Assembly (NCBI RefSeq): GCF_016097555.1
Contig: NC_054711.1
Coordinates: 34,803,395 to 34,867,394, forward strand
Direction: 5' to 3'
DNA from: Gigantopelta aegis
Lineage: Eukaryota; Mollusca; Gastropoda; Neomphalida; Peltospiridae
Length of the DNA: 64,000 nucleotides
Shown here: piece by piece, positions 1 through 64,000 of the stretch
Position numbering within the stretch: position 1 is the first letter of the stretch
Layout: the number at the start of each line of letters is the position of its first letter
The notes under the pieces: model-generated
Seen by the model: only the letters and a program-made list of their open reading frames with translations
Databases searched by the model: none
What the model was told of the DNA's origin: nothing
Program-made: the position numbers and the translations under genes

Positions 1-53
1 GCCTCCAAATTCCCCAAAGCTCTATGTCTGGAATCAGCGTTAAGTCGTGGCAT
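1..53 (-). mobile_element. Tc1/mariner-like transposase, N-terminal fragment cut by window edge
   Basis: On the minus strand an ATG at 53-51 opens MPRLNADSRHRALGNLE and runs off the window edge. This short N-terminus resembles the start of IS630/Tc1/mariner transposases of invertebrates (compare MARLTAEERERAIG in the Tc1 copy starting at 56084). About 300 bases before it lack another ORF and may be the element's 5' terminal region; I could not identify an inverted repeat. The identification rests on 17 residues. Confidence 0.5.
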
Positions 54-1745
54 CGTTGTATCGCTACTCGTAAAATGAGTTGAACATTGCTGTCTGGCGT
101 TTCTTTTATACCCAGGCCTGGTAGTGTTTCACGTGCAATTCGCATCTTTCATGATCCACCCGTTTTGCATTCCAGATCAATTTTGGTCGTCAATTTCAGC
201 ACGTGCGTGACGTCACACTGTACTCGTTTTTTTCATGCGTTATGTGGAATTGGATACGCTGACAATATGGCTATTGGTCAACTTAATCGATTTGTACATA
301 GTTTATTCAAATGTGGGTTTTTTAATATTTTAAAATTTTCGCGTTTCTTTTGGAGTTAAGTATATATAGCATTAGTGGCTATACATTTTTTATTAATATC
401 AGCAGGACCATTGAATTTTGTATGCGCACCTTTGGTTGCTTGGGGGAAACAAACCCTAAAAAGGACAACCTCTGTTGTCCAGCTCTTTCTCCCAGGATAT
501 TGGTTTAAACACACCCACTAAACCTGGCCGGAGTTTACACAAAAAACCCTACTTTTACATGTGCCAGAATGACCACAAAAAAAAGTCTTCAAATGTCAAC
601 AAGTTACACATGTTTGCAAACTACAAGCTCTTCAGTCTAATAGTTGCCACTTCAAAGCTGTCTTGCCATGAAATAACACAGTCAAACAGCAGACTACTTT
701 AAGCGAATATATTTCCAGATTTTGGTCAACCAAATGGGAAGATAACTGTGATCTGAGGCCTGACAGAGCTATGCGCTTAATTTCAGATCAATATCTTGGA
801 AAAACTAAAAGTTTGGAAAACTATACATGGAATAGACAGACAGACAGACACAAGAACTAAAGCCCCCTCCATTTGGACTGGTATGGGTCTAATAAATATA
901 TTTGGTACAAACACCAGACAGATATATCTCTTACAGACTTTAATTTTTTTTTACATCCTGGAGTGAAAAATTACCTGCCTCAAAATTGTGAAGGAGAAAA
1001 ACTTGCACATCTCAAAATAACTGCAGTTAGAGGGGAAGTACAGTTTTGTTCAAATGAGAGGCATGATCATACTCACCATGACTGGTATATCAAAGGCTGT
1101 AGTATCTGCTATCTTGTGTGTAGGATGGTGCATATAAAAGTTCTCTTGCTACTAATAGAAAAATGTAGCGGGTTTCCTCTCTAACACCACATGTCAAAAA
1201 TTACCAAAGGTTGGACATCCAATAGCCATCAATGTGCTCTAGTGGTGTCGTTAAACAAACCAAACTTTTTTCACTTGTTTGTACACTCACTTGACAAATA
1301 AATATTTTATAGTACATGCACCTGAGTATTCTTAGAATAAATTCCCACGAAAGTCAAACGTGATTTGGCTGTAACTGTGGAAAATGGGTCAAACATGGGC
1401 CATAGAAGTCAAACGTGATTTGTAATTCGACATGATAAAGCCATACACAAAATATCAGCTTAATATCTTGAGTTTGGAAATCTGTATGTGGAAACAGATC
1501 AACAGACTGGAACAAAATGTAGAGTCCCCGCCAATTGGTCTGGTAGGGTGTAATAAAATATAAAAATTGTACACTCACCTAACATGTAAATGTTTTACAG
1601 AGTTTCATTTACTTTTTGAAATATCCAGGAATGTAAAAAATCATCATCCTCAGAATGTCAAGGAAGGAAAAATCACTCTGCTAAAAAAAAAATGTTGGGA
1701 GTGCGATGATTCTGACATTCCTTGAATGGTTTACTGATCCCTCAC
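54..1745. other. Non-coding stretch downstream of the transporter exons, repeat fragments
   Basis: No coding exon was recognised here. The transporter's final exon(s), expected to encode the last two membrane helices, were looked for on the minus strand and not found, so they probably lie beyond base 1. The stretch holds two fragments of a dispersed repeat (family E, about 735-895 and 1335-1560; marked by 'aaagtcaaacttgatct' and a 'ggaggggact'-like end) and a SINE tail at 1070-1266. Confidence 0.5.
1070..1266 (+). repeat. SINE body and tail 1
   Basis: This is a 3' SINE piece with the shared body (accatgactggtatatcaa, cataaaag...cttgctactaat) and the tail-1 ending (tgctctagtggtgtcgttaa). The tRNA-like head is absent, so it is probably a 5'-truncated insertion. 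Confidence 0.75.
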
Positions 1746-1905
1746 CTGACTCGGGTAGGAAAGAGTTCACTGAAGAGAACATCGAGAGCGTTCCAGCCGA
1801 TCGTGGACACGGCACCAAACACACAGGACAGAACGACGTTCTCCACATTCGTCCGCACCATGCTGATGAAAAACACTATCAGTCCTGACAGCACCATGCT
1901 GGTTG
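1746..1905 (-). CDS. SV2-like transporter exon 11 (helices 9-10)
   Basis: The acceptor is gatttcag before base 1905 and the donor is CAG|GTGAG at 1745. The exon encodes about residues 421-474, including VENVVLSCVFGAVST and WNALDVLFSELFPTR; the latter matches the SV2 family 'WNALDV...ELYPT' block before helix 11. It starts with two bases completing the serine split with exon 10 and ends two bases into a codon, so at least one more coding exon must follow. Confidence 0.9.
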
Positions 1906-1989
1906 CTGAAATCAAAACACGTTTACACAGATCACACCACTGTTCCAGTTCTGTTGATTCACATTTTGAGAGTATACTACTAAAGTAAT

Positions 1990-2361
1990 ACACATCCCCT
2001 ACAGGGGTCAACAAATTTTCGTATCTTCTAAATTCAAGGGTTATAATTCTGCAAAAAATAGGTAAATCGCCACAAAAGTTAAACTTGATCTGTAACTACA
2101 TGACAAAGCTATACACTTCAATTGTTGAAGGGATTGCAAAAGAAAATCTGGAAAACCAATTTTTATATCTCTTAAGTTCAAGGGCCATAACTCTGTCAAA
2201 AATTGTTAAATCACCACAAAATCAAACTTGATCTGTAACAGTGCTTGAGGCATTATACACAATATATCTGGAAAACTATAAATGTGACAGACTGACATAC
2301 AGGCAGACAGATAGACAGAAATGAAATCTATAGTACCCTCCGATTGGACCGGTAGGGGACT
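1990..2361 (+). repeat. Dispersed repeat family E copy
   Basis: This begins near 'cacatcccctacaggggtc' and ends near 'ccgattggaccggtagggga', like the copies at 7815-8220 (plus) and 31083-31690 (minus). It has no coding capacity. It lies in the intron between transporter exons 10 and 11; the rest of that intron (2362-2735) is AT-rich with nothing recognised. Confidence 0.6.
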
Positions 2362-2735
2362 AAATAGATCACATCACTGTTAGTTCTGCCGACTCCTTGC
2401 TTTCTGGGGATATTTAAAACAACAAGAATTCTGAGGAATTTAACGTCTCATCTACAATAAACTGATTCGGTCTTGCTCATAGCTGGATTCATAGCTGCTC
2501 ATCAAGCAATGCTAAAAAATACAATTTCATGTCGATAAATTTTAATTGCTCATGCTTAGACCTACATGTTATTTTGTTGTAATTCTTATAATTCAAGGTA
2601 TATTAAAAAATAAAATGAATAAATATTTTTGATCTTTATAAAACTCTGAGAAAAGTTTTAAAATCTTAAGACTGCAGCTTTAAGTAACAATAAATTACAA
2701 ATTCTTGACACTGCAGCTTTAAATTTGACACTTAC

Positions 2736-2962
2736 ACAAAAGCAGTTTCCTGCCGAGTTTGTCCATTAAAAAGATGGTGAGTATGTTTCCTGGTAGGTTG
2801 GATATGGATGTGAGAAAGCCCTCGAGATAAACCTGGTTCCCTGGATCTTCGCATGCTGTGGAATTATGGGTAGCGTTCATGGGTGCCAGGTTACACGGAG
2901 TGCCTCCGTATTTCTGAATGCGATTGAATAGTTCCGGTAACCACATGAACAAACCATAATAC
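2736..2962 (-). CDS. SV2-like transporter exon 10 (helix 7 end, luminal loop, helix 8)
   Basis: The acceptor is tttttcag|GTATTATGG and the donor T|GTAAGT at 2735. It encodes YYGLFMWLPELFNRIQ, then a short luminal loop with the sequons NAT and NST and cysteines in CNLAP and ACED, then helix 8 and DKLGRK. At 227 bases it is the longest exon of the gene. Vertebrate SV2 has a much larger fourth luminal domain at this position; here it is only about 30 residues. Confidence 0.92.
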
Positions 2963-3512
2963 CTGAAAAACACATTACGTCTCCTCAATTAAACATCTCA
3001 CCATCTTACCTGTAACAAACTGATTCAGTGAAGAAAAAAAAAGGTCATTTGTGAAATGGTGTCTGTTATTGGTGAAGTCTGAACATAAGTTTGCAGGTGA
3101 TTTGTTTTTCTCATACCCAGATAAATGTAAAAGAAATGCTTATAATTAAATTATAAACATACTTACTTACTAATAAATAAGATTAAAAGTTCAGGTCTTA
3201 TTTTGAATTATTATTATTTTTTGTTCTAAACAATAACTCTCAGTAAGACAAAGTACAAACATAAAGTGACATCATCAGATATGATGTTCCCTGACAATGT
3301 TATTTTTACGTTCATCGAGAAATGAACAAACTCAGGTTGCTACATCTGGACCAATGTGATGACATTAAATTGTAATGAATTAATGGAAATTAATTCAATA
3401 AATTTTAACTGTTTTGTTCACATGCATTGAGATAAACATTCAGAGATGTCTCATAGTCTTAGAACTTACAGTTTGTGAGAAATGTGTGAGGTATTTTTAC
3501 ACACATACTTAC

Positions 3513-3601
3513 CCAAATGCCAGTGTAAAATTGATGATTATCAGCAAAATGGACCCTCTTCTTAATTGTGGATTGAACAACTCAAACGTTCTCTGCAATA
3601 G
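3513..3601 (-). CDS. SV2-like transporter exon 9 (into helix 7)
   Basis: The acceptor is atattttcag and the donor GG|GTAAGT at 3512. It encodes LLQRTFELFNPQLRRGS followed by ILLIINFTLAFG, which runs straight into YYGL of exon 10, as the SV2 family helix 7 does. It is 89 bases long; the last two bases complete a glycine with exon 10. Confidence 0.9.
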
Positions 3602-3910
3602 CTGAAAATATACAATTTATTATCAAATAATAACAAGAAATCGACAGAATTAAAGATCTTGATTTTTAAAAAATATTTTCAGTTTGGTTTGACTTAAGAA
3701 ACAAAGTAAAAGTGTTTTAAAAATAACAAAAAGAACCCACTATTTTTGTGTGCAATTTATAAAACAATCGGCTTAGAAATAAATAACTTATAGTAAATTT
3801 GATAGTATGAAAAAAGGCGTTCCTTGTGGGAAGGATTATAGCTGATGTTATATCTGGTCTGTGTACTGTGTTTCTAGACACACCTGTGGGTCTATCTAAC
3901 AAGCACTTAC

Positions 3911-4036
3911 TGAAAGACATTTGTTCTTGATGTGACACCGATACCACGGTGACGGACTCTCGGAAAAGTGCAGTCTGTCGTCCATATGTTGAGTTACCTC
4001 CTCCTTATCATCCTCGGACAACACCAAATATTTGAC
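3911..4036 (-). CDS. SV2-like transporter exon 8 (central cytosolic loop)
   Basis: The acceptor is ggttttcag|GTC and the donor TCA|GTAAGT. It is 42 whole codons, rich in acidic and basic residues (VKYLVLSEDDKEEVTQ, SPWYRCHIKNKC), as expected for the cytosolic loop between helices 6 and 7. It is assigned by phase, splice signals and position, because this loop is poorly conserved. Confidence 0.85.
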
Positions 4037-4261
4037 CTGAAAACCAAATCATAATCCAGCATTCATCAAACCAATGCAAGTTGAAGATCAGTTTCCAGGA
4101 ATGGTGATAGGTGAGTTAACACTCTCCTCATTTAGGGTATTAAAATATATTAAAATCTATGATTCATTACTACTAGTGTTCACTAAAACAGTTCTATAAA
4201 ATGACGTTTGTTTTTATTAACTTTACTTTTCAACAATGAAAAAAGTACAACTTACTTAAAA

Positions 4262-4500
4262 TGAATGGATGAAGAAATGTTTTATTTAACGATGCACTCA
4301 ACACATTTTATTTACGGTTATATGGCGTCAGACATATGGTTAAGGACCACACAGATATTGAAGGAGGAAACCCACTGTTGCCACTTCATGGGCTACTCTT
4401 TTTGATTGGCAGCAAGGGATTTTTTATATGCACCATCCCATAGACAGGATAGCACATACCACAGCCTTTGATATACCAGTCGTGGTGCACTGGCTAGAGT
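4262..4500 (-). repeat. SINE body with tail 2
   Basis: This is a minus-orientation copy starting at its 3' end (tttatttaacgatgcactca, acggttatatggcgtcagac) and ending in the shared body (ggtataccag...gtggtgcactgg mirrored). The tRNA-like head is lost. It lies in the intron between exons 7 and 8. Confidence 0.8.
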
Positions 4501-4584
4501 GAGATGAATGGATGAATGAATGTTTAACAACACACCAGCTATTAGGTGTCAAACAGACAAGTATATGAATGATCAGTATCAAGC

Positions 4585-4700
4585 CCCTTTTTATATAACA
4601 GTACAGAACCACTCTAAACAAGATACCCTTTAAAACCAAACGCTTCTTTTGGTCCCGTAGGTGTCCAGTTTACAGAGGTCTGACTGTACCTTCATGTAAC
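4585..4700. repeat. Degenerate copy of a dispersed 'fully paired-gene-like' low-copy repeat
   Basis: The stretch 'ggtcccgtaggtgtccagtt' with 'gaaccactctaaac' upstream is related to pieces at 37805-37915 and 47455-47535 (gtgtccggtttagtggggtt). It looks like the end of a dispersed element or MITE; its boundaries are not resolved. Confidence 0.4.
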
Positions 4701-4909
4701 AGCAAACCAACTGGCTTGGTTCATGCAGTGATTAATACTGTTGGAAATTACTGTTAACAGAAATAAAGTTTACTGATTTTAAATGTGTAACCAAATTTGA
4801 TTTTGTCAGCCAAACAAACCAAAGCTCTTTTATGTGTACTTTTTACAGACATGACAGCACATACCAGTCATTTGTCATTAGTTGTGACCAACATAAAAAA
4901 CAACAAATT

Positions 4910-5320
4910 TTGAAGAGTACCAGTGAGGTACATGATACGCCCATCAGAAGTTTGATGGAAAACCATATCTATATTACTATAATGAATATGTTACGGGATG
5001 AGCAGTTTGTTTTCGACCAACCACCATCCTAAGTTGTTCCCACATGTGGTTTGATGGTCTTGTATGCATCTGTATGCAAGATATGACCTGGACAACAATT
5101 TACTGTCATGTGCAGTAAACCATAAAAAGTAGGTCACAGTGACCTAGTAATAGTATGAGACACACCACCATCCCAAGTTGTTCTTACACATGTGAGGTTT
5201 GATGGGCCTGTATGCATCTGTATGCAAGATATAGTCCTGACAAGAAAAAGTTAACAGACGGACGGATGGATGGATAGACAAAGCCATACCATAATACGAC
5301 CCATCATAGATGGGCGTATA
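4910..5320 (+). repeat. Dispersed repeat family D copy
   Basis: This contains 'gtgaggtacatgatacgccc', 'ggtcacagtgacctagtaat' and 'tgtatgcatctgtatgcaag', with an internal partial duplication. Related copies are at 17283-17570 plus 17805-17885 and, inverted, at 61795-62210. There is no ORF; the class is unknown. Confidence 0.65.
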
Positions 5321-5639
5321 AAAAAAACAATGGGTCCAATGGGTTCTTGATAGTATAGTATCTTGTTGCAAAAAACCCCAGAAGAATAATAAAAGATGAA
5401 AAAAAATGAAGAAGAATAATAAAAAAAGAAGAAAAACAATGCCACTTCAAACTCTGCCATTAATGGTAATGGTAATTAATTTTCGTACAACTTCAAAATG
5501 TTCGTGATTTCCTGAGGCACATGCAGCACGTCCATCCTACCAAATACCCTGGGATGAGAAACACTAATATTGTGAATGTATATTGGACACCAAAAGAAAT
5601 GCAAATCAAGATTAGTTAGAACAGGTTTACTTGATTACA

Positions 5640-6262
5640 AACACTCAATTCTGCGCAATAATAAAAGGTATATCAACGTTTATTACCCCAGCAGATACTC
5701 ATAACGGGGAAAATAAAAATCATAATTTCTCACTGAGAAATTATCATGCATTGGTCTAACAAACAATACTACTGGGTGATTTGATGCTTACAAACCAATG
5801 ACTGTCAGTACTAAATATGACAACATCACGATTTGGCAAACACACACAAAAACGTCATGTAGTTTAAAGAGTTTGCGTTTATGGCTGTCTGTTTTTGGTG
5901 TTAAATTAATAACAAAATGTCATTTTAATGCAATTCATCATAGATTTTGTACCAGAATAAAGAGAACTTTTGTTTTTGAAAATTATCTATGAACGTGATT
6001 AAATTACAAATTTATAGCAATACTCAGAACAGTGCGTAAAGTGGTTTATATCGTTTCTATACATGTACGTGCATGTATGGTGAAAATAAAAGCTTTTAGA
6101 AAAAAAATAGTTCAGGTATTAAATAAAATCACAAACTCGGTACCAGTTATTATCAAATTTATGTCCCTCGTGAAATAATTTTCATTTGTCACTCGCTAAA
6201 GCTTGTGACAACTAAAAATATTTTTACTCAGGACATAAATTTGATAATAACTAGTAACTTGT
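5640..6262. repeat. Palindromic MITE-like element (family with copies near 44.6 and 54.7 kb)
   Basis: The core at 6139-6257 is an imperfect inverted repeat whose arms carry 'tatcaaatttatgtccc' and its complement. The flank (tactcataacggggaaaata, tttctcactgagaaattatc) recurs inverted at 44860-44970 and, diverged, at 55000-55090. It has no coding capacity. It lies in the intron between exons 7 and 8. Confidence 0.6.
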
Positions 6263-6396
6263 TTATTATCCTCTATGTAATTCTCGTGAATCTCAATATG
6301 CGTTAAATCCCTCTTACAATACAAAACTTAATGTTACGGCTGAAAACTACATTCATGTTTCTTGTGTTGTTCAGTATATACTAAAAATAAACTTAC

Positions 6397-6471
6397 TGGA
6401 AAGATTCCCTTCCCTCCATTTTTATGAAATACTTGAGATAGAACAGCAATGGCTTCTTTATGTTTTCCAAT
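6397..6471 (-). CDS. SV2-like transporter exon 7
   Basis: The acceptor is actaatttcag|ATT and the donor CCA|GTAAGT. It is 25 whole codons: IGKHKEAIAVLSQVFHKNGG then KGIFP. This is the loop after the PESP signature, where the family has a 'GKHDEA...LKQVH' pattern. Both phases are zero. Confidence 0.9.
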
Positions 6472-7157
6472 CTGAAATTAGTAAAAATACATTAAATAAA
6501 AAAAGTTTATATGAAATAAAAACAAAGTTAAAAAAATATTAAAATACATGATTTAATTTTTTTTCATTCAAATCTCAAACCATGGGGGTGATTGAAAAAC
6601 CAATCCCTTGATTTGTCGCCAAAAGATCAACTTATTAATCAGCTGCTAAACCATCATGTAGCCAATCGTTTTCCTGAACTAGTTCTTTAATACTACAGTA
6701 GAGGTTAAATTTTAGGCATTATACTTGCAATAGAGCCTATTCAAGGAACCATCTAACCTTTATGAGAGCTAATGAATTTGGAGTTAATATTTGTATACAC
6801 TACAAGAAAGATGAATAAATTAAGACATATGACACTGGACAATTTTAACATACCGGTAGCCATAATTCAGTTATATATTACCAATTATTATATTAATTAT
6901 ATATTATATATAATATATACTTAAATAAATTATATTTGATAAATTCAAATTAGCCATAATTTAGTTAGGGGTGTACCAAACTATTGATAACAATTTTAAC
7001 GTAACTCTAATTCATAATAGCCATAATTCAGTTCTATATTATCAAAATAGTGATATAGTTAAATTAGCCATAATTCAATTAGGGATTTATAAATTAGCAA
7101 AACTATAGATAACAATTTTAACTACAGTACTGTTATATATTTCAATAGCCCCTTAAT
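6472..7157. other. Intron 6, AT-rich
   Basis: Very AT-rich intron sequence between exons 6 and 7 with irregular repeats of 'agccataattcagtt' between about 6850 and 7130. No ORF, RNA gene or mobile element was recognised. Confidence 0.5.
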
Positions 7158-7270
7158 GCTTTGAATACATATTGTGAGTAAATATGCTTTGAATACATAC
7201 TATGAGTAAATATGCTTTGAATACATACTGTGAGTAAATATGCTTTGAATACATACTGTGAGTAAATATT
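7158..7270 (-). repeat. 28-bp tandem array seeded on the donor of transporter exon 6
   Basis: Four 28-bp units read on the plus strand as catactgtgagtaaatatgc plus tttgaata. On the coding strand each unit is the last ~14 bases of exon 6 (ATATTTACTCACA) followed by the donor GTATGT and intron bases. The copy adjoining the exon at 7257 is the functional one; the others lie downstream in the intron and repeat the whole exon-intron junction. The unit length is not a multiple of three. Confidence 0.85.
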
Positions 7271-7417
7271 TTGGACTTTCGGGCATTAAAACGAAAGCAG
7301 CTGCAGAAGTAAGACTTGGAATGGTGCACAGAGCAACGAATATCCTCCAACTGTTGTAGATGAAATCTGGATGAAAATATCCTAGAGTTTTGTGTGGTAT
7401 AACGATCCATGCCAGAC
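7257..7417 (-). CDS. SV2-like transporter exon 6 (helices 5-6, PESP signature)
   Basis: The acceptor is tttattttcag|GTCTGG at 7418 and the donor ACA|GTATGT at 7256. It encodes GLAWIVIPHKT, then WRIFVALCTIPSLTSAAAF and VLMPESPKYLLT, closely following the SV2 'AWAIIP...SWRVFVLVCALP...MPESPRFLL' series. The exon is sandwiched between two tandem arrays that copy its two boundaries. Its 161 bases keep phase with exons 5 and 7. Confidence 0.92.
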
Positions 7418-7795
7418 CTGAAAATAAATATAAATATCCTAGAGTCTTGTGTGGTATAACGATCCATGCCAGATCTTAAAATAAATATAAATATCCTAGA
7501 GTTTTGTGTGGTATAAGATCCATGCCAGACCTGAAAATAAATATAAATATCCTAGAGTTTTGTGTGGTATAAGATCCATGCCAGACCTGAAAATAAATAT
7601 AAATATCCTAGAGTTTTGTGTGGTATAACAATCCATGCCAGACCTGAAAATAAATATAAATATCCTAGAGTTTTGTGTGGTATAACAATCCATGCCAGAC
7701 CTGAAAATAAATATAAATATCCTAGAGTTTTGTGTGGTGTAACAATCCATGCCAAACCTAAAAATATATATAAATTTCCTAAAATTTTGGGTGGT
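7376..7795 (-). repeat. 57-bp tandem array seeded on the acceptor of transporter exon 6
   Basis: About seven units of 56-57 bp. On the coding strand each unit holds the pyrimidine-rich end of the intron, the acceptor tttattttcag and the first ~40 bases of exon 6. The 57-bp units are multiples of three and stay open in the exon's own frame, so each would add GLAWIVIPHKTLGYLYLFS; the 56-bp variants break that frame. The copy joined to the rest of exon 6 is the one ending at 7418. The apparent ORFs of about 110 codons here are products of the repeat. Confidence 0.85.
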
Positions 7796-7814
7796 ATAGC
7801 AAGCAATCTGAGAG

Positions 7815-8220
7815 TACTGCTCAAGCAATACATGTCCCCTACATGGGCCAACAAATTATCGTATCCCCAAAGTTCAATGACCATAAAATCGGTAAATTGC
7901 CATGAAAGTCAAACTTGATCTATAAAAGTACAGAATAAAGCTATCCAAAAAATTTCATCTCATTATATTGAGGCATTGAAAAGCAAAAATTAAAAAAACC
8001 CAGTTTTTATATATGTCCTACTTACGTTCAAGGGCCATAACCATGGGTAGATCGCCATGAAAGTAAACTTGATATGTAACAGTATATGATAAGGCTATAC
8101 ACAAATTTTCAGCTCACTATTTTGAGGTATTGCCAAAAAAAAACCTGTCTGACAAAATATATGTGGGACAGACAAACAAACAGACAAACAGGACAGAGAC
8201 AAAACCGGAAGGGGACTAAC
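7815..8220 (+). repeat. Dispersed repeat family E copy
   Basis: It begins near 'gcaatacatgtcccctacat', includes 'ccatgaaagtcaaacttgat', and ends at 'aaaccggaaggggactaac'. It is the fullest plus-strand copy in the window. No ORF. Confidence 0.65.
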
Positions 8221-8350
8221 AAGCTAAAACTAAAACTTAACAAAATAATTATTAAAATTTGCTATATGTTGTTTAATGAACTATATGTATGCTAAACCTG
8301 AAAATAAACAAAAATTCACCACCCTTAGATCCATCCCTGAATAAATACTA

Positions 8351-10087
8351 CTGTAAAATCATTTATTTTCGAGGGGTGTAATTTTCGCGCTAAAAGAAAT
8401 TAGCCATGTTCGCGGAATTAATATTTCGCGCATCCCTGATTAAACACAAAAATTAAAAAAATTAACAAAATTAACAAAATTAGTATGAGTGTTTATACAG
8501 TGAACAATTAAGACGATCCAAAAACAATCGTTTGATCGTGTAGGCTTTCTACCAGATCAAACGATTAGGGTTTCACAGGTAAAGGGCCTCTTTAAGATTA
8601 AATAAATGGCTGCTTGTGTTTAGTCGTTATATATAGAAGCGTAGATCGTTTGTAAATCACTACCATCCAAAATGTCTTTACTCTCGTGATTAAAAAATTC
8701 ACCCCAACCTAAAATGCCCGGCTTGCCAAATCCACGTGAATGGTTTTGGCGGCAGCAGATGGAATTCTATGGAAAAGACACAAATCCATGTTAAAAGAAT
8801 TCGGAGGTGACGTAGAGTTAACTGTTCCTTGGGCTAGATCGTTGCTGCGTCGGATGGGGTTTCTTAAACGTAAAGGGACAAAAGAAGTGAATAAACTCCC
8901 TTGTGATTTCGAGGAGATTAAGAAGGTGTTTCTTAAATGTGTGCCTGATGCCGTGAGTAAAGATTCTATTCCTGACAAGTTGATAATCAACTGGGACCAG
9001 ACTGGAGTTTCACTCATTCCCGGGGGCGATTGGACAATGGAACAACGAGGTGCAAAACAGGTGACGATATCGGGCATCGACGACAAACGTCAAATTACGG
9101 CTTTGCTAGCAATCACTAAGAGTGGAGAGATGTTACCACCACAGGTAATCTATGCGGGGAAAACAGACCGGTGCCATCCAAATATAAACTTTCCTGACGA
9201 TTGGGACATTACTCACACAGAAACACATTGGAGTAACGAATTGAGCATGCTCCAGTTTATTGAGAACGTCATTGACCCGTATGTGACCTCGACAGGAAAA
9301 GAACTTGGCCTGCCACGTGATCAAAAAGCCTTGTGTCTTTTTGACGTTTACAAAGCTCACAGAATGGAGAAAATACGCGAACTGTTAACAAACAAAAAAC
9401 ATTTCGATTGTGTACATTCCTGCTTGTTGTACGGATCAGCTTCAGCCATTGGATTTAACCGTCAACAGAATTTTCAAAGATGAATTGAAACGGTGCTTTC
9501 ATGTGTGGTACGCAAGTGAAGTTGGAAAAAAATTGGATGAAAATGAGGAAGAGTCTGAAAATGAGGACAGTGTTAAAAGTGTGAATGTTGACATAAAAAC
9601 CAGCATTGTTAAACCAATTCATGCACAGTGGCTAAATGAAGTGTGTGAGATTGTGTCAAAGAAAAAGAATCTGATCATGAATGGTTTTCGCAAAGCCAGC
9701 ATTCTTGTTGATTGACATAAAGTGACTAACAATAGATGGGCAAGTTTCACCAACTTCATTCTTACGTAAGAACTTTAAATACCTACTAGTAAGCAGTGTT
9801 TAATTCCTTTTCCCACGTATGTTGTTCCTCAATCACTGTATTACATGCATTGTTTGTTTTGTAATAAATTAATTGAAAATGATTTTGTTTTATTTTGTTA
9901 CACACCATATATATCTGGGTCCATATCTGTGTTCTTTTGAACGTTTGGGAATTGTACGTTTCTATAATCAGGTCCTCTAGTAACAATTTGGTGATCAAAT
10001 TAGAATAGATTAATGTTTCACTGAGTTGTAAATTTCACGCTAAATGTCGCGAAAATTAAGTACCCGCAAAAATAAATTATTTTACAG
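8351..10087 (+). mobile_element. pogo/Tigger-type DNA transposon with both ends intact
   Basis: Both ends are visible. The left end starts CTGTAAAATCATTTATTTTC and the right end finishes AAATAAATTATTTTACAG; subterminal 'aattttcgcg' occurs in both arms. TA dinucleotides flank it (8349-8350 and 10088-10089), the target duplication of the Tc1/mariner-pogo superfamily. It spans 1737 bp inside intron 5 of the transporter, in the opposite orientation, and carries a broken DDE_1 transposase. A 411-bp element at 52955-53365 has a similar CTGTA end and is a possible non-autonomous relative. Confidence 0.85.
8740..9715 (+). pseudogene. DDE_1 (pogo/Tigger) transposase, frameshifted
   Basis: Two overlapping frames, 8740-9483 and 9410-9715, together cover a DDE_1 catalytic domain. 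Seen: WARSLLRRMGFLKRKGTKEV; IINWDQTGVS (first Asp); LCLFDVYKAHR (second Asp); and, in the second frame, VYIPACCTDQLQPLDLTVN (third Asp region). The switch between frames near 9405-9412 looks like a small deletion of about two bases. The N-terminal helix-turn-helix expected before WARSLLRRM was not found, and the 8740 start is not a convincing initiator. It is an inactive copy, but its catalytic blocks are well preserved. Confidence 0.85.
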
Positions 10088-10354
10088 TATTATTATACCT
10101 TTAGTGCTTGTATGCAATTAAGGTTCAATCGCATTGTCAGGCATGGGTGCTATCTGGGCCGTCTGTTCAGGACAGTAGGTTAACAGTTATTTGTTATTTG
10201 TTAGTAAGAGAGAAATCAGTTAATAACATGTTTTTATATGAGTTTAAGTATTAGACAGTACATTGCATGTAGCTATATGCCATTTTGCTGCAAACAGACT
10301 ATAAATAAAATGTAATGAACATCTTTAAATTAAAAGGGAGGTAACTCTACCTAC

Positions 10355-10476
10355 CTGCTGCCATGATGTTGCCACCCATCCAGAATGTCGCCAGCACACT
10401 AATCATTGTTCCGCGTCTGTCTTTTGGTTGAAATTCAACAAAATAAGAAAATATCACAGGTATACTTCCACCAACC
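10355..10476 (-). CDS. SV2-like transporter exon 5 (helix 4)
   Basis: The acceptor is ttatttttccag|GG and the donor CAG|GTAGGT. It encodes VGGSIPVIFSYFVEF, then QPKDRRGTMISVLATFWMGG and NIMAA, matching the SV2 block 'GIGGSIPIVFSYFSEFLAQEKRG...FWMIGG'. One base enters from exon 4 and one base leaves to exon 6; both split codons give glycine. Confidence 0.93.
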
Positions 10477-11083
10477 CTGGAAAAATAACATAAATATTCC
10501 ATTATTAGTCGTCATTTCACCTGCTATTTCACCTGTAGGAACGGGGGGAGAGGGGGCTTTGTCCCCCCACCCCCACTACTTAAGGATGAAAATATGTGTT
10601 TTTGGTCCAAGTTTGTATAAATAAATGTAAAATTATGGCTCCCTCCCCCTCCCCCCCCCCCCCCCCCACTACAGAGGCTGTGACCCCGCACTAGCGGTTG
10701 TGCACTTTCATTTCAGGTATCGTTGCTATGGGCCTGGCTAAACAAGTTACATGTAATATTAAAAATATATGACAAATATTTCTTTTAACCACACTAAAAA
10801 AGTAAGGTATCATTTGTAATCAAATCTGGTTAAAATAATATGACATTAACAAAGAATTACCCAAAAATCTATTGGCCCTGAGTTAATTTTGCTTAGTATA
10901 TTTTAAATGTTTAACTAGTATATTCTCAATAGGAGGCACCAGCTAAATAAATGCTGATGTCAATCAATTTTACTTCACTTTTACATCAGTAAATTGCTGA
11001 CAGAAAAGAAAAGGAATATTTATTTAAAGGCAGGTGACTTGAAAACAATTTTAAACATGGGCGGCTATTTGGTGTCTAGGGGA

Positions 11084-11362
11084 GGGATTTAGCTCTATAG
11101 CTTGCCTGAGGAGCTTGTATCGCAGGATCAAACCACCTCAGTGGATCCATTTAGCTGATTGTTTTTTTTTTCATTCCAACCAGTGCACCACAACTAATCA
11201 AAGGCTGTGGTACGGAATGTGTTTTCCTGTCTATGGGAAAATGTGCATAAAAGATCCCTTGCTGCATCAGAAAAAAAAGAGTAGTGGGTTTCCTTTTAAT
11301 TACCATATGTTTAACATCCAGTAGCCGATGATTAATAATTCAATGTGGTTTAGTTAAACAAA
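11084..11362 (+). repeat. SINE with head C
   Basis: The head has a tRNA-like box A (tttagctctatagcttgcct, degenerate) and 'aggatcaaaccacctcagtg'. The shared body and a tail-1 ending (ttcaatgtggtttagttaaa) follow. Confidence 0.7.
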
Positions 11363-11697
11363 AAACCCCTAAACATTTGCTGTCTAACAACTGTATGACA
11401 GAAACAGAGAGAAGAAACCTGCCACATGCACTTCAAATAGATAGGACAATACATATCAAAGGCTCTAATGTGTGAGGATGAGCACATGCCTGATACATGG
11501 TCGGATTAGGATCGATCCCCAGCGGTAGACCTGTTGTGCTATTTCTCATTCCAGCCAGTGTGCCATGACTATATACCAAAGGCTACCCTGTCTGTGGCAT
11601 AGTGCATACAACAAATATTTCCCTTGCTACTAATGAATAAATGTAGCAGATTTCCTCTCTAAGAGTATATTTCAAAATTATCTAATGTTTGACAATG

Positions 11698-11965
11698 CAG
11701 GGGCGGGATGTAGTCCAGTGGTAAAGCTTGATGTGTGGTCGGCTATTTCTCGTTACAGCCAGTGCACCACGACTGGTATATCAAAGGCCTATCCTGTCTG
11801 TGGGATGGTGCATATAAAAGATCCCTTGCTACTAATGGAAAAATATAGCGGGTTTCCTCTCTAAGACTATATGTAAAAAAATTACCAAATGTTTGACATC
11901 CAATAGCCGATGATCAATAAATCAATGTGCTCTAGTGGTGTCCTTAAAGAAAACAAACTTTAACC
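11698..11965 (+). repeat. SINE with head A and tail 1, near full length
   Basis: The head is 'ggggcgggatgtagtccagt', with part of box B deleted. The body has 'cagtgcaccacgactggtat' and 'cataaaagatcccttgctac'. Tail 1 ends 'ctctagtggtgtccttaaag'. The truncated fragments beside it suggest repeated insertion here. Confidence 0.8.
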
Positions 11966-12446
11966 AATAACTGATGATAAACAAATCAGTGTTCTCTAGT
12001 TGTGTCGTTAAACAACAAAACCCAAACTTTAAACTTAACCCTCTGAAAAGCAGCAAGGAATCGTTTATATGCACTTCAAACAGACAAGACAGCACATATC
12101 ACAGCTTTTGATGTCATGGGGCAGTGATAAGGATGATTAAAACCCCAGTAAAAAGAGGGTTATCAATCCTGTGACCCATCAAACGTCAGGTGTGTTATTT
12201 ATCACTGAGTTATATCCCAAGCCAGAAGTTTCTGAATTAGGCCCCAAACACACCAGGGGTGCAGAAAGTACTCACCCACTCACCAAATGCAAGTAAAAAC
12301 TCTCACGGATGAGCTAAAAAATGCAACTACCAGTCCGACTGGGGATCTGTCTTTTTCTGACTGATGATATACATGTATATATATTTTTAATTTTCCATCA
12401 AATTTGATGTGAAGACGGTGTATATTATATTATTATCCTGATCAGT

Positions 12447-12600
12447 ATCCAGACCCAGACCCCCAGACCCCAGACCCAGATCCAGACCCCCACCCAGACC
12501 CAAACCCCCAGACCCCCACCCAGACCCAGACCCCCAGACCCAGACCCAGACCCCCAGACCATGACCAGGATCCAGACCCAGACCCACACCCACACCCAGC
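12447..12600. repeat. CAGACC-type minisatellite
   Basis: Irregular tandem run of cagaccc and cagacccc units, with one 'ccatgaccaggat' interruption near 12560. It lies in transporter intron 4. Open frames through it encode only Gly/Trp/Val repeats and are not genes. Confidence 0.85.
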
Positions 12601-13050
12601 TGTGGTGTGCTTTCAGGGTTTTATCAATTATGTTTCTAGACTCAGACTCCCCACCATTCTCCAAAGGCTATGTTATTTTTTATTCCCAATCTGAATGTAA
12701 ATAATTCCCATTTTTTCATTATTATAATAATGTAATATACATTGTAAATATATATTTTGAAAGTGATACTTAACACTTTACAAACACCCCTTCCCTCCCC
12801 TATAACATTTCATAATGCAAAATAGATACATTAATTTGAATAAATTCAAGTACATGTAGAGTATTACTCTTCTAAATTTTAATTTAGTTTAATAAGATGT
12901 TTCCAAAATAAAAATAAAATTTCCCAATTTATAAAACGATGCTAAAATTCCCAGTCAAAGCCATAGGCATCAAGTAAAATTTGAGAGAAAAAGCCCCCTG
13001 ATTTTTTGGCCATATGATGACATGAATTAAAAGGGTTGAAGGTCACTGAC

Positions 13051-13213
13051 CCGATTCCGCTGATGAACCTCATGAGTAAGAAGAACCAGAAGACTTGAGC
13101 TGTGCTGGACACGAGGCCTCCCACCCCGTTCAGCAGCAGGGACCACATCAGTGTTGACCTTCGACCTGTCCGATCAGCCAGGGAGCCCCACAGATAGCCT
13201 CCAACCAACATAC
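13051..13213 (-). CDS. SV2-like transporter exon 4 (helices 2-3, MFS motif A)
   Basis: The acceptor is tttctttaag|GTATG and the donor GG|GTCAGT at 13050. It encodes GMLVGGYLWGSLADRTGRR, then a helix and MRFISGIG, matching 'GMMVGAFLWGGLADRLGRR...CRLLSGVG' of SV2. The acceptor is AAG rather than the CAG seen in most of the tandem copies just upstream. That makes this a relatively weak site facing about 53 near-identical competitors. The 163 bases keep phase on both sides. Confidence 0.93.
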
Positions 13214-15608
13214 CTTAAAGAAAACACATTATACAGCCCCACAGATAGCCTCCAACCAACATAACTAAAAAAAATGCATTATAGAGCCCCACAGATAGCC
13301 TCCAACCAACATAGCTGAAACAAAACACATTATAGAGCCCCAGAAATAGCCTCCAACCAACATGCCTGAAACAAAACACATTATAGAGCCCCAGAGATAG
13401 CCTCCAACCAACATACCTGAAACAAAACACATTATAGAGCCCCACAGATAGCCTCCAACCAACATGCCTGAAACAAAACACATTATAGAGCCCCAGAGAT
13501 AGCCTCCAACCAACATACCTGAAACAAAATGTATTACAGAGCCCTACAGATAACCTCCAACATACCTGAAACAAAACATGTGCAATATACAGCCCCACAG
13601 ATAGCCTCCAACCAAAATACCTCAAACAAAATGTATTAATATATAGCCCACAGATAGTCTCCAACCAACATACCTGAAAGAAAACACATTATACAGCCCC
13701 ACAGATAGCCTCCAACCAACATAACTTTAATTTTTTTATTACAGAGCCCCAGAGATAGCCTCCAACCAACATAGCTGAAACAAAATACATTATAGAGCCC
13801 CAGAAATAGCCTCCAACCAACATGCCTGAAACAAAAAACATTACAGAGCCCCAGAGATAGCCTCCAACCAACATACCTGAAACAAAACACATTATAGAGC
13901 CCCAGAAATAGCCTCCAACCAACATGCCTGAAACAAAAAACATTACAGAGCCCCAGAGATAGCCTCCAACCAACATACCTGAAACAAAACACATTATAAA
14001 GCCCCAGAAATAGCCTCCAACCAACATGCCTGAAACAAAACACATTATAGAGCCCCAGAGATAGCCTCCAACCAACATACCTGAAAGAAAATGTATTACA
14101 GAGCCCTACAGATAACCTCCAACATACCTGAAACAAAACATGTGCAATATACAGCCCCACAGATAGCCTCCAACCAAAATACCTCAAACAAAATGTATTA
14201 ATATATAGCCCACAGATAGTCTCCAACCAACATACCTGAAACAAAACAGATTACAGAGCCCTAGAGATAGCCTGCAACCAACATACCTGAAACAAAACAT
14301 ATTATAGATCCTTAGAGATAGCCTCCAACCAACGTATCTGAAACAAAACACATTATAGATCCTTAGAGATAGCCTCCAACCAACATACCTGAAACAAAAC
14401 ACATTATAGATCCTTAGAGATAGCCTCCAACCAACATACCTGAAACAAAACATATTATAGATCCTTAGAGATAGCCTCCAACCAACATACCTGAAACAAA
14501 ACACATTATAGATCCTTAGAGATAGCCTCCAACCAACATACCTGAAAGAAAACACATTATAGAGCTCCAGAAATAGCCTCCAACCAACATACCTGAAAGA
14601 AAACACATTATAGATCCTTAGAGATAGCCTCCAACCAACATACCTGAAACAAAACACATTATAGATCCTTAGAGATAGCCTCCAATCAACATACCTGAAA
14701 CAAAACACATTATAGATCCTTAGAGATAGCCTCCAACCAACATACCTAAAAGAAAACACATTATAGAGCTCCAGAAATAGCCTCCAACAAACATACCTGA
14801 AAGAAAACACATTATAGATCCTTAGAGATAGCCTGCAACCAACATACCTGAAACAAAACACATTATATATTCTTAGAGATAGCCTCCAACCAACATACCT
14901 GAAAGAAAACACATTATAGATCCTTAGAGATAGCCTCCAACCAACATACCTGAAAGAAAACACATTATAGAGCTCCAGAAATAGCCTCCAACCAACATAC
15001 CTGAAAGAAAACACATTATAGATCCTTAGAGATAGCCTCCAACCAACATACCTGAAACAAAACATATTATAGATCCTTAGAGATAGCCTCCAACCAACAT
15101 ACCTGAAACAAAACACATTATAGATCCTTAGAGATAGCCTCCAACCAACATACCTGAAAGAAAACACATTATAGAGCTCCAGAAATAGCCTCCAACCAAC
15201 ATACCTGAAAGAAAACACATTATAGATCCTTAGAGATAGCCTGCAACCAACATACCTGAAACAAAACATATTATATATTCTTAGAGATAGCGTCCAACCA
15301 ACATACCTGAAACAAAACACATTATAGATCCTTAGAGATAGCCTCCAACCAACATACCTGAAACAAAACACATTATAGATCCTTAGAGATAGCCTCCAAC
15401 CAACATACCTGAAAGAAAACACATTATAGAGCTCCAGAAATAGCCTCCAACCAACATACCTGAAAGAAAACACATTATAGATCCTTAGAGATAGCCTCCA
15501 ACCAACATACCTGAAAGAAAACACATTATAGATCCTTAGAGATAGCCTCCAACCAAAATATCTGAAAGAAAACACATTATAGAGCTCCAGAGATAGCCTC
15601 CAACCAAC
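13183..15608 (-). repeat. 51-bp tandem array seeded on the acceptor of transporter exon 4 (proximal block)
   Basis: About 47 units of 51 bp continue directly from the exon 4 acceptor. On the coding strand each unit is CAG|GTATGTTGGTTGGAGG, more of the first ~34 exon bases, then ~17 bases of intron end (TAATGTGTTTTGTTTCAG type). Proximal units stay open in the exon frame (MLVGGYLWGSIMCFVSG). Distal units read CTCTAAGG, an in-frame stop. A block of roughly 0.5 kb is duplicated (13215-13679 and 13680-14235). In the distal part a 'gctccagaaatagcc' variant recurs about every 204 bp, a four-unit higher-order repeat. Confidence 0.92.
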
Positions 15609-16161
15609 CAATCTGATTAAAATTAGCTCTACTGGTCTACTACCAGTAGATCTAACAGCATTGCATGGGCTCCCATGTCCAGGTGACATTTTATCTATAA
15701 ATAACAATTTAAATATCGACCAATTACACTTCGCCTTTCATAACGTTATTCGGGAGTATACAAATTCTAAAAATATAGGTTGAGCCTATTTATGCAATAG
15801 GCAAACTTGTTGGTCTATTTCAACATTGAAAAAACAGAGGGGAAAGTGCAGTAATAAACTCTGGATTGTATACTAGTATAAACAGATTTTATGGCTATAC
15901 CATCACAGGTTTTTTCCGTCTTGAAACGAATTTTATATAAAAATTTATATTGAAATTAGTTTCCGGCATACTTCGTAATTCACCCGAATCATTTCGTATA
16001 CCCTCAGCATAATCTTGAATGTTTTGAAAAAAAATTCAAATCACTGGCATGATTTTGCAAGTAAGGTTTTGATTGGTCGAATGAAAGGTCAACTGGACAT
16101 GAGTTCCAACGGGCTGCTGTTAGATCCACATGTAATAGTGGAGCTCATTTTAATTAGATTG
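15609..16161. mobile_element. MITE inserted into the exon 4 acceptor array, 9-bp target duplication
   Basis: The 553-bp element starts CAATCTGATTAAAATTAGCT and ends AGCTCATTTTAATTAGATTG, near-perfect terminal inverted repeats. It is flanked on both sides by ccaaccaac (15600-15608 and 16162-16170), which is array sequence. A 9-bp target duplication suggests a Mutator-like (MULE) source (inference). Related copies are at 62909-63543 and 63958-64000. It has no transposase. Confidence 0.85.
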
Positions 16162-16503
16162 CCAACCAACATACCTGAAACAAAACATATTATAGATCCT
16201 TAGAGATAGACTCCAACCAACATACCTGAAACAAAACACATTATAGATCCTTAGAGATAGCCTCCAACCAACATACCTGAAACAAAACACATTATAGATC
16301 CTTAGAGATAGCCTCCAACCAACATACCTGAAACAAAACACATTATAGAGCTCCAGAGATAGCCTCTAACCAACATATCTGAAAGAAAACACATTATAGA
16401 TCCCTGGAGATAGCCTCCAACCAACATATCTGAAAGAAAACACATTATAGAGCTCCAGAGATAGCCTCCAACCAACATACCTGAAACAAAACACATTATA
16501 GAT
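16162..16503 (-). repeat. 51-bp tandem array, distal block beyond the MITE
   Basis: About 6.7 more units of the exon 4 acceptor array continue after the MITE. The last unit at about 16490 runs into unique intron sequence. Variants 'gctccagagatagcc' and 'atccttagagatagcc' both occur. Confidence 0.9.
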
Positions 16504-16918
16504 CCCCAAGTTTCAAAACTACACGTACCTGATCAAATATCTAGAATATAGACTTACATTTTTAATATTAAATTAAATTAAACAAATTCCAAAATATCTC
16601 TCCATTAGTTTGTGAAGACTGTTCCTAAGAATACTTATTCTAAGTTTCATAACTATTCAATCAAAACTCTAGGAGAAGATAGATGTTTTATCAAATTTCT
16701 ATTTATAATGTTTACATTTAATAAAAATTCAAAATGTTCACAGTACAGGTATCTATTAGTTTGTGAAGACTGCCCAGAGTACAAAGCTTCAGAACTATCC
16801 AATCAAAATGAATGGAACGATGGATGGACAGACAGATGGATGCTGGACAAATTGGTATTAGAAAAGAAGGAAATTAGATTTTAAAAGAGGACAAAACCAT
16901 TTTTACACTTCTTCTTAC

Positions 16919-17080
16919 CCACAAACACAATGGCACTAAGCCATCCTTTATCCGCTGAATTCATGTGCAGATCACACGATGCCGACGGTAACAGGAATGA
17001 AACGGATAAAACCTCCACAGCATCACTGGACACGGCCCAGCCACACAGAAGCAAGATGTAGATGTGATATTTTCCATACC
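16919..17080 (-). CDS. SV2-like transporter exon 3 (helix 1)
   Basis: The acceptor is cttgttgtttcag|GGTATGG and the donor G|GTAAGA at 16918. It encodes YGKYHIYILLLCGWAVSSDA, then VEVLSVSFLLPSASCDL and SADKGWLSAIVFVG. The order matches SV2 helix 1 and the loop before helix 2 ('ADGVEVFVVGFVLPSAETDL...GWLGSIVYLG'). The 162 bases enter and leave in the same phase. Confidence 0.93.
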
Positions 17081-17287
17081 CTGAAACAACAAGCAGAACA
17101 CTGCAATAAAAACAAGAATACCTGAAACAACAAGCAGAACACTTCAATAAAAACAAGAATACCTGAAACAACAAGCAGAACACTTCAATAAAAACAAGAA
17201 TACCTGAAACAACAAGCAGAACACTTCAGTAAAAACAAGAATACCTGAAACAACAAGCAGAACACTGCAATAAAAACAAGAGTACCG
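17081..17287 (-). repeat. 41-bp tandem array seeded on the acceptor of transporter exon 3
   Basis: About five 41-bp units, plus-strand acctgaaacaacaagcagaa then cacttcaataaaaacaagaat. On the coding strand each ends TGCTTGTTGTTTCAG|GT, the acceptor of exon 3 with only a few exon-like bases. The array ends where family D repeat sequence begins (gtgaggtacatgatacgccc). Confidence 0.8.
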
Positions 17288-17570
17288 GTGAGGTACATGA
17301 TACGCCCATCAGGAGTTTGATGGAAAACCATATCTATATTAATGAATATTTTACAGGTATGATTCAATTCTAATTATGTGAAATATTTGCAATGGGATGG
17401 ATGAACTGTTTGTTTTGGACCAATCACCATATCCTAAGTTGTTCCTACATGTGAGGTTTGATGGTCCTGTATGCATCTGTATGGAAGATATGATGTGGAA
17501 ATGAATTTACTGTTATGTGCATTAGACCATGAAAAGTAGGTCACAGTGACCTAGTAATAATACATGACAA
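17283..17570 (+). repeat. Dispersed repeat family D copy
   Basis: Same family as 4910-5320 (tacatgatacgcccatcagg, ggtcacagtgacctagtaat). It continues after an insertion at 17805-17885. The insertion at about 17571-17804 ends in an A-run of about 45 bases and may be a separate poly(A)-tailed insert. Confidence 0.6.
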
Positions 17571-17753
17571 GTTGATGGGGAACAGGTGTGTGGCACAGAT
17601 AGCCACAAGAGACAAGCACCTGTCACCGTTGGAGAGACAAGGACTGGGATGTGGAGGTGGACAGCCGAAAGAAGTTGAAAGAGAGGAGTTGCCAGATCGG
17701 GAAGAAATGAAATGGAATTCAAAAGGAGAGAAAGGAAAGGGGGCACTGGGATG

Positions 17754-17756
<3 letters not shown>

Positions 17757-17800
<44 letters not shown>
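17757..17800. repeat. Poly(A) run
   Basis: About 44 adenines follow a purine-rich stretch (aggaaagggggcactgggat). It could be the tail of a retrotransposed insert (17571-17800) or slippage. The length in the assembly is unreliable. Confidence 0.8.
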
Positions 17801-17803
<3 letters not shown>

Positions 17804-17879
17804 AACGACACACCGCCATCCCAAGCTGTTCCTACATGTGAGGTTTGAGGGTCCTGTATGCATCTGTCTGCAAGATATG

Positions 17880-18016
17880 GTCAGCCCTCTATCTAGTGGC
17901 GACAGCGGGTTTCCTCTCAAAATCTGTGTGGTCCTTAACCATATGTTTGACACCGTATAACCGTAAATAAAATGTGTTGAGTGCATTGTTAAATAAAACA
18001 TTTCTTTCTTTCTACC
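17880..18016 (+). repeat. SINE tail 2 fragment
   Basis: It holds 'gtggcgacagcgggtttcct', 'gtccttaaccatatgtttga' and 'ttgttaaataaaacatttct', the 3' end of the tail-2 SINE, followed by CTTT repeats. Confidence 0.75.
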
Positions 18017-18083
18017 TGGCCACTTCAATATTAGAGAGTGCTTTCTGCCCCAACCAATGCCACCTCCCCCTCCCTCCCCCCAC

Positions 18084-18217
<134 letters not shown>

Positions 18218-18558
18218 ACCGACACAAACTAGCCATTGTTTAATATGTACTGAGGTGTCATTTCACAAATATTCCTTTTCTTTCACAGATGGAAATCAAC
18301 TTTTGTCCACACCTGTCCCCACCCCATTCCTCACCCAAAGTTGCTTTTAGCCATGTATTTGCAATAGCACCAAATTCCCACTTTAAAGCAGGCAATGTGC
18401 AGTTTGGGGGGTTACTCCCACTCCTGTTTAAAGCAAATGTCAGTCTATAGGCACAGCTCCTGCATAACTTCCTGCATATGCACTTGCAATGTTCTTTCTG
18501 CTAGGTTTGAATATATTCAATAAATAAATAAAAACATATTTTTGCAACAGTCGCTTAC

Positions 18559-18624
18559 CAGTACTCTTAATGGCATCCTCAAAAATAAAAACCTCCTTCT
18601 CGCTGGAATCTTCCCGGACATTTT
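18559..18624 (-). CDS. SV2-like transporter exon 2
   Basis: The acceptor is attttatttcag|AA and the donor ACTG|GTAAGC at 18558. It encodes ENVREDSSEKEVFIFEDAIK plus STG. The 'F.FEDAI...G.GK' pattern with the first residues of exon 3 is typical of the SV2/SVOP cytosolic lead-in to helix 1. At 66 bases it is the shortest exon; two bases complete the split Glu from exon 1. Confidence 0.88.
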
Positions 18625-18675
18625 CTGAAATAAAATATGTATCTTAAAGTTTGTAATACAAATATAAAATGTAAT

Positions 18676-18828
18676 GGGGCCCACGCTTATAAAACGTTTA
18701 GAGTCCAGACTCAATCTCTAATGATGTCACATGCATACAATTTGTAGAGCGTTGTCATGACATTGTGCCTGAGACTCTAATAGAGTCTCGAGTCTAGGCT
18801 CGAAAAGTTTTATAAGCACCAGGCCAGA
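18676..18828. mobile_element. Short MITE
   Basis: It has terminal inverted repeats of about 20 bp: GGGGCCCACGCTTATAAAAC on the left and its imperfect complement gttttataagcaccaggcc on the right. It is about 150 bp long with no ORF. Confidence 0.65.
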
Positions 18829-18840
18829 TTTTAAAGCTAA

Positions 18841-20242
18841 AGTACTGTCGGAAATAGCATAAAAATTATTTTCGGCGATTATTTCTTACATATTAAACAG
18901 ACAAGTAAATATTTTGTAAATACCTACTTAATGATAGTCTACCTAATTTAGCATTTACTTGTCTTGGCTCTCATTGATGTACAAGGTGGTGTTTACTCTT
19001 GAAATTAAAACAAAGATGTCAGTTAACAGGTGATGAGTGCATTTTACTGGAACAGACTATAACATATTTTGGTCAACATATGTCAATTTCATTGTTATTA
19101 CAATATATACAAGGGACTCTTTCTGATGACAGTTCACCCTTATCACTCTCCAAGACAAAATATTTGTAAACATTTATAAGTAACTTTTGAACAAAACTGT
19201 CAAGAACCATTCTGAGTTTGTGATCTATTATACCAGTATTAAAGGTGCTCTCTCAAAGTTGCATAAAGAAAGAAATGTTTTATTTAACGACGCACTCAAC
19301 ACATTTTATTTACGGTTATATGGTGTCAGACATATGGTTAAGGACCACACAGATTTTGAGAGGAAACCCGCTGTCGCCACTACATGGGCTACTCTTCCGA
19401 TTAGCAGCAAGGGATCTTTTATTTGCGCTTCCCATAGGCAGGATAGCACAAACCATGGCCTTTGTTGAACCAGTTATGGATCACTGATCGGTGCAAGTGG
19501 TTTACACCTACCCATTGAGCCTTGCGGAGCACTCACTCAGAGTTTGGAGTCGGTATCTGGATTAAAAATCCCATGCCTCGACTGGGATCTGAACCCAGTA
19601 CCTACCAGCCTGTAGACCGATGGCCTGCCACGACGCCACCGAGGCCGGTCAAAGTTGCATAATGACAGCTATTGCAAATCATGATTTTATAAAATTTTGC
19701 TTTAACATTTAAAGACTACACCTTTAACTATATACCCATAAAAGATTATGGGAAATAATTGTATTTACTAGTAGAAAATACATTTTTATTGGTGAATCTG
19801 TATCACAAACAGATGCTCACATATAACTTCTAATATAGCATTTTTAAGTGGTTGCAAGATTGTGTAAATTATTAATGTACTTATATTGAATTTATATTCA
19901 CTAAATATGCTGGTCATAATTAATAATTTATGCTGCAATTCAAAATAATCAGTTAACTTGCAGTTTTAAATTAAAAGTTTGTTTAAGGGTAAATGAAATT
20001 GACACATATTATCAAAATGTGTTAGTCTGTTCGAATAAAGGTCACAAATCTCCTGTTTATTGTCATCTTTATTTTAATTTCAAGAGTAAACAGCACCTTG
20101 TACATCAATGCGAGCCCAAACAAGTAAATGTTAAATTAGGTAGAGTATCATTAAATAGGTATTTACAAAATATTTACTTGTCAGTTTAATATGAACGAAA
20201 TAAATGACAAAAATAATTTTTATTCTATTTCCGACACTACTT
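18841..20242. mobile_element. Foldback-type element with ~270-bp inverted arms
   Basis: The left arm (18841 to about 19110) and right arm (about 19975 to 20242) are inverted copies of each other. Landmarks are 'agtactgtcggaaatag' / 'ctatttccgacactact', 'tacttgtcttggctctcatt' / 'aatgcgagcccaaacaagta' and 'tgtcaatttcatt' / 'aatgaaattgaca'. The spacer holds a nested SINE (19262-19650) and AT-rich DNA. There is no transposase, so it is probably non-autonomous. Confidence 0.75.
19262..19650 (-). repeat. SINE with head B and tail 2, near full length
   Basis: It is inverted, starting with the tail (aaagaaatgttttatttaac, acggttatatggtgtcagac) and ending with the head-B tRNA-like part (gggatctgaacccagta, ggcgtcgtgg mirrored as ccacgacgcc). 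It is nested in the spacer of the foldback element, so it is younger than that element. Confidence 0.8.
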
Positions 20243-20710
20243 TTAGTCCAGGTGTTTTTCTTGTATTATCTTTGCTGGGTTTATGACTGACCCACAAACT
20301 TCATGGATTTGGTCATAAAAATTTACAGCCAAAGTCATGTTTCCATTAGCCAAACACATTTAAAGACTCTTCAAAGAGTTGTATTTATTAGATGTTTGAA
20401 TCATCAGCAAAAACAACTTTAAAATGCTTTACATAATGTTTACATACATGCGTTTTAGCTTAAATCTCATCATACAGGTAGCCAGTTAGTCAGCTGTTTG
20501 TTTTGTGAGTGTGTGCACGCATGAGTGTGTGCGTGCGTGCATGTGTGTGTGTGTGCATGCAAGTGTACAGGTGTGTGTTTAAAAAAAAAATTAATGTCAG
20601 TTTTGTTGCTGTTACTGATGTTTCATAAGTTTTTCTTTTAAAAAATATGCAGGTTTCTTGTTTTTGTTTAAATAAATGTTTTTGCCATAGTCTCATGATG
20701 GTACTACAAG

Positions 20711-21005
20711 TACATGTATTAAGGTTAAATCATTCAAGTACAGGTGAACTCTAAAACAAGACACATGTAGGGCCCATAATATACTGTAACATGTGATCCT
20801 ATATGTACATGCACTACATGTATTAAGGTTAAATCATTAAAGTACAGGTGAACTCTAAAACAAGGCACATATAGGGCCCATAATATACTGTAACATATGA
20901 TCCTATATGTACATGTATGTATTAAGGTTAAATCATTAAAGTACAGGTGAACTCTAAAACAAGACATATATAGGGCCCATAATATACTGTAACATATGAT
21001 CCTAT
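20711..21005. repeat. ~100-bp tandem repeat, three copies
   Basis: Three copies of a unit containing 'attaaggttaaatcatt', 'gtgaactctaaaacaag' and 'agggcccataatatactgta'. The unit shows no relation to a transporter exon. Confidence 0.85.
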
Positions 21006-21989
21006 GATAATTAACCCTCCCACCTAAGGTAATTGTTGAAAAAACCCTCAGTTAGTCTATAAATGAATAAACATTAACAAACAAATAAATAACAAATATT
21101 ATATAAAGCCAGTCAACAAGATTAAAATGAATCTCAAATGAATGAATGAATGAATGAATGAATGAATAAATGAATGAATGTTTAAAGACACCCCAGTACA
21201 AAAATACACATCAGCTATTGGGTGTCACAAAAGATAAGTATATGAAAATATTATTTATATAATTATGTAAATCCAGTGTAAGGACCTGGGGTGGGGGGGT
21301 GGGGGGGGGGGGGAGGGGGGGGGGAGAGTATAATACAATATATAAATCAATTTAAAGTATATTTTAATAAAAATGTTTATAGAAATCAGTGTTTTAATTT
21401 TTTTAAATTAATTCTGGGTGGCACTTAAAAGATTCCAAAACATTTCTCTTGCCAAATATATCATTTCTCGTCAGCTTCAGAAAATCGACCACACTCCACC
21501 AAAATGTGGTGCAGTCAGTGTACACTGAAAAGAATTGGAAGTCACATTTCCTTTACCTGACAGTACGGTAATACCACCAATCCGTTCATACAATTCTGAC
21601 ATATTACATATAGGTTTTCCCAAATATTAATAAAAATATCTACAAATGCATATACAATAACTTGTCTATAATCCTATATTATGCATACAGCATACATGTA
21701 TATTAACATTATTAATTATACTATAACAGCACAGGTGTACACATGTCTACAGTAAGCAAATCAACAATAATACCATCTACAGTAAGTGTAGGTAATCTAT
21801 TAGCTGTGGTTTCAGTCCTTAATTGATTGTGCAGCTGATACGACCAGAGAAAAGCATGACTATTCATATTAATATTCCTATGTAATTTAACAAAGCAACA
21901 GCTGAGACTTTTAGAAGCTACGGTATAATTACCATGCCACTGCTGTGCTCAGTCAGGGCGTAATTACTACATTTTTATATATTTTGTAA

Positions 21990-22178
21990 AATTGTTTAAC
22001 GACACCACTAGAGCACAGTGATTTATTAATCATCGGCTATTGGACATCAAATATTTGGCGAATTTGACATATAGTCTGAGAGGAAACCCACTACAATGGT
22101 TAATTAGTAGCAAGGGATCTTTATATGCACCATCCCATAGACAGGATAGCACATACCACAGCCTTTGATGTACCAGTC
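21990..22178 (-). repeat. SINE body and tail 1
   Basis: Inverted copy starting tttaacgacaccactagagc and running to the shared body (cacagcctttgatgtaccag). The head is lost. Confidence 0.8.
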
Positions 22179-22296
22179 CTTTATTTTCGAGGGCTCAAAT
22201 TGTCATGGTTTTGTTTAAAAACACATTCTGTTGGGTACTTAAATTCATGGATTATAAAGATAGCATCATAAATCCTTTGTATATGTATACATGTAT

Positions 22297-22328
<32 letters not shown>

Positions 22329-23394
22329 TGTATTCAGTATAAAGGCCAGAGGCCCATAATACAATCAGAAACTGTTATACATTTTTGCACATATGTGTAT
22401 ATAGCTAACATTTACTATAGGTATATACAGTATTTAAATATTTAAGTATTTCTAATTTGTAGCACATCATAAAGATACAGACAGATCTGGACTCCCCTCT
22501 CATTGAGCACTTAGATTGCACTAAAGTATAGAGATGATATATGTTGTATCCAACATACATACCCCGGTATATGCCCAAATTAAGTACAAACATGCTGACC
22601 TTAAAACTTTTCATCTCAAAACCAGTAAAATATTAAACTTTAATTTGATTAAAAGAACTTGAAATGCATTTCTGAATATATCCACAATTCTTCAGCAGCT
22701 GTTAATAACTTTACTGTGCTAAAAAGACCTTGATGTGTTCTGGACAGACAAAAAAAAAAAAAAAAATATTAAAAATATTGTGCCCAAATTAACAAGATTT
22801 ATAAATGTCTGCTCTGTTCCAATGCTAGAACTTAAGAATTTGTCAACATGGGCAAAACATTTTTTAAGTTACTTTAGCAGTAAATACATGTAAATATGAC
22901 TGAAAGGTTATTTTGTTGCATGCAGACATATTTCAATTGTACAAATATCAAATACTGGCAGATAATGCACACTATATATATTAATGCTGCTGTCATTCAG
23001 TTTCCTTGACGATGGCAATTCCCGTTGGTGCCATCGTTAAGTTCGAGCCCTGCTGTTCACAAAAAAAAAATTGTGTACATATTTTAAAGCACATATATTC
23101 ACCACTAATATACATTTGTACAACTTCTGGACATTTAAACAGTTATATGTTGACCCCCACCCAACCCCCACTAAAATACCCTGGATCTGCACAGATCTAT
23201 AAATGTATGTTCCCTTATTGTAGCCTACTATACATGAAGTTCCATTCAGCAACAGAGGTCCCAAACACAATGTACAGCTGTATTAACTTTAACAGTTATA
23301 TACGGGACAGATCGCTGACGATGTGGGACAATAATAAAAATAAAAATAAAATAAAATAAAAAGTAGGAGACAGGTGTCATTGTAAGCAGATCAG

Positions 23395-23620
23395 GTCACA
23401 GGATTTGATGTGCATATTCAGAACAAGCTGTTGTATTACACGCCTGTCATGGGCATAGGTGTTGGCTCGATCTCGCCAGCTCCTCCATCCAGGACAGAAA
23501 AGGGTTGTGGGAGAGGGGATCACCCTTGCTAGCATGTGCAAGGGAGCACAAGCAGCCCGACCAGGGTCGGTAGCAGGCGAGGGGTTGGTTTTGGTGCTAT
23601 TGAATTTGAATTTCTAACTT
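23395..23620 (+). repeat. Dispersed repeat family F copy
   Basis: It shares 'cattcagaacaagctgttgt', 'cacgcctgtc' and 'gcaagggagcac' with the copy at 29565-29790. GC-richer than its surroundings; no ORF supported. Confidence 0.6.
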
Positions 23621-23904
23621 GGATTAAGCTAAATAGAAATTGTTGTATAATTTCTTGGAGGTGATTTCGATGCATAATATAGAACGATACACCAAAACTG
23701 AAATAGAGCTATTTGATTGGTTTTTAACTTAGTTGATGGAAAGGTAGCTCGTTGCAGGAAGCTTGCCTTCACGGAGACTGTGGTGGTTTGACTTCCATAG
23801 GTGTCCCGTGTTTAGTACAGTACTCTTGAGAACCCAGTCCTGATTAATTGTAAGCATACACATGCTGCTAGATAAACTAATTACTGGTTTACATTTATAG
23901 GAGG

Positions 23905-24178
23905 GAAGGAAGGAAATGTTTTATTTAACGACACACTCAACACATTGTATTTACGGTTATATACAAGTAGTGTCAGACATATGGTTAAGGACCACACAGA
24001 TACTGAGAGAGGAAACCCGCTGTCGCCACTTCATGGGCTACTCTTTTCAATTAGCAGCAAGGGATCTTTTATATGCACCATCCCACAAACAGGATAGTAC
24101 ATACCAAAGCCTTTGTTACACCAGTTATGGATCACTGGCTGGAACGAGAAATAGCCCAATGGGTCCACCGATGGTTAT
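23905..24178 (-). repeat. SINE body with tail 2
   Basis: Inverted copy from 'aaatgttttatttaacgaca' to 'tagcccaatgggtccaccga'. It has the tail-2 segment (acggttatat, gtcagacatatggttaagga) and part of a head-A region. Confidence 0.8.
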
Positions 24179-24239
24179 AGAAGAGACTACATACATGTAG
24201 TTGATCCTTAGTTGGTAGCCACTAAAAAATATAGTGGGG

Positions 24240-24500
24240 GGAGAGATTTAGCTTAGTTGGTTGAGCGCTCGCCTGAGATGCTTGCGTCGCAGGATCAAAC
24301 CACCTCGGTGGATCCATTCAACTGATTGTTTTTTTTTCGTTCCAACCAGTGCACAACAACTGGTCAAAGGCCATTGTACATGTACATGTATGTGCTTTCT
24401 TGTCTGTGGGAAAGTGCATATAAAAGATCCCTTGCTGGTAATCAAAACAAATAAGGCAGGTTTGTTTTGATGACTACAAGTGACCAAGTGTTTGACAATC
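24240..24500 (+). repeat. SINE with head C
   Basis: The head reads 'gagatttagcttagttggtt' then 'gagcgctcgcctgagatgct', a good tRNA-like box A, followed by 'aggatcaaaccacctcggtg'. The shared body follows and the tail is short. It is the clearest head-C copy. Confidence 0.8.
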
Positions 24501-24657
24501 ATGCAATAGCCTTTGATATACCAGTTGTGGTGCACAGGCTGGAACAAGAAATATAGCCCAATTAAGTACCTTTCTAAATACACTTACAATCAGGTATATA
24601 TAAAACAATTGATCTTGCAACCACAGTTTGTACAATTGATAGGATACCGCCACAATC

Positions 24658-24960
24658 ATGGGGGCCGAGTGGTAAAGCGCTTGCTTGATGCACGGTCGGT
24701 CTAGGATCGATCCCCATTGGAAGGCCCATTGGGCGATTTCTCGTTCCGAACAGTGCATCACGACTGGTATATCAAAGGCTGTGGTATGTGCTATCCTGTC
24801 TCTGGGATAGTTAGTGCATATAAACGATCCCTTGCTATTTATGAAAAAATGTAGCAGATTTCTTCTTTAAGACTATATGTCAAAATTACCAAATGTTGGA
24901 CATCCAATAGCCGATGATCAATAAATCAATGTGCTTTAGTGGTGTCGTTAAACAAAAAAC
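24658..24960 (+). repeat. SINE with head A and tail 1, full length
   Basis: The head is 'gggggccgagtggtaaagcg', then 'ggtctaggatcgatccccat' (box B-like), the body (gtatatcaaaggctgtggta, cccttgctatttatg) and tail 1 ending 'gctttagtggtgtcgttaaa'. It is useful as a reference copy for the family. Confidence 0.85.
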
Positions 24961-25414
24961 CCCACCCAGTATCTTACTCATTCATAACAGTTATCAGTCT
25001 TACCTCGCAGTACAGGCATCCTGACCCTGTGCTTGTTTCAAGGCTCCTGGATGCAGTGGACAAGGGACTTCTAATTATATGTACCGCATATAGTGACAAG
25101 ACTCAATTTTATCTCTTAACCAATGGTCCAGAATAAATGTCTGTTAAGAGACAATTTTTTTTTTGTATATGATTACTTAACTGTATTTTACTTGATATTA
25201 AGTATTATTAAAGGATTCAAAACACCACATAACTGGATGGTGCATAGTTACTACAGTATGCAGTCGGTTCACACTTGAACTCAAACATAGAAAGGCTAGA
25301 GATACATACATGTACAATTAATGCATGTAAACAGCTGAAGACAGGTCAAAACAAGAGCTGGTGCAAAGGTCTATTTGTTATCACTGACTTTGAATGATGG
25401 TATTTTTTATTTCA

Positions 25415-25640
25415 TGGTGCACCACAACTGGCATATCAAAGGCTGTGGTATGTATTATCCTTTCTGTGGGATGGTGCCTATATAAAAGATCCCTTGCTAC
25501 TATTGGAAACATTTAGCAGCCCAGATTCCTCTCTAAGACTATATGTCAAGATTACCAAATTATGTTTGACATCCAGTTTAATAGCCAATGATTAATAAAT
25601 GTGCTCTAGTGGTGTCGTTAAACAAAACAACTTTTTTATA
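25415..25640 (+). repeat. SINE body and tail 1
   Basis: 5'-truncated copy from 'ggtgcaccacaactggcata' to 'gctctagtggtgtcgttaaa', followed by a short AT microsatellite. Confidence 0.8.
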
Positions 25641-26194
25641 TATATATATACCACCTACCAGTTAATAATCCATAGAAATAGATGGGATGTATCCCAGTGG
25701 TTATGGTGGTAGAGTGATGGTTAATAGTATGAACCAGCCCTGATAGACTCTGGTTTTTCCTGTCCCAAACAAACAGTGATTATAATTATCAGACATGTGT
25801 AGGAAATTGTTCGGGGGGGGGGGGGGGGGGGGGGGGGGGTCTAGATTGTGGCAAGTAAGGTTTTTATTTATTGGGGCAGGTCATGCTCTGGTAAATAAAA
25901 ACCCCCACCTTATTAGAACATCAAATGTCTTGGTATAAGCTGTCCTGTCTGAAAAAGTACACTTAAAACTAAAATGATTGTTTATTACTTTGGCTTTGTA
26001 GCCTCTCTCACTCTCTTTCCCACAAGTGTCTAACTTACTGTATATTATACCAAACAAGTTGTAGTTTATAGTGTGAACAAATGTCGTTAAACAATCACCA
26101 TATCCTTTACTTCCATTCACATTATAAATAATAAACTGTGGTATGAGACCGTTATCTATTCGCCTACGGGTAACCAGTTAGCGACAGCTGTTAC

Positions 26195-26264
26195 CATGTA
26201 TATCACCATCGTCAGCGTCGTCGCTGTCATCCAGCAGTCTCTTCGTCTCTTCTCGGTCTGTCAT
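26195..26264 (-). CDS. SV2-like transporter exon 1, start codon
   Basis: ATG at 26264-26262 opens MTDREETKRLLDDSDDADDG then DIH, ending in one base before the donor CATG|GTAACA at 26194. That base plus AA of exon 2 gives Glu and continues into NVREDSSEK. The start is chosen because the acidic N-terminus with a possible dileucine sorting motif (ETKRLL) suits a vesicle MFS protein and the phase fits exon 2. An upstream non-coding exon cannot be excluded. Confidence 0.8.
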
Positions 26265-27398
26265 CGTAACTAATGTGTAATATTTCCACACCCATACCCA
26301 GCAGCGATACCCTGCATTGCATACACCGTCGCGGTTTTACAAACACATAGGACGGTGTAAAGAGAAATAATGACCTGTGAAAAAAAGAGAATCCTTCAAG
26401 CTGGGATCTCAATATTATATATATGTATTCGATTTATTATTTAATCATGGTCTTTAGATGTCTTTGTGAAGTAAAGCGGCGAGATATCTATGTTTTACTT
26501 TGCCGACCGCAGCGGTCGGCGTCAACTTTTGCGTTAAAGTTTCGCATTTGGATCAAGTTTATAAAAAACAGTCCTTAGCTTTGGTAGTGAAACTTGGTTT
26601 AGAGTTGTCCGAAGGGACGTCGATAGTGTGGTATTGACGTGGCTTCTAGAATTTTTGTAAAATCCACCAGCCATGGGATCAGTGATTTAAAAAATTTACT
26701 AGCTATGATTCAAAATTCACTAGCCCAAATTTATTTTAAGTTAATACAATTTTACTAAGAAATAGTAATAATCATATATCTCACCTAAAGAGGGAGGTAT
26801 AGCTTAAAACCCTAACATGGAGGGGGGTGGTGGGTGGAGGGCAGGATATTCATATTTACAAAATAAACTAGCTGCAACATTTGACAAAAACATTTCACTA
26901 GCCGTCGGGCTGCTCGGGCATGGCAATAGTACAGTAGTTATATAGTAGACCAACATTGAATATCACTAACCATGAGAATGGGACTACCATAGTCAAAAAA
27001 TCCTGCCTATATATATGTTTATCTCTTCTGGGTTATTATTATTATTTTATTTTTATTGTTATTATTTCTGTGCACCGAAAAAGGTTTGTAGCCGAGACAT
27101 AAAATTCCGGTGAATTCTTGTTTTATTACTGGTATAAAAAACAAAACAAAACAAAACAACCCGGATGCACAATGGTTATAAGGAAGAGTAGTCTTGAAAA
27201 ATTACCCTTGAATCATTTGATGTTAGGCCCGATTTATTAACACAATTCCTTCCGTTCTGTTGTAGTCAAGTTCTAATGCCACGTTCCGTTTTGGGTTTTA
27301 CCCTCTTGCTATTATTATCTGATCTTGTTTCCGGTTTACAGACGCCCCTCCAGAGAATAAAAATGCAAATATAGATGACAAAAAAATATTTTTTTAAT
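26265..27398. promoter_or_regulatory. Shared 5' region between divergent transporter and NATD1-like genes
   Basis: The two start codons face away from each other with 1134 bases between them, so both promoters should lie here if these are the true first exons. No canonical TATA or CpG-island-like block stands out. The region has a moderately GC-rich part near 26470-26660 and 27290-27360. The assignment rests on geometry alone. Confidence 0.45.
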
Positions 27399-27483
27399 AT
27401 GACCTCGAGTTTGGTTTCTGGAACAGATTTATTAGTTTGTCACAATGAGGAAAGTAAAGAATTCTTCATCAAAATGAATAACG
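27399..27483 (+). CDS. NATD1: NATD1-like N-acetyltransferase exon 1
   Basis: ATG at 27399 opens MTSSLVSGTDLLVCHNEESK and EFFIKMNN, then one base before the donor AACG|GTGAGA. The pattern 'V.H......F.I.(L/M)NG' is the start of the NATD1/YidJ-like GNAT fold. The split base plus AC of exon 2 gives Asp, continuing into TDKAFLQYTW. The next ATG in frame is near the end, so 27399 is the reasonable start. Confidence 0.82.
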
Positions 27484-27562
27484 GTGAGATTTTACGTTAC
27501 TGTTAAATGTCCTGACTGGATGATAAACTATGATAGGCTAGTCTAATGAATAGTGATAAACT

Positions 27563-27648
27563 GAGAAATTAGTTCATCAAGATTTCAAAGATAAACGTCG
27601 AGTGCACATTTGCACTCGACGTTTATCTTGATGAACTGAGGAACGTGG
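27563..27648. repeat. Near-perfect hairpin in NATD1 intron 1
   Basis: Arms of a 17-base perfect stem (GATAAACGTCGAGTGCA and its complement) close on a 4-base loop near 27615. Outer arms agttcatcaagat and atcttgatgaact extend the pairing past an asymmetric bulge of about nine bases on the left arm. Confidence 0.8.
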
Positions 27649-28706
27649 TAGGGACATATCACCCATTTTCAGGAAACGTGACCATATTGATTGAGAAAAA
27701 ATGAAACAATGCAATATCGTTATATGATAAAAAAAAAAATCATGTTTATTTCTGAAATAACACAGTGTTGCCTGTTAGTGTACAAAGTTTCAGGACTCGG
27801 ACTGAAATAGTCAAAACAATACAATCATTCAAAGATACATGTCAAAATTAGGCAAGTAATCTACGTGACTACTCAACATGAGTTCAGAATGGTTGATTAT
27901 ATCTTAATGGTAGATAACGTGAAACAAAGAAATAACTGTTCCATTCTTTGTTTAAAAAACAACAACCCATGTCTGCCTTGACAAGCAATCAAAAATTATA
28001 TCTGATTAAAAATAAAGGGGTCAACATTTTAAAGTACTGTGCACAGCTCTGATCATGGGTACCAAAAGTGTTACATGAAGGTCAAAAATATAAAATTGTT
28101 CAATCAAGATATATATTGTATTAATTGTAAGAGTTATGAATATACTACATACATTTTTATAAAGTAGACCTTGGAGATGTGTATTTTGACTTTGAGAGGA
28201 TGTGAAATACACTGAACTGAGAAAGTTATGCATATAACATTTTAAAGTAACTGCAACTACAAAGTCTACAACAACCCGTGTGCATTATTAAATTGCGTAT
28301 TTTCAAATGGTTTGGCAATAAACTATCGCATATTATCCACAATTCACTAATTAGAACACACATCTATGCGTATCTGTAAATGCTTATCAATGGAAAAGTA
28401 GTCTTTTAGATTACAATGTATGTATCGTAGATCACAGTAGAACAAGATATGCGCCAAAAGCATATAAAGTAATACCATAATGTTTTATATAGTTGTAACA
28501 TATGATTGACTGATACTTGAGTCGATCTACATCACAATGAATGAATAAAGAGTTAGTGAATCGATAGTCACAGTTTTGCCAAAAATATACTAACTAAAAA
28601 TATCAAATTGCAATAATAGTCATATTATTCTGATTTAATAACAGCATCGAAGATAATATTCAATATTTCAGTAGTAACATAGATTACGATGTAATTGTAA
28701 ATGATC
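27649..28706. other. NATD1 intron 1, unassigned
   Basis: AT-rich intron sequence with no recognised repeat end, RNA gene or exon. Several short ORFs have no family resemblance. Confidence 0.4.
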
Positions 28707-29333
28707 TCACACGGAAAGCAGCAAAATTTTATCAGCATCGTCAGATGTTGCTTTATCTGATGCTTTGGAATAGCATGCACACAAAAAGGAAATTAAACAA
28801 TCACCTTCCGTGACATCTATCTCCCCCACTTGCCCAACAAACCATGTATTGTTGTACACCACTCCAACCCAGTGATTTATTTGGAAATCTTTAATCACAA
28901 CTGCTTGGACCTCATTGGAACTCACAGTTCCTGGTGTGTCCTCTACTTCACTTTCGGTATTGCTGTATTCTGGTGTGACATCTAACTCAGTTTGTGCAGC
29001 GTTGTTTCTTGGAGTATCTTCTACTTCAGTCTCAATAGGTTTGTTTCCTGGTGTGTCTTCTACTTCTACTTGTGCAGTGTGCTTCCTTTCAAGTGTGGCT
29101 ATGATCCAGTCATCATGGTGTTCTCCGGCGATACATTGTTGGCAGTAGCAGGACACTTCTCGGGTCTTGATGCATCCCAGATGAACAGGAACTATTGCAT
29201 GGATTTGCATTGTGCCTTTGACAGAAACAAGTTTGCTGTTGATCTCTACACACTGCACGAGCTGAAGCACATTCTTCTGGAGTAACCAGTATGTATGTTG
29301 CTGATAAATGCCATCCTTAAGTAAAGTAAACAA
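28707..29333 (-). CDS. Uncharacterised single-exon protein, possibly TE-derived
   Basis: This is the longest non-repetitive open frame in the window: 208 codons, antisense within NATD1 intron 1. I do not recognise the family with certainty. Seen: VKGTMQIHAIVP; a Cys/His-rich part (CIKTREVSCYCQQC, GEHHDDW); four imperfect 13-14-residue repeats built on EVEDTPGN (about residues 89-140); then HWVGVVYNNTWFVGQVGEID, a small beta-barrel-like W-x-x-V-x-Y pattern. The 'mHxv...g.i..r.vSC.C' plus 'W.VgVvY...W..GqV' layout is one I associate with transposon-linked proteins in aquatic animals (from memory, unverified). The ATG at 29333 may not be the true start. Confidence 0.5.
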   Translation of the reverse strand: MFTLLKDGIYQQHTYWLLQKNVLQLVQCVEINSKLVSVKGTMQIHAIVPVHLGCIKTREVSCYCQQCIAGEHHDDWIIATLERKHTAQVEVEDTPGNKPIETEVEDTPRNNAAQTELDVTPEYSNTESEVEDTPGTVSSNEVQAVVIKDFQINHWVGVVYNNTWFVGQVGEIDVTEGDCLISFLCACYSKASDKATSDDADKILLLSV

Positions 29334-29465
29334 ATCTGTAATCTACGTTATTAAAACATGTAATCTACGTTACTCAACATGAGTACTTTATCTTTAATAT
29401 ATTTGAAATGTATTTCAAAATAGATGTGTATGTGCTTGGAGTAGGAGTGTAACAGAAAAATCAAC

Positions 29466-29541
29466 TTCCACTGTGGGGATTCGAACTACGGACTCTCAGT
29501 ACGATAGTCCAGCGCTCTACCAACTGAGCTAATGGGGAAAT
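29466..29541 (-). other. tRNA-like sequence, probably pseudogene or SINE head
   Basis: On the minus strand it has a strong box A (TAGCTCAGTTGGTAGAGCG) and box B (GTAGTTCGAATCCCC). The acceptor arms pair weakly (TTCC/GGAA) and the anticodon and T stems have mismatches, so I do not call a functional tRNA or anticodon. It adjoins family F repeat sequence. Confidence 0.45.
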
Positions 29542-29564
29542 TCCCACTAGCTACTTATGTCATG

Positions 29565-29790
29565 TCATAGGGTTTTACGTGCACATTCAGAACAAGCTGT
29601 TGTAGCGCACGCCTGTCGTGGGTGCAAGAGCCGGCCAAGGCCGGCTCCTCCGTCCATGACAGGGAAGGTGGGGGGAGGGGAGAGGAGGGACCGCCTGCAC
29701 TGGCAGGTGCAAGGGAGCACCAGCAGCCCGATCAAATCGGCAGCAGGCGGGTGGGGGTGGTGGTGGTGTTATGGAATTTGAATGGAGCAG
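29565..29790 (+). repeat. Dispersed repeat family F copy
   Basis: Second copy of the family at 23395-23620, GC-rich (gagccggccaaggccggctc, a palindrome), ending in a G-rich run and 'ttatggaatttgaatgg'. An ORF across it has low-complexity composition and is not supported. Confidence 0.6.
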
Positions 29791-30006
29791 TTAAATGCCA
29801 AAGAGAAAAGGGTGCGCAATTTTGATTGAGGGAATTTGGCGCAATTTTGAATGGTCGGTCGAAAGGTAAATGGCCGAGCTAATATAGGTTTTGATATTAG
29901 TGAATCGAGAGTAGCTCGTTAATTTTAGACCTTTACGATGCTGTGGTATCTCCCTAGGTTGCCCTACTGCCAGTAGGAGCACTTTATACCAACACTACTA
30001 CATACT

Positions 30007-30007
<1 letters not shown>

Positions 30008-30047
<40 letters not shown>
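30008..30047. repeat. Poly(C) run
   Basis: About 40 cytosines; the length in the assembly is unreliable. Confidence 0.9.
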
Positions 30048-30774
30048 TTCAAGGAATGCTGACATTGAATGAAAATAGCAACAATCCTGTCAATTGTTTT
30101 CAATGAATAAGTCACATAGATTACCACCTTAACGCAACACTTCACAATTGGTCATAAAATAGATGATTGATTATTAATTTTCAAATCCAACACATAAATT
30201 ATTAGGTATTCTTTTAATTACAAATATATACTTCCAGATAGTTAATAGTTGGACAGAAATATATGTATTTGTAGAAAACATGGCATGCTTTATTTCATGG
30301 TATCGTAGATTACAGTAAAATAGGCGACATTTGTTTTTGAAGTGTCATAACTTTGGTATATGGTAAAATGATAATTTGAAATTTTACAGCAACTAGATGA
30401 AGGTCTTATGTGACAATTTTGATCAAAAACGCATGCATTTAATGTTATCCGTTATATTAAATCAAATTCGTTTCTTCGTACTTAATGTGGGCAACATCGC
30501 AAAACTGAACGTATTGCATGATAAATACCACATTTACCGAAAATTGGAAAACTTATCGTCCATTTATACGTTTTGGTTTTATTAGCGCACATATACAAGG
30601 ATTTAATGAGGCATTAGTTTGCATATATACATGACGTTTTATGCCTTTTAATAGCCAGCGACTTGAAATTGTCAAAAATGGTCAAGTTTCGTGAGAATGT
30701 ATTGTATGTTTCTCCAGGAAATGCCTTGATATATTGAGTTGACATTTTGTGTATATCTTTATTATGTATTGATA

Positions 30775-31060
30775 CCGGCCTCGGTGGCGTCGTGGTTAGG
30801 CCATCGGTCTACAGGCTGGTAGGTACTGGGTTCGGATCCCAGTCGAGGCATGGAATTTTTAATCCAGATACCAACTCCAAACCCTGAGTGAGTGCTCCAC
30901 AAGACTCAGTGGGTAGGTGTAAACCACTTGCACTGACCAGTGATCCATAACTGGTTCAACAAAGGCCATGGTTTGTGCTATCCTGCCTGTGGGAAGTGCA
31001 AATAAAAGATCCCTTCAATAAAAAATCAATGTGCTCTAGTGGCGTCGTTAAATAAAACAA
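30775..31060 (+). repeat. SINE with head B
   Basis: The head 'ggcgtcgtggttaggccatc' plus 'actgggttcggatcccagtc' is the best tRNA-like head in the window, with a near-consensus box B. The middle (cactgaccagtgatccataa) and body follow. The 3' end is a short tail-1-like piece (tgctctagtggcgtcgttaa). Confidence 0.85.
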
Positions 31061-31082
31061 ACTTAACTTTACTTTTTTATTA

Positions 31083-31960
31083 TGTATTGTTGCAGATCAA
31101 GTTTGACTTTCATGGCCATTTACCCATTTTTGACAGAGTTGTGGCCTTTGAACTTGGGTGATATAATTTTTATTTTTATTTATTTTATTTTATTTTATTT
31201 TAATTTTATTTTTTTGGGGGAGGGGTGCAATGCCTCAAGATATTAAGCTGGAATTTTATGTATAGCTTTATCATGTCCTGTTACAGTTCAAGTGTGACTT
31301 CCATGGCAATTTACTCGTTTTTCACAGTCATGGCCCTTGAATTTAAAGGTGATATGAAAATTTGTTTTCCAGATGGGTTTTTTGCAATGCCTGAAAATAT
31401 TGAAATGAAATTTTTTATATAGCTTAGCAGCTGCTTTTTGATGTACTGTTACAGATGAACTTTAAGTTTTAATGGCGATTTATCCATTTGTGATAGTTAT
31501 GGCCCTTGAATTTTGGAGATAAGAAAAATGGTTGGCCCTAGTAGGGGACATGTATTGCTTTAGCAGTACTCTCAGTATGCTTGTTATTAGTCCCATACCA
31601 GTCCAACCGGAGGGGACTATAGGTTTCTTCTCCATCCTTCTGTCTGTCTATGTCTGTCGGTCTATCCCATTTAATATAGTTTTTTGACATTAAAAAAAAA
31701 AAAGCCTCCAGATAGTGAGCTGAATTTTTTTGTATAGCTTTACCATGTACTGTTACAAGTAAAGTTTGACATTCATACCCATTTTGACAGAGTTATGGCC
31801 CTTCTATTTAGGAGATATTAAAAAACAAATTCAGGAACTTTTTTCTATGTAATGCCTGAAAATATTGCGATGAAATTTTGTATATAGCTTTATCATGTAC
31901 TGTTACTGATCAAGTTTAACTTTATTGACAATTTATCCATTTTTTAGTTATGGTCCTTGA
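31083..31960 (-). repeat. Dispersed repeat family E, two adjoining inverted copies
   Basis: Inverted family E sequence recurs twice. Each copy has 'atcaagtttgactttcatgg'-like and 'gagttatggcccttgaa'-like segments; the first ends 'taggggacatgtattgcttt', matching the head at 7815. It fills this part of NATD1 intron 1. Confidence 0.6.
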
Positions 31961-31968
31961 ACTTGGGA

Positions 31969-32081
31969 GGGGAGACACGTAGTCCTGTGGTAAAGTGCTC
32001 ACTTGATGTACGGCCATTCTAGCTAGGATCAGTCCCCATCGGTGGGCCCACTCCATGGGCTATTTCTCATTCCAGCCAGTG
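31969..32081 (+). repeat. SINE head A, 5' part interrupted by a LINE
   Basis: It holds the head (gtcctgtggtaaagtgctca, aggatcagtccccatcggtg) up to 'cattccagccagtg', where LINE sequence begins. The rest of the SINE resumes at 32628 with 'agtgcaccacgactac'. Confidence 0.8.
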
Positions 32082-32627
32082 ATATTAGATGTAGATCCTA
32101 TATTAATCCGTCTGCCCCACTATTTAAACAGTTAAAATGGATGACAATGGAAACACGAATCCACTATCACAAATGTTTACAAATGTATAAATGTCTATGC
32201 ATTGAAGCCCCAAACTATCTTTCAAACTTATTAATAAATGTTGGAGAAAACAATCCCTACAACCTTCGAAATGTAGAGGATGGAATCTATTAATTCTAAA
32301 ACCTAAAATGTCTTTATTTAAACATACTTTCAGTTACTCTGGACCAGTACTTTGGAATCAATTACCTAAAGCTATCTGATCATTGCCAAATGCTGCTCTT
32401 TTTAAATATAGACTCAAGAAATATTTTCTAAAATAATATCATTTGTACATATGTTACAATTATGTTTATTGCCATACATGTATATGTATTTTCTATTTGT
32501 TCATAAATGTATGTAATGTAATTCTGTATTGTTTGTACCCGAGTGCCTCAGGGAAGATTAGCTTTTGCTAACTGTGTTGCCCTCACTAAATAAAGAATTT
32601 ATTATTATTATTATTATTATTATTATA
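32082..32627 (+). mobile_element. Non-LTR retrotransposon (CR1/RTE-like) 3' end
   Basis: A decayed frame encodes the C-terminal tail seen in CR1-like LINEs: METRIHYHKCLQMYKCLCIE, APNYLSNLLIN and NPYNLRN, followed after stops by remnants of the 'W..LP' region. It ends in an (ATT)n microsatellite (about 32600-32627), a typical LINE 3' end. It is a 5'-truncated copy inserted in a SINE with a short target duplication (cagtg/agtg). Confidence 0.7.
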
Positions 32628-32735
32628 GTGCACCACGACTACTATATCAAAGACCGTGGTATGTGCCATCCAGTCTGTTGGATGGTGCATATAAAAGATT
32701 CCTTGCTACTAATAGAAAAATGTTGCGGGTTTACA
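32628..32735 (+). repeat. SINE body, 3' part of the copy split by the LINE
   Basis: It resumes exactly at the SINE position expected after 'gccagtg' (agtgcaccacgactac, cttgctactaatag) and stops at 'gttgcgggttt'. Confidence 0.75.
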
Positions 32736-32761
32736 AGAACCATGTTAGACACTTGTAAACA

Positions 32762-33090
32762 GGGGGCAGGATTTAGCTCAGTCAGCCGAGTGTTCGTCCG
32801 AGTTGCTTGTCACAGGATTGAACCACCTCAGTGGATCCATTCAACTGATTGGGTATTTTTTCATTCCAACCAGTGCACTACAACTGGTAAAAGGCTGTGG
32901 TATCACCGTATGTGCTTCCCTGTCTGTGGGAGAGTGCATACAAAAGATTCATTGCTACTAATGAAAAAATCTAGCAGGTTTTTTCTCTAAAACAGACTAT
33001 ATGTTAATAAATTACCAAATGTTCGACATCCAACAGCCGATGATTAATGAATAAAGTTGCTCTAGTGGTGGTGTTGAAGAAACAAACAAA
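32762..33090 (+). repeat. SINE with head C and tail 1
   Basis: The head is 'ggatttagctcagtcagccg' (box A), the second part 'gattgaaccacctcagtgga', with body and tail 1 ending 'gctctagtggtggtgttgaa'. It lies just upstream of NATD1 exon 2. Confidence 0.8.
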
Positions 33091-33169
33091 TAAACAATAA
33101 ACAGTTGTAGCTTAAAATGTGCTATGTGTTAACTACTTAGTACTAGTATTCCTTTCTGTGTTATTTCAG

Positions 33170-33285
33170 ACACTGACAAAGCATTTCTCCAGTACACGTG
33201 GATCAGTCCAGATGTAGCTGACCTCTACCACACAGAGGTACCCCCTGTTTTTAGGGGGAAGGGAGTCGCAAAACTCTTAGCAAAG
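33170..33285 (+). CDS. NATD1: NATD1-like N-acetyltransferase exon 2 (acetyl-CoA loop)
   Basis: The acceptor is tgtgttatttcag|AC and the donor AAAG|GTAGGA at 33286. It encodes TDKAFLQYTWISPDVADLYH and TEVPPVFRGKGVAKLLAK. HTEVP followed by RGKGVAKLLA is diagnostic for the NATD1/GNAT motif A loop. It ends in phase 0. The exon's last ~25 bases and donor are repeated in the intron that follows. Confidence 0.9.
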
Positions 33286-33470
33286 GTAGGAAGTTTAAAC
33301 TAATGGGAGTCTCAAAACTCTTACCATAAGTAGGAAATAAAGTTCAAACTAAAGGGAGTTGTAAAACTCTTAAGCAAAAGTGGAAAATAAAGTTCAAATT
33401 AAAGTGAGTGGTAAAAACTCTCAACAAAGATGGGAATTAAACTAATGGAAGTTGGAAATTTCTTCTAAAG
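33262..33470 (+). repeat. Degenerate tandem array seeded on the donor of NATD1 exon 2
   Basis: After the exon end 'gtcgcaaaactcttagcaaag|gtaggaag', four diverged copies of the same junction follow at about 33307, 33355, 33408 and 33445 (for example 'gttgtaaaactcttaagcaa'). Unit length is about 45-55 bp. One better preserved copy lies farther off at 34433-34480 (agcaaaactcttagcaaagg). Confidence 0.75.
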
Positions 33471-33473
33471 GGG

Positions 33474-33775
33474 GAGGCTTGATTTAGCTCAGACGGTCGA
33501 GTGCTTGCCTGAGGTGCATGCGTCGTATGATCAAACCACCTCCGTGGATTCATTCAAACCACAACACAACTGGTCAAAGGCTGTGGTATGTGCTTTCCTG
33601 TTTGTGGGGAAAATGCATATAAAAGATCCCTTGCTACTGATGGAAAAATGTAGCAGCTTTCCTCTGATGACTACGAGTCAGGATTACCAAATATGTTTGA
33701 CATCCAATAGTCCATGATTAATAAAGCAATGTTCTCTAGTGGTGTCATTAAACAAAACAAACTTTAACTTTCTTC
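33474..33775 (+). repeat. SINE with head C and tail 1
   Basis: The head is 'gatttagctcagacggtcga', followed by 'tgatcaaaccacctccgtgg'; a deletion removes part of the middle; tail 1 ends 'tctctagtggtgtcattaaa'. Confidence 0.8.
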
Positions 33776-34710
33776 TAAACGGAGTCATAATACTTGTGGG
33801 ACGTCATTTGAACATCAATGCTGAGCTTTAATTCGGAAAACTTTATTTGCCGACAGCAACAGATTGACTGAAATATACTATAAATAGCCTATTATTGATT
33901 TATACAAACATAGTATTTGTTAGGAGCCAACATAACTTCTATGACATTACAAACATCCAATGCACGCATGTCGCAACTATCAAATGAAACAATAATCTAC
34001 CCTTAGCATGTGTATAATACATATATATATAATAAGTATAATATAAGTAATACAATGCGCCTACCATTTATATATATGTACATTTATATACATATACCAT
34101 TTAATACATATACCATTTAATACATAGTTATGTGTAGGCTTATTTCGCCTTAATATAAGACTAAGCAGTATTTTATTTAAACATTTTAAACTAAGTTATA
34201 AATAGTAATACATACCGTATTTGTCAGCGTACCACATTCTTTTGGAATTAACAAACATCTTTTAGAAAGACAAAAATTAACATTACCTAAAGAATGACTA
34301 ATGGAATTACCATGACGTCATACACGTAAACAAAGACGTGCATGCATAATAAACAAACAAATATATACATTACGTAAATGTAATGTTTGGCCTTAACAAT
34401 ACTTACCAAAGATAAAAAGTTCAAACTTAAAGCTAAAAAGGGTAGCAAAACTCTTAGCAAAGGTATGAAGTAAAGTTGAAATTTAATTAGTCGACAATTT
34501 TGCAATCAGGAGTGGGAATTGGTGAACTGTAAAAAACGAGGAAATCTAGAAAGGTCCGGGGTGGTAAACTGTAAAAAAAAAAAGACTTTAAGAGGAAATC
34601 TAGAGGGGTCCGGGGGCAAGGACGATTAAAATGCGAGGAAGCGCAATGCATGTTCCATGAGAGGAAATCCGCGGATCCTAACCCCTGTGCAATGCATTTA
34701 TTGCCCATTT
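33776..34710. other. Intergenic or NATD1 3' intron, unassigned
   Basis: AT-rich, with a tata(ca/ta) stretch near 34020-34110 and the displaced copy of the NATD1 donor unit at 34433-34480. The last NATD1 exon was looked for here and not seen. Confidence 0.45.
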
Positions 34711-35042
34711 GGGGCGGGATGTTGTCCAGTGGTAAAGTGTTCGCTTGATGCGTGGTCGGTCTGGGATCGATCCTAGTCGGTGTGCCCATTGGGCTACTTC
34801 TAGTTCCAGCCAGTGCACCACGACTGGCATATCAAAGGCCGTGGTATGTACTACCCTGTCTGTGGGATGGTGCATATAAAAGATCCCTTGCTGCTAATAG
34901 AAAAAGAGTAGCCCATGAAGTGGCGACAGCGGGTTTCCTCTCTCAATATCTGTGTGGTCCTTAACCATATGTCTGACGCCATATAACTGTAAATAAAATG
35001 TGTCGAGTGCGTTGTTAAATAAAATATTTCCTTTCCTTTCCT
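34711..35042 (+). repeat. SINE with head A and tail 2, full length
   Basis: The head is 'ggggcgggatgttgtccagt', then 'ggtctgggatcgatcctagt', the shared body, then the tail-2 segment 'gtggtccttaaccatatgtc' and 'ctgtaaataaaatgtgtcga'. It shows that head A can be joined to tail 2. The nearby satellite at 35491 derives from the same tail-2 segment. Confidence 0.85.
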
Positions 35043-35290
35043 TATTGCCCACTGTACAGGTCAGCATTACTAGTTTTAAAGTGATACGTCCCTCTAGAAA
35101 CTGACCCGCATAGAATATGCAACATTTGACCAAAACAAAATCACTAGCCGTCTGGCATGGCAATGGTAGTTATTTACTAGCCCAACATTAAATATTACTA
35201 GCCATGGGAGTGGGGCTATCATAATCTAGAAGCCTTGCATAGATACAGTGAGTGCACACTCGCTCCCCTAACTTCAGAGTGCCCTGGACC

Positions 35291-35490
35291 NNNNNNNNNN
35301 NNNNNNNNNNNNNNNNNNNNNNNNNNNNNNNNNNNNNNNNNNNNNNNNNNNNNNNNNNNNNNNNNNNNNNNNNNNNNNNNNNNNNNNNNNNNNNNNNNNN
35401 NNNNNNNNNNNNNNNNNNNNNNNNNNNNNNNNNNNNNNNNNNNNNNNNNNNNNNNNNNNNNNNNNNNNNNNNNNNNNNNNNNNNNNNNNN
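35291..35490. other. Assembly gap, 200 N
   Basis: Exactly 200 N, the same as the second gap, so probably a placeholder of unknown true length. It abuts a 57-60-bp satellite on its right. The missing NATD1 3' exon(s) and MPND 5' exons may lie within it. Confidence 0.95.
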
Positions 35491-36390
35491 TTTAAAACGT
35501 TCCTTCTTTCCGTAACCATATGTTCAGTGCCATATACATGTAACTAATTAAAAACATTCCTTCTTTCCGTAACCATATGTTCAGTGCCATATACATGTAA
35601 CTAATTAAAAACATTCCTTCTTTCCTTAACCATATGTTCAGTGCCATATACATGTAACTAATTAAAAACATTCCTTCTTTCCTTAACCATATGTTCAGTG
35701 CCATATACATGTAACTAATTAAAAACGTTCCTTCTTTCCGTAACCATATGTTCAGTGCCATATACATGTAACTGTAATTTAAAACATTCCTTCTTTCCGT
35801 AACCATATGTTCAGTGCCATATACATGTAACTGTAATTAAAAACATCCTTCTTTCCGTAACCATATGTTCAGTGCCATATACATGTAACTGTAATTTAAA
35901 ACGTTCCTTCTTTCCGTAACCATATGTTCAGTGCCATATACATGTAACTGTAATTAAAAACATTCCTTCTTTCCGTAACCATATGTTCAGTGCCATATAC
36001 ATGTAACTAATTAAAAACATTCCTTCTTTCCGTAACCATATGTTCAGTGCCATATACATGTAACTGTAATTTAAAACGTTCCTTCTTTCCGTAACCATAT
36101 GTTCAGTGCCATATACATGTAACTGTAAAGTGTAATTTAAAACATTCCTTCTTTCCTTAACCATATGTTCAGTGCCATATACATGTAACTGTAATTTAAA
36201 ACATTCCTTCTTTCCTTAACCATATGTTCAGTGCCATATACATGTAACTAATTAAAAACATTCCTTCTTTCCGTAACCATATGTTCAGTGCCATATACAT
36301 GTAACTGTAATTTAAAACGTTCCTTCTTTCCGTAACCATATGTTCAGTGCCATATACATGTAACTGTAATTAAAAACATTCCTTCTTTCC
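35491..36390. repeat. 57-60-bp satellite derived from SINE tail 2
   Basis: About 15 copies of a unit with 'ttccttctttccgtaaccat', 'atgttcagtgccatatacat' and 'gtaactgtaattaaaaaca'. Its core 'taaccatatgt...gccata...taactgtaaat..aaa' matches the tail-2 segment of the SINE at 34711-35042. Minus-strand open frames (SYMYMALNIWLRKEGMF repeated) are artefacts. Confidence 0.9.
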
Positions 36391-37121
36391 TTCTCTTTGT
36401 ATAATGAGATTATTCAGATTCCCTTTCTTATAAATGAATCATTTAGTGTTTTTATATGATGTTTCCAACCCACCTCTAACTGTATAAATATGTAGTATTT
36501 TGGTATTATTGCTGGTAAGCTACATCAATTTCCTTTAAAAAATTATGTTCAAGGATTAAAATTAATTTAATTTAATGGCACCCAGTACGAAAAACACTAT
36601 CAGCTATTGGGTGTCAAAGGTAAATGATGATAGTCAACATCAATAAAATATATAATAAAATTATCAATAAAACAGTGTTAACGGCCGTTAAAAGAGTTGG
36701 TCCATGATGCAAATCAACATACCTACCAAAAATATAATAAATGTTACGGCTGGAGCATGTGGTAATTATAAATCATTGCAATTGACTATCAACCCACAAC
36801 AAAATACATAGTATGTAGATTTGAAAGTGTTACCACAGTTGTTCATAGAACATATTTTTTAAATGTGCCATCATGGCAGCCACTATAATTTTGGTATGTG
36901 ATAGGCAGGCCTCTGAGAATTGAACATCTCCGTCACCCATTTATCAGTTATGCAGAAATAAATCCCCTTTTGCATAACCCGTTATATCCAAGTAAATGGT
37001 GATCCAAATTTCATGCAAACAAAAAAACCTGATTATGCAAAATTAGATTCGCATGAGCAGTATACGCAGACGAAACTATCGTTCTCACAATTTTTAGAAG
37101 CCTGATGTGTTTTGTTGACAG
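36391..37121. other. Unassigned sequence upstream of MPND exon
   Basis: AT-rich with a short SINE-like 'cagctattgggtgtcaaa' remnant near 36600. MPND exons encoding the N-terminal half of the MPN domain were expected here and not found. Confidence 0.45.
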
Positions 37122-37290
37122 ATTCGTCAGAGCATGAGCCAATCGTGTCTACAGCTGGTGGGCTGGTACCACAGTCACCCACACTGCCAGCCTGACCCGT
37201 CTCTCAAAGACATCGACTGTCAGATGTCGTACCAGCTCAAGATGAAGGGATCTGGCACCACATACCACCCGTGTTTAGGATTCATCGTTT
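37122..37290 (+). CDS. MPND: MPND-like exon with JAMM motif
   Basis: The acceptor is tttgttgacag|ATT and the donor GTTT|GTAAGT. It encodes IRQSMSQSCLQLVGWYHSHP, then HCQPDPSLKDIDCQMSYQLK and YHPCLGFIV. HSHP followed by six residues and S-L-K-D fits the JAMM/MPN+ zinc signature H-x-H-P-x6-S-x-x-D. 'GWYHSHP...PSL.DID.QM.YQL' is very close to MPND. The upstream strand with the catalytic Glu is not in this exon. Confidence 0.93.
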
Positions 37291-37804
37291 GTAAGTTAAT
37301 CATTTAAAACTAGTATTACCGTTATGTTATTTACCAAATACAGAATACTACATTCGTGTCCGTTAGATGTCATTTATCTTACGAGTTATTTTAAAATGAA
37401 TAAAAGTATGGATGGTATGGCTGCAGAATTTGATCAAATATAAAACTTGCAATGCAGAAAAGCACCTATGTCCAGAGAACACCAGGTAACAAAAGAAACA
37501 ATAGATGAGCTTGCTACTGAACTGAACTAACTGGCCTGAACACCGAGTTGACTGTGAACACAACCCAAACTGACAATATCAAAGACACAGGAAAACAATA
37601 GAAACAAAATAAGAGACAGCTTTGTACTATTAGTGTTAGACAAAATAAAATATATAGTGTATGTGAAATGCAATTTAAAACAGCCGGTTACAAAAATACT
37701 TGTCAAAAAATACTTTTTAAACTCAAAATTACAACCTATTTCGATTTGAAATACAAACACCAGAATTCTCTCAAAACCTGAAATTTTTCTTGCACACCCA
37801 TGGA

Positions 37805-37915
37805 TCATGATCCATTTTTACATATCAGTACAAAAGAGAACCTCTGCAAACCGGATACCCCTTAAAAACAGACATTTTACTTGGTCTCGAGGGGGTCCAG
37901 TTTAGAGTGTCCCAT
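37805..37915. repeat. Dispersed repeat related to 47455-47535
   Basis: 'cagtacaaaagagaacctct', 'aaccggatac' and 'gagggggtccagtttagagt' recur at 47455-47535. The same piece sits 3' of the 33-bp array there. MITE or element end, unclassified. Confidence 0.55.
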
Positions 37916-38161
37916 TTTTAAAGGGTCATTCTCATTGAATCGTATGGTAAGAACACTTAAATTGGAACAACTTTAATTTCATACATTCCGATTTTTGTAG
38001 GGCCGCCAAGTCGGTGCGACTAATCGCACAATGAGAACCCCACTTAACTAATTAATGTAAAAACAAGGGATTAGGTGCCCTTGTTTTAAAGTTACACCCC
38101 TTCCCAAGAAAAATACTTTGCAGTGTGATTTGTTTAACTAATTTTGTTGTGGTTGTTGCAG

Positions 38162-38232
38162 CTGCGTTTGACATTCGACCCAGCAAGAATGATGCAGTGT
38201 TCCAAGCTTTCTGGGCCATGCCACCACCTGAG
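38162..38232 (+). CDS. MPND: MPND-like exon (FWAMPPPE)
   Basis: The acceptor is gttgttgcag|CT and the donor GAG|GTAAAA. Two bases complete Ser; then AFDIRPSKNDAVFQAFWAMP and PPE, matching 'S.....SKISPFWVMPPPE' of MPND. 71 bases. Confidence 0.9.
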
Positions 38233-38287
38233 GTAAAATTTCATATCATGTTAAAATGGTTCTACCCCATTTCACAATAGTGACATT

Positions 38288-39125
38288 TCTAAAATTGTGG
38301 TGTTGCTAAACAAACATTGATTTTCATGCTTTCTGTACTTTACTGCTAGTTTCCGATAGTTACTGCTAATGTGGCCCTGTTCGTACCCGTTTCCAGTGGT
38401 AACCATTCTAAAATGGTGGTGTTGCTAAACAAACATTGATTTTCATGCTTTCTGTACTTTAATGCTAGTTTCCGATAGTTACTGCTAATGTGGCCCTGTT
38501 CGTACCCGTTTCCAGTGGTAACCATTCTAAAATTGTGGTGTTGCTAAACAAACATTGATTTTCATGCTTTCTGTACTTTAATGCTAGTTTCCGATAGTTA
38601 CTGCTAATGTGGCCCTGTTCGTACCCGTTTCCAGTGGTAACCATTCTAAAATGGTGGTGTTGCTAAACAAACATTGATTTTCATGCTTTCTGTACTTTAA
38701 TGCTAGTTTCCGATAGTTACTGCTAATGTGGCCCTGTTCGTACCCGTTTCCAGTGGTAACCATTCTAAAATTGTGGTGTTGCTAAACAAACATTGATTTT
38801 CATGCTTTCTGTACTTTAATGCTAGTTTCCGATAGTTACTGCTAATGTGGCCCTGTTCGTACCCGTTTCCAGTGGTAACCATTCTAAAATGGTGGTGTTG
38901 CTAAACAAACATTGATTTTCATGCTTTCTGTACTTTAATGCTAGTTTCCGATAGTTACTGCTAATGTGGCCCTGTTCGTACCCGTTTCCAGTGGTAACCA
39001 TTCTAAAATGGTGGTGTTGCTAAACAAACATTGATTTTCATGCTTTCTGTACTTTAATGCTAGTTTCCGATAGTTACTGCTAATGTGGCCCTGTTCGTAC
39101 CCGTTTCCAGTGGTAACCATTCTAA
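38288..39125 (+). repeat. 119-bp tandem array in MPND intron
   Basis: Seven copies of a 119-bp unit containing 'gtggtgttgctaaacaaaca', 'ttactgctaatgtggccctg' and 'gttcgtacccgtttccag'. Every unit ends in an acceptor-like pyrimidine tract plus CAG followed by tggtaacc. The unit shows no similarity to the flanking exons. Confidence 0.95.
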
Positions 39126-39935
39126 AATTGTTCTGTGATATACTATTTCCTACTTAATAAACATTTTCTGTGGTAATTGCTTTAATATTAAATTAATTTG
39201 AATTTACTTTTTGCTAATTCAGTGTTATCTGTTCCAAGGTTAATAATTTTAATACTGCCCTACTTGTTCTACTGTTCTACACTATATTTGCCCTGTATTG
39301 ATTACATTACGACAATATCCAGACATTACTTGGTTTTCTAATTTGTGAATTTCAATCTTGAATGTATAATACATATTGTTATATTACAGTAACATCCATA
39401 ATTTGGTCATTGTTTAATGCATGTATTTCAATATTGTATGTTAATCATTAAACCAGTTTTTGTCAATTATTTAACTTCGGCATGATTTAATAAAAAAAAA
39501 AAAAGCTGTTTTGGAAAAAATCAAATGTTCAGTTTTTTTATGTGCAACTATTAAACCGTCAACATACTTGTATAAATAAAACAACACTACTTTCTCATAG
39601 CAAAGATTGTTATCTGCTCATGGAGGTTAAATTATTATAATTTTATTTTGTTTAAGAATAATATAATGTAGAGTTTAGTATGATAAATCAAGAAAATATA
39701 ATATCAAACCTATGAACAAACCACGTTCTTCACTATGAGCAAATATTGCTGTTTTATTTATATCTTGACCAGTGTTTTTAAAACTTGCATATATAAAATA
39801 GAAAATTTCTGTCATTTCTAAAACATCTTTCCTGGGGTTTTTTTTTTACAGCCAAACTAAAATAATTGACCAAAAAAACCCCATGTTTAGTGGAAGCTAG
39901 TGCATGGTACAGATTTCTTGTGGATTATTTTACAG
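39126..39935. other. MPND intron, AT-rich, nothing recognised
   Basis: AT-rich intron sequence between the 119-bp array and the next exon, with a run of A near 39493. No exon or repeat identified. Confidence 0.5.
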
Positions 39936-40025
39936 CAATATCCCGATGGGTATGGGATTCCCATGAAGATGAAGTACTCGGTCTACCAGAATACATCACT
40001 GTCTGAAGAACTACTGGCAGAAATA
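39936..40025 (+). CDS. MPND: MPND-like exon (YGIPM)
   Basis: The acceptor is tggattattttacag|CAA and the donor ATA|GTATGT. It is 30 whole codons: QYPDGYGIPMKMKYSVYQNT and SLSEELLAEI, matching 'RPSDYGIPMDVEMAYVQDSFL..D.L.EM' of MPND. Confidence 0.9.
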
Positions 40026-40479
40026 GTATGTATAGAGAATAACACATGAGTGGGCATTAAGTTACTGTACCATCTATCTTACAACGAGTTGTTTTAAAAC
40101 ATATGTAATGAGCGAAAGTGAGTTTGATACATTTTTAAACAATGAGTTGTAAGATAAATGGTATCTAACAGACACAAATGTATTATTCTATTTCTTACAT
40201 ATCCTCAAAAACCAGGTTTTAAGCAAATTTTAACATCTTTGTTGACTAAAAGTTATTTACACTTGCATGTCACAAACAAATGATTGTTAGATTAACTGTA
40301 TGTCAGTGTAATCGATTTCGATCGTGCTGTTTTTTCATTGCACGTATGGCATTGGTGACCTTGTCATCACCTAGGAGCAGCCAGTCATGTCTTGAAATTG
40401 TTAACACACGTACATGTGTCAATAAATATGTGTTATAAAAAAGAACAAATGATGTTCTCACCAACGGGTGTGTAAGAAA

Positions 40480-40935
40480 CTGAATTAATAGCAAGGTATA
40501 ACATGATTTATCCTACAACATACGTGTAATATCCATGTCAAAAACTGAATTAATAGCAAGGTATAACATGATTTATCCTACAACTTACGTGTAATATCCA
40601 TGTCAAAAACTGAATTAATAGCAAGGTATAACATGATTTATCCTACAACTTACGTGTAATATCCATGTCAAAAACTGAATTAATAGCAAGGTATAACATG
40701 ATTTATCCTACAACATACGTGTAATATCCATGTCAAAAACTGAATTAATAGCAAGGTATAACATGATTTATCCTACAACTTACGTGTAATATCCATGTCA
40801 AAAACTGAATTAATAGCAAGGTATAACATGATTTATCCTACAACTTAAGTGTAATATCCATGTCAAAAACTGAATTAATAGCAAGGTATAACATGATTTA
40901 TCCTACAACATACGTGTAATATCCATGTCAAAAAC
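40480..40935 (+). repeat. 65-bp tandem array in MPND intron
   Basis: Seven copies of a 65-bp unit (ctgaattaatagcaaggtat, tttatcctacaacatacgtg, taatatccatgtcaaaaa). Each unit has a donor-like GCAAG|GTATAA, but the unit does not copy the nearby exon end. Confidence 0.95.
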
Positions 40936-41284
40936 ACATTCGATATTTTATTGTTAAAATTTGTTTTTGTTATGACTCGAGCTGTAATTAACTTTCTGTT
41001 TGTTAGTCTTCCCGAGCAGCTTACCTTATGATGTTATGATTCTTTTAACTGTAGCTTTTTACCTGAACTGTTTTTATATCTTTATTCTGTCAGTCCTCAC
41101 AGTCAGCTTACCGTTGTAATGCGATTAATCTTTTAACTCTGGTGTTTCACTTGAACAGTTTCTATCCTACTGGTTTTAAAGGCTGAACACCTGTTTTTGA
41201 TGTTTAGTTTTCTCCTGACGATGTCAACATTTAGTTTACAAAACTTTGAGATTTTAAACTTGTTGTTTACTTTTATTATTTTAT

Positions 41285-41570
41285 TAAACTACACCACTAG
41301 AGCACATTGATTTATTAATCGTCGGCTGTTGGATGTCAAACATTTCGTCATTTGACATATAATCTTTGATAGGAAACTCACTACATTTTTCAACTAGTAG
41401 CAAGGATTTTTTATATACACCATCCCACAGACAGGATAGCACATACCACGGCCTTTGATATACTAGTCGTGGTGCACTGGCTGGAACAAGAAATCTGACG
41501 GGAATTGATCCTAAAATGACTGCTTATCAAGTGAGCAATTTACCACTGGGCTACATCCCACCCCATAGTT
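41285..41570 (-). repeat. SINE with head A and tail 1
   Basis: Inverted near-complete copy: 'actagagcacattgatttat' tail, body, then 'ttaccactgggctacatccc' (head A box A mirrored). Confidence 0.8.
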
Positions 41571-41887
41571 TGTTGTATTAACCCAGTTAATATATATTTT
41601 GCTGTTGATGGGTCATTTGTTTACAGGCCAACATGATCTGTACACCTGAGAGTAATGTTTTGATGAGATTTAGTTAAAGTGTGTGATATTTGTGCCACTC
41701 GTGATGCGGTCGTAATACCAATAAAGACAACTATAAAACTTTGATTTACTAAATTTCAAATTAAATGTATTTTAATGTGTTGTGAGATAAATAGAATTTG
41801 CTATTCGTGGTTTTGATATGTAAAATATCAACCTCATCTGGTTCATTGTTATTGATCTTGGCAAACCTCAACAAATACCAATTTTTG

Positions 41888-42072
41888 TAAACTACACTAC
41901 TAGAGCACATTGATGTATTAATCATCGCCTATTGGATGTCAGACATTTGGTCATTTGACATATAGTCTTCAAGAGGAAACCCGCTACATTTTTCCATTAG
42001 TAGCAAAGTATCTTTTATGTGCACCATCCCACAGACAGGATAGCTCATACCACAGCCTTTGATATACCAGTT
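41888..42072 (-). repeat. SINE body and tail 1
   Basis: Inverted, 5'-truncated copy from 'tactagagcacattgatgta' to 'gcctttgatataccagttct'. Confidence 0.8.
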
Positions 42073-42457
42073 CTCTTGATGAATGTTTTACATATTTTTT
42101 TGCTTGTAGTTAATTATCATTCAAACATGCTGTCCTAGGCACACACCACAGCACCCTGGGCCCATATTTTTCAAAGCAATCTTAGCATTAGGAAATCATA
42201 AAAACACTGTAGGCTATGATGTCACTACAGCACATACCATAGTGATGTCATAGCTTACAATAGTTTTTTGATTCCTTAGTGTTAAGATGGCTTCGAAAAT
42301 ATGGGCCCAGGACTGTCCAGGTCCATCATGTTTTACATGGGTGCTGCCCGAGTAGTTTTTTTTACATTTTGTTAACATTATAGTAATTATTATGGCAGTT
42401 GATTTGTTATAAAAGAACCATAAAACATAAAGTCAAGAATATTTCTTTTTCTTTCAG

Positions 42458-42550
42458 AAAAAGATGACAGATTTTTACAGAGATGCACCAGACAGGGTTA
42501 TTTTCCTTGAGAAATGGATCAACAATAAACCATTCATAGAGAAATTAAAG
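42458..42550 (+). CDS. MPND: MPND-like exon with repeated 3' junction
   Basis: The acceptor is tttttctttcag|AAA and the donor AAAG|GTAAAT. It is 31 codons: KKMTDFYRDAPDRVIFLEKW and INNKPFIEKLK, matching 'EMMLLVEFYKGSPDLVRFQEPW..EHTYLDKLK' of MPND. The last ~27 bases and the donor are repeated about 21 times immediately downstream. Confidence 0.9.
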
Positions 42551-43395
42551 GTAAATGAATTAACAGTAAGCCATTCAGAGAGAAATTAAAGGTAGATGGA
42601 TTGACAGTAAGCCATTCAGAGAAATTAAAGGTAGATGGATTGACAGTAAGCCATTCAGAGAAATTAAAGGTAGATGGATTGACAGTAAGCCATTCATAGA
42701 GAAATTAAAGGTAGATGGATTGACAGTAAGCCATTCATAGAGAAATTAAAGGTAAGTGAATTGACAGTAAGCCATTCATAGAGAAATTAAAGGTAAGTGA
42801 ATTGACAGTAAGCCATTCATAGAGAAATTAAAGGTAGATGGATTGACAGTAAGCCATTCAGAGAAATTAAAGGTAAGTGAATTGACAGTAAGCCATTCAT
42901 AGAGAAATTAAAGGTAAGTGAATTGACAGTAAGCCATTCATAGAGAAATTAAAGGTAGATGGATTGACAGTAAGCCATTCATAGAGAAATTAAAGGTAGA
43001 TGGATTGACAGTAAGCCATTCATAGAGAAATTAAAGGTATATGGATTGACAGTAAGCCATTCATAGAGAAATTAAAGGTAGATGGATTGACAGTAAGCCA
43101 TTCATAGAGAAATTAAAGGTAAGTGAATTGACAGTAAGCCGTTCATAGAGAAATTAAAGGTATATGGATTGACAGTAAGCCATTCATAGAGAAATTAAAG
43201 GTATATGGATTGACAGTAAGCCATTCATAGAGAAATTAAAGGTAGATGGATTGACAGTAAGCCATTCATAGAGAAATTAAAGGTAAGTGAATTGACAGTA
43301 AGCCATTCATAGAGAAATTAAAGGTATATGGATTGACAGTAAGCCATTCATAGAGAAATTAAAGGTATATGGATTGACAATAAATAATTTCTTTC
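42524..43395 (+). repeat. 41-bp tandem array seeded on the donor of an MPND exon
   Basis: About 21 units of 39-41 bp: gtaagccattcatagagaaa, ttaaag|gtagatgga and ttgaca. Each unit copies the exon end (ccattcatagagaaattaaag) plus a donor in one of three forms, gtaagt, gtagat or gtatat, and also ends in 'ttgacag' before 'taagcc'. The first unit is the real exon end at 42550. Confidence 0.92.
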
Positions 43396-43794
43396 ATAAA
43401 TTAAAGGTCTTTTATTCTTGTTCATGGTGCATTCTGTGTTTGTGGAACAGTCTGTCTATGCTGCAGTGTGCAAATTAACAACAAACTCAGTTAGGCATAT
43501 GGGGGAAAAACAAGTTTCAAAATCTTAGTTAACTGGAACTGGATTCATGTGATTTTCATCAATTATATGTACATACCAAATTAAGTTATGATAATCCCGA
43601 TGTTCGAAACTTTTAATTTTAGAATGTAATGGTTTGCCACATAACCATTTGGCATTTTACATGAATAGAATATTGTGCCCTGTAGACACAGGTGGTCAGT
43701 TATGTTTCCAACCTATTTAAAATTTTGCCTAACAATGTGTGGATGGTGTGACCAGAATAGGTGTGAAATAGCAACAATTGAAGACTCTAACACG

Positions 43795-43915
43795 GCCACG
43801 TTGGTATAGTGGTTAAGCCATCAGACTTAAGGCTGGTAGATACTGGGTTCATATCCCACCTCAGGCAAAGGGAGGATTTTCCATTGCAGTACTAACTCCA
43901 ATCCTTTTGACTCAA
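43795..43915 (+). repeat. SINE head B, diverged
   Basis: 'ggtatagtggttaagccatc' (box A) and 'tactgggttcatatcccacc' (box B-like) form a tRNA-like head similar to head B. The following sequence is only weakly related to the standard body. Confidence 0.6.
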
Positions 43916-44229
43916 TGGTGTAAACCCACATACAGTTCACAAAGTTTCACAAACTTCACGGTGCGATTATGGTTGTGTCTCCCGAGTTCGTGACCCAAAT
44001 GAGAGATAACTATGTGGCAGGTACTGCAGTTTATACATTCTGGGTTGGGGTGATACCGAGGTATTCCAACTGACAGTAAGTATGGAGCAGGGCCGTCAAG
44101 TAGTCCCATACCGAAATAGAAATACTGTGGCTTCACCATTCAACTCATCATTATCTGTATACAGTCTGACCTTGTTATAACAACCACGTTTATCACTGGC
44201 TCACTTTGTTGTTATAGCAAAATTGCCTT

Positions 44230-44592
44230 TATAAAAATTTGTTTTGTTTAACGACATCACTAGAGCACGTTGATTTATTAATCATTGGCTATTCAATGTC
44301 AAACAAAGTCTTTGAGAGGAAACCCGCTACATTTTTCTATTGGAAGGAAAGGAATGAAAACTCTATTAACATGCACTGAAGGTTCAGGCACGTCCATTCT
44401 GGGCACGAGTTCTGATTTGCACCAGATCTGTCTTGGACGTTGTTGTTTTTTCCATTAGTAGCAAGGGATCATTTATATACACCATCCCACAGACAGGATA
44501 GCACATACCACAGCATTGGATATACCAGTCGTGGTGCACTGGCTGGAATGAGAAATAGCATAATGGGGCCCACCGATGGGGATCGATCACAG
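44230..44592 (-). repeat. SINE with tail 1, interrupted by ~95 bases
   Basis: Inverted copy: tail (gtttaacgacatcactagag), a break at about 44342-44450 containing unrelated sequence, then body and head-A remnant (ggggcccaccgatggggatc). Confidence 0.7.
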
Positions 44593-44599
44593 ACCATTA

Positions 44600-44970
44600 T
44601 TAAAATAGAGGATAATAAACAAGTTACCAGTTATTATCAAATTTATGTCCCTTGTGAAATAATTTTCACTTGTCATGAAAATTATTTCACAAGGGACATA
44701 AATTTGATATCTGGTGCCAAGTTTGTTATTCTATTTATTACCTGAGCTATTTTTTCTCTAAAAGCCCTTATTTTCAACACACATGCACGTACATGTATAG
44801 AAACGACATAAACCACTGTACGCACTGTTCTGAGTATTGCTATAACTTTGTAAGTGTCAAATCATCCAATAATATTGTTCGTTAGACCAATGCATGATAA
44901 TTTTTCAGTGAGAAATTACGATTTTTATTTTCCCTGTCATGAATACCTGCTGGGGTAATAATGTATTATT
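44600..44970. mobile_element. Palindromic MITE, family of 5640-6262
   Basis: The core at 44634-44710 is a near-perfect inverted repeat with arms of about 33 bp (atcaaatttatgtccc... and complement) around a short loop. The flank to 44970 repeats sequence inverted at 5690-5800 (gagaaatta, tttattttccc, gctggggtaataat). No ORF. Confidence 0.7.
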
Positions 44971-45159
44971 ATTAATCAAGGTGCATTCACTGTCAATCTA
45001 ATCATTCCATGGTGAAAGATCTAAAACTAGTGGACTTGATTGTTCAAAGTTAATCCTTTAATTGAATGACTAAAGGCAATACAGATTTAGCGTACATCAG
45101 GAACTCGGATATCATGTGACAGTCGGTTCACGACAAGATCAAGGATGCCAAGTGGCTGT

Positions 45160-45395
45160 GTATGTACTGTGTACTGTGTGTGTACTGTGTATGTACTGTG
45201 TACTATGTGTGTACTGTGTATGTACTGTGTATGTACTGTGTACTGTGTGTGTACTGTGTATGTACTGTGTACTGTGTGTGTACTGTGTATGTACTGTGTA
45301 CTGTGTGTGTACTGTGTGTGTACTGTGTATGTACTGTGTACTGTGTACTGTGTGTGTACTGTGTACTGTGTATGTACTGTGTACTGTGTGTGTAA
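45160..45395. repeat. TGTGTAC-type minisatellite
   Basis: Irregular repeats of tgtgtactg, tgtatgtactg and tgtactgtg. All six frames are open here (Cys-Val-Leu-Cys-Thr type), which is an artefact of the repeat. Confidence 0.95.
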
Positions 45396-45841
45396 TAGCA
45401 GCATGCTATGGCATCTGTGTTCATGTAATGTTGTCAAGAGGTGTTTTCAAAAGTCAGATGCACATTTGTTCCTAATTTGCTCTGTCGGTGTCGGAAGGTG
45501 TGAATTCCAATGTAATGAACATAATAAGATCAGTGTAAGTTTGTTTCCGACAATTTGTGGTTGGATGGTGTAAATGTTGTTGTAACGAGGTCGGACTGTT
45601 CGTATGTCTGTGATGTTTGACAAAAATGTTGGTGTGTTTGACAATCGAGTGTCTTCAGTAATTACTACTGCACAGTGTGTTCAGCTTTGATAATTGCCAA
45701 CCTTAATACAACAACTATTGGTTGTTGGATTTATTGGTATGCCTTGTACTATATACGATTAATAAAATGAGGAATTATGTCATTGTGCACAAACCTTGAA
45801 AAGTCTTATCTGTTGGAATACTTCATTTAAAATACTTATTA

Positions 45842-46055
45842 CAGCCAGTGCACCACGACTGGTATATCAAAGGCTGTGGTATGTGTTATCCTGTGTGGGA
45901 TGGTGCATATAAAAGATCCCTTGCTACTAATAGAAGAATGTAGCGGGTTTCCTCTCTGAGACTGTATGTCAAAATTACCAAATGTTTGACATCCAATAGC
46001 CAATGATTAATAAATCAATATCCTCTAGTGGTATTGTTAAACAAACAAACTTTTC
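45842..46055 (+). repeat. SINE body and tail 1
   Basis: 5'-truncated copy from 'cagccagtgcaccacgactg' to 'cctctagtggtattgttaaa', about 160 bases before the last MPND exon. Confidence 0.8.
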
Positions 46056-46215
46056 ATTTAAAATATAACTGGCAGTGGCATGCTTTTAACTATATATTAT
46101 CTGTTAAGGCTGTTGCTATGGTAAGCAGACTTAAATACAAAATCACCACTGAAAAATGAAAACTAACGTTGGCTGACCTGTTCCAATTCTAAATTTTTTT
46201 ACTCTCTGTTTGCAG

Positions 46216-46314
46216 TCTTCTTTGTCGACTAAACTTCCCAGTGATCAGATAGAGCGTGGAACATTCCTGGATTACGTGCAAGAACTCTTGCTGCCAAAGA
46301 AAGGAACCATCTGA
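46216..46314 (+). CDS. MPND: MPND-like terminal exon with stop codon
   Basis: The acceptor is actctctgtttgcag|TCT. It encodes SSLSTKLPSDQIERGTFLDY, then VQELLLPKKGTI and TGA. The position and 'S(L)...P.DQ......Y(L)...' pattern fit the C-terminal tail of MPND. 33 codons including the stop, phase 0. Confidence 0.88.
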   Translation, partial: SSLSTKLPSDQIERGTFLDYVQELLLPKKGTI

Positions 46315-47034
46315 TATTCATGGAAGCAGACGTGTTTATGAAACCAGTCAATTTAAGGAACCAATTATTTTATTTTAACCTTCTGACTACTACAGGCTAG
46401 ATATCTCACCCAATGTCATGCCAGTCGACATACTGTACACTGTATACAGTGCATTCCCCAATTCATAATTCCTGCCATTTTGCACACGGCACTCACCGGA
46501 AACAAGATGGTGTCTTTTGTTTATGTTTTTTCAATTGAAAATACTGTGGAATTTTTAGTTCAAAACGTGGTTTTCGGCAAGTATTTTCGCTTCACAACAA
46601 TGGCGGCACGTCACAGTCATTTTCAGGTATCGATAGCTGATTGTGACAGCTAATTTGATAATAAATTTGATCATTTTACCAACATCAAAAGTCACCAAAT
46701 ATTGGGATATGAATCGGAGTTTGTTTTGTTTTTTTAAAATCTGGTCAGAAAACCACTCTTATTGGGAATAATGGACATAAATACTGGATAGCTGGCCACA
46801 AATGCCCATAAGTAAACTCAATTTTTTTGCCTAATTTTAATTAATATTAACTGATCTAAAATATCATTAAAATTAGAAAACCCAACGAAAATAATACTTA
46901 TCGATTCAAATATGAACTTTTAGAAAACATTTCAGTGAATATATGTGAATAAAAACTATCAACTTGTACCCACTCAACGTGGTTTTTGTCAGACATTAAT
47001 CCTGTAGTCTAAAGGTTAAGGTTACACAGTGAAA
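46315..47034. other. MPND 3' region
   Basis: Downstream of the stop, probably 3' UTR at first. AATAAA occurs at 46660-46665 as a possible polyadenylation signal. No other feature seen. Confidence 0.45.
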
Positions 47035-47411
47035 CCTCTCAAAACCAGACCCTCTGTAAATCAGAATTCTCTCAAAACCTGACCCTCTGTAAATCAGAAT
47101 TCTCTCAAAACCAGACCCTCTGTAAATCAGAATTCTCTCAAAACCTGACCCTCTGTAAATGAGAATTCTCTCAAAACCAGACCCGCTGTAAATCAGAATT
47201 CTCTCAAAACCAGACCCTCTGTATACCAGAATTCTCTCAAAACAAGACCCTCTGTATACCAGAATTCTCTCAAAACAAGACCCTCTGTAAATGAGAATTC
47301 TCTCAAAACCAGACCCTCTTTAAATGAGAATTCTCTCAAAACCAGACCCTCTGTAAATGAGAATTCTCTCAAAACCTGACCCTCTGTAAATCAGAATTCT
47401 CTCAAAACCTG
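47035..47411. repeat. 33-bp tandem array
   Basis: About eleven 33-bp units (tctcaaaaccagaccctctg, taaatcagaattc) with point variants. It runs into a piece (47412-47535) shared with 37805-37915, so the array grew inside a dispersed element. Confidence 0.95.
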
Positions 47412-47993
47412 ACAGTTTTCATGCAGACCCATGAATCATGGTCCATTTTAAATATCGGTACAAAAGAGAACCTCTTTAAACCGGAAACCGGACATTTTAC
47501 TTGTTCCCGAGGGTGTCCGGTTTAGTGGGGTTCACTGCACATGGAATCCAGTATAAAACCATTCAGTCATTTGTTATAAGAATCGGATTTTTTTTTATTA
47601 AATGGTGATTTGTTTAGGAAACCAGCTGCTTGTTTATGGTACCAGTCTAAAATCCAGTCTGTTCAAGACAGCATTTGTTTGTTTACGGAATTGGTCATAT
47701 TTATAAAATGATTGTTAGTTTAGAAAAATGGCCTATGGAAACAATTCAAGAACCTATTATTTGTTTAAGGAACTAGTAGAACCAGTGGGTTGGTTATAAT
47801 AATAAACCACTTGGTTGTTTATAGAACCAGTTGGTTTAACAAACCAGTTGCTTGTTTATGCTGCTTCTAGGAACATTTTGTTCAGTATTTATTGTGTTGT
47901 GATTCACTACACAGGTTTCAGAGATCACTACACAGTCCTGTGGCTAATCAAAAGTTTGAAAAGAGAAGGCTGAATTTATGATGCTTGTTTATC
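47412..47993. other. Element remnant and unassigned sequence
   Basis: 47412-47535 is the dispersed piece also seen at 37805. The rest has irregular repeats of 'aaccagt(t)' with no coding signal. Confidence 0.45.
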
Positions 47994-48820
47994 TTAAAGC
48001 CGCACACCCTAGTTCCATCCAGCGAAAATAAATTATAATTTGGTTAATCTACAAACCTGTAACACACTTAGATCACGTTTTTATCAAATGGAGTGAAAAA
48101 GCAGGTTTTATATCGATAAATACCATGGGAATCCCCATGTCCCAATTGCTTGAAATAATTTTGAAAGTTTGTATTCTGATGTCACCGGTAGATGTCGCTC
48201 GAAGCACAACAATGCCTACGTCATGACAAATTTCACAGACTTTGGGTGCGTTCTTTTCACCTCTCCTGGACATGTTCCAACTGTTCTGTCCTGGTTGGAC
48301 CCCCTCTCCAGATATCATAGGACTTAGCAAAATTATTGGTTTTAAGGGTTTGTAACGTTTTGTATTGAGATACTTACTTGTCTGAACTTTATTGTTACTG
48401 AAAATGTTCACGAACTGTGAAGACAAATCTCACAAATGAACAACAACAAATCGGTTGTTGATTGCGCAAACCGTGCACAAGAAAACAAACTGAACCAAAA
48501 TGATAACGGTCACGTGGTATACCAGTCTGTGACATTGAAATGGAAATATCCCCTCTAAAAATAGATTAGACCTTGTCTGCTCAAAGTTTTTTTCTCAAAC
48601 GTGCGTCCGTTTTTCAGAAATACGAAAAATGCATTTTGTGGTATTACAAACACTAGGATTACCAGGATTACCAAAAAACACTTCAGGTGAATGGAAATGT
48701 ATATTCTAAATAATAAACGGTAAGTAAAGTGCAATTTTATTTGTGAAAAAATGGGTTTAATAGCGAAAAACAATGCCGTAATGGTTAACAACTAGCCGTA
48801 ACTAGGGTGTGTCCCTTTAA
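47994..48820. mobile_element. TTAA-flanked MITE (piggyBac-like ends)
   Basis: TTAA lies at both ends (47994-47997 and 48817-48820). The terminal inverted repeats are AAGCCGCACACCCTAGTT on the left and AACTAGGGTGTGTCCCTT on the right. TTAA target duplication is typical of piggyBac-type elements (family knowledge). A minus-strand frame of 117 codons (48073-48426) lies inside, but resembles no transposase I recognise and is probably not a gene. Confidence 0.75.
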
Positions 48821-50220
48821 AAGCAGATGTTTTAGCACTGTATATGTATGTAGTTAAACGTGGATAAAAAAATCTGGATTTGTAAATTCGGCCCAGAATG
48901 ATCTCTGTAGCCTAATTTACATTTTGTTAATAATATTGTTTGTTAATAATAAAGAGTAAACTGATCACGAGTTGGACAGTCATGGTTCTTTAGACTACAG
49001 CTAATGTCTGCATTTTACCTTTAAAATATACTCTTCAAAAAAAGTAGGGGAACCTGAAATATTAATGTTAATATCAACTATTAGACCGAACATACGTTTT
49101 GACCACAGACATCCTAGTAAAGAACGTTCAGGTCTGTTTATCAATGCACCAAAACATTCCATAGTTTGCACATGCATCACACAGTTGCCCCATACATGTG
49201 TGTGGGGTGTCATTCTCGATTTTGACAATTTCCAGGAAGGTCCATTAATCACTGGAACATTATTTCTGTCAATCTTTTTCATTCTGTTGATCATACAGTT
49301 GTTATTGTTTTGTTTTTAGTCATTTTTATTGTTTGAATTTGTGATTTATTGATAAAAAAAAACCCCGTCAACTTTCAAATTTCACTTCTGACCCCAATCG
49401 TCCTTCAAGATCTTTGGTGGTCATAAAATATTCTGTAATACTTAACTACTGGTTGTAATGTTTGCCCAATTAATTCACTATTATCATATAACCATTCCCG
49501 ACAGCTAATATACCTTACAATTTTGGCAATTGTAAATTCTGATTAGAGTTCCCATACTTTTTTTGAAGAGTATATTAAATGATTAGTGACAGTAACTGAT
49601 ATTCCTTCATTTTTTGTTTTTATAACCACTTCTTTAGCAGAAAGTGCTAAATAGGAGAATGTCAACATGTAAAAATCGCGTGTCAGTTGGTCTATATAAT
49701 CTGATAGTTTGCCACCCAGTAGCCAATGTAAGTTTCGTGCTGGTGTGTTGTTAAGCAGTTATTCGTTCATTCTTTCCCTCAGAGAAATGTTCAAGTATGC
49801 CTGTCGTGGACACAACATCCGACTTCACTACGGATAGACCGGTTCTATAGCTAATCTTTGTACTTTATATATTAATCTTTATTTTTCAGTATTGTCCCAA
49901 CTCATGATCAGCTTACCCAAGATGTACATGTGGTACTAAACTGAACTGAAAATGTTATTTACTATTCTGGTGTGTTATCCCAGAAATACACTACTGTTGC
50001 CCAACTCACAATCTGCTAACCCTAGAGGTGTACGTGTGGTACTAAACTGTGAACTGAAAAACATGGGTTGTGCAGACAATGGGTGATTGTAATGATTGTG
50101 TGTACTGTGCAATAATACTCTCTTTTTTTCTCATTTTCGTGGTATTTAAATTTTTCTTTCCATCAAAGTCTACAATGTATATCCTAATGCATGTCTCTTC
50201 ACCTGTGAAAGCCCTCATAA
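48821..50220. other. Unassigned, with a possible decayed element near 49030-49570
   Basis: 'actcttcaaaaaaagtaggg' at 49029 and its complement-like 'cccatactttttttgaagag' near 49551 suggest terminal repeats of a ~540-bp element. No transposase domain was recognised in the overlapping short ORFs (49001-49319). Confidence 0.5.
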
Positions 50221-50310
50221 TGTTTGGATGGATGGATGAATGAATAAATGCATGGATGAATGAATGCATGGATAGATGGATGAATAAATGCATGGATGGA
50301 TGGATGGGTG
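50221..50310. repeat. (ATGGATGA)-type microsatellite
   Basis: Irregular tggatgaatgaatgcatgga units. Open frames of His/Ile/Phe type through it are artefacts. Confidence 0.85.
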
Positions 50311-50519
50311 TTTAACGACACCCAACACTTTCTAAAGGAGATTGGTTTGAGTACATAAATCATGTTACCGTTTGTTGTCAGTCCGATTAAAAGCATATCT
50401 TACTAACAATCCGCACTAAAGAATTCAGTAGATCTGAAATATACCAAGACCATTTCATGGACACATGAACAGTCATCATGGATGCATTTAGGCTTTTTTA
50501 GTTCCTGACTTAAGGGTAA

Positions 50520-50640
50520 AGTTTTGTTCAGTGACACCTTGATTTATTGGACTGTTGGATGTCAAACATTTTATAAATCTCACATATAAACTTTGACGGA
50601 ACCAGCTACATATTTCCATTAACAGAAAGCAATTGGAGAA
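50520..50640 (-). repeat. Degenerate SINE tail 1
   Basis: Diverged inverted remnant: 'cagtgacacc', 'ttggatgtcaaacatttt', 'gaaccagctacatatttcca'. Confidence 0.6.
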
Positions 50641-51022
50641 TAACTAATAAGCTACAAGAAATTATGAATTATCTGTCCGGATTGAATGAATAGGCAAGGG
50701 TTTTACAACATTAACTCATGAGAGAACAAATAATTTGTAACTCCTTGTAGGGAGTTGGTTATTCTCTTTATTACCCATTTTCACTTTTTTAATATAAAAG
50801 TTCCTCTGTTGTCTAGAACAAAGTCATCAGCCATTATGTCATATTATCTTATGTGCATTACATGACGTAATGTGACATCATGGCACAACAGCATTCTTTT
50901 TACAGCCAAATGTTTACATTGCAAAATAATTTGACTGTGGTTGCATTAGAAAATAATAATTTTTCTATGCTACTAAAGCCGCTAGTTATGAAAATACACA
51001 TTTCATAATGAGCCAAATCTTT

Positions 51023-51027
<5 letters not shown>

Positions 51028-51075
<48 letters not shown>
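51028..51075. repeat. (AT)n microsatellite
   Basis: About 45 bases of AT dinucleotides directly left of the palindromic element at 51077. Confidence 0.95.
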
Positions 51076-51076
<1 letters not shown>

Positions 51077-51078
<2 letters not shown>

Positions 51079-51228
51079 GTTATTACCAGTGTTTTTTGGT
51101 ATCGTCAATATATATTAGGAATAAAAATTGTATTATGCGAGCCTCTGGCGAGCATAATGCATTACTTTTATTCCAAATATATGATATTGACGATACCGAA
51201 AAACACGAGGGTAATAATCTTTTTATCA
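51077..51228. mobile_element. Long hairpin MITE
   Basis: Near-perfect inverted repeat with arms of about 65 bp. The left arm has 'gtgttttttggtatcgtcaa' and 'aggaataaaaa'; the right arm has 'ttgacgataccgaaaaacac'. The arms meet around 'gagcctctggcgagc' near 51145. No ORF. Confidence 0.75.
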
Positions 51229-51884
51229 TATAATCTCAAGCTTAATATAACGTGTTTTTGTAAACTGTACACGCAACTTTAATTACAATCAGCCATTACG
51301 CGATATTCAAATGACGTAAGAATATGTGGTGCGGTGTATTTTTGAATGGAAATGACGTCAAACTCGAATGACGTCATTTTGGATGACCTTACATCAAAAT
51401 AAACTAGGGCCTAACGTTTTTTGTTTTCTGAATGCTGGACAGCTTTCAGTGTAAAATTGCTATTGAAATGTTTTTATCTGATGACTATGAATGCATGCGT
51501 CAATTATGGAGTGTCACCCATGTGTGTTTGCTTAAATGTCAATAAACCTAGTGCCGTGACCTCCATTAATTTACATCTAATTTGCAAAGTTATCAAATTG
51601 TTAAAGTATGTGATCTGAAAAATATCACATACTTTGATTGCACTGAAAATGTAAGATATTATATGATAAATATATATATATATATATATATGTATATGTA
51701 TATGTATATGTAAAAGTGAAGTTCCGGCCATGGCAAACAACCAACCAAATGTCATGATTTTTAAGCCAGCTAATCCGTGGTTGTAGCAGCAATCTGCACA
51801 CTAGAGAGATTGAAAAAGTATTACCCCATAAAATATTGGAGTCCATATGGGTAATAATCTTTTACATGCACTCTCCCATACCAC

Positions 51885-52075
51885 AGCCTTTAATATTCCA
51901 TAGCACTGGTATATCAATGACCAAGGGATGTGCTGTCCTGTTTGTGGGGAAAATAATATAATAGATCCTATGCTGCTAATGGAAAAATGTATCGTGTTTT
52001 GGTTTTTAATGACTTATAATTATCAAATGTTTGACATCCAATAGCTCTAGTGATGTTGTTAAACAATGAAATGTC
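51885..52075 (+). repeat. Degenerate SINE body and tail 1
   Basis: 'tgtgctgtcctgtttgtggg', 'tatgctgctaatggaaaaat' and 'gtttgacatccaatagctct' are SINE body and tail with many changes. Confidence 0.6.
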
Positions 52076-52952
52076 ATCTTGGCTTTATCCAACACTAGCT
52101 CTGATAAATGCAGATTTCTAAAGAAGAGTGGGAGTAAGGTTGGTTTGAATTAGCTCGATGTTCGATATTAAAATTGTTGTATGATATATTTTTTCTTACA
52201 AATTTACCAATTTTTTTTTTTTTTGAGGCAAAAGCTGAAAATCCACCCTTTGGGCATTACTTTATTTGTGCATTTTATATACACTAAAGTTTATTAAAAT
52301 AGCAGTTTTGTTTGTATTTTACATTAAGAAATAATGTTGATGTCCGATTACCTGTTTGTGCTACTGGATTCAGTGGCCTCTTTCGATGGTACATGCCTAC
52401 GATTACCTTGAAGTAAACATGTTTTGTATAGCCTATTTTGATTATCTAATCAGATGTATGTAGTACATATCGTTTAGTTACTGTAAATATTTTATCTATG
52501 CAATATTTATATTTGATAATATTTGTCGTATGTCATGTAATATTTGTGGTTGTGAATTTGTTTTAATAATGTTTGTGTTAAAGAGAGAATAGCAACAAAC
52601 CGTTATTAAAAATCGTATTTATGTAACCTGGTGGTCGATCTACTTACAGATGAAATGTTATACTTATAGACAAAAACATCAGATCTTACCCTGAACAAAA
52701 CTGAGGGGAGTGATTAATTGCTTCCCTAACATACATTGTAGATTATGAGAAGCCATTTAAATTTAAAAGACTCCATCACATGTGGTAATGTGCAATACAA
52801 ATAGTAAAACAAAGGTGGTGGAATTTCTGTCTGGGATGAGATTTGCCACATCTCAGGGTCGAAAAGTCCACCACCAAACATTCTTAAGTGTAACTATTAA
52901 ACAGTTTCATTAATTTAAGACTTAGTTTGTGAAAAATGGAGCCAAATACAAA
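52076..52952. other. Unassigned intergenic sequence
   Basis: AT-rich sequence with no exon, RNA gene or repeat end recognised. Confidence 0.4.
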
Positions 52953-52954
52953 TA

Positions 52955-53365
52955 CTGTAGATCCAGAAATTAATGTGACGGTGGGCAGACTAAAATGCGA
53001 CATGAAATTAATGCGAGTGGCCTCCCTTTGAAATATTACTTTCCTAATAACACACATCTGTGTGCTTTTTAGTTACTTCCTAACATGTCTGTGTACACAT
53101 CAATTAACCTGTTTAGTCCCTAGTGTTTTTGGTGAGATCAACTCAAAGCATACCCGTGTTTGTTTTTAATAGCGTCTTCGCTGATTTTAGTCTCACTTAA
53201 AGAGTTCTCAAGTCCTGAGCTTCCAGCTCCCTTAGGGATGACCGATGACATGTGCATAGCTAGCTACCAAACATAGAAATAAATGAGTCATATTATTAAT
53301 GTGAATAACACAAACTCACATTTTTCGCATTAATATTATGATCGCATTAATTTCAGGATCTACAG
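52955..53365. mobile_element. Non-autonomous element with CTGTAGATCC ends
   Basis: The terminal inverted repeats are CTGTAGATCCAGAAATTAAT (left) and ATTAATTTCAGGATCTACAG (right). TA flanks both ends (52953-52954, 53366-53367). It is 411 bp with no transposase. End sequence and TA duplication resemble the pogo/Tigger element at 8351-10087. Confidence 0.75.
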
Positions 53366-53367
53366 TA

Positions 53368-54640
53368 TCTAAAATTGAAGAAGTATTTCAATTAAATTAA
53401 AAAAAGAAAACATTAAATAAAAAACCCCACCTTATCCAGTGCATTGTGATGCACAGTTGCAACTATAAACCAAGTTTTATTGATGAGTTTAATCCAACCC
53501 ACACAAGTAATCAATTAAATTGGTAGAAAACAATCTATAGTCCGTCCTATCCTCCTACAATAATGTTTTTTGTAAATAATTTCAGTTTGATTTGTCGTAA
53601 GAAGAAAAATAATAGTTTTGGAAAAAAACTGAAAAATTATAAATTTTGTGTGCAGTTTAGAAAACAATGGTCTCAAAAATAAACAACTTGTAGTAAATTC
53701 CATAGCATAATGAAAAAAGTTTCCTTTGGGAAGGACTATAGCTGTTGATTCATGTCTGGTTGACTATATTTTTGATTTGTGTAATGTATTATTAGACTAT
53801 ACAATGTCCAGTGACACAATACCTTAGGCATCAGAAGGGGATGGGGGAGAGGGGACTGGCCGGGCCAGCTGAAATCAAATTTAATTACTTACAGCTGGCT
53901 CTGCACCACCCCCACCCACACCCCCACCCCCCACCCCCCCACCCGCGTAAGTTGTTGTCTTCTTCCCAGGCCTATAAATACAAATTTATACATGTTGTTA
54001 ATGTCCTAGTTTGTACTATTTCTACTTTGCAATATTTTTCCCTATCATGGTTTTATGCATAATCTTGCAATAAACTGATATCCTCTACCATTTTTAGAAG
54101 TATTTTTGGGGTTTTTTCACACATTTTGTGTGGGCTAGCCATTCATCAATGTGGTGTGTCTTGTGTGCATGTGTGTTTTAGTGTGTGTTATTCACAGGGA
54201 CACAGGTTCAAATCCATGGAGAAGTCTGACTCGTACTTTTTCGGGGGGGATATGCTCACTAAAATTGGTTGACACTAAGACTTCATGTACAGCATTCTGT
54301 TGTCCCCCCCCCCCCCCCCCCCAGTAGTGGGCATCATTTATTATGACATAGACTTTTATTTTACCCATTTAATCTTACTATAGTAATAAAGACAACTCTG
54401 ACTGCAATAAAAAAATATTTTATTAAACGTGTGATACAAAACCTTGCATGTGTAGTATGTGTTCACCCAAATGACATCACGTTTATAGCCAGGAATGATG
54501 TCGTGTTCCTAGACACTCAGTGCTCCATCAATTCTATAAAATTCAACCAACTTTCCAGATGAAGTAAGCTGTGGTATTTAATTAAACTTGTGTTAATCAT
54601 AATATAGAAAGGTGATATGTAATAAATACAGAACCACATA
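53368..54640. other. Unassigned, C-rich runs
   Basis: It holds a cacccccacc stretch at 53904-53943 and a C-run at 54304-54322. It has a piece (53545-53760) resembling 3700-3870 near transporter exon 8 (cgtaagaa, ataaacaacttgtagtaaat, ggaaggactatagctg), so a dispersed repeat of about 200 bp. Confidence 0.5.
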
Positions 54641-55090
54641 CCAGTTGTTATGCCATGTTATTTATTGCACTTGTTTATAGTGTGCAAGATTTATACCACT
54701 TGACCATCTCATGATATAATATTCTTATGCACTATAAACTCTTTAAAAGCCTTTTATTTTTTATATGTAAATGTATATGTAGCATATATAGAAACGATGT
54801 TAACACATTGTTTTGAGTATTGCTTTAACTTTGTATTTTAATCACATTCTTATATAATTTTAAAAAAATGTTTTATTTATTCTGTTAAAACTATATAATG
54901 AAGAGCCATAAATGCATACACTTCAAACTATGTGACATCGTTTTGTATATTTGCCATCGTCATCTTTAGTACCAACATGGACAAATTGTCCAAAACTATT
55001 GTTCGTTATACCAATACAGAATATTTCTCACTGAGAAAATATGAAAAATATTTTCCCAGTTATGAGTGACCACTGGGGTAATAAATGTAT
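54641..55090. repeat. Diverged copy of the palindromic MITE family
   Basis: It contains 'tttctcactgagaaaatatg', 'ttttcccagttatgag' and 'cactggggtaataaat', related to 5690-5800 and 44880-44965. Boundaries are approximate. Confidence 0.5.
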
Positions 55091-55510
55091 ACTTACTGTA
55101 TTACTCTTTTAAAATCAAACTTAGCTTAATTATATTTTTTATGAAATAACACAAAAAAAATTCCCTAATTGTTTTTACCACGGGCATCAAGTCAAATTTT
55201 GGAAATAAGACTCTGAGCATATTGTAGATTTTCATTGCTATACTTCTGGAGATAGGTACAGGTCAGTTGCATCTTTACATTCTTGGATGAAAAAAAATCA
55301 AATGCTGCCTGAAAAAAAAGTATGTATATTAAAAAAAAGGGAAAATAAAGACATTAACATAAATAACAGACAAGAAGGTTTGTTTTACCACACCCCAACA
55401 CATAGAAAACTAATATGTTAATGTGACGTGATCAAGCAATGAAAAAAAAGAGGTTTTTTGTTCATATGTCGGGAATGGAAACGAATACTTTAGTGTTCAA
55501 ATCTGTTAAT

Positions 55511-55725
55511 CATTTGTCACATCATTAACAGCTATGGTGGGACATATCACTCGAGGGCAGCATCATTTGTCACATCATTAACAGCTATGGTGGGACATAT
55601 CACTCGAGGGCAGCATCATTTGTCACATCATTAACAGCTATGGTGGGACATATCATTCGAGGGCAGCATCTTTTGTCACATCATTAACAGCTATGGTGAG
55701 ACATATCACTCGAGGGCAGCATCAA
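55511..55725. repeat. 53-bp tandem repeat, four copies
   Basis: Unit: tttgtcacatcattaacagc, tatggtgggacatatcactc, gagggcagcatca. Four copies with few differences, so young. Confidence 0.95.
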
Positions 55726-55805
55726 ATGAAGCACATTTCTATTGTACTCCATATTCACTAACAAAGGCAATCTTCCTCCTAGGTAAGCAATTAACATAAT
55801 TATTA

Positions 55806-56925
55806 AACTGACGATTAAAAGAAAGTATACCAATTATTTTTATTATAAATAAACACAATAGACATTCATGGAAGGTTAGATATGTTTCCAGTATTGTTAG
55901 TTATAATGCAATCAATGACGAATAGTCGCACATTGCTGCGTTTGGGCGATGCCGCACGTGCAAAATGAGTTTATTCATCAAATTTATACTGCATGAGAAA
56001 CATGATACTCGTGCGCATAAGGGTGTAAAAAAGGGTGCCATTGCTTAGAACATGTCTCAGTCAACAGTAAAACACCAGAGAACATGGCAAGGCTAACTGC
56101 TGAAGAAAGAGAGAGAGCTATTGGTTGCAGTTGGGTGCGAGTTATGCCCATGTGGCAAGAATCCTGAATTGCACAAAACTGACGATCACCAGGTTGATAC
56201 AGCGTTACAGGGTGACTGGCAGGACTGCAAACAGACCATGAAGTGGAAGACCTCGTGTCACAACAGCCAACGAGGACCGCCATCTCCACATCTTACACTT
56301 ACATAACAGATTCCTCACTATGACGTCATCTGCAGTGACTGGCCTTGGACATGTCATCAGTCGTCACACTGTACGTCGTCGACTACAACAGCATGGTATC
56401 GGGGCCTATCGACCATTCAGAGGGATGATATTGACGAGGCAACATCGACTTCGATGTTTACGTTGGGCATGTCAGTTTCAACGTTGGCAACATTGGAACT
56501 GGCAACGTGTACTCTTTTCTGATGAGAGCAGGTTCCAGTTATTCAGAGCTGATGGCAGGACTCGGATATACCGACGTGCAGGAGAGAGAACAGCTCCGTG
56601 CTGAGTTCAGGAGACTGAACCGTTTGGTGGTGGATCTGTGATGGTTTGGGGCGGTATCTGTGGCCAAGAGCGGACAGACCTTATTGTCATTGATGGAAAT
56701 CTGTCTGACGTCGGGTCCATGCTTGCATACTTGCACATGGTGGACATACACGCTATTGAAACATGTTCTTTGTGGTCAAATTTATTCACCTTCGTTATGA
56801 GTGGTCCTTTTATATATAGCCAAATTATTATACTTTCAAAATATAACATTTGCATCAACTTGTGTTTTGTGTTGTTTTTAATACTTTGAAAAAATAATTG
56901 GTATACTTTCTTTTGATCGTCAGTT
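55806..56925 (+). mobile_element. Tc1/mariner-type transposon, internally deleted
   Basis: The terminal inverted repeats are AACTGACGATTAAAAGAAAG on the left and CTTTCTTTTGATCGTCAGTT on the right, extending about 38 bp; TA flanks at 55804-55805 and 56926-56927. At 1120 bp it is short for a complete Tc1-like element because the 3' part of the transposase is missing. Confidence 0.88.
56084..56760 (+). pseudogene. Tc1/IS630-type transposase remnant
   Basis: It starts MARLTAEERERAIG at 56084, then is frameshifted and stopped through the helix-turn-helix region. An intact block at 56320-56604 reads HTVRRRLQQHGIGAYRPFRG and VLFSDESRFQLF, where FSDESRF carries a catalytic Asp. 'GGGSVMVWGGICG' and LIVIDGNL follow after another break. 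The third catalytic region (DNA..H and WP..SPDLNPIE) is absent. Not functional. Confidence 0.88.
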
Positions 56926-56927
56926 TA

Positions 56928-57127
56928 CATTTTCCACACTAAAAACAAATAAATTTGTTATATTCGTGTCAAACACAAACCCCTGTAAATATGAAAATGT
57001 CCACAGAAAGAAACATGCTCCGAATTTTTTTTTTAATATATAGTCCACATCACAATAAGTCCTCTGGAGAATTAAAAACTACGGCATTACCGATTTCTGT
57101 GGGCAATTGCAGGAGTTGAAACTCTTG
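56928..57127. other. Unassigned sequence before gap
   Basis: AT-rich; a short frame reads NAVVFNSPEDLL on the minus strand but has no support. Confidence 0.4.
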
Positions 57128-57327
57128 NNNNNNNNNNNNNNNNNNNNNNNNNNNNNNNNNNNNNNNNNNNNNNNNNNNNNNNNNNNNNNNNNNNNNNNNN
57201 NNNNNNNNNNNNNNNNNNNNNNNNNNNNNNNNNNNNNNNNNNNNNNNNNNNNNNNNNNNNNNNNNNNNNNNNNNNNNNNNNNNNNNNNNNNNNNNNNNNN
57301 NNNNNNNNNNNNNNNNNNNNNNNNNNN
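57128..57327. other. Assembly gap, 200 N
   Basis: Same size as the first gap and again against a tandem array, so the true length is unknown and missing array copies are likely. Confidence 0.95.
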
Positions 57328-58322
57328 GTTTCATTCAGTAGGTTGGGTTTAGCCTAGTGGGTGGGTTTGAAATCAGTGAGTGGGGTTTGGTTTGTAGGTG
57401 GGGTTTAGTTTTATAAGTGTGGTTTCATTCAGTAGGTTGGGTTTAGCCTAGTGGGTGGGTTTGAAATCAGTGAGTGGGGTTTGGTTTGTAGGTGGGGTTT
57501 AGTTTTATAAGTGTGGTTTCATTCAGTAGGTTGGGTTTAGCCTAGTGGGTGGGTTTGAAATCAGTGAGTGGGGTTTGGCTGAATGGGTGGGGTTTAGTTT
57601 TATAAGTGTGGTTTCATTCAGTAGGTTGGGTTTAGCCTAGTGGGTGGGTTTGAAATCAGTGAGTGGGGTTTGGCTGAATGGGTGGGGTTTAGTTTTATAA
57701 GTGTGGTTTCATTCAGTAGGTTGGGTTTAGCCTAGTGGGTGGGTTTGAAATCAGTGAGTGGGGTTTGGCTGAATGGGTGGGGTTTAGTTTTATAAGTGTG
57801 GTTTCATTCAGTAGGTTGGGTTTAGCCTAGTGGGTGGGTTTGAAATCAGTGAGTGGGGTTTGGTTTGTAGGTGGGGTTTAGTTTTATAAGTGTGGTTTCA
57901 TTCAGTAGGTTGGGTTTAGCCTAGTGGGTGGGTTTGAAATCAGTGAGTGGGGTTTGGCTGAATGGGTGGGGTTTAGTTTTATAAGTGTGGTTTCATTCAG
58001 TAGGTTGGGTTTAGCCTAGTGGGTGGGTTTGAAATCAGTGAGTGGGGTTTGGTTTGTAGGTGGGGTTTAGTTTTATAAGTGTGGTTTCATTCAGTAGGTT
58101 GGGTTTAGCCTAGTGGGTGGGTTTGAAATCAGTGAGTGGGGTTTGGTTTGTAGGTGGGGTTTAGTTTTATAAGTGTGGTTTCATTCAGTAGGTTGGGTTT
58201 AGCCTAGTGGGTGGGTTTGAAATCAGTGAGTGGGGTTTGGTTTGTAGGTGGGGTTTAGTTTTATAAGTGTGGTTTCATTCAGTAGGTTGGGTTTAGCCTA
58301 GTGGGTGGGTTTGAAATCAGTG
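57328..58322. repeat. 94-bp G/T-rich tandem array
   Basis: About 10.5 copies of a unit with 'gtttcattcagtaggttggg', 'tttagcctagtgggtgggtt' and 'gagtggggtttgg', in two versions (ggtttgtaggtgggg and ggctgaatgggtgggg). The strand asymmetry (G and T on plus) is marked. Confidence 0.95.
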
Positions 58323-59367
58323 GTATTAAAAATTTTGGTTGTGATTTAATCTGCTGTGTAAGATTTTGATGAGTGATTGAGATACATGTCAGGGTTTCTA
58401 GATTATGATCGCCCCAATCCCATGGCTAGTGATATTCAGTGTTGGGCTAGTAAATAACTGCTAGTAAAAAATAAAATGCTGCATTTATGTCTGTTTTGTA
58501 AACATGACTTTCCTGCCCCATCCACCTACCCAAATCAAAGGGTTTTTAAACTCTATGTCCCTCTTTGGGTGACATACCTGTATCTGATTGTATTTATTAA
58601 AGTAGGGTTAGTGAATTTATAATCATGACCTGTAAATGTTTTAAATCACTGGTGAATGTTTATAACATTCTGGAAGCCCTGCATGTATATATGAGATTAA
58701 TCTACATGTATGTGTATATGTGTGAGGGATTCAACTAAAGCACACAGCATAATGTGTTATTATACTAAACATGCATAAACACCATTAAGGTGTCCGAGGT
58801 TTATTTCTCTTTGTTTACACTTAAGGTACTTTTGAAATTCCTCCAAGACACTTGGGACATTAATATATGGTAAACACTGTCACTGGGGTTATCTTAAGGA
58901 ACCCAGATCAGTAATGGTCTGCTAGTATTGGTCAGGTGTGTGTGATGTTTTCAGAGGGACTGGGGTGAAAGATAGTTCATTGAGAGACTGAGAGAGAGAG
59001 AATATCTGGCAAGAGAGAAAGACATTTAGGGCCAACTCTCCATATCATATACATTGTTTATATGCTATCATCATGGATTAAAGAATATAACTGAGATCGA
59101 ACTTGTGTAGTTTTTGTGTGAGGGTGCTTTATGCACTCAGCCACATATGTAAGAAATAAAAATTTTGCTGCTATTGTATCATATTTCTGACTAATTGAGC
59201 CTTTTCAGCAATTACAGCTGCATATTAAATACATTTTCAGGTTTAGAATATTAGTCTTTCTATATTCAGTGTGTTTCTGTCATCGTAACATTTGTGGTAC
59301 ATTGTAGCTTAAACTGATTCTATTCTCAATAAATGTATGACATTAGGATAAGAAAAACATTGGATAT
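58323..59367. other. Unassigned intergenic or ARMC8 intron
   Basis: No exon was recognised. A segment near 58395-58680 (cccatggctagtgatattca, actagtaaataactgct) is shared with 26650-26990 and 35085-35215, so it is another dispersed repeat. ARMC8 upstream exons were looked for and not seen. Confidence 0.45.
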
Positions 59368-59541
59368 ACAGACACTAATATTCTAAATATGAAATGTATG
59401 ATTAATATACAATGTTAATGGTTAGAATAAAGCCTTGTTAGTCAAAAGCATGTTAACATTTTTTTTACTAACAAAGCTTTATTTTAACCATTAACATTGT
59501 ATAATAATCATGCATTTCGTATTTAGAATATTAGTGTCTGT
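59368..59541. repeat. Long hairpin 43 bases before an ARMC8 acceptor
   Basis: Arms of about 75 bp: 'acagacactaatattctaaa'...'tgttaatggttagaataaag' on the left and the mirrored 'attttaaccattaacattgt'...'agaatattagtgtctgt' on the right, with a ~22-base loop. Probably a MITE. Confidence 0.85.
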
Positions 59542-59584
59542 AAAGTGAGGTGTCTCTTAAACAAAGATTCCTCTTCTACTGTAG

Positions 59585-59665
59585 ACAAAAGAACACCAGG
59601 ACATTTTGTGCAGTAATGGTGCTATAGCAGCCTTAGCTCCACTTCTAGCATCCGATGTATACAAG
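59585..59665 (+). CDS. ARMC8: ARMC8 exon A
   Basis: The acceptor is cttctactgtag|ACA and the donor AAG|GTAAAA. It is 27 codons: TKEHQDILCSNGAIAALAPL then LASDVYK, matching '[23 protein letters not shown]..YK' of ARMC8. Phase 0 both ends. At least one exon must precede it. Confidence 0.9.
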
Positions 59666-60299
59666 GTAAAACATTATTTATTTGTTTTATTTAAGATAGA
59701 GCTTTATAACTCCACTTCTAGCTATTTGTTTTATTTAACACAGAACAGTTTGGGTAATACTGAAGCAAAACAATTTACTATTTTCATTAAAAAATGTGAT
59801 CATATTACAGGGCACAATATTTCACAAGAACCTTTGTGCTGTTCACGTGTCGGTTATGTTACTTTAAAATCACGAGAACCGCCAATCGGTTACTTGGTGA
59901 ACAATTACATTCTAGAATTAAAAGTACTATATATCAGTAATGAAAATGAAAGTCAGTTTATGTTTTTGAACCACCAATGTATCGCATAATCGTGTTTTAG
60001 CACAAGAACTATATTCATGTAACCGAACAATCGGTTACCTATTAAGTAAAACTCACGTGAACAGACTTCCGGTTACCTAATATTTAAAAATATTGTCCCC
60101 TGTATTAAGTAACTGATGTACATGTATCACCATTTTGCTATTTGGCTAACTAAAACTTGAATTTGAAACTACAATTATTTTTATAAAATTCATCAAATTT
60201 TATACAATTTGTGACTGTTGTATAAAAATTGATAAATTCCCCAAATCAGAAATGACTCTAATATGAACATGCTGACTGAAATAAAAGATTATTTTGTAG
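59666..60299. other. ARMC8 intron
   Basis: AT-rich intron with an ORF of 127 codons that simply extends exon A past its donor; the extension has no family similarity. Confidence 0.6.
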
Positions 60300-60375
60300 G
60301 TTCAGATGCCGACGCTGAAGTGTTTTGCTGTGCTGTGTTATGAAAATGAGAACAGTGCAGCACAAATATCAACAG
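60300..60375 (+). CDS. ARMC8: ARMC8 exon B
   Basis: The acceptor is ttattttgtag|GTT and the donor ACAG|GTACTT. It encodes VQMPTLKCFAVLCYENENSA then AQIST, matching '[20 protein letters not shown]'. It ends one base into a codon that is completed by CT of exon C (Ala). Confidence 0.9.
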
Positions 60376-60732
60376 GTACTTTACTCTCTGTTTTAAAAGA
60401 AAGGAATGTTTAGCAACATCCCAGCACATTGTGTATCATTGCCTATTTAATAATTATGTTTGAAAGGAAAACAATATTAGCAAGTAGGGCCATTGTGCTA
60501 CTAAACGCAGTCTCAGAGATTACATTTGCCGTAAAATATGTACACCATGAGTTCTTTCCTCTTTAGCTAACGTTTACTACCACAAGTCATTTTACATGGC
60601 TACTTATGATTATTATATTTTAACTCTATACCTGTAAGTAGTCTACAACAGTAAACAACAGTCAATTTGGTATTTTGCAACAGATTTAATAGTTCATTGT
60701 GTATTGAATTATATTTTACACATGCTGTTTCA

Positions 60733-61084
60733 GCTACATAATACAGGTAATATATCATTGTGTATTATAAATCACTGTGTATTACATCACTGAGTATTGA
60801 TACATTACTGATTTGCATACATTCTCTTGCATATGTAGTTGATATTTCAGCTACCTGCAACAGGGAATATATGTTGTGTATTATACCACTGTGTATTCAT
60901 ACTTTACTGATTTACATTTTGCAAATACACACTCTTGTAGTTAATATTTCAGCTACCTACAACTGGGAATATATCATGTATTATACCACTGTGTATTATA
61001 CCATTGTGTATTTATACATTACTGATTTACATTTTTCACGTACACACTCTTGTAGTTAATATTTCAGCTACCTATAACGGGGAG
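60733..61084 (+). repeat. ~105-bp tandem array seeded on the acceptor of ARMC8 exon C
   Basis: Four diverged copies of the junction 'atatttcag|ctacctacaac' lie at about 60730, 60845, 60948 and 61060. Each is followed by a copy of the first exon bases (ctacctgcaacagggaat, ctacctacaactgggaat) and then by 'atatcatgtattataccact'-type spacer. Only the last continues into the coding exon (ctacctataacggggagtcg). Confidence 0.82.
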
Positions 61085-61219
61085 TCGATCCCCAAACTTC
61101 TGGTTCGTCTGCTGGCTCGTGACAAAACGTCAGAGATGCAGATAGCCGCAGCCAAGTGTCTCACCTACTTGTGTCGCTGTGGAGCAATCGAAGCAGACAG
61201 CCCCACCATTGTTCTCAAG
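61068..61219 (+). CDS. ARMC8: ARMC8 exon C
   Basis: The acceptor is gttaatatttcag|CT and the donor AAG|GTTTGT. It encodes TYNGESIPKLLVRLLARDKT, SEMQIAAAKCLTYLCRCGAI and EADSPTIVLK, matching '[37 protein letters not shown]...CIVLK'. 152 bases, ending in phase 0. Confidence 0.93.
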
Positions 61220-61469
61220 GTTTGTGTTACATTCAGTGTAGGGATGGATGAAACTTGCTGGTAGGACTCTTGTCTGAGGTGTGATAAGTAACAAGATTGA
61301 TCATGCTCTGTGGACTCAGATTTTTTTCCATCTGTCATAGGATTGATCCCCTGCTTAGTTGATAAATCCTTTGTTTTTCCCCTTTCTAACCAGTGGCAGG
61401 ACTTGCCTGAGATGTGATCATCATCATGGGATTGTCAAGTAACATTTGTTTTGTTAGCATCTGACATTG

Positions 61470-61790
61470 CAGGGGGTGGAATGTAGCCCAGTGATAATGC
61501 TCAACTGATGCACAGTCGGTCTAGGATCGATCCCTGTCGATGGGCCCATTGGGCTGTTTCTCGTTTCAGCCAGTGCATCACGACTGGTATATCAAAGGTC
61601 ATGGTATGTGTTATTCTGTCTGTGATGGTGCATATAAAAGATCCCTTGCTACTAATGGAAAAATTTAGTAGGTTTCCTTTCTGAGACTATATGTCAGAAT
61701 TACCAAATGTTTGACATCCAGTAGCCAATGATTAATAAATCAATGTGTTCTAGTGGTGTCCTTAAACTAACTTTTTATTATGGTATGGCG
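61470..61790 (+). repeat. SINE with head A and tail 1, full length
   Basis: The head is 'ggggtggaatgtagcccagt', 'cggtctaggatcgatccctg'; the body is 'cagtgcatcacgactggtat'; tail 1 ends 'gttctagtggtgtccttaaa'. One of the most complete copies. Confidence 0.85.
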
Positions 61791-61794
61791 TTGT

Positions 61795-62210
61795 CCATCC
61801 ATCTGTCTGTTAACCTTTTTTGTCCAGACCATATCTTGCATACAGATGCATATAGGACCATCAAACCTCACATGTAGGAACAACTTGGGATGACGGTGTG
61901 TTGCGTACTATTACTAGGTCACTGTGACCTACTTTTGACGGTCTACTGCATATAACAGTAAACCTTGTCCCGACCATATCTTGCATACAGGACCATCAAA
62001 CCTCACATGTAGGAACAACCTGGGATGGTTGTGTATCACATACAATTACTAGGTCATTGTGATAGAAATAAATCAAATAATTTGTCTGTATTCTGAACAG
62101 CATAGGAAAATCATAATTAGTCTTGAATCATACCCGTAACATATTCATTAATATCTATGGTTTTCCATCAAACTCCTGACGGGCGTATCATGTACCTCAT
62201 CGATAATCTT
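61795..62210 (-). repeat. Dispersed repeat family D copy
   Basis: Inverted relative to 4910-5320 (attactaggtcactgtgacc, aaactcctgacgggcgtatc), again with an internal partial duplication. Confidence 0.65.
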
Positions 62211-62908
62211 GTTTTAACTGTTATTCTTGCAGAAAATAGCAGTTTCAATTTTTATTCTATACTACACTTGAATTTTTTTTCCCCTATCTTAGATTCTTAT
62301 TTTATTCTATACTTGAACAATGCACAACAAGTGTATATTAAGTAAAATTTGTTAAATTATTGGGAATGGATAACTGTATCTGCAGCAGTAAATAGCAGTA
62401 GATATTTGACGGCACACCTTGAATTATGACATAGAATGGAAGATCTTGGATACTGTCAGCCTTTGCTTTAAACAATATTTATTTTACAAAAACATATTGG
62501 GATTAGTCAACAGGCTTAGCAGGGCTGGCCATATCCTAAAATTTTCAATTGTCTGCCGGGCAAGTAACTCTCAAATTTCACTTGCCCACAACAAAATGAA
62601 CTCGAACCAAAATGTAAGCAGTTTAAATCAAAATTTAAATAATACTAAATATGTTTATTTCCCTAAATTTGTGAATATCAAAAAGAGTTTTAAAATTGCT
62701 ATTGAATGAAGAAAAATTGGAAATGAGTTTATGTTTTTTTAAAAACTTTAACCCTTTACTTTAGAATGATCATAAAAAATATGCTACTTTGAGTTAATGT
62801 TTCACAGTGAATAACATTAATTTCGGGTTTTATTTTTCTATTTTTTGATTTTTTTTGTTGGGGGGGTGGGAGGTGTTGGGGTGGGGACAAGTGTACCAGA
62901 GATTTTCT
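62211..62908. other. ARMC8 intron, unassigned
   Basis: AT-rich, with a G-run near 62860-62885. No exon recognised. Confidence 0.45.
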
Positions 62909-63543
62909 CAATCTAATTAAAATTAGCTCCACTATTATATGTGCATCTAACAGCAGCCAGTTGGAGCTCATGTCCACCAATCAAAACCTTACTTGCAGAA
63001 TCATGCCAGTGATTTAAAAATAATTTGAAAACATTCCGAATTATACTGAGGGTATACGACATGTTTCGTGTGAATTACGAATGCCTTAAAACATGTTTTA
63101 TTTTATAAAATAAATAATTTATAATGTAAAACTGAAGACTGATAACCCATCCTGTACGTATTGCTATGGTTCGCTGTACTGTGGCCACTAAAATAGACTC
63201 GCCCGATATTTTTTGAATTTGTATGCTCCCAAATAACGTTATAAAAGGCGAGGTGTGATTGGTCAATATTTAAATTATTATTTACAGATGAAATGTTACT
63301 TGGACATTGGAGACTACGCAGTGTTGTTAGCAATCTGATTAAAATTAGTTCTAATGGTCTAAATAAGGCATTCGTAATTCACATGAAACATGTCGTATAC
63401 CCTCAGGATAATTTGGAATGTTTTCAAATTATTTTCAAATCACTGGCATGATTCTGTGAGTAAGGTTTTGATTGGTGGACATGAGCTCTAACTGGTTGCT
63501 GTTAGATCCACATGTAAAAGTGGAGCTCATTTTAATTAGATTG
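62909..63543. mobile_element. MITE of the 15609-16161 family, composite
   Basis: It starts CAATCTAATTAAAATTAGCT and ends AGCTCATTTTAATTAGATTG, with a further internal end (caatctgattaaaattagtt) at about 63332, so two copies appear nested or joined. The interior (aataacgttataaaaggcga) is found inverted in the 15609 copy. Confidence 0.75.
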
Positions 63544-63957
63544 ATATTTTGTTTTTAAATTATTTAAAAAAAAGTATACCTCTCTATTTTTCAGGATGAA
63601 CTTTACTTATAGAATGCAGGACATTGCATTTAAGGACATTTAATTTTCAAAAATTTCAGAGAAGTACATATACGTGTATACCCTCAGTTTTCCTTAGAAA
63701 TTCTGGTGTTTGACGCTTTCGATGTGAGTCCGACACACACTCAGTCAGAGACTGCTTAGATCCCGTTACAAATTTTCCTGCATGCGTGCCTATTCACTGT
63801 TCTTTAATATTTAGTTAATTAAATGTTAATTGCATATACATTTAAAATATCAATTTCATTGGGAATCAAATGCGAAAATTTGCATATGGACAACCTAATT
63901 TCACAGTACAAAATTCTATAACGTTAGCGAAAAACTGACCGTGTGGTGGTAATTTCC
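63544..63957. other. Unassigned sequence near window end
   Basis: AT-rich, no exon or repeat end recognised. Confidence 0.4.
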
Positions 63958-64000
63958 CAATCTAATTAAAATTAGCTCCACTATTACATGTGGATCTAAC
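63958..64000. mobile_element. MITE of the 15609-16161 family, cut by window end
   Basis: It begins caatctaattaaaattagct and reaches the window end within the left arm. Confidence 0.7.

Follow-up and report, generated by a model that had tools for sequence, protein, structure and literature searches.

Tandem arrays spanning exon-intron junctions in genes of the vent gastropod Gigantopelta aegis

Why do several neighboring genes of the vent gastropod Gigantopelta aegis carry tandem arrays whose repeat unit runs across the junction of an exon and an intron, and what do these arrays do to the introns that hold them? The window considered here is a stretch of 64,000 nucleotides, C13:34803395-34867394, located by whole-genome DNA search in an assembly of 1.149 Gb. 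One of its genes encodes a transporter, whose exons, used as the query in a protein search, matched the product P0001, 'synaptic vesicle glycoprotein 2C-like [Gigantopelta aegis]', with 100% identity over an aligned part that makes up 60% of the query. Eleven minus-strand exons in the window match P0001 exactly, and its final exon lies in the flank. The exons of NATD1, MPND, and ARMC8 were placed with human protein probes. A home-made exon finder, which reproduced only 15 of 26 known exons exactly, served as a pointer only. The exons that carry the arrays are the following:

16919..17080, minus strand, exon 3 of the SV2C-like transporter, exact match to P0001 residues 46-100
13051..13213, minus strand, transporter exon 4, exact match to P0001 residues 100-154
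7257..7417, minus strand, transporter exon 6, exact match to P0001 residues 195-248
33170..33285, plus strand, NATD1 exon 2, from tblastn with human NATD1 and the splice signals read
42458..42550, plus strand, MPND exon, the fourth in the window, from tblastn with human MPND and splice signals
61068..61219, plus strand, ARMC8 exon C, from tblastn with human ARMC8 and splice signals

The seven arrays listed in the earlier note were all recovered by TRF and direct reading, close to where it had placed them, and the exon content of each unit was derived from the mapped exon ends together with the TRF limits:

17080..17286, minus strand, transporter exon 3 acceptor array, 41 bp x 5, abutting the junction
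13183..15608, minus strand, transporter exon 4 acceptor array, exon-touching block, 51 bp x 47.5
15609..16161, minus strand, 553-bp element with terminal inverted repeats that splits the exon 4 array in two
16162..16506, minus strand, exon 4 acceptor array, distal block, 51 bp x 6.8
7375..7798, minus strand, transporter exon 6 acceptor array, 57 bp x 7.5
7156..7269, minus strand, transporter exon 6 donor array, 28 bp x 4.1, 13 bp of exon per unit
33259..33428, plus strand, NATD1 exon 2 donor array, about 50 bp x 3.5, degenerate, about 27 bp of exon
42514..43383, plus strand, MPND exon donor array, 41 bp x 21.4, about 37 bp of exon per unit
60733..61083, plus strand, ARMC8 exon C acceptor array, unit of about 105-115 bp, about 16 bp of exon

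Three of these arrays lie at donors and four at acceptors, and in six of the seven the unit combines adjoining intron with 13 bp of exon or more. The unit at the transporter exon 3 acceptor contains a polypyrimidine tract and AG with at most about 5 bp of exon-like sequence, so the claim that all seven span a junction holds for six, and the exon 3 array, which merely abuts its junction, was dropped from that class. The exon 6 acceptor unit consists of about 41-43 bp of exon and about 16 bp of intron, and at ARMC8 exon C, TRF reported 60875-61083 (115 bp x 1.8), with degenerate copies from about 60733. The 51-bp unit of the exon 4 array, made of about 20 bp of intron and about 31 bp of exon, was confirmed and is present in 51-53 copies (two scans) with visible higher-order blocks; the array, previously described as one run over 13183-16503, is broken by the 553-bp element. 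In the arrays that were read, the surplus copies sit on the intron side. A relationship to reading frame, suggested by the units of 51 and 57 bp as multiples of 3, was dropped, as units of 28, 41, 80, 98, and 131 bp are not.

The terminal inverted repeats of the 553-bp element are imperfect, and an apparent 8-bp duplication, TTGGTTGG, lies on its flanks. A 91% copy of it runs from 63958 past the window end, and fragments are found at 62909-63543.

The window arrays are real. It is hardly credible to us that the junctions are single-copy in the animal and that long-read errors or misassembly produced the arrays, even though the window has two 200-bp gaps, each beside an array, and one apparently misoriented contig. 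The copies are not identical and are grouped into higher-order blocks, a terminal-inverted-repeat element has inserted into one array, and arrays of this kind are present on C5, C8, and C13. Higher-order blocks and an inserted element are as in a real, ageing minisatellite. Moreover, one of the two published G. aegis assemblies, which may not be the one analyzed here, is described in passages of its report as PacBio plus Hi-C (PMC7895826).

The N gaps lie at 35291-35490 and 57128-57327, and the 21.6-kb segment between them (35491-57127) is apparently misoriented. NATD1 exon 2 is on the plus strand at 33.2 kb and a matching last exon on the minus strand at 55.2 kb, while MPND exons a-d are on the plus strand at 37.1-42.6 kb and its upstream exons on the minus strand at 189.7-204.4 kb of the flank (flank coordinates are window coordinates plus 100000); flipping the segment would make both genes collinear. 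Both gaps directly adjoin tandem arrays (window 35494-36390 and 57328-58322), and contigs seem to break in arrays, so that array lengths beside the gaps may be too short.

Which copy is the real junction can be told best in the transporter. P0001 is built from the exon-touching copies at exons 3, 4, and 6, and no insertion appears at its residues 46, 100, 195, and 248 when it is aligned with the SV2-like proteins of Haliotis, Patella, Lottia, Nucella, and Littorina, five further gastropods. The alignment shows a conserved predicted transporter product that comes from the exon-touching junctions; occasional use of a decoy would still be compatible with it. At NATD1, MPND, and ARMC8, the exon-touching copy was identified as the authentic junction from the human probes only. 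With P0001 and its five orthologues for one gene and these probes for the other three, the earlier claims that arrays occur in four genes and that the copy touching the exon is the real one are borne out.

The remaining copies are decoys, and most of them look intact. In an ungapped scan of 14 arrays (the seven window arrays, three flanking ARMC8 arrays, and four elsewhere), 101 of 103 decoys retain AG or GT, a share that is an upper estimate because the scan passes over degenerate copies, and 79 of the 103 score at least as high as the real site. The scoring matrices rest on 23 acceptors and 22 donors taken from these genes, including sites that bear arrays. Outside these 103, the single decoy of a dynein array (L079, below) reads ATACAT against the real donor GTACGT and has lost its GT. 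At exon 4, the real acceptor TTTAAG scores 10.5, below the decoy median of 14.0; AG|GTATGT is present in 37 of 53 copies and AG|GT in 39 of 53, and the GTATGT at the real site has a donor score of 10.4, compared with 6.6 for the gene's own exon 6 donor. The AG is constant across all 53 scanned copies, which is a weak sign of selection, since 8 of the 51 columns are invariant anyway.

One could read these figures as a sign of function, with the arrays acting as splicing regulators, possibly including recursive splicing in transporter intron 3, where AG|GTATGT is a 3' site directly followed by a 5' site, so that a decoy, once used, could be removed by a further round of splicing. Both the donor strength of the motif carried by most copies and a real acceptor weaker than the median decoy would suit such a role. 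However, among the arrays read, strong AG|GTATGT occurs in one only, and array homogenization accounts for conserved motifs; we therefore regard a function of the decoys as very improbable. The spliceosome would have to pass some 50 good acceptors upstream of the real one, and exon definition is one possible way in which it may do so.

Other genes of this genome, on scaffolds C5, C8, and C13, have arrays of the same build. Exon-spanning arrays beyond the window were found in ARMC8, in two myosin genes, and at three dynein places, so the arrays are not limited to the window:

ARMC8 exon e acceptor array, right flank, 80 bp x 2, exon-spanning
ARMC8 exon i acceptor array, right flank, 131 bp x 3.8, exon-spanning
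myosin donor array (L032), 80 bp x 5.5, exon-spanning
myosin donor array (L048), 98 bp x 2, exon-spanning
dynein donor array (L070), 64 bp x 2.8, exon-spanning
dynein donor array (L076), 173 bp x 4, exon-spanning
dynein donor array (L079), 141 bp x 2, exon-spanning

The dynein loci L070 and L079, 16 kb apart, are probably parts of one gene. Further arrays, at ARMC8 exon d and at loci L036, L045, L051, and L053, come to within about 10 bp of a junction and hold little or no exon.

Several other repeats were set aside as junction arrays. Among them are, in L045 and L072, arrays close to acceptors and, in the myosin locus L034 (614-784), a duplicated 82-bp intron piece, which holds a 25-bp stretch between CAG and GTGAG that resembles a duplicated micro-exon. 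The COPS8 intron before the last exon is taken up by a 23-bp unit repeated over 7.8 kb, the longest array seen (flank 215771-223615, C13 34919165-34927009); this array stops 22 bp before the last-exon acceptor and contains no junction. A 51-bp repeat in MPND near flank 201244 was rejected as an in-frame coding repeat inside an exon (SPYASTNQKSPASYRSN-like; C13 34904540-34904670, flank 201146-201276), and C4:118471278-118471394 and 118473129-118473242, 1.85 kb apart, form no array and look like alternative exons: they are diverged versions of one dynein exon, possibly mutually exclusive.

Do junctions attract such duplications, or are they hit by chance? Minisatellites are common around the window: 41 (period of at least 20, score of at least 120) lie in a 264-kb stretch, which amounts to 198 kb once arrays are collapsed and N left out. 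By the same thresholds the window itself has 17 TRF arrays, 10 of them touching none of the listed junctions; the more distant block at exon 4 counts among these 10. Since one array stands for one seed, the chance calculation reduced every array to a single unit, placed it uniformly, and scored a hit where the unit extended 10 bp or more beyond a junction in both directions. With 17 arrays and 38 junctions, the window, which was chosen after the pattern had been seen, has 6 junction arrays against 0.53 expected (P 1.9e-5).

Held-out samples gave 2 against 0.72 expected in the right flank (164-224 kb; P 0.16), 2 against 1.45 in myosin exons (P 0.43), and 1 against 0.24 in dynein stretches (P 0.21). 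Pooled, 5 of about 191 junctions carry an array, against 2.40 expected from each sample's own arrays (P 0.096) or 1.59 when the non-junction arrays of the 264 kb serve as background (P 0.023); the held-out junctions are mostly match edges, so the underlying counts of 84, 70, and 37 are approximate. The myosin sample comprised 40 loci (42 match intervals) taken from 80 matches, mainly by rank, and omitted many matches that lay on small contigs, contained several stops, or fell within long open frames, while the dynein sample comprised 7 of about 16 gene stretches (36 match intervals) picked for exon density; L076 and L079, selected for repeats in the match lists, were excluded from the held-out counts. 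Rechecking the held-out samples for arrays within 15 bp of the intervals returned the same list and added only the COPS8 array. The earlier note had taken about one junction in five to have seeded an array, and as a general rate this is not supported: the window (6/38) differs from the held-out pool (5/~191; Fisher P 0.0035) and is a local outlier, selected for its looks.

A cruder test gave no excess. At 5 of 38 junctions the junction 24-mer recurred within 4 kb in two or more additional ungapped copies, compared with at least two nearby copies at 73 of 400 random non-exonic positions; this copy-number-blind test was set aside because it is blind to the single seed per array. The NATD1 junction 24-mer, for one, has a single extra ungapped copy, its array being degenerate and gapped. 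By eye, repeated exon ends were seen at 1 in 110 and 1 in 51 matches in two match lists and at none of 80 myosin matches, and 80 AAA_8 matches had no clear case, with an ambiguous pair at C8:3447075/3447735.

These counts bear on the proposal that some process linked to splice junctions makes them hotspots of tandem duplication in this lineage, with pausing, R-loops, RNA-templated repair, and short direct repeats at AG|GT as candidates. The proposal can point to the window excess, to the ARMC8 stretch, mostly past the window, where 3 of 5 arrays touch junctions against 0.52 expected (P 0.016, by a looser 3-bp criterion), and to the held-out excess over the background of non-junction arrays. 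The excess measured against each sample's own arrays is weaker, however, and small in flank, myosin, and dynein alike, the match lists have few or no repeated exon ends, and the longest array, that of COPS8, misses its acceptor. We consider such hotspots unlikely, and the shared junction-linked cause suggested in the earlier note is unsupported, because the held-out excess is just 2-3 fold (P 0.02-0.10). A mild junction preference of about this size is possible, not established. Rather less likely again is the combined idea that hotspots continually seed intron-enlarging decoy arrays and that a ladder of AG|GTATGT in intron 3 clears about 50 decoys harmlessly.

Our results lead us to favor as the probable explanation that the arrays are ordinary junction-spanning tandem duplications that were tolerated and expanded as 'mirage'-type minisatellites. 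A local tandem duplication would happen to straddle an exon-intron junction, and whichever copy then expands, an intact junction would be left beside the exon; the duplication would be tolerated because splicing still joins the exon-touching copy. The extra intronic copies may then multiply through slippage or unequal exchange, and they presumably spread on the intron side because copies that reach the mRNA would alter the protein. The seeds would have no need to favor junctions. Unit content, orientation, copy numbers, intact decoys, the conserved protein at the real transporter junctions, and recurrence in other genes are the parts of this explanation seen directly, while we infer how the duplications arose, that they are nearly neutral, and that splicing is correct in vivo.

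That units hold exon and intron at donors and acceptors alike favors duplication across the junction, and the higher-order blocks at exon 4 fit expansion by slippage or unequal exchange, as does the decayed decoy of L079. Against the same explanation stand the window count, far above the uniform-seed model (6 vs 0.53), and the arrays with little exon that abut junctions, that of transporter exon 3 included, which a uniform model predicts poorly. In work by Rogers and later, introns are said to arise when exon sequence that contains AGGT is tandemly duplicated. Tandem duplication with splice signals is common to that model and to our arrays; while the model makes introns, the snail duplications sit at existing intron junctions and enlarge those introns.

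The earlier note knew of no description of such arrays; passages of two reports on amphioxus genes, however, name tandem units across exon-intron boundaries 'mirages' (PMC3087553, PMC3902484). As described there, the unit is 10-160 bp, lies at the 5' or the 3' boundary, and occurs in several genes per genome, with an authentic copy at the exon and many decoys with AG/GT; BflGb6 has 3 and 6 copies in two haplotypes (PMC3087553, PMC3902484), and RT-PCR suggested regular splicing (PMC3087553). A unit of exon plus intron, an authentic exon-touching copy, AG/GT decoys, and occurrence at both boundaries are common to both animals, and the agreement extends, by these passages, to each testable feature, the snail being known from one haploid assembly and an annotated protein. 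The differences are that the snail is a mollusc and not a cephalochordate and that its largest array has about 51-53 copies, compared with the 3 and 6 of BflGb6. Human genes in segmental duplications, according to passages of another report, likewise have internal tandem repeats at exon-intron boundaries, which may make or shift introns (PMC2812944). These too are minisatellite units at such boundaries, but they were found through copy-number differences of recent paralogues and change transcripts (PMC2812944), whereas in the snail the conserved protein is unchanged at the transporter junctions.

A limited literature search met no report of such arrays in a mollusc, and the keyword passages of the Gigantopelta genome literature do not mention them. 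As far as these searches show, the structure is known from amphioxus; the snail adds its phylum and an unusual number of copies, and takes the range of junction-spanning minisatellites beyond amphioxus to a mollusc. The transporter gene provides a natural test of splice-site choice, in which an acceptor is chosen over about 50 upstream decoys, most of them better on a simple matrix, and the G. aegis genome, with its existing annotation and RNA reads, lends itself to counting how often junctions are duplicated and what this contributes to the growth or gain of introns.
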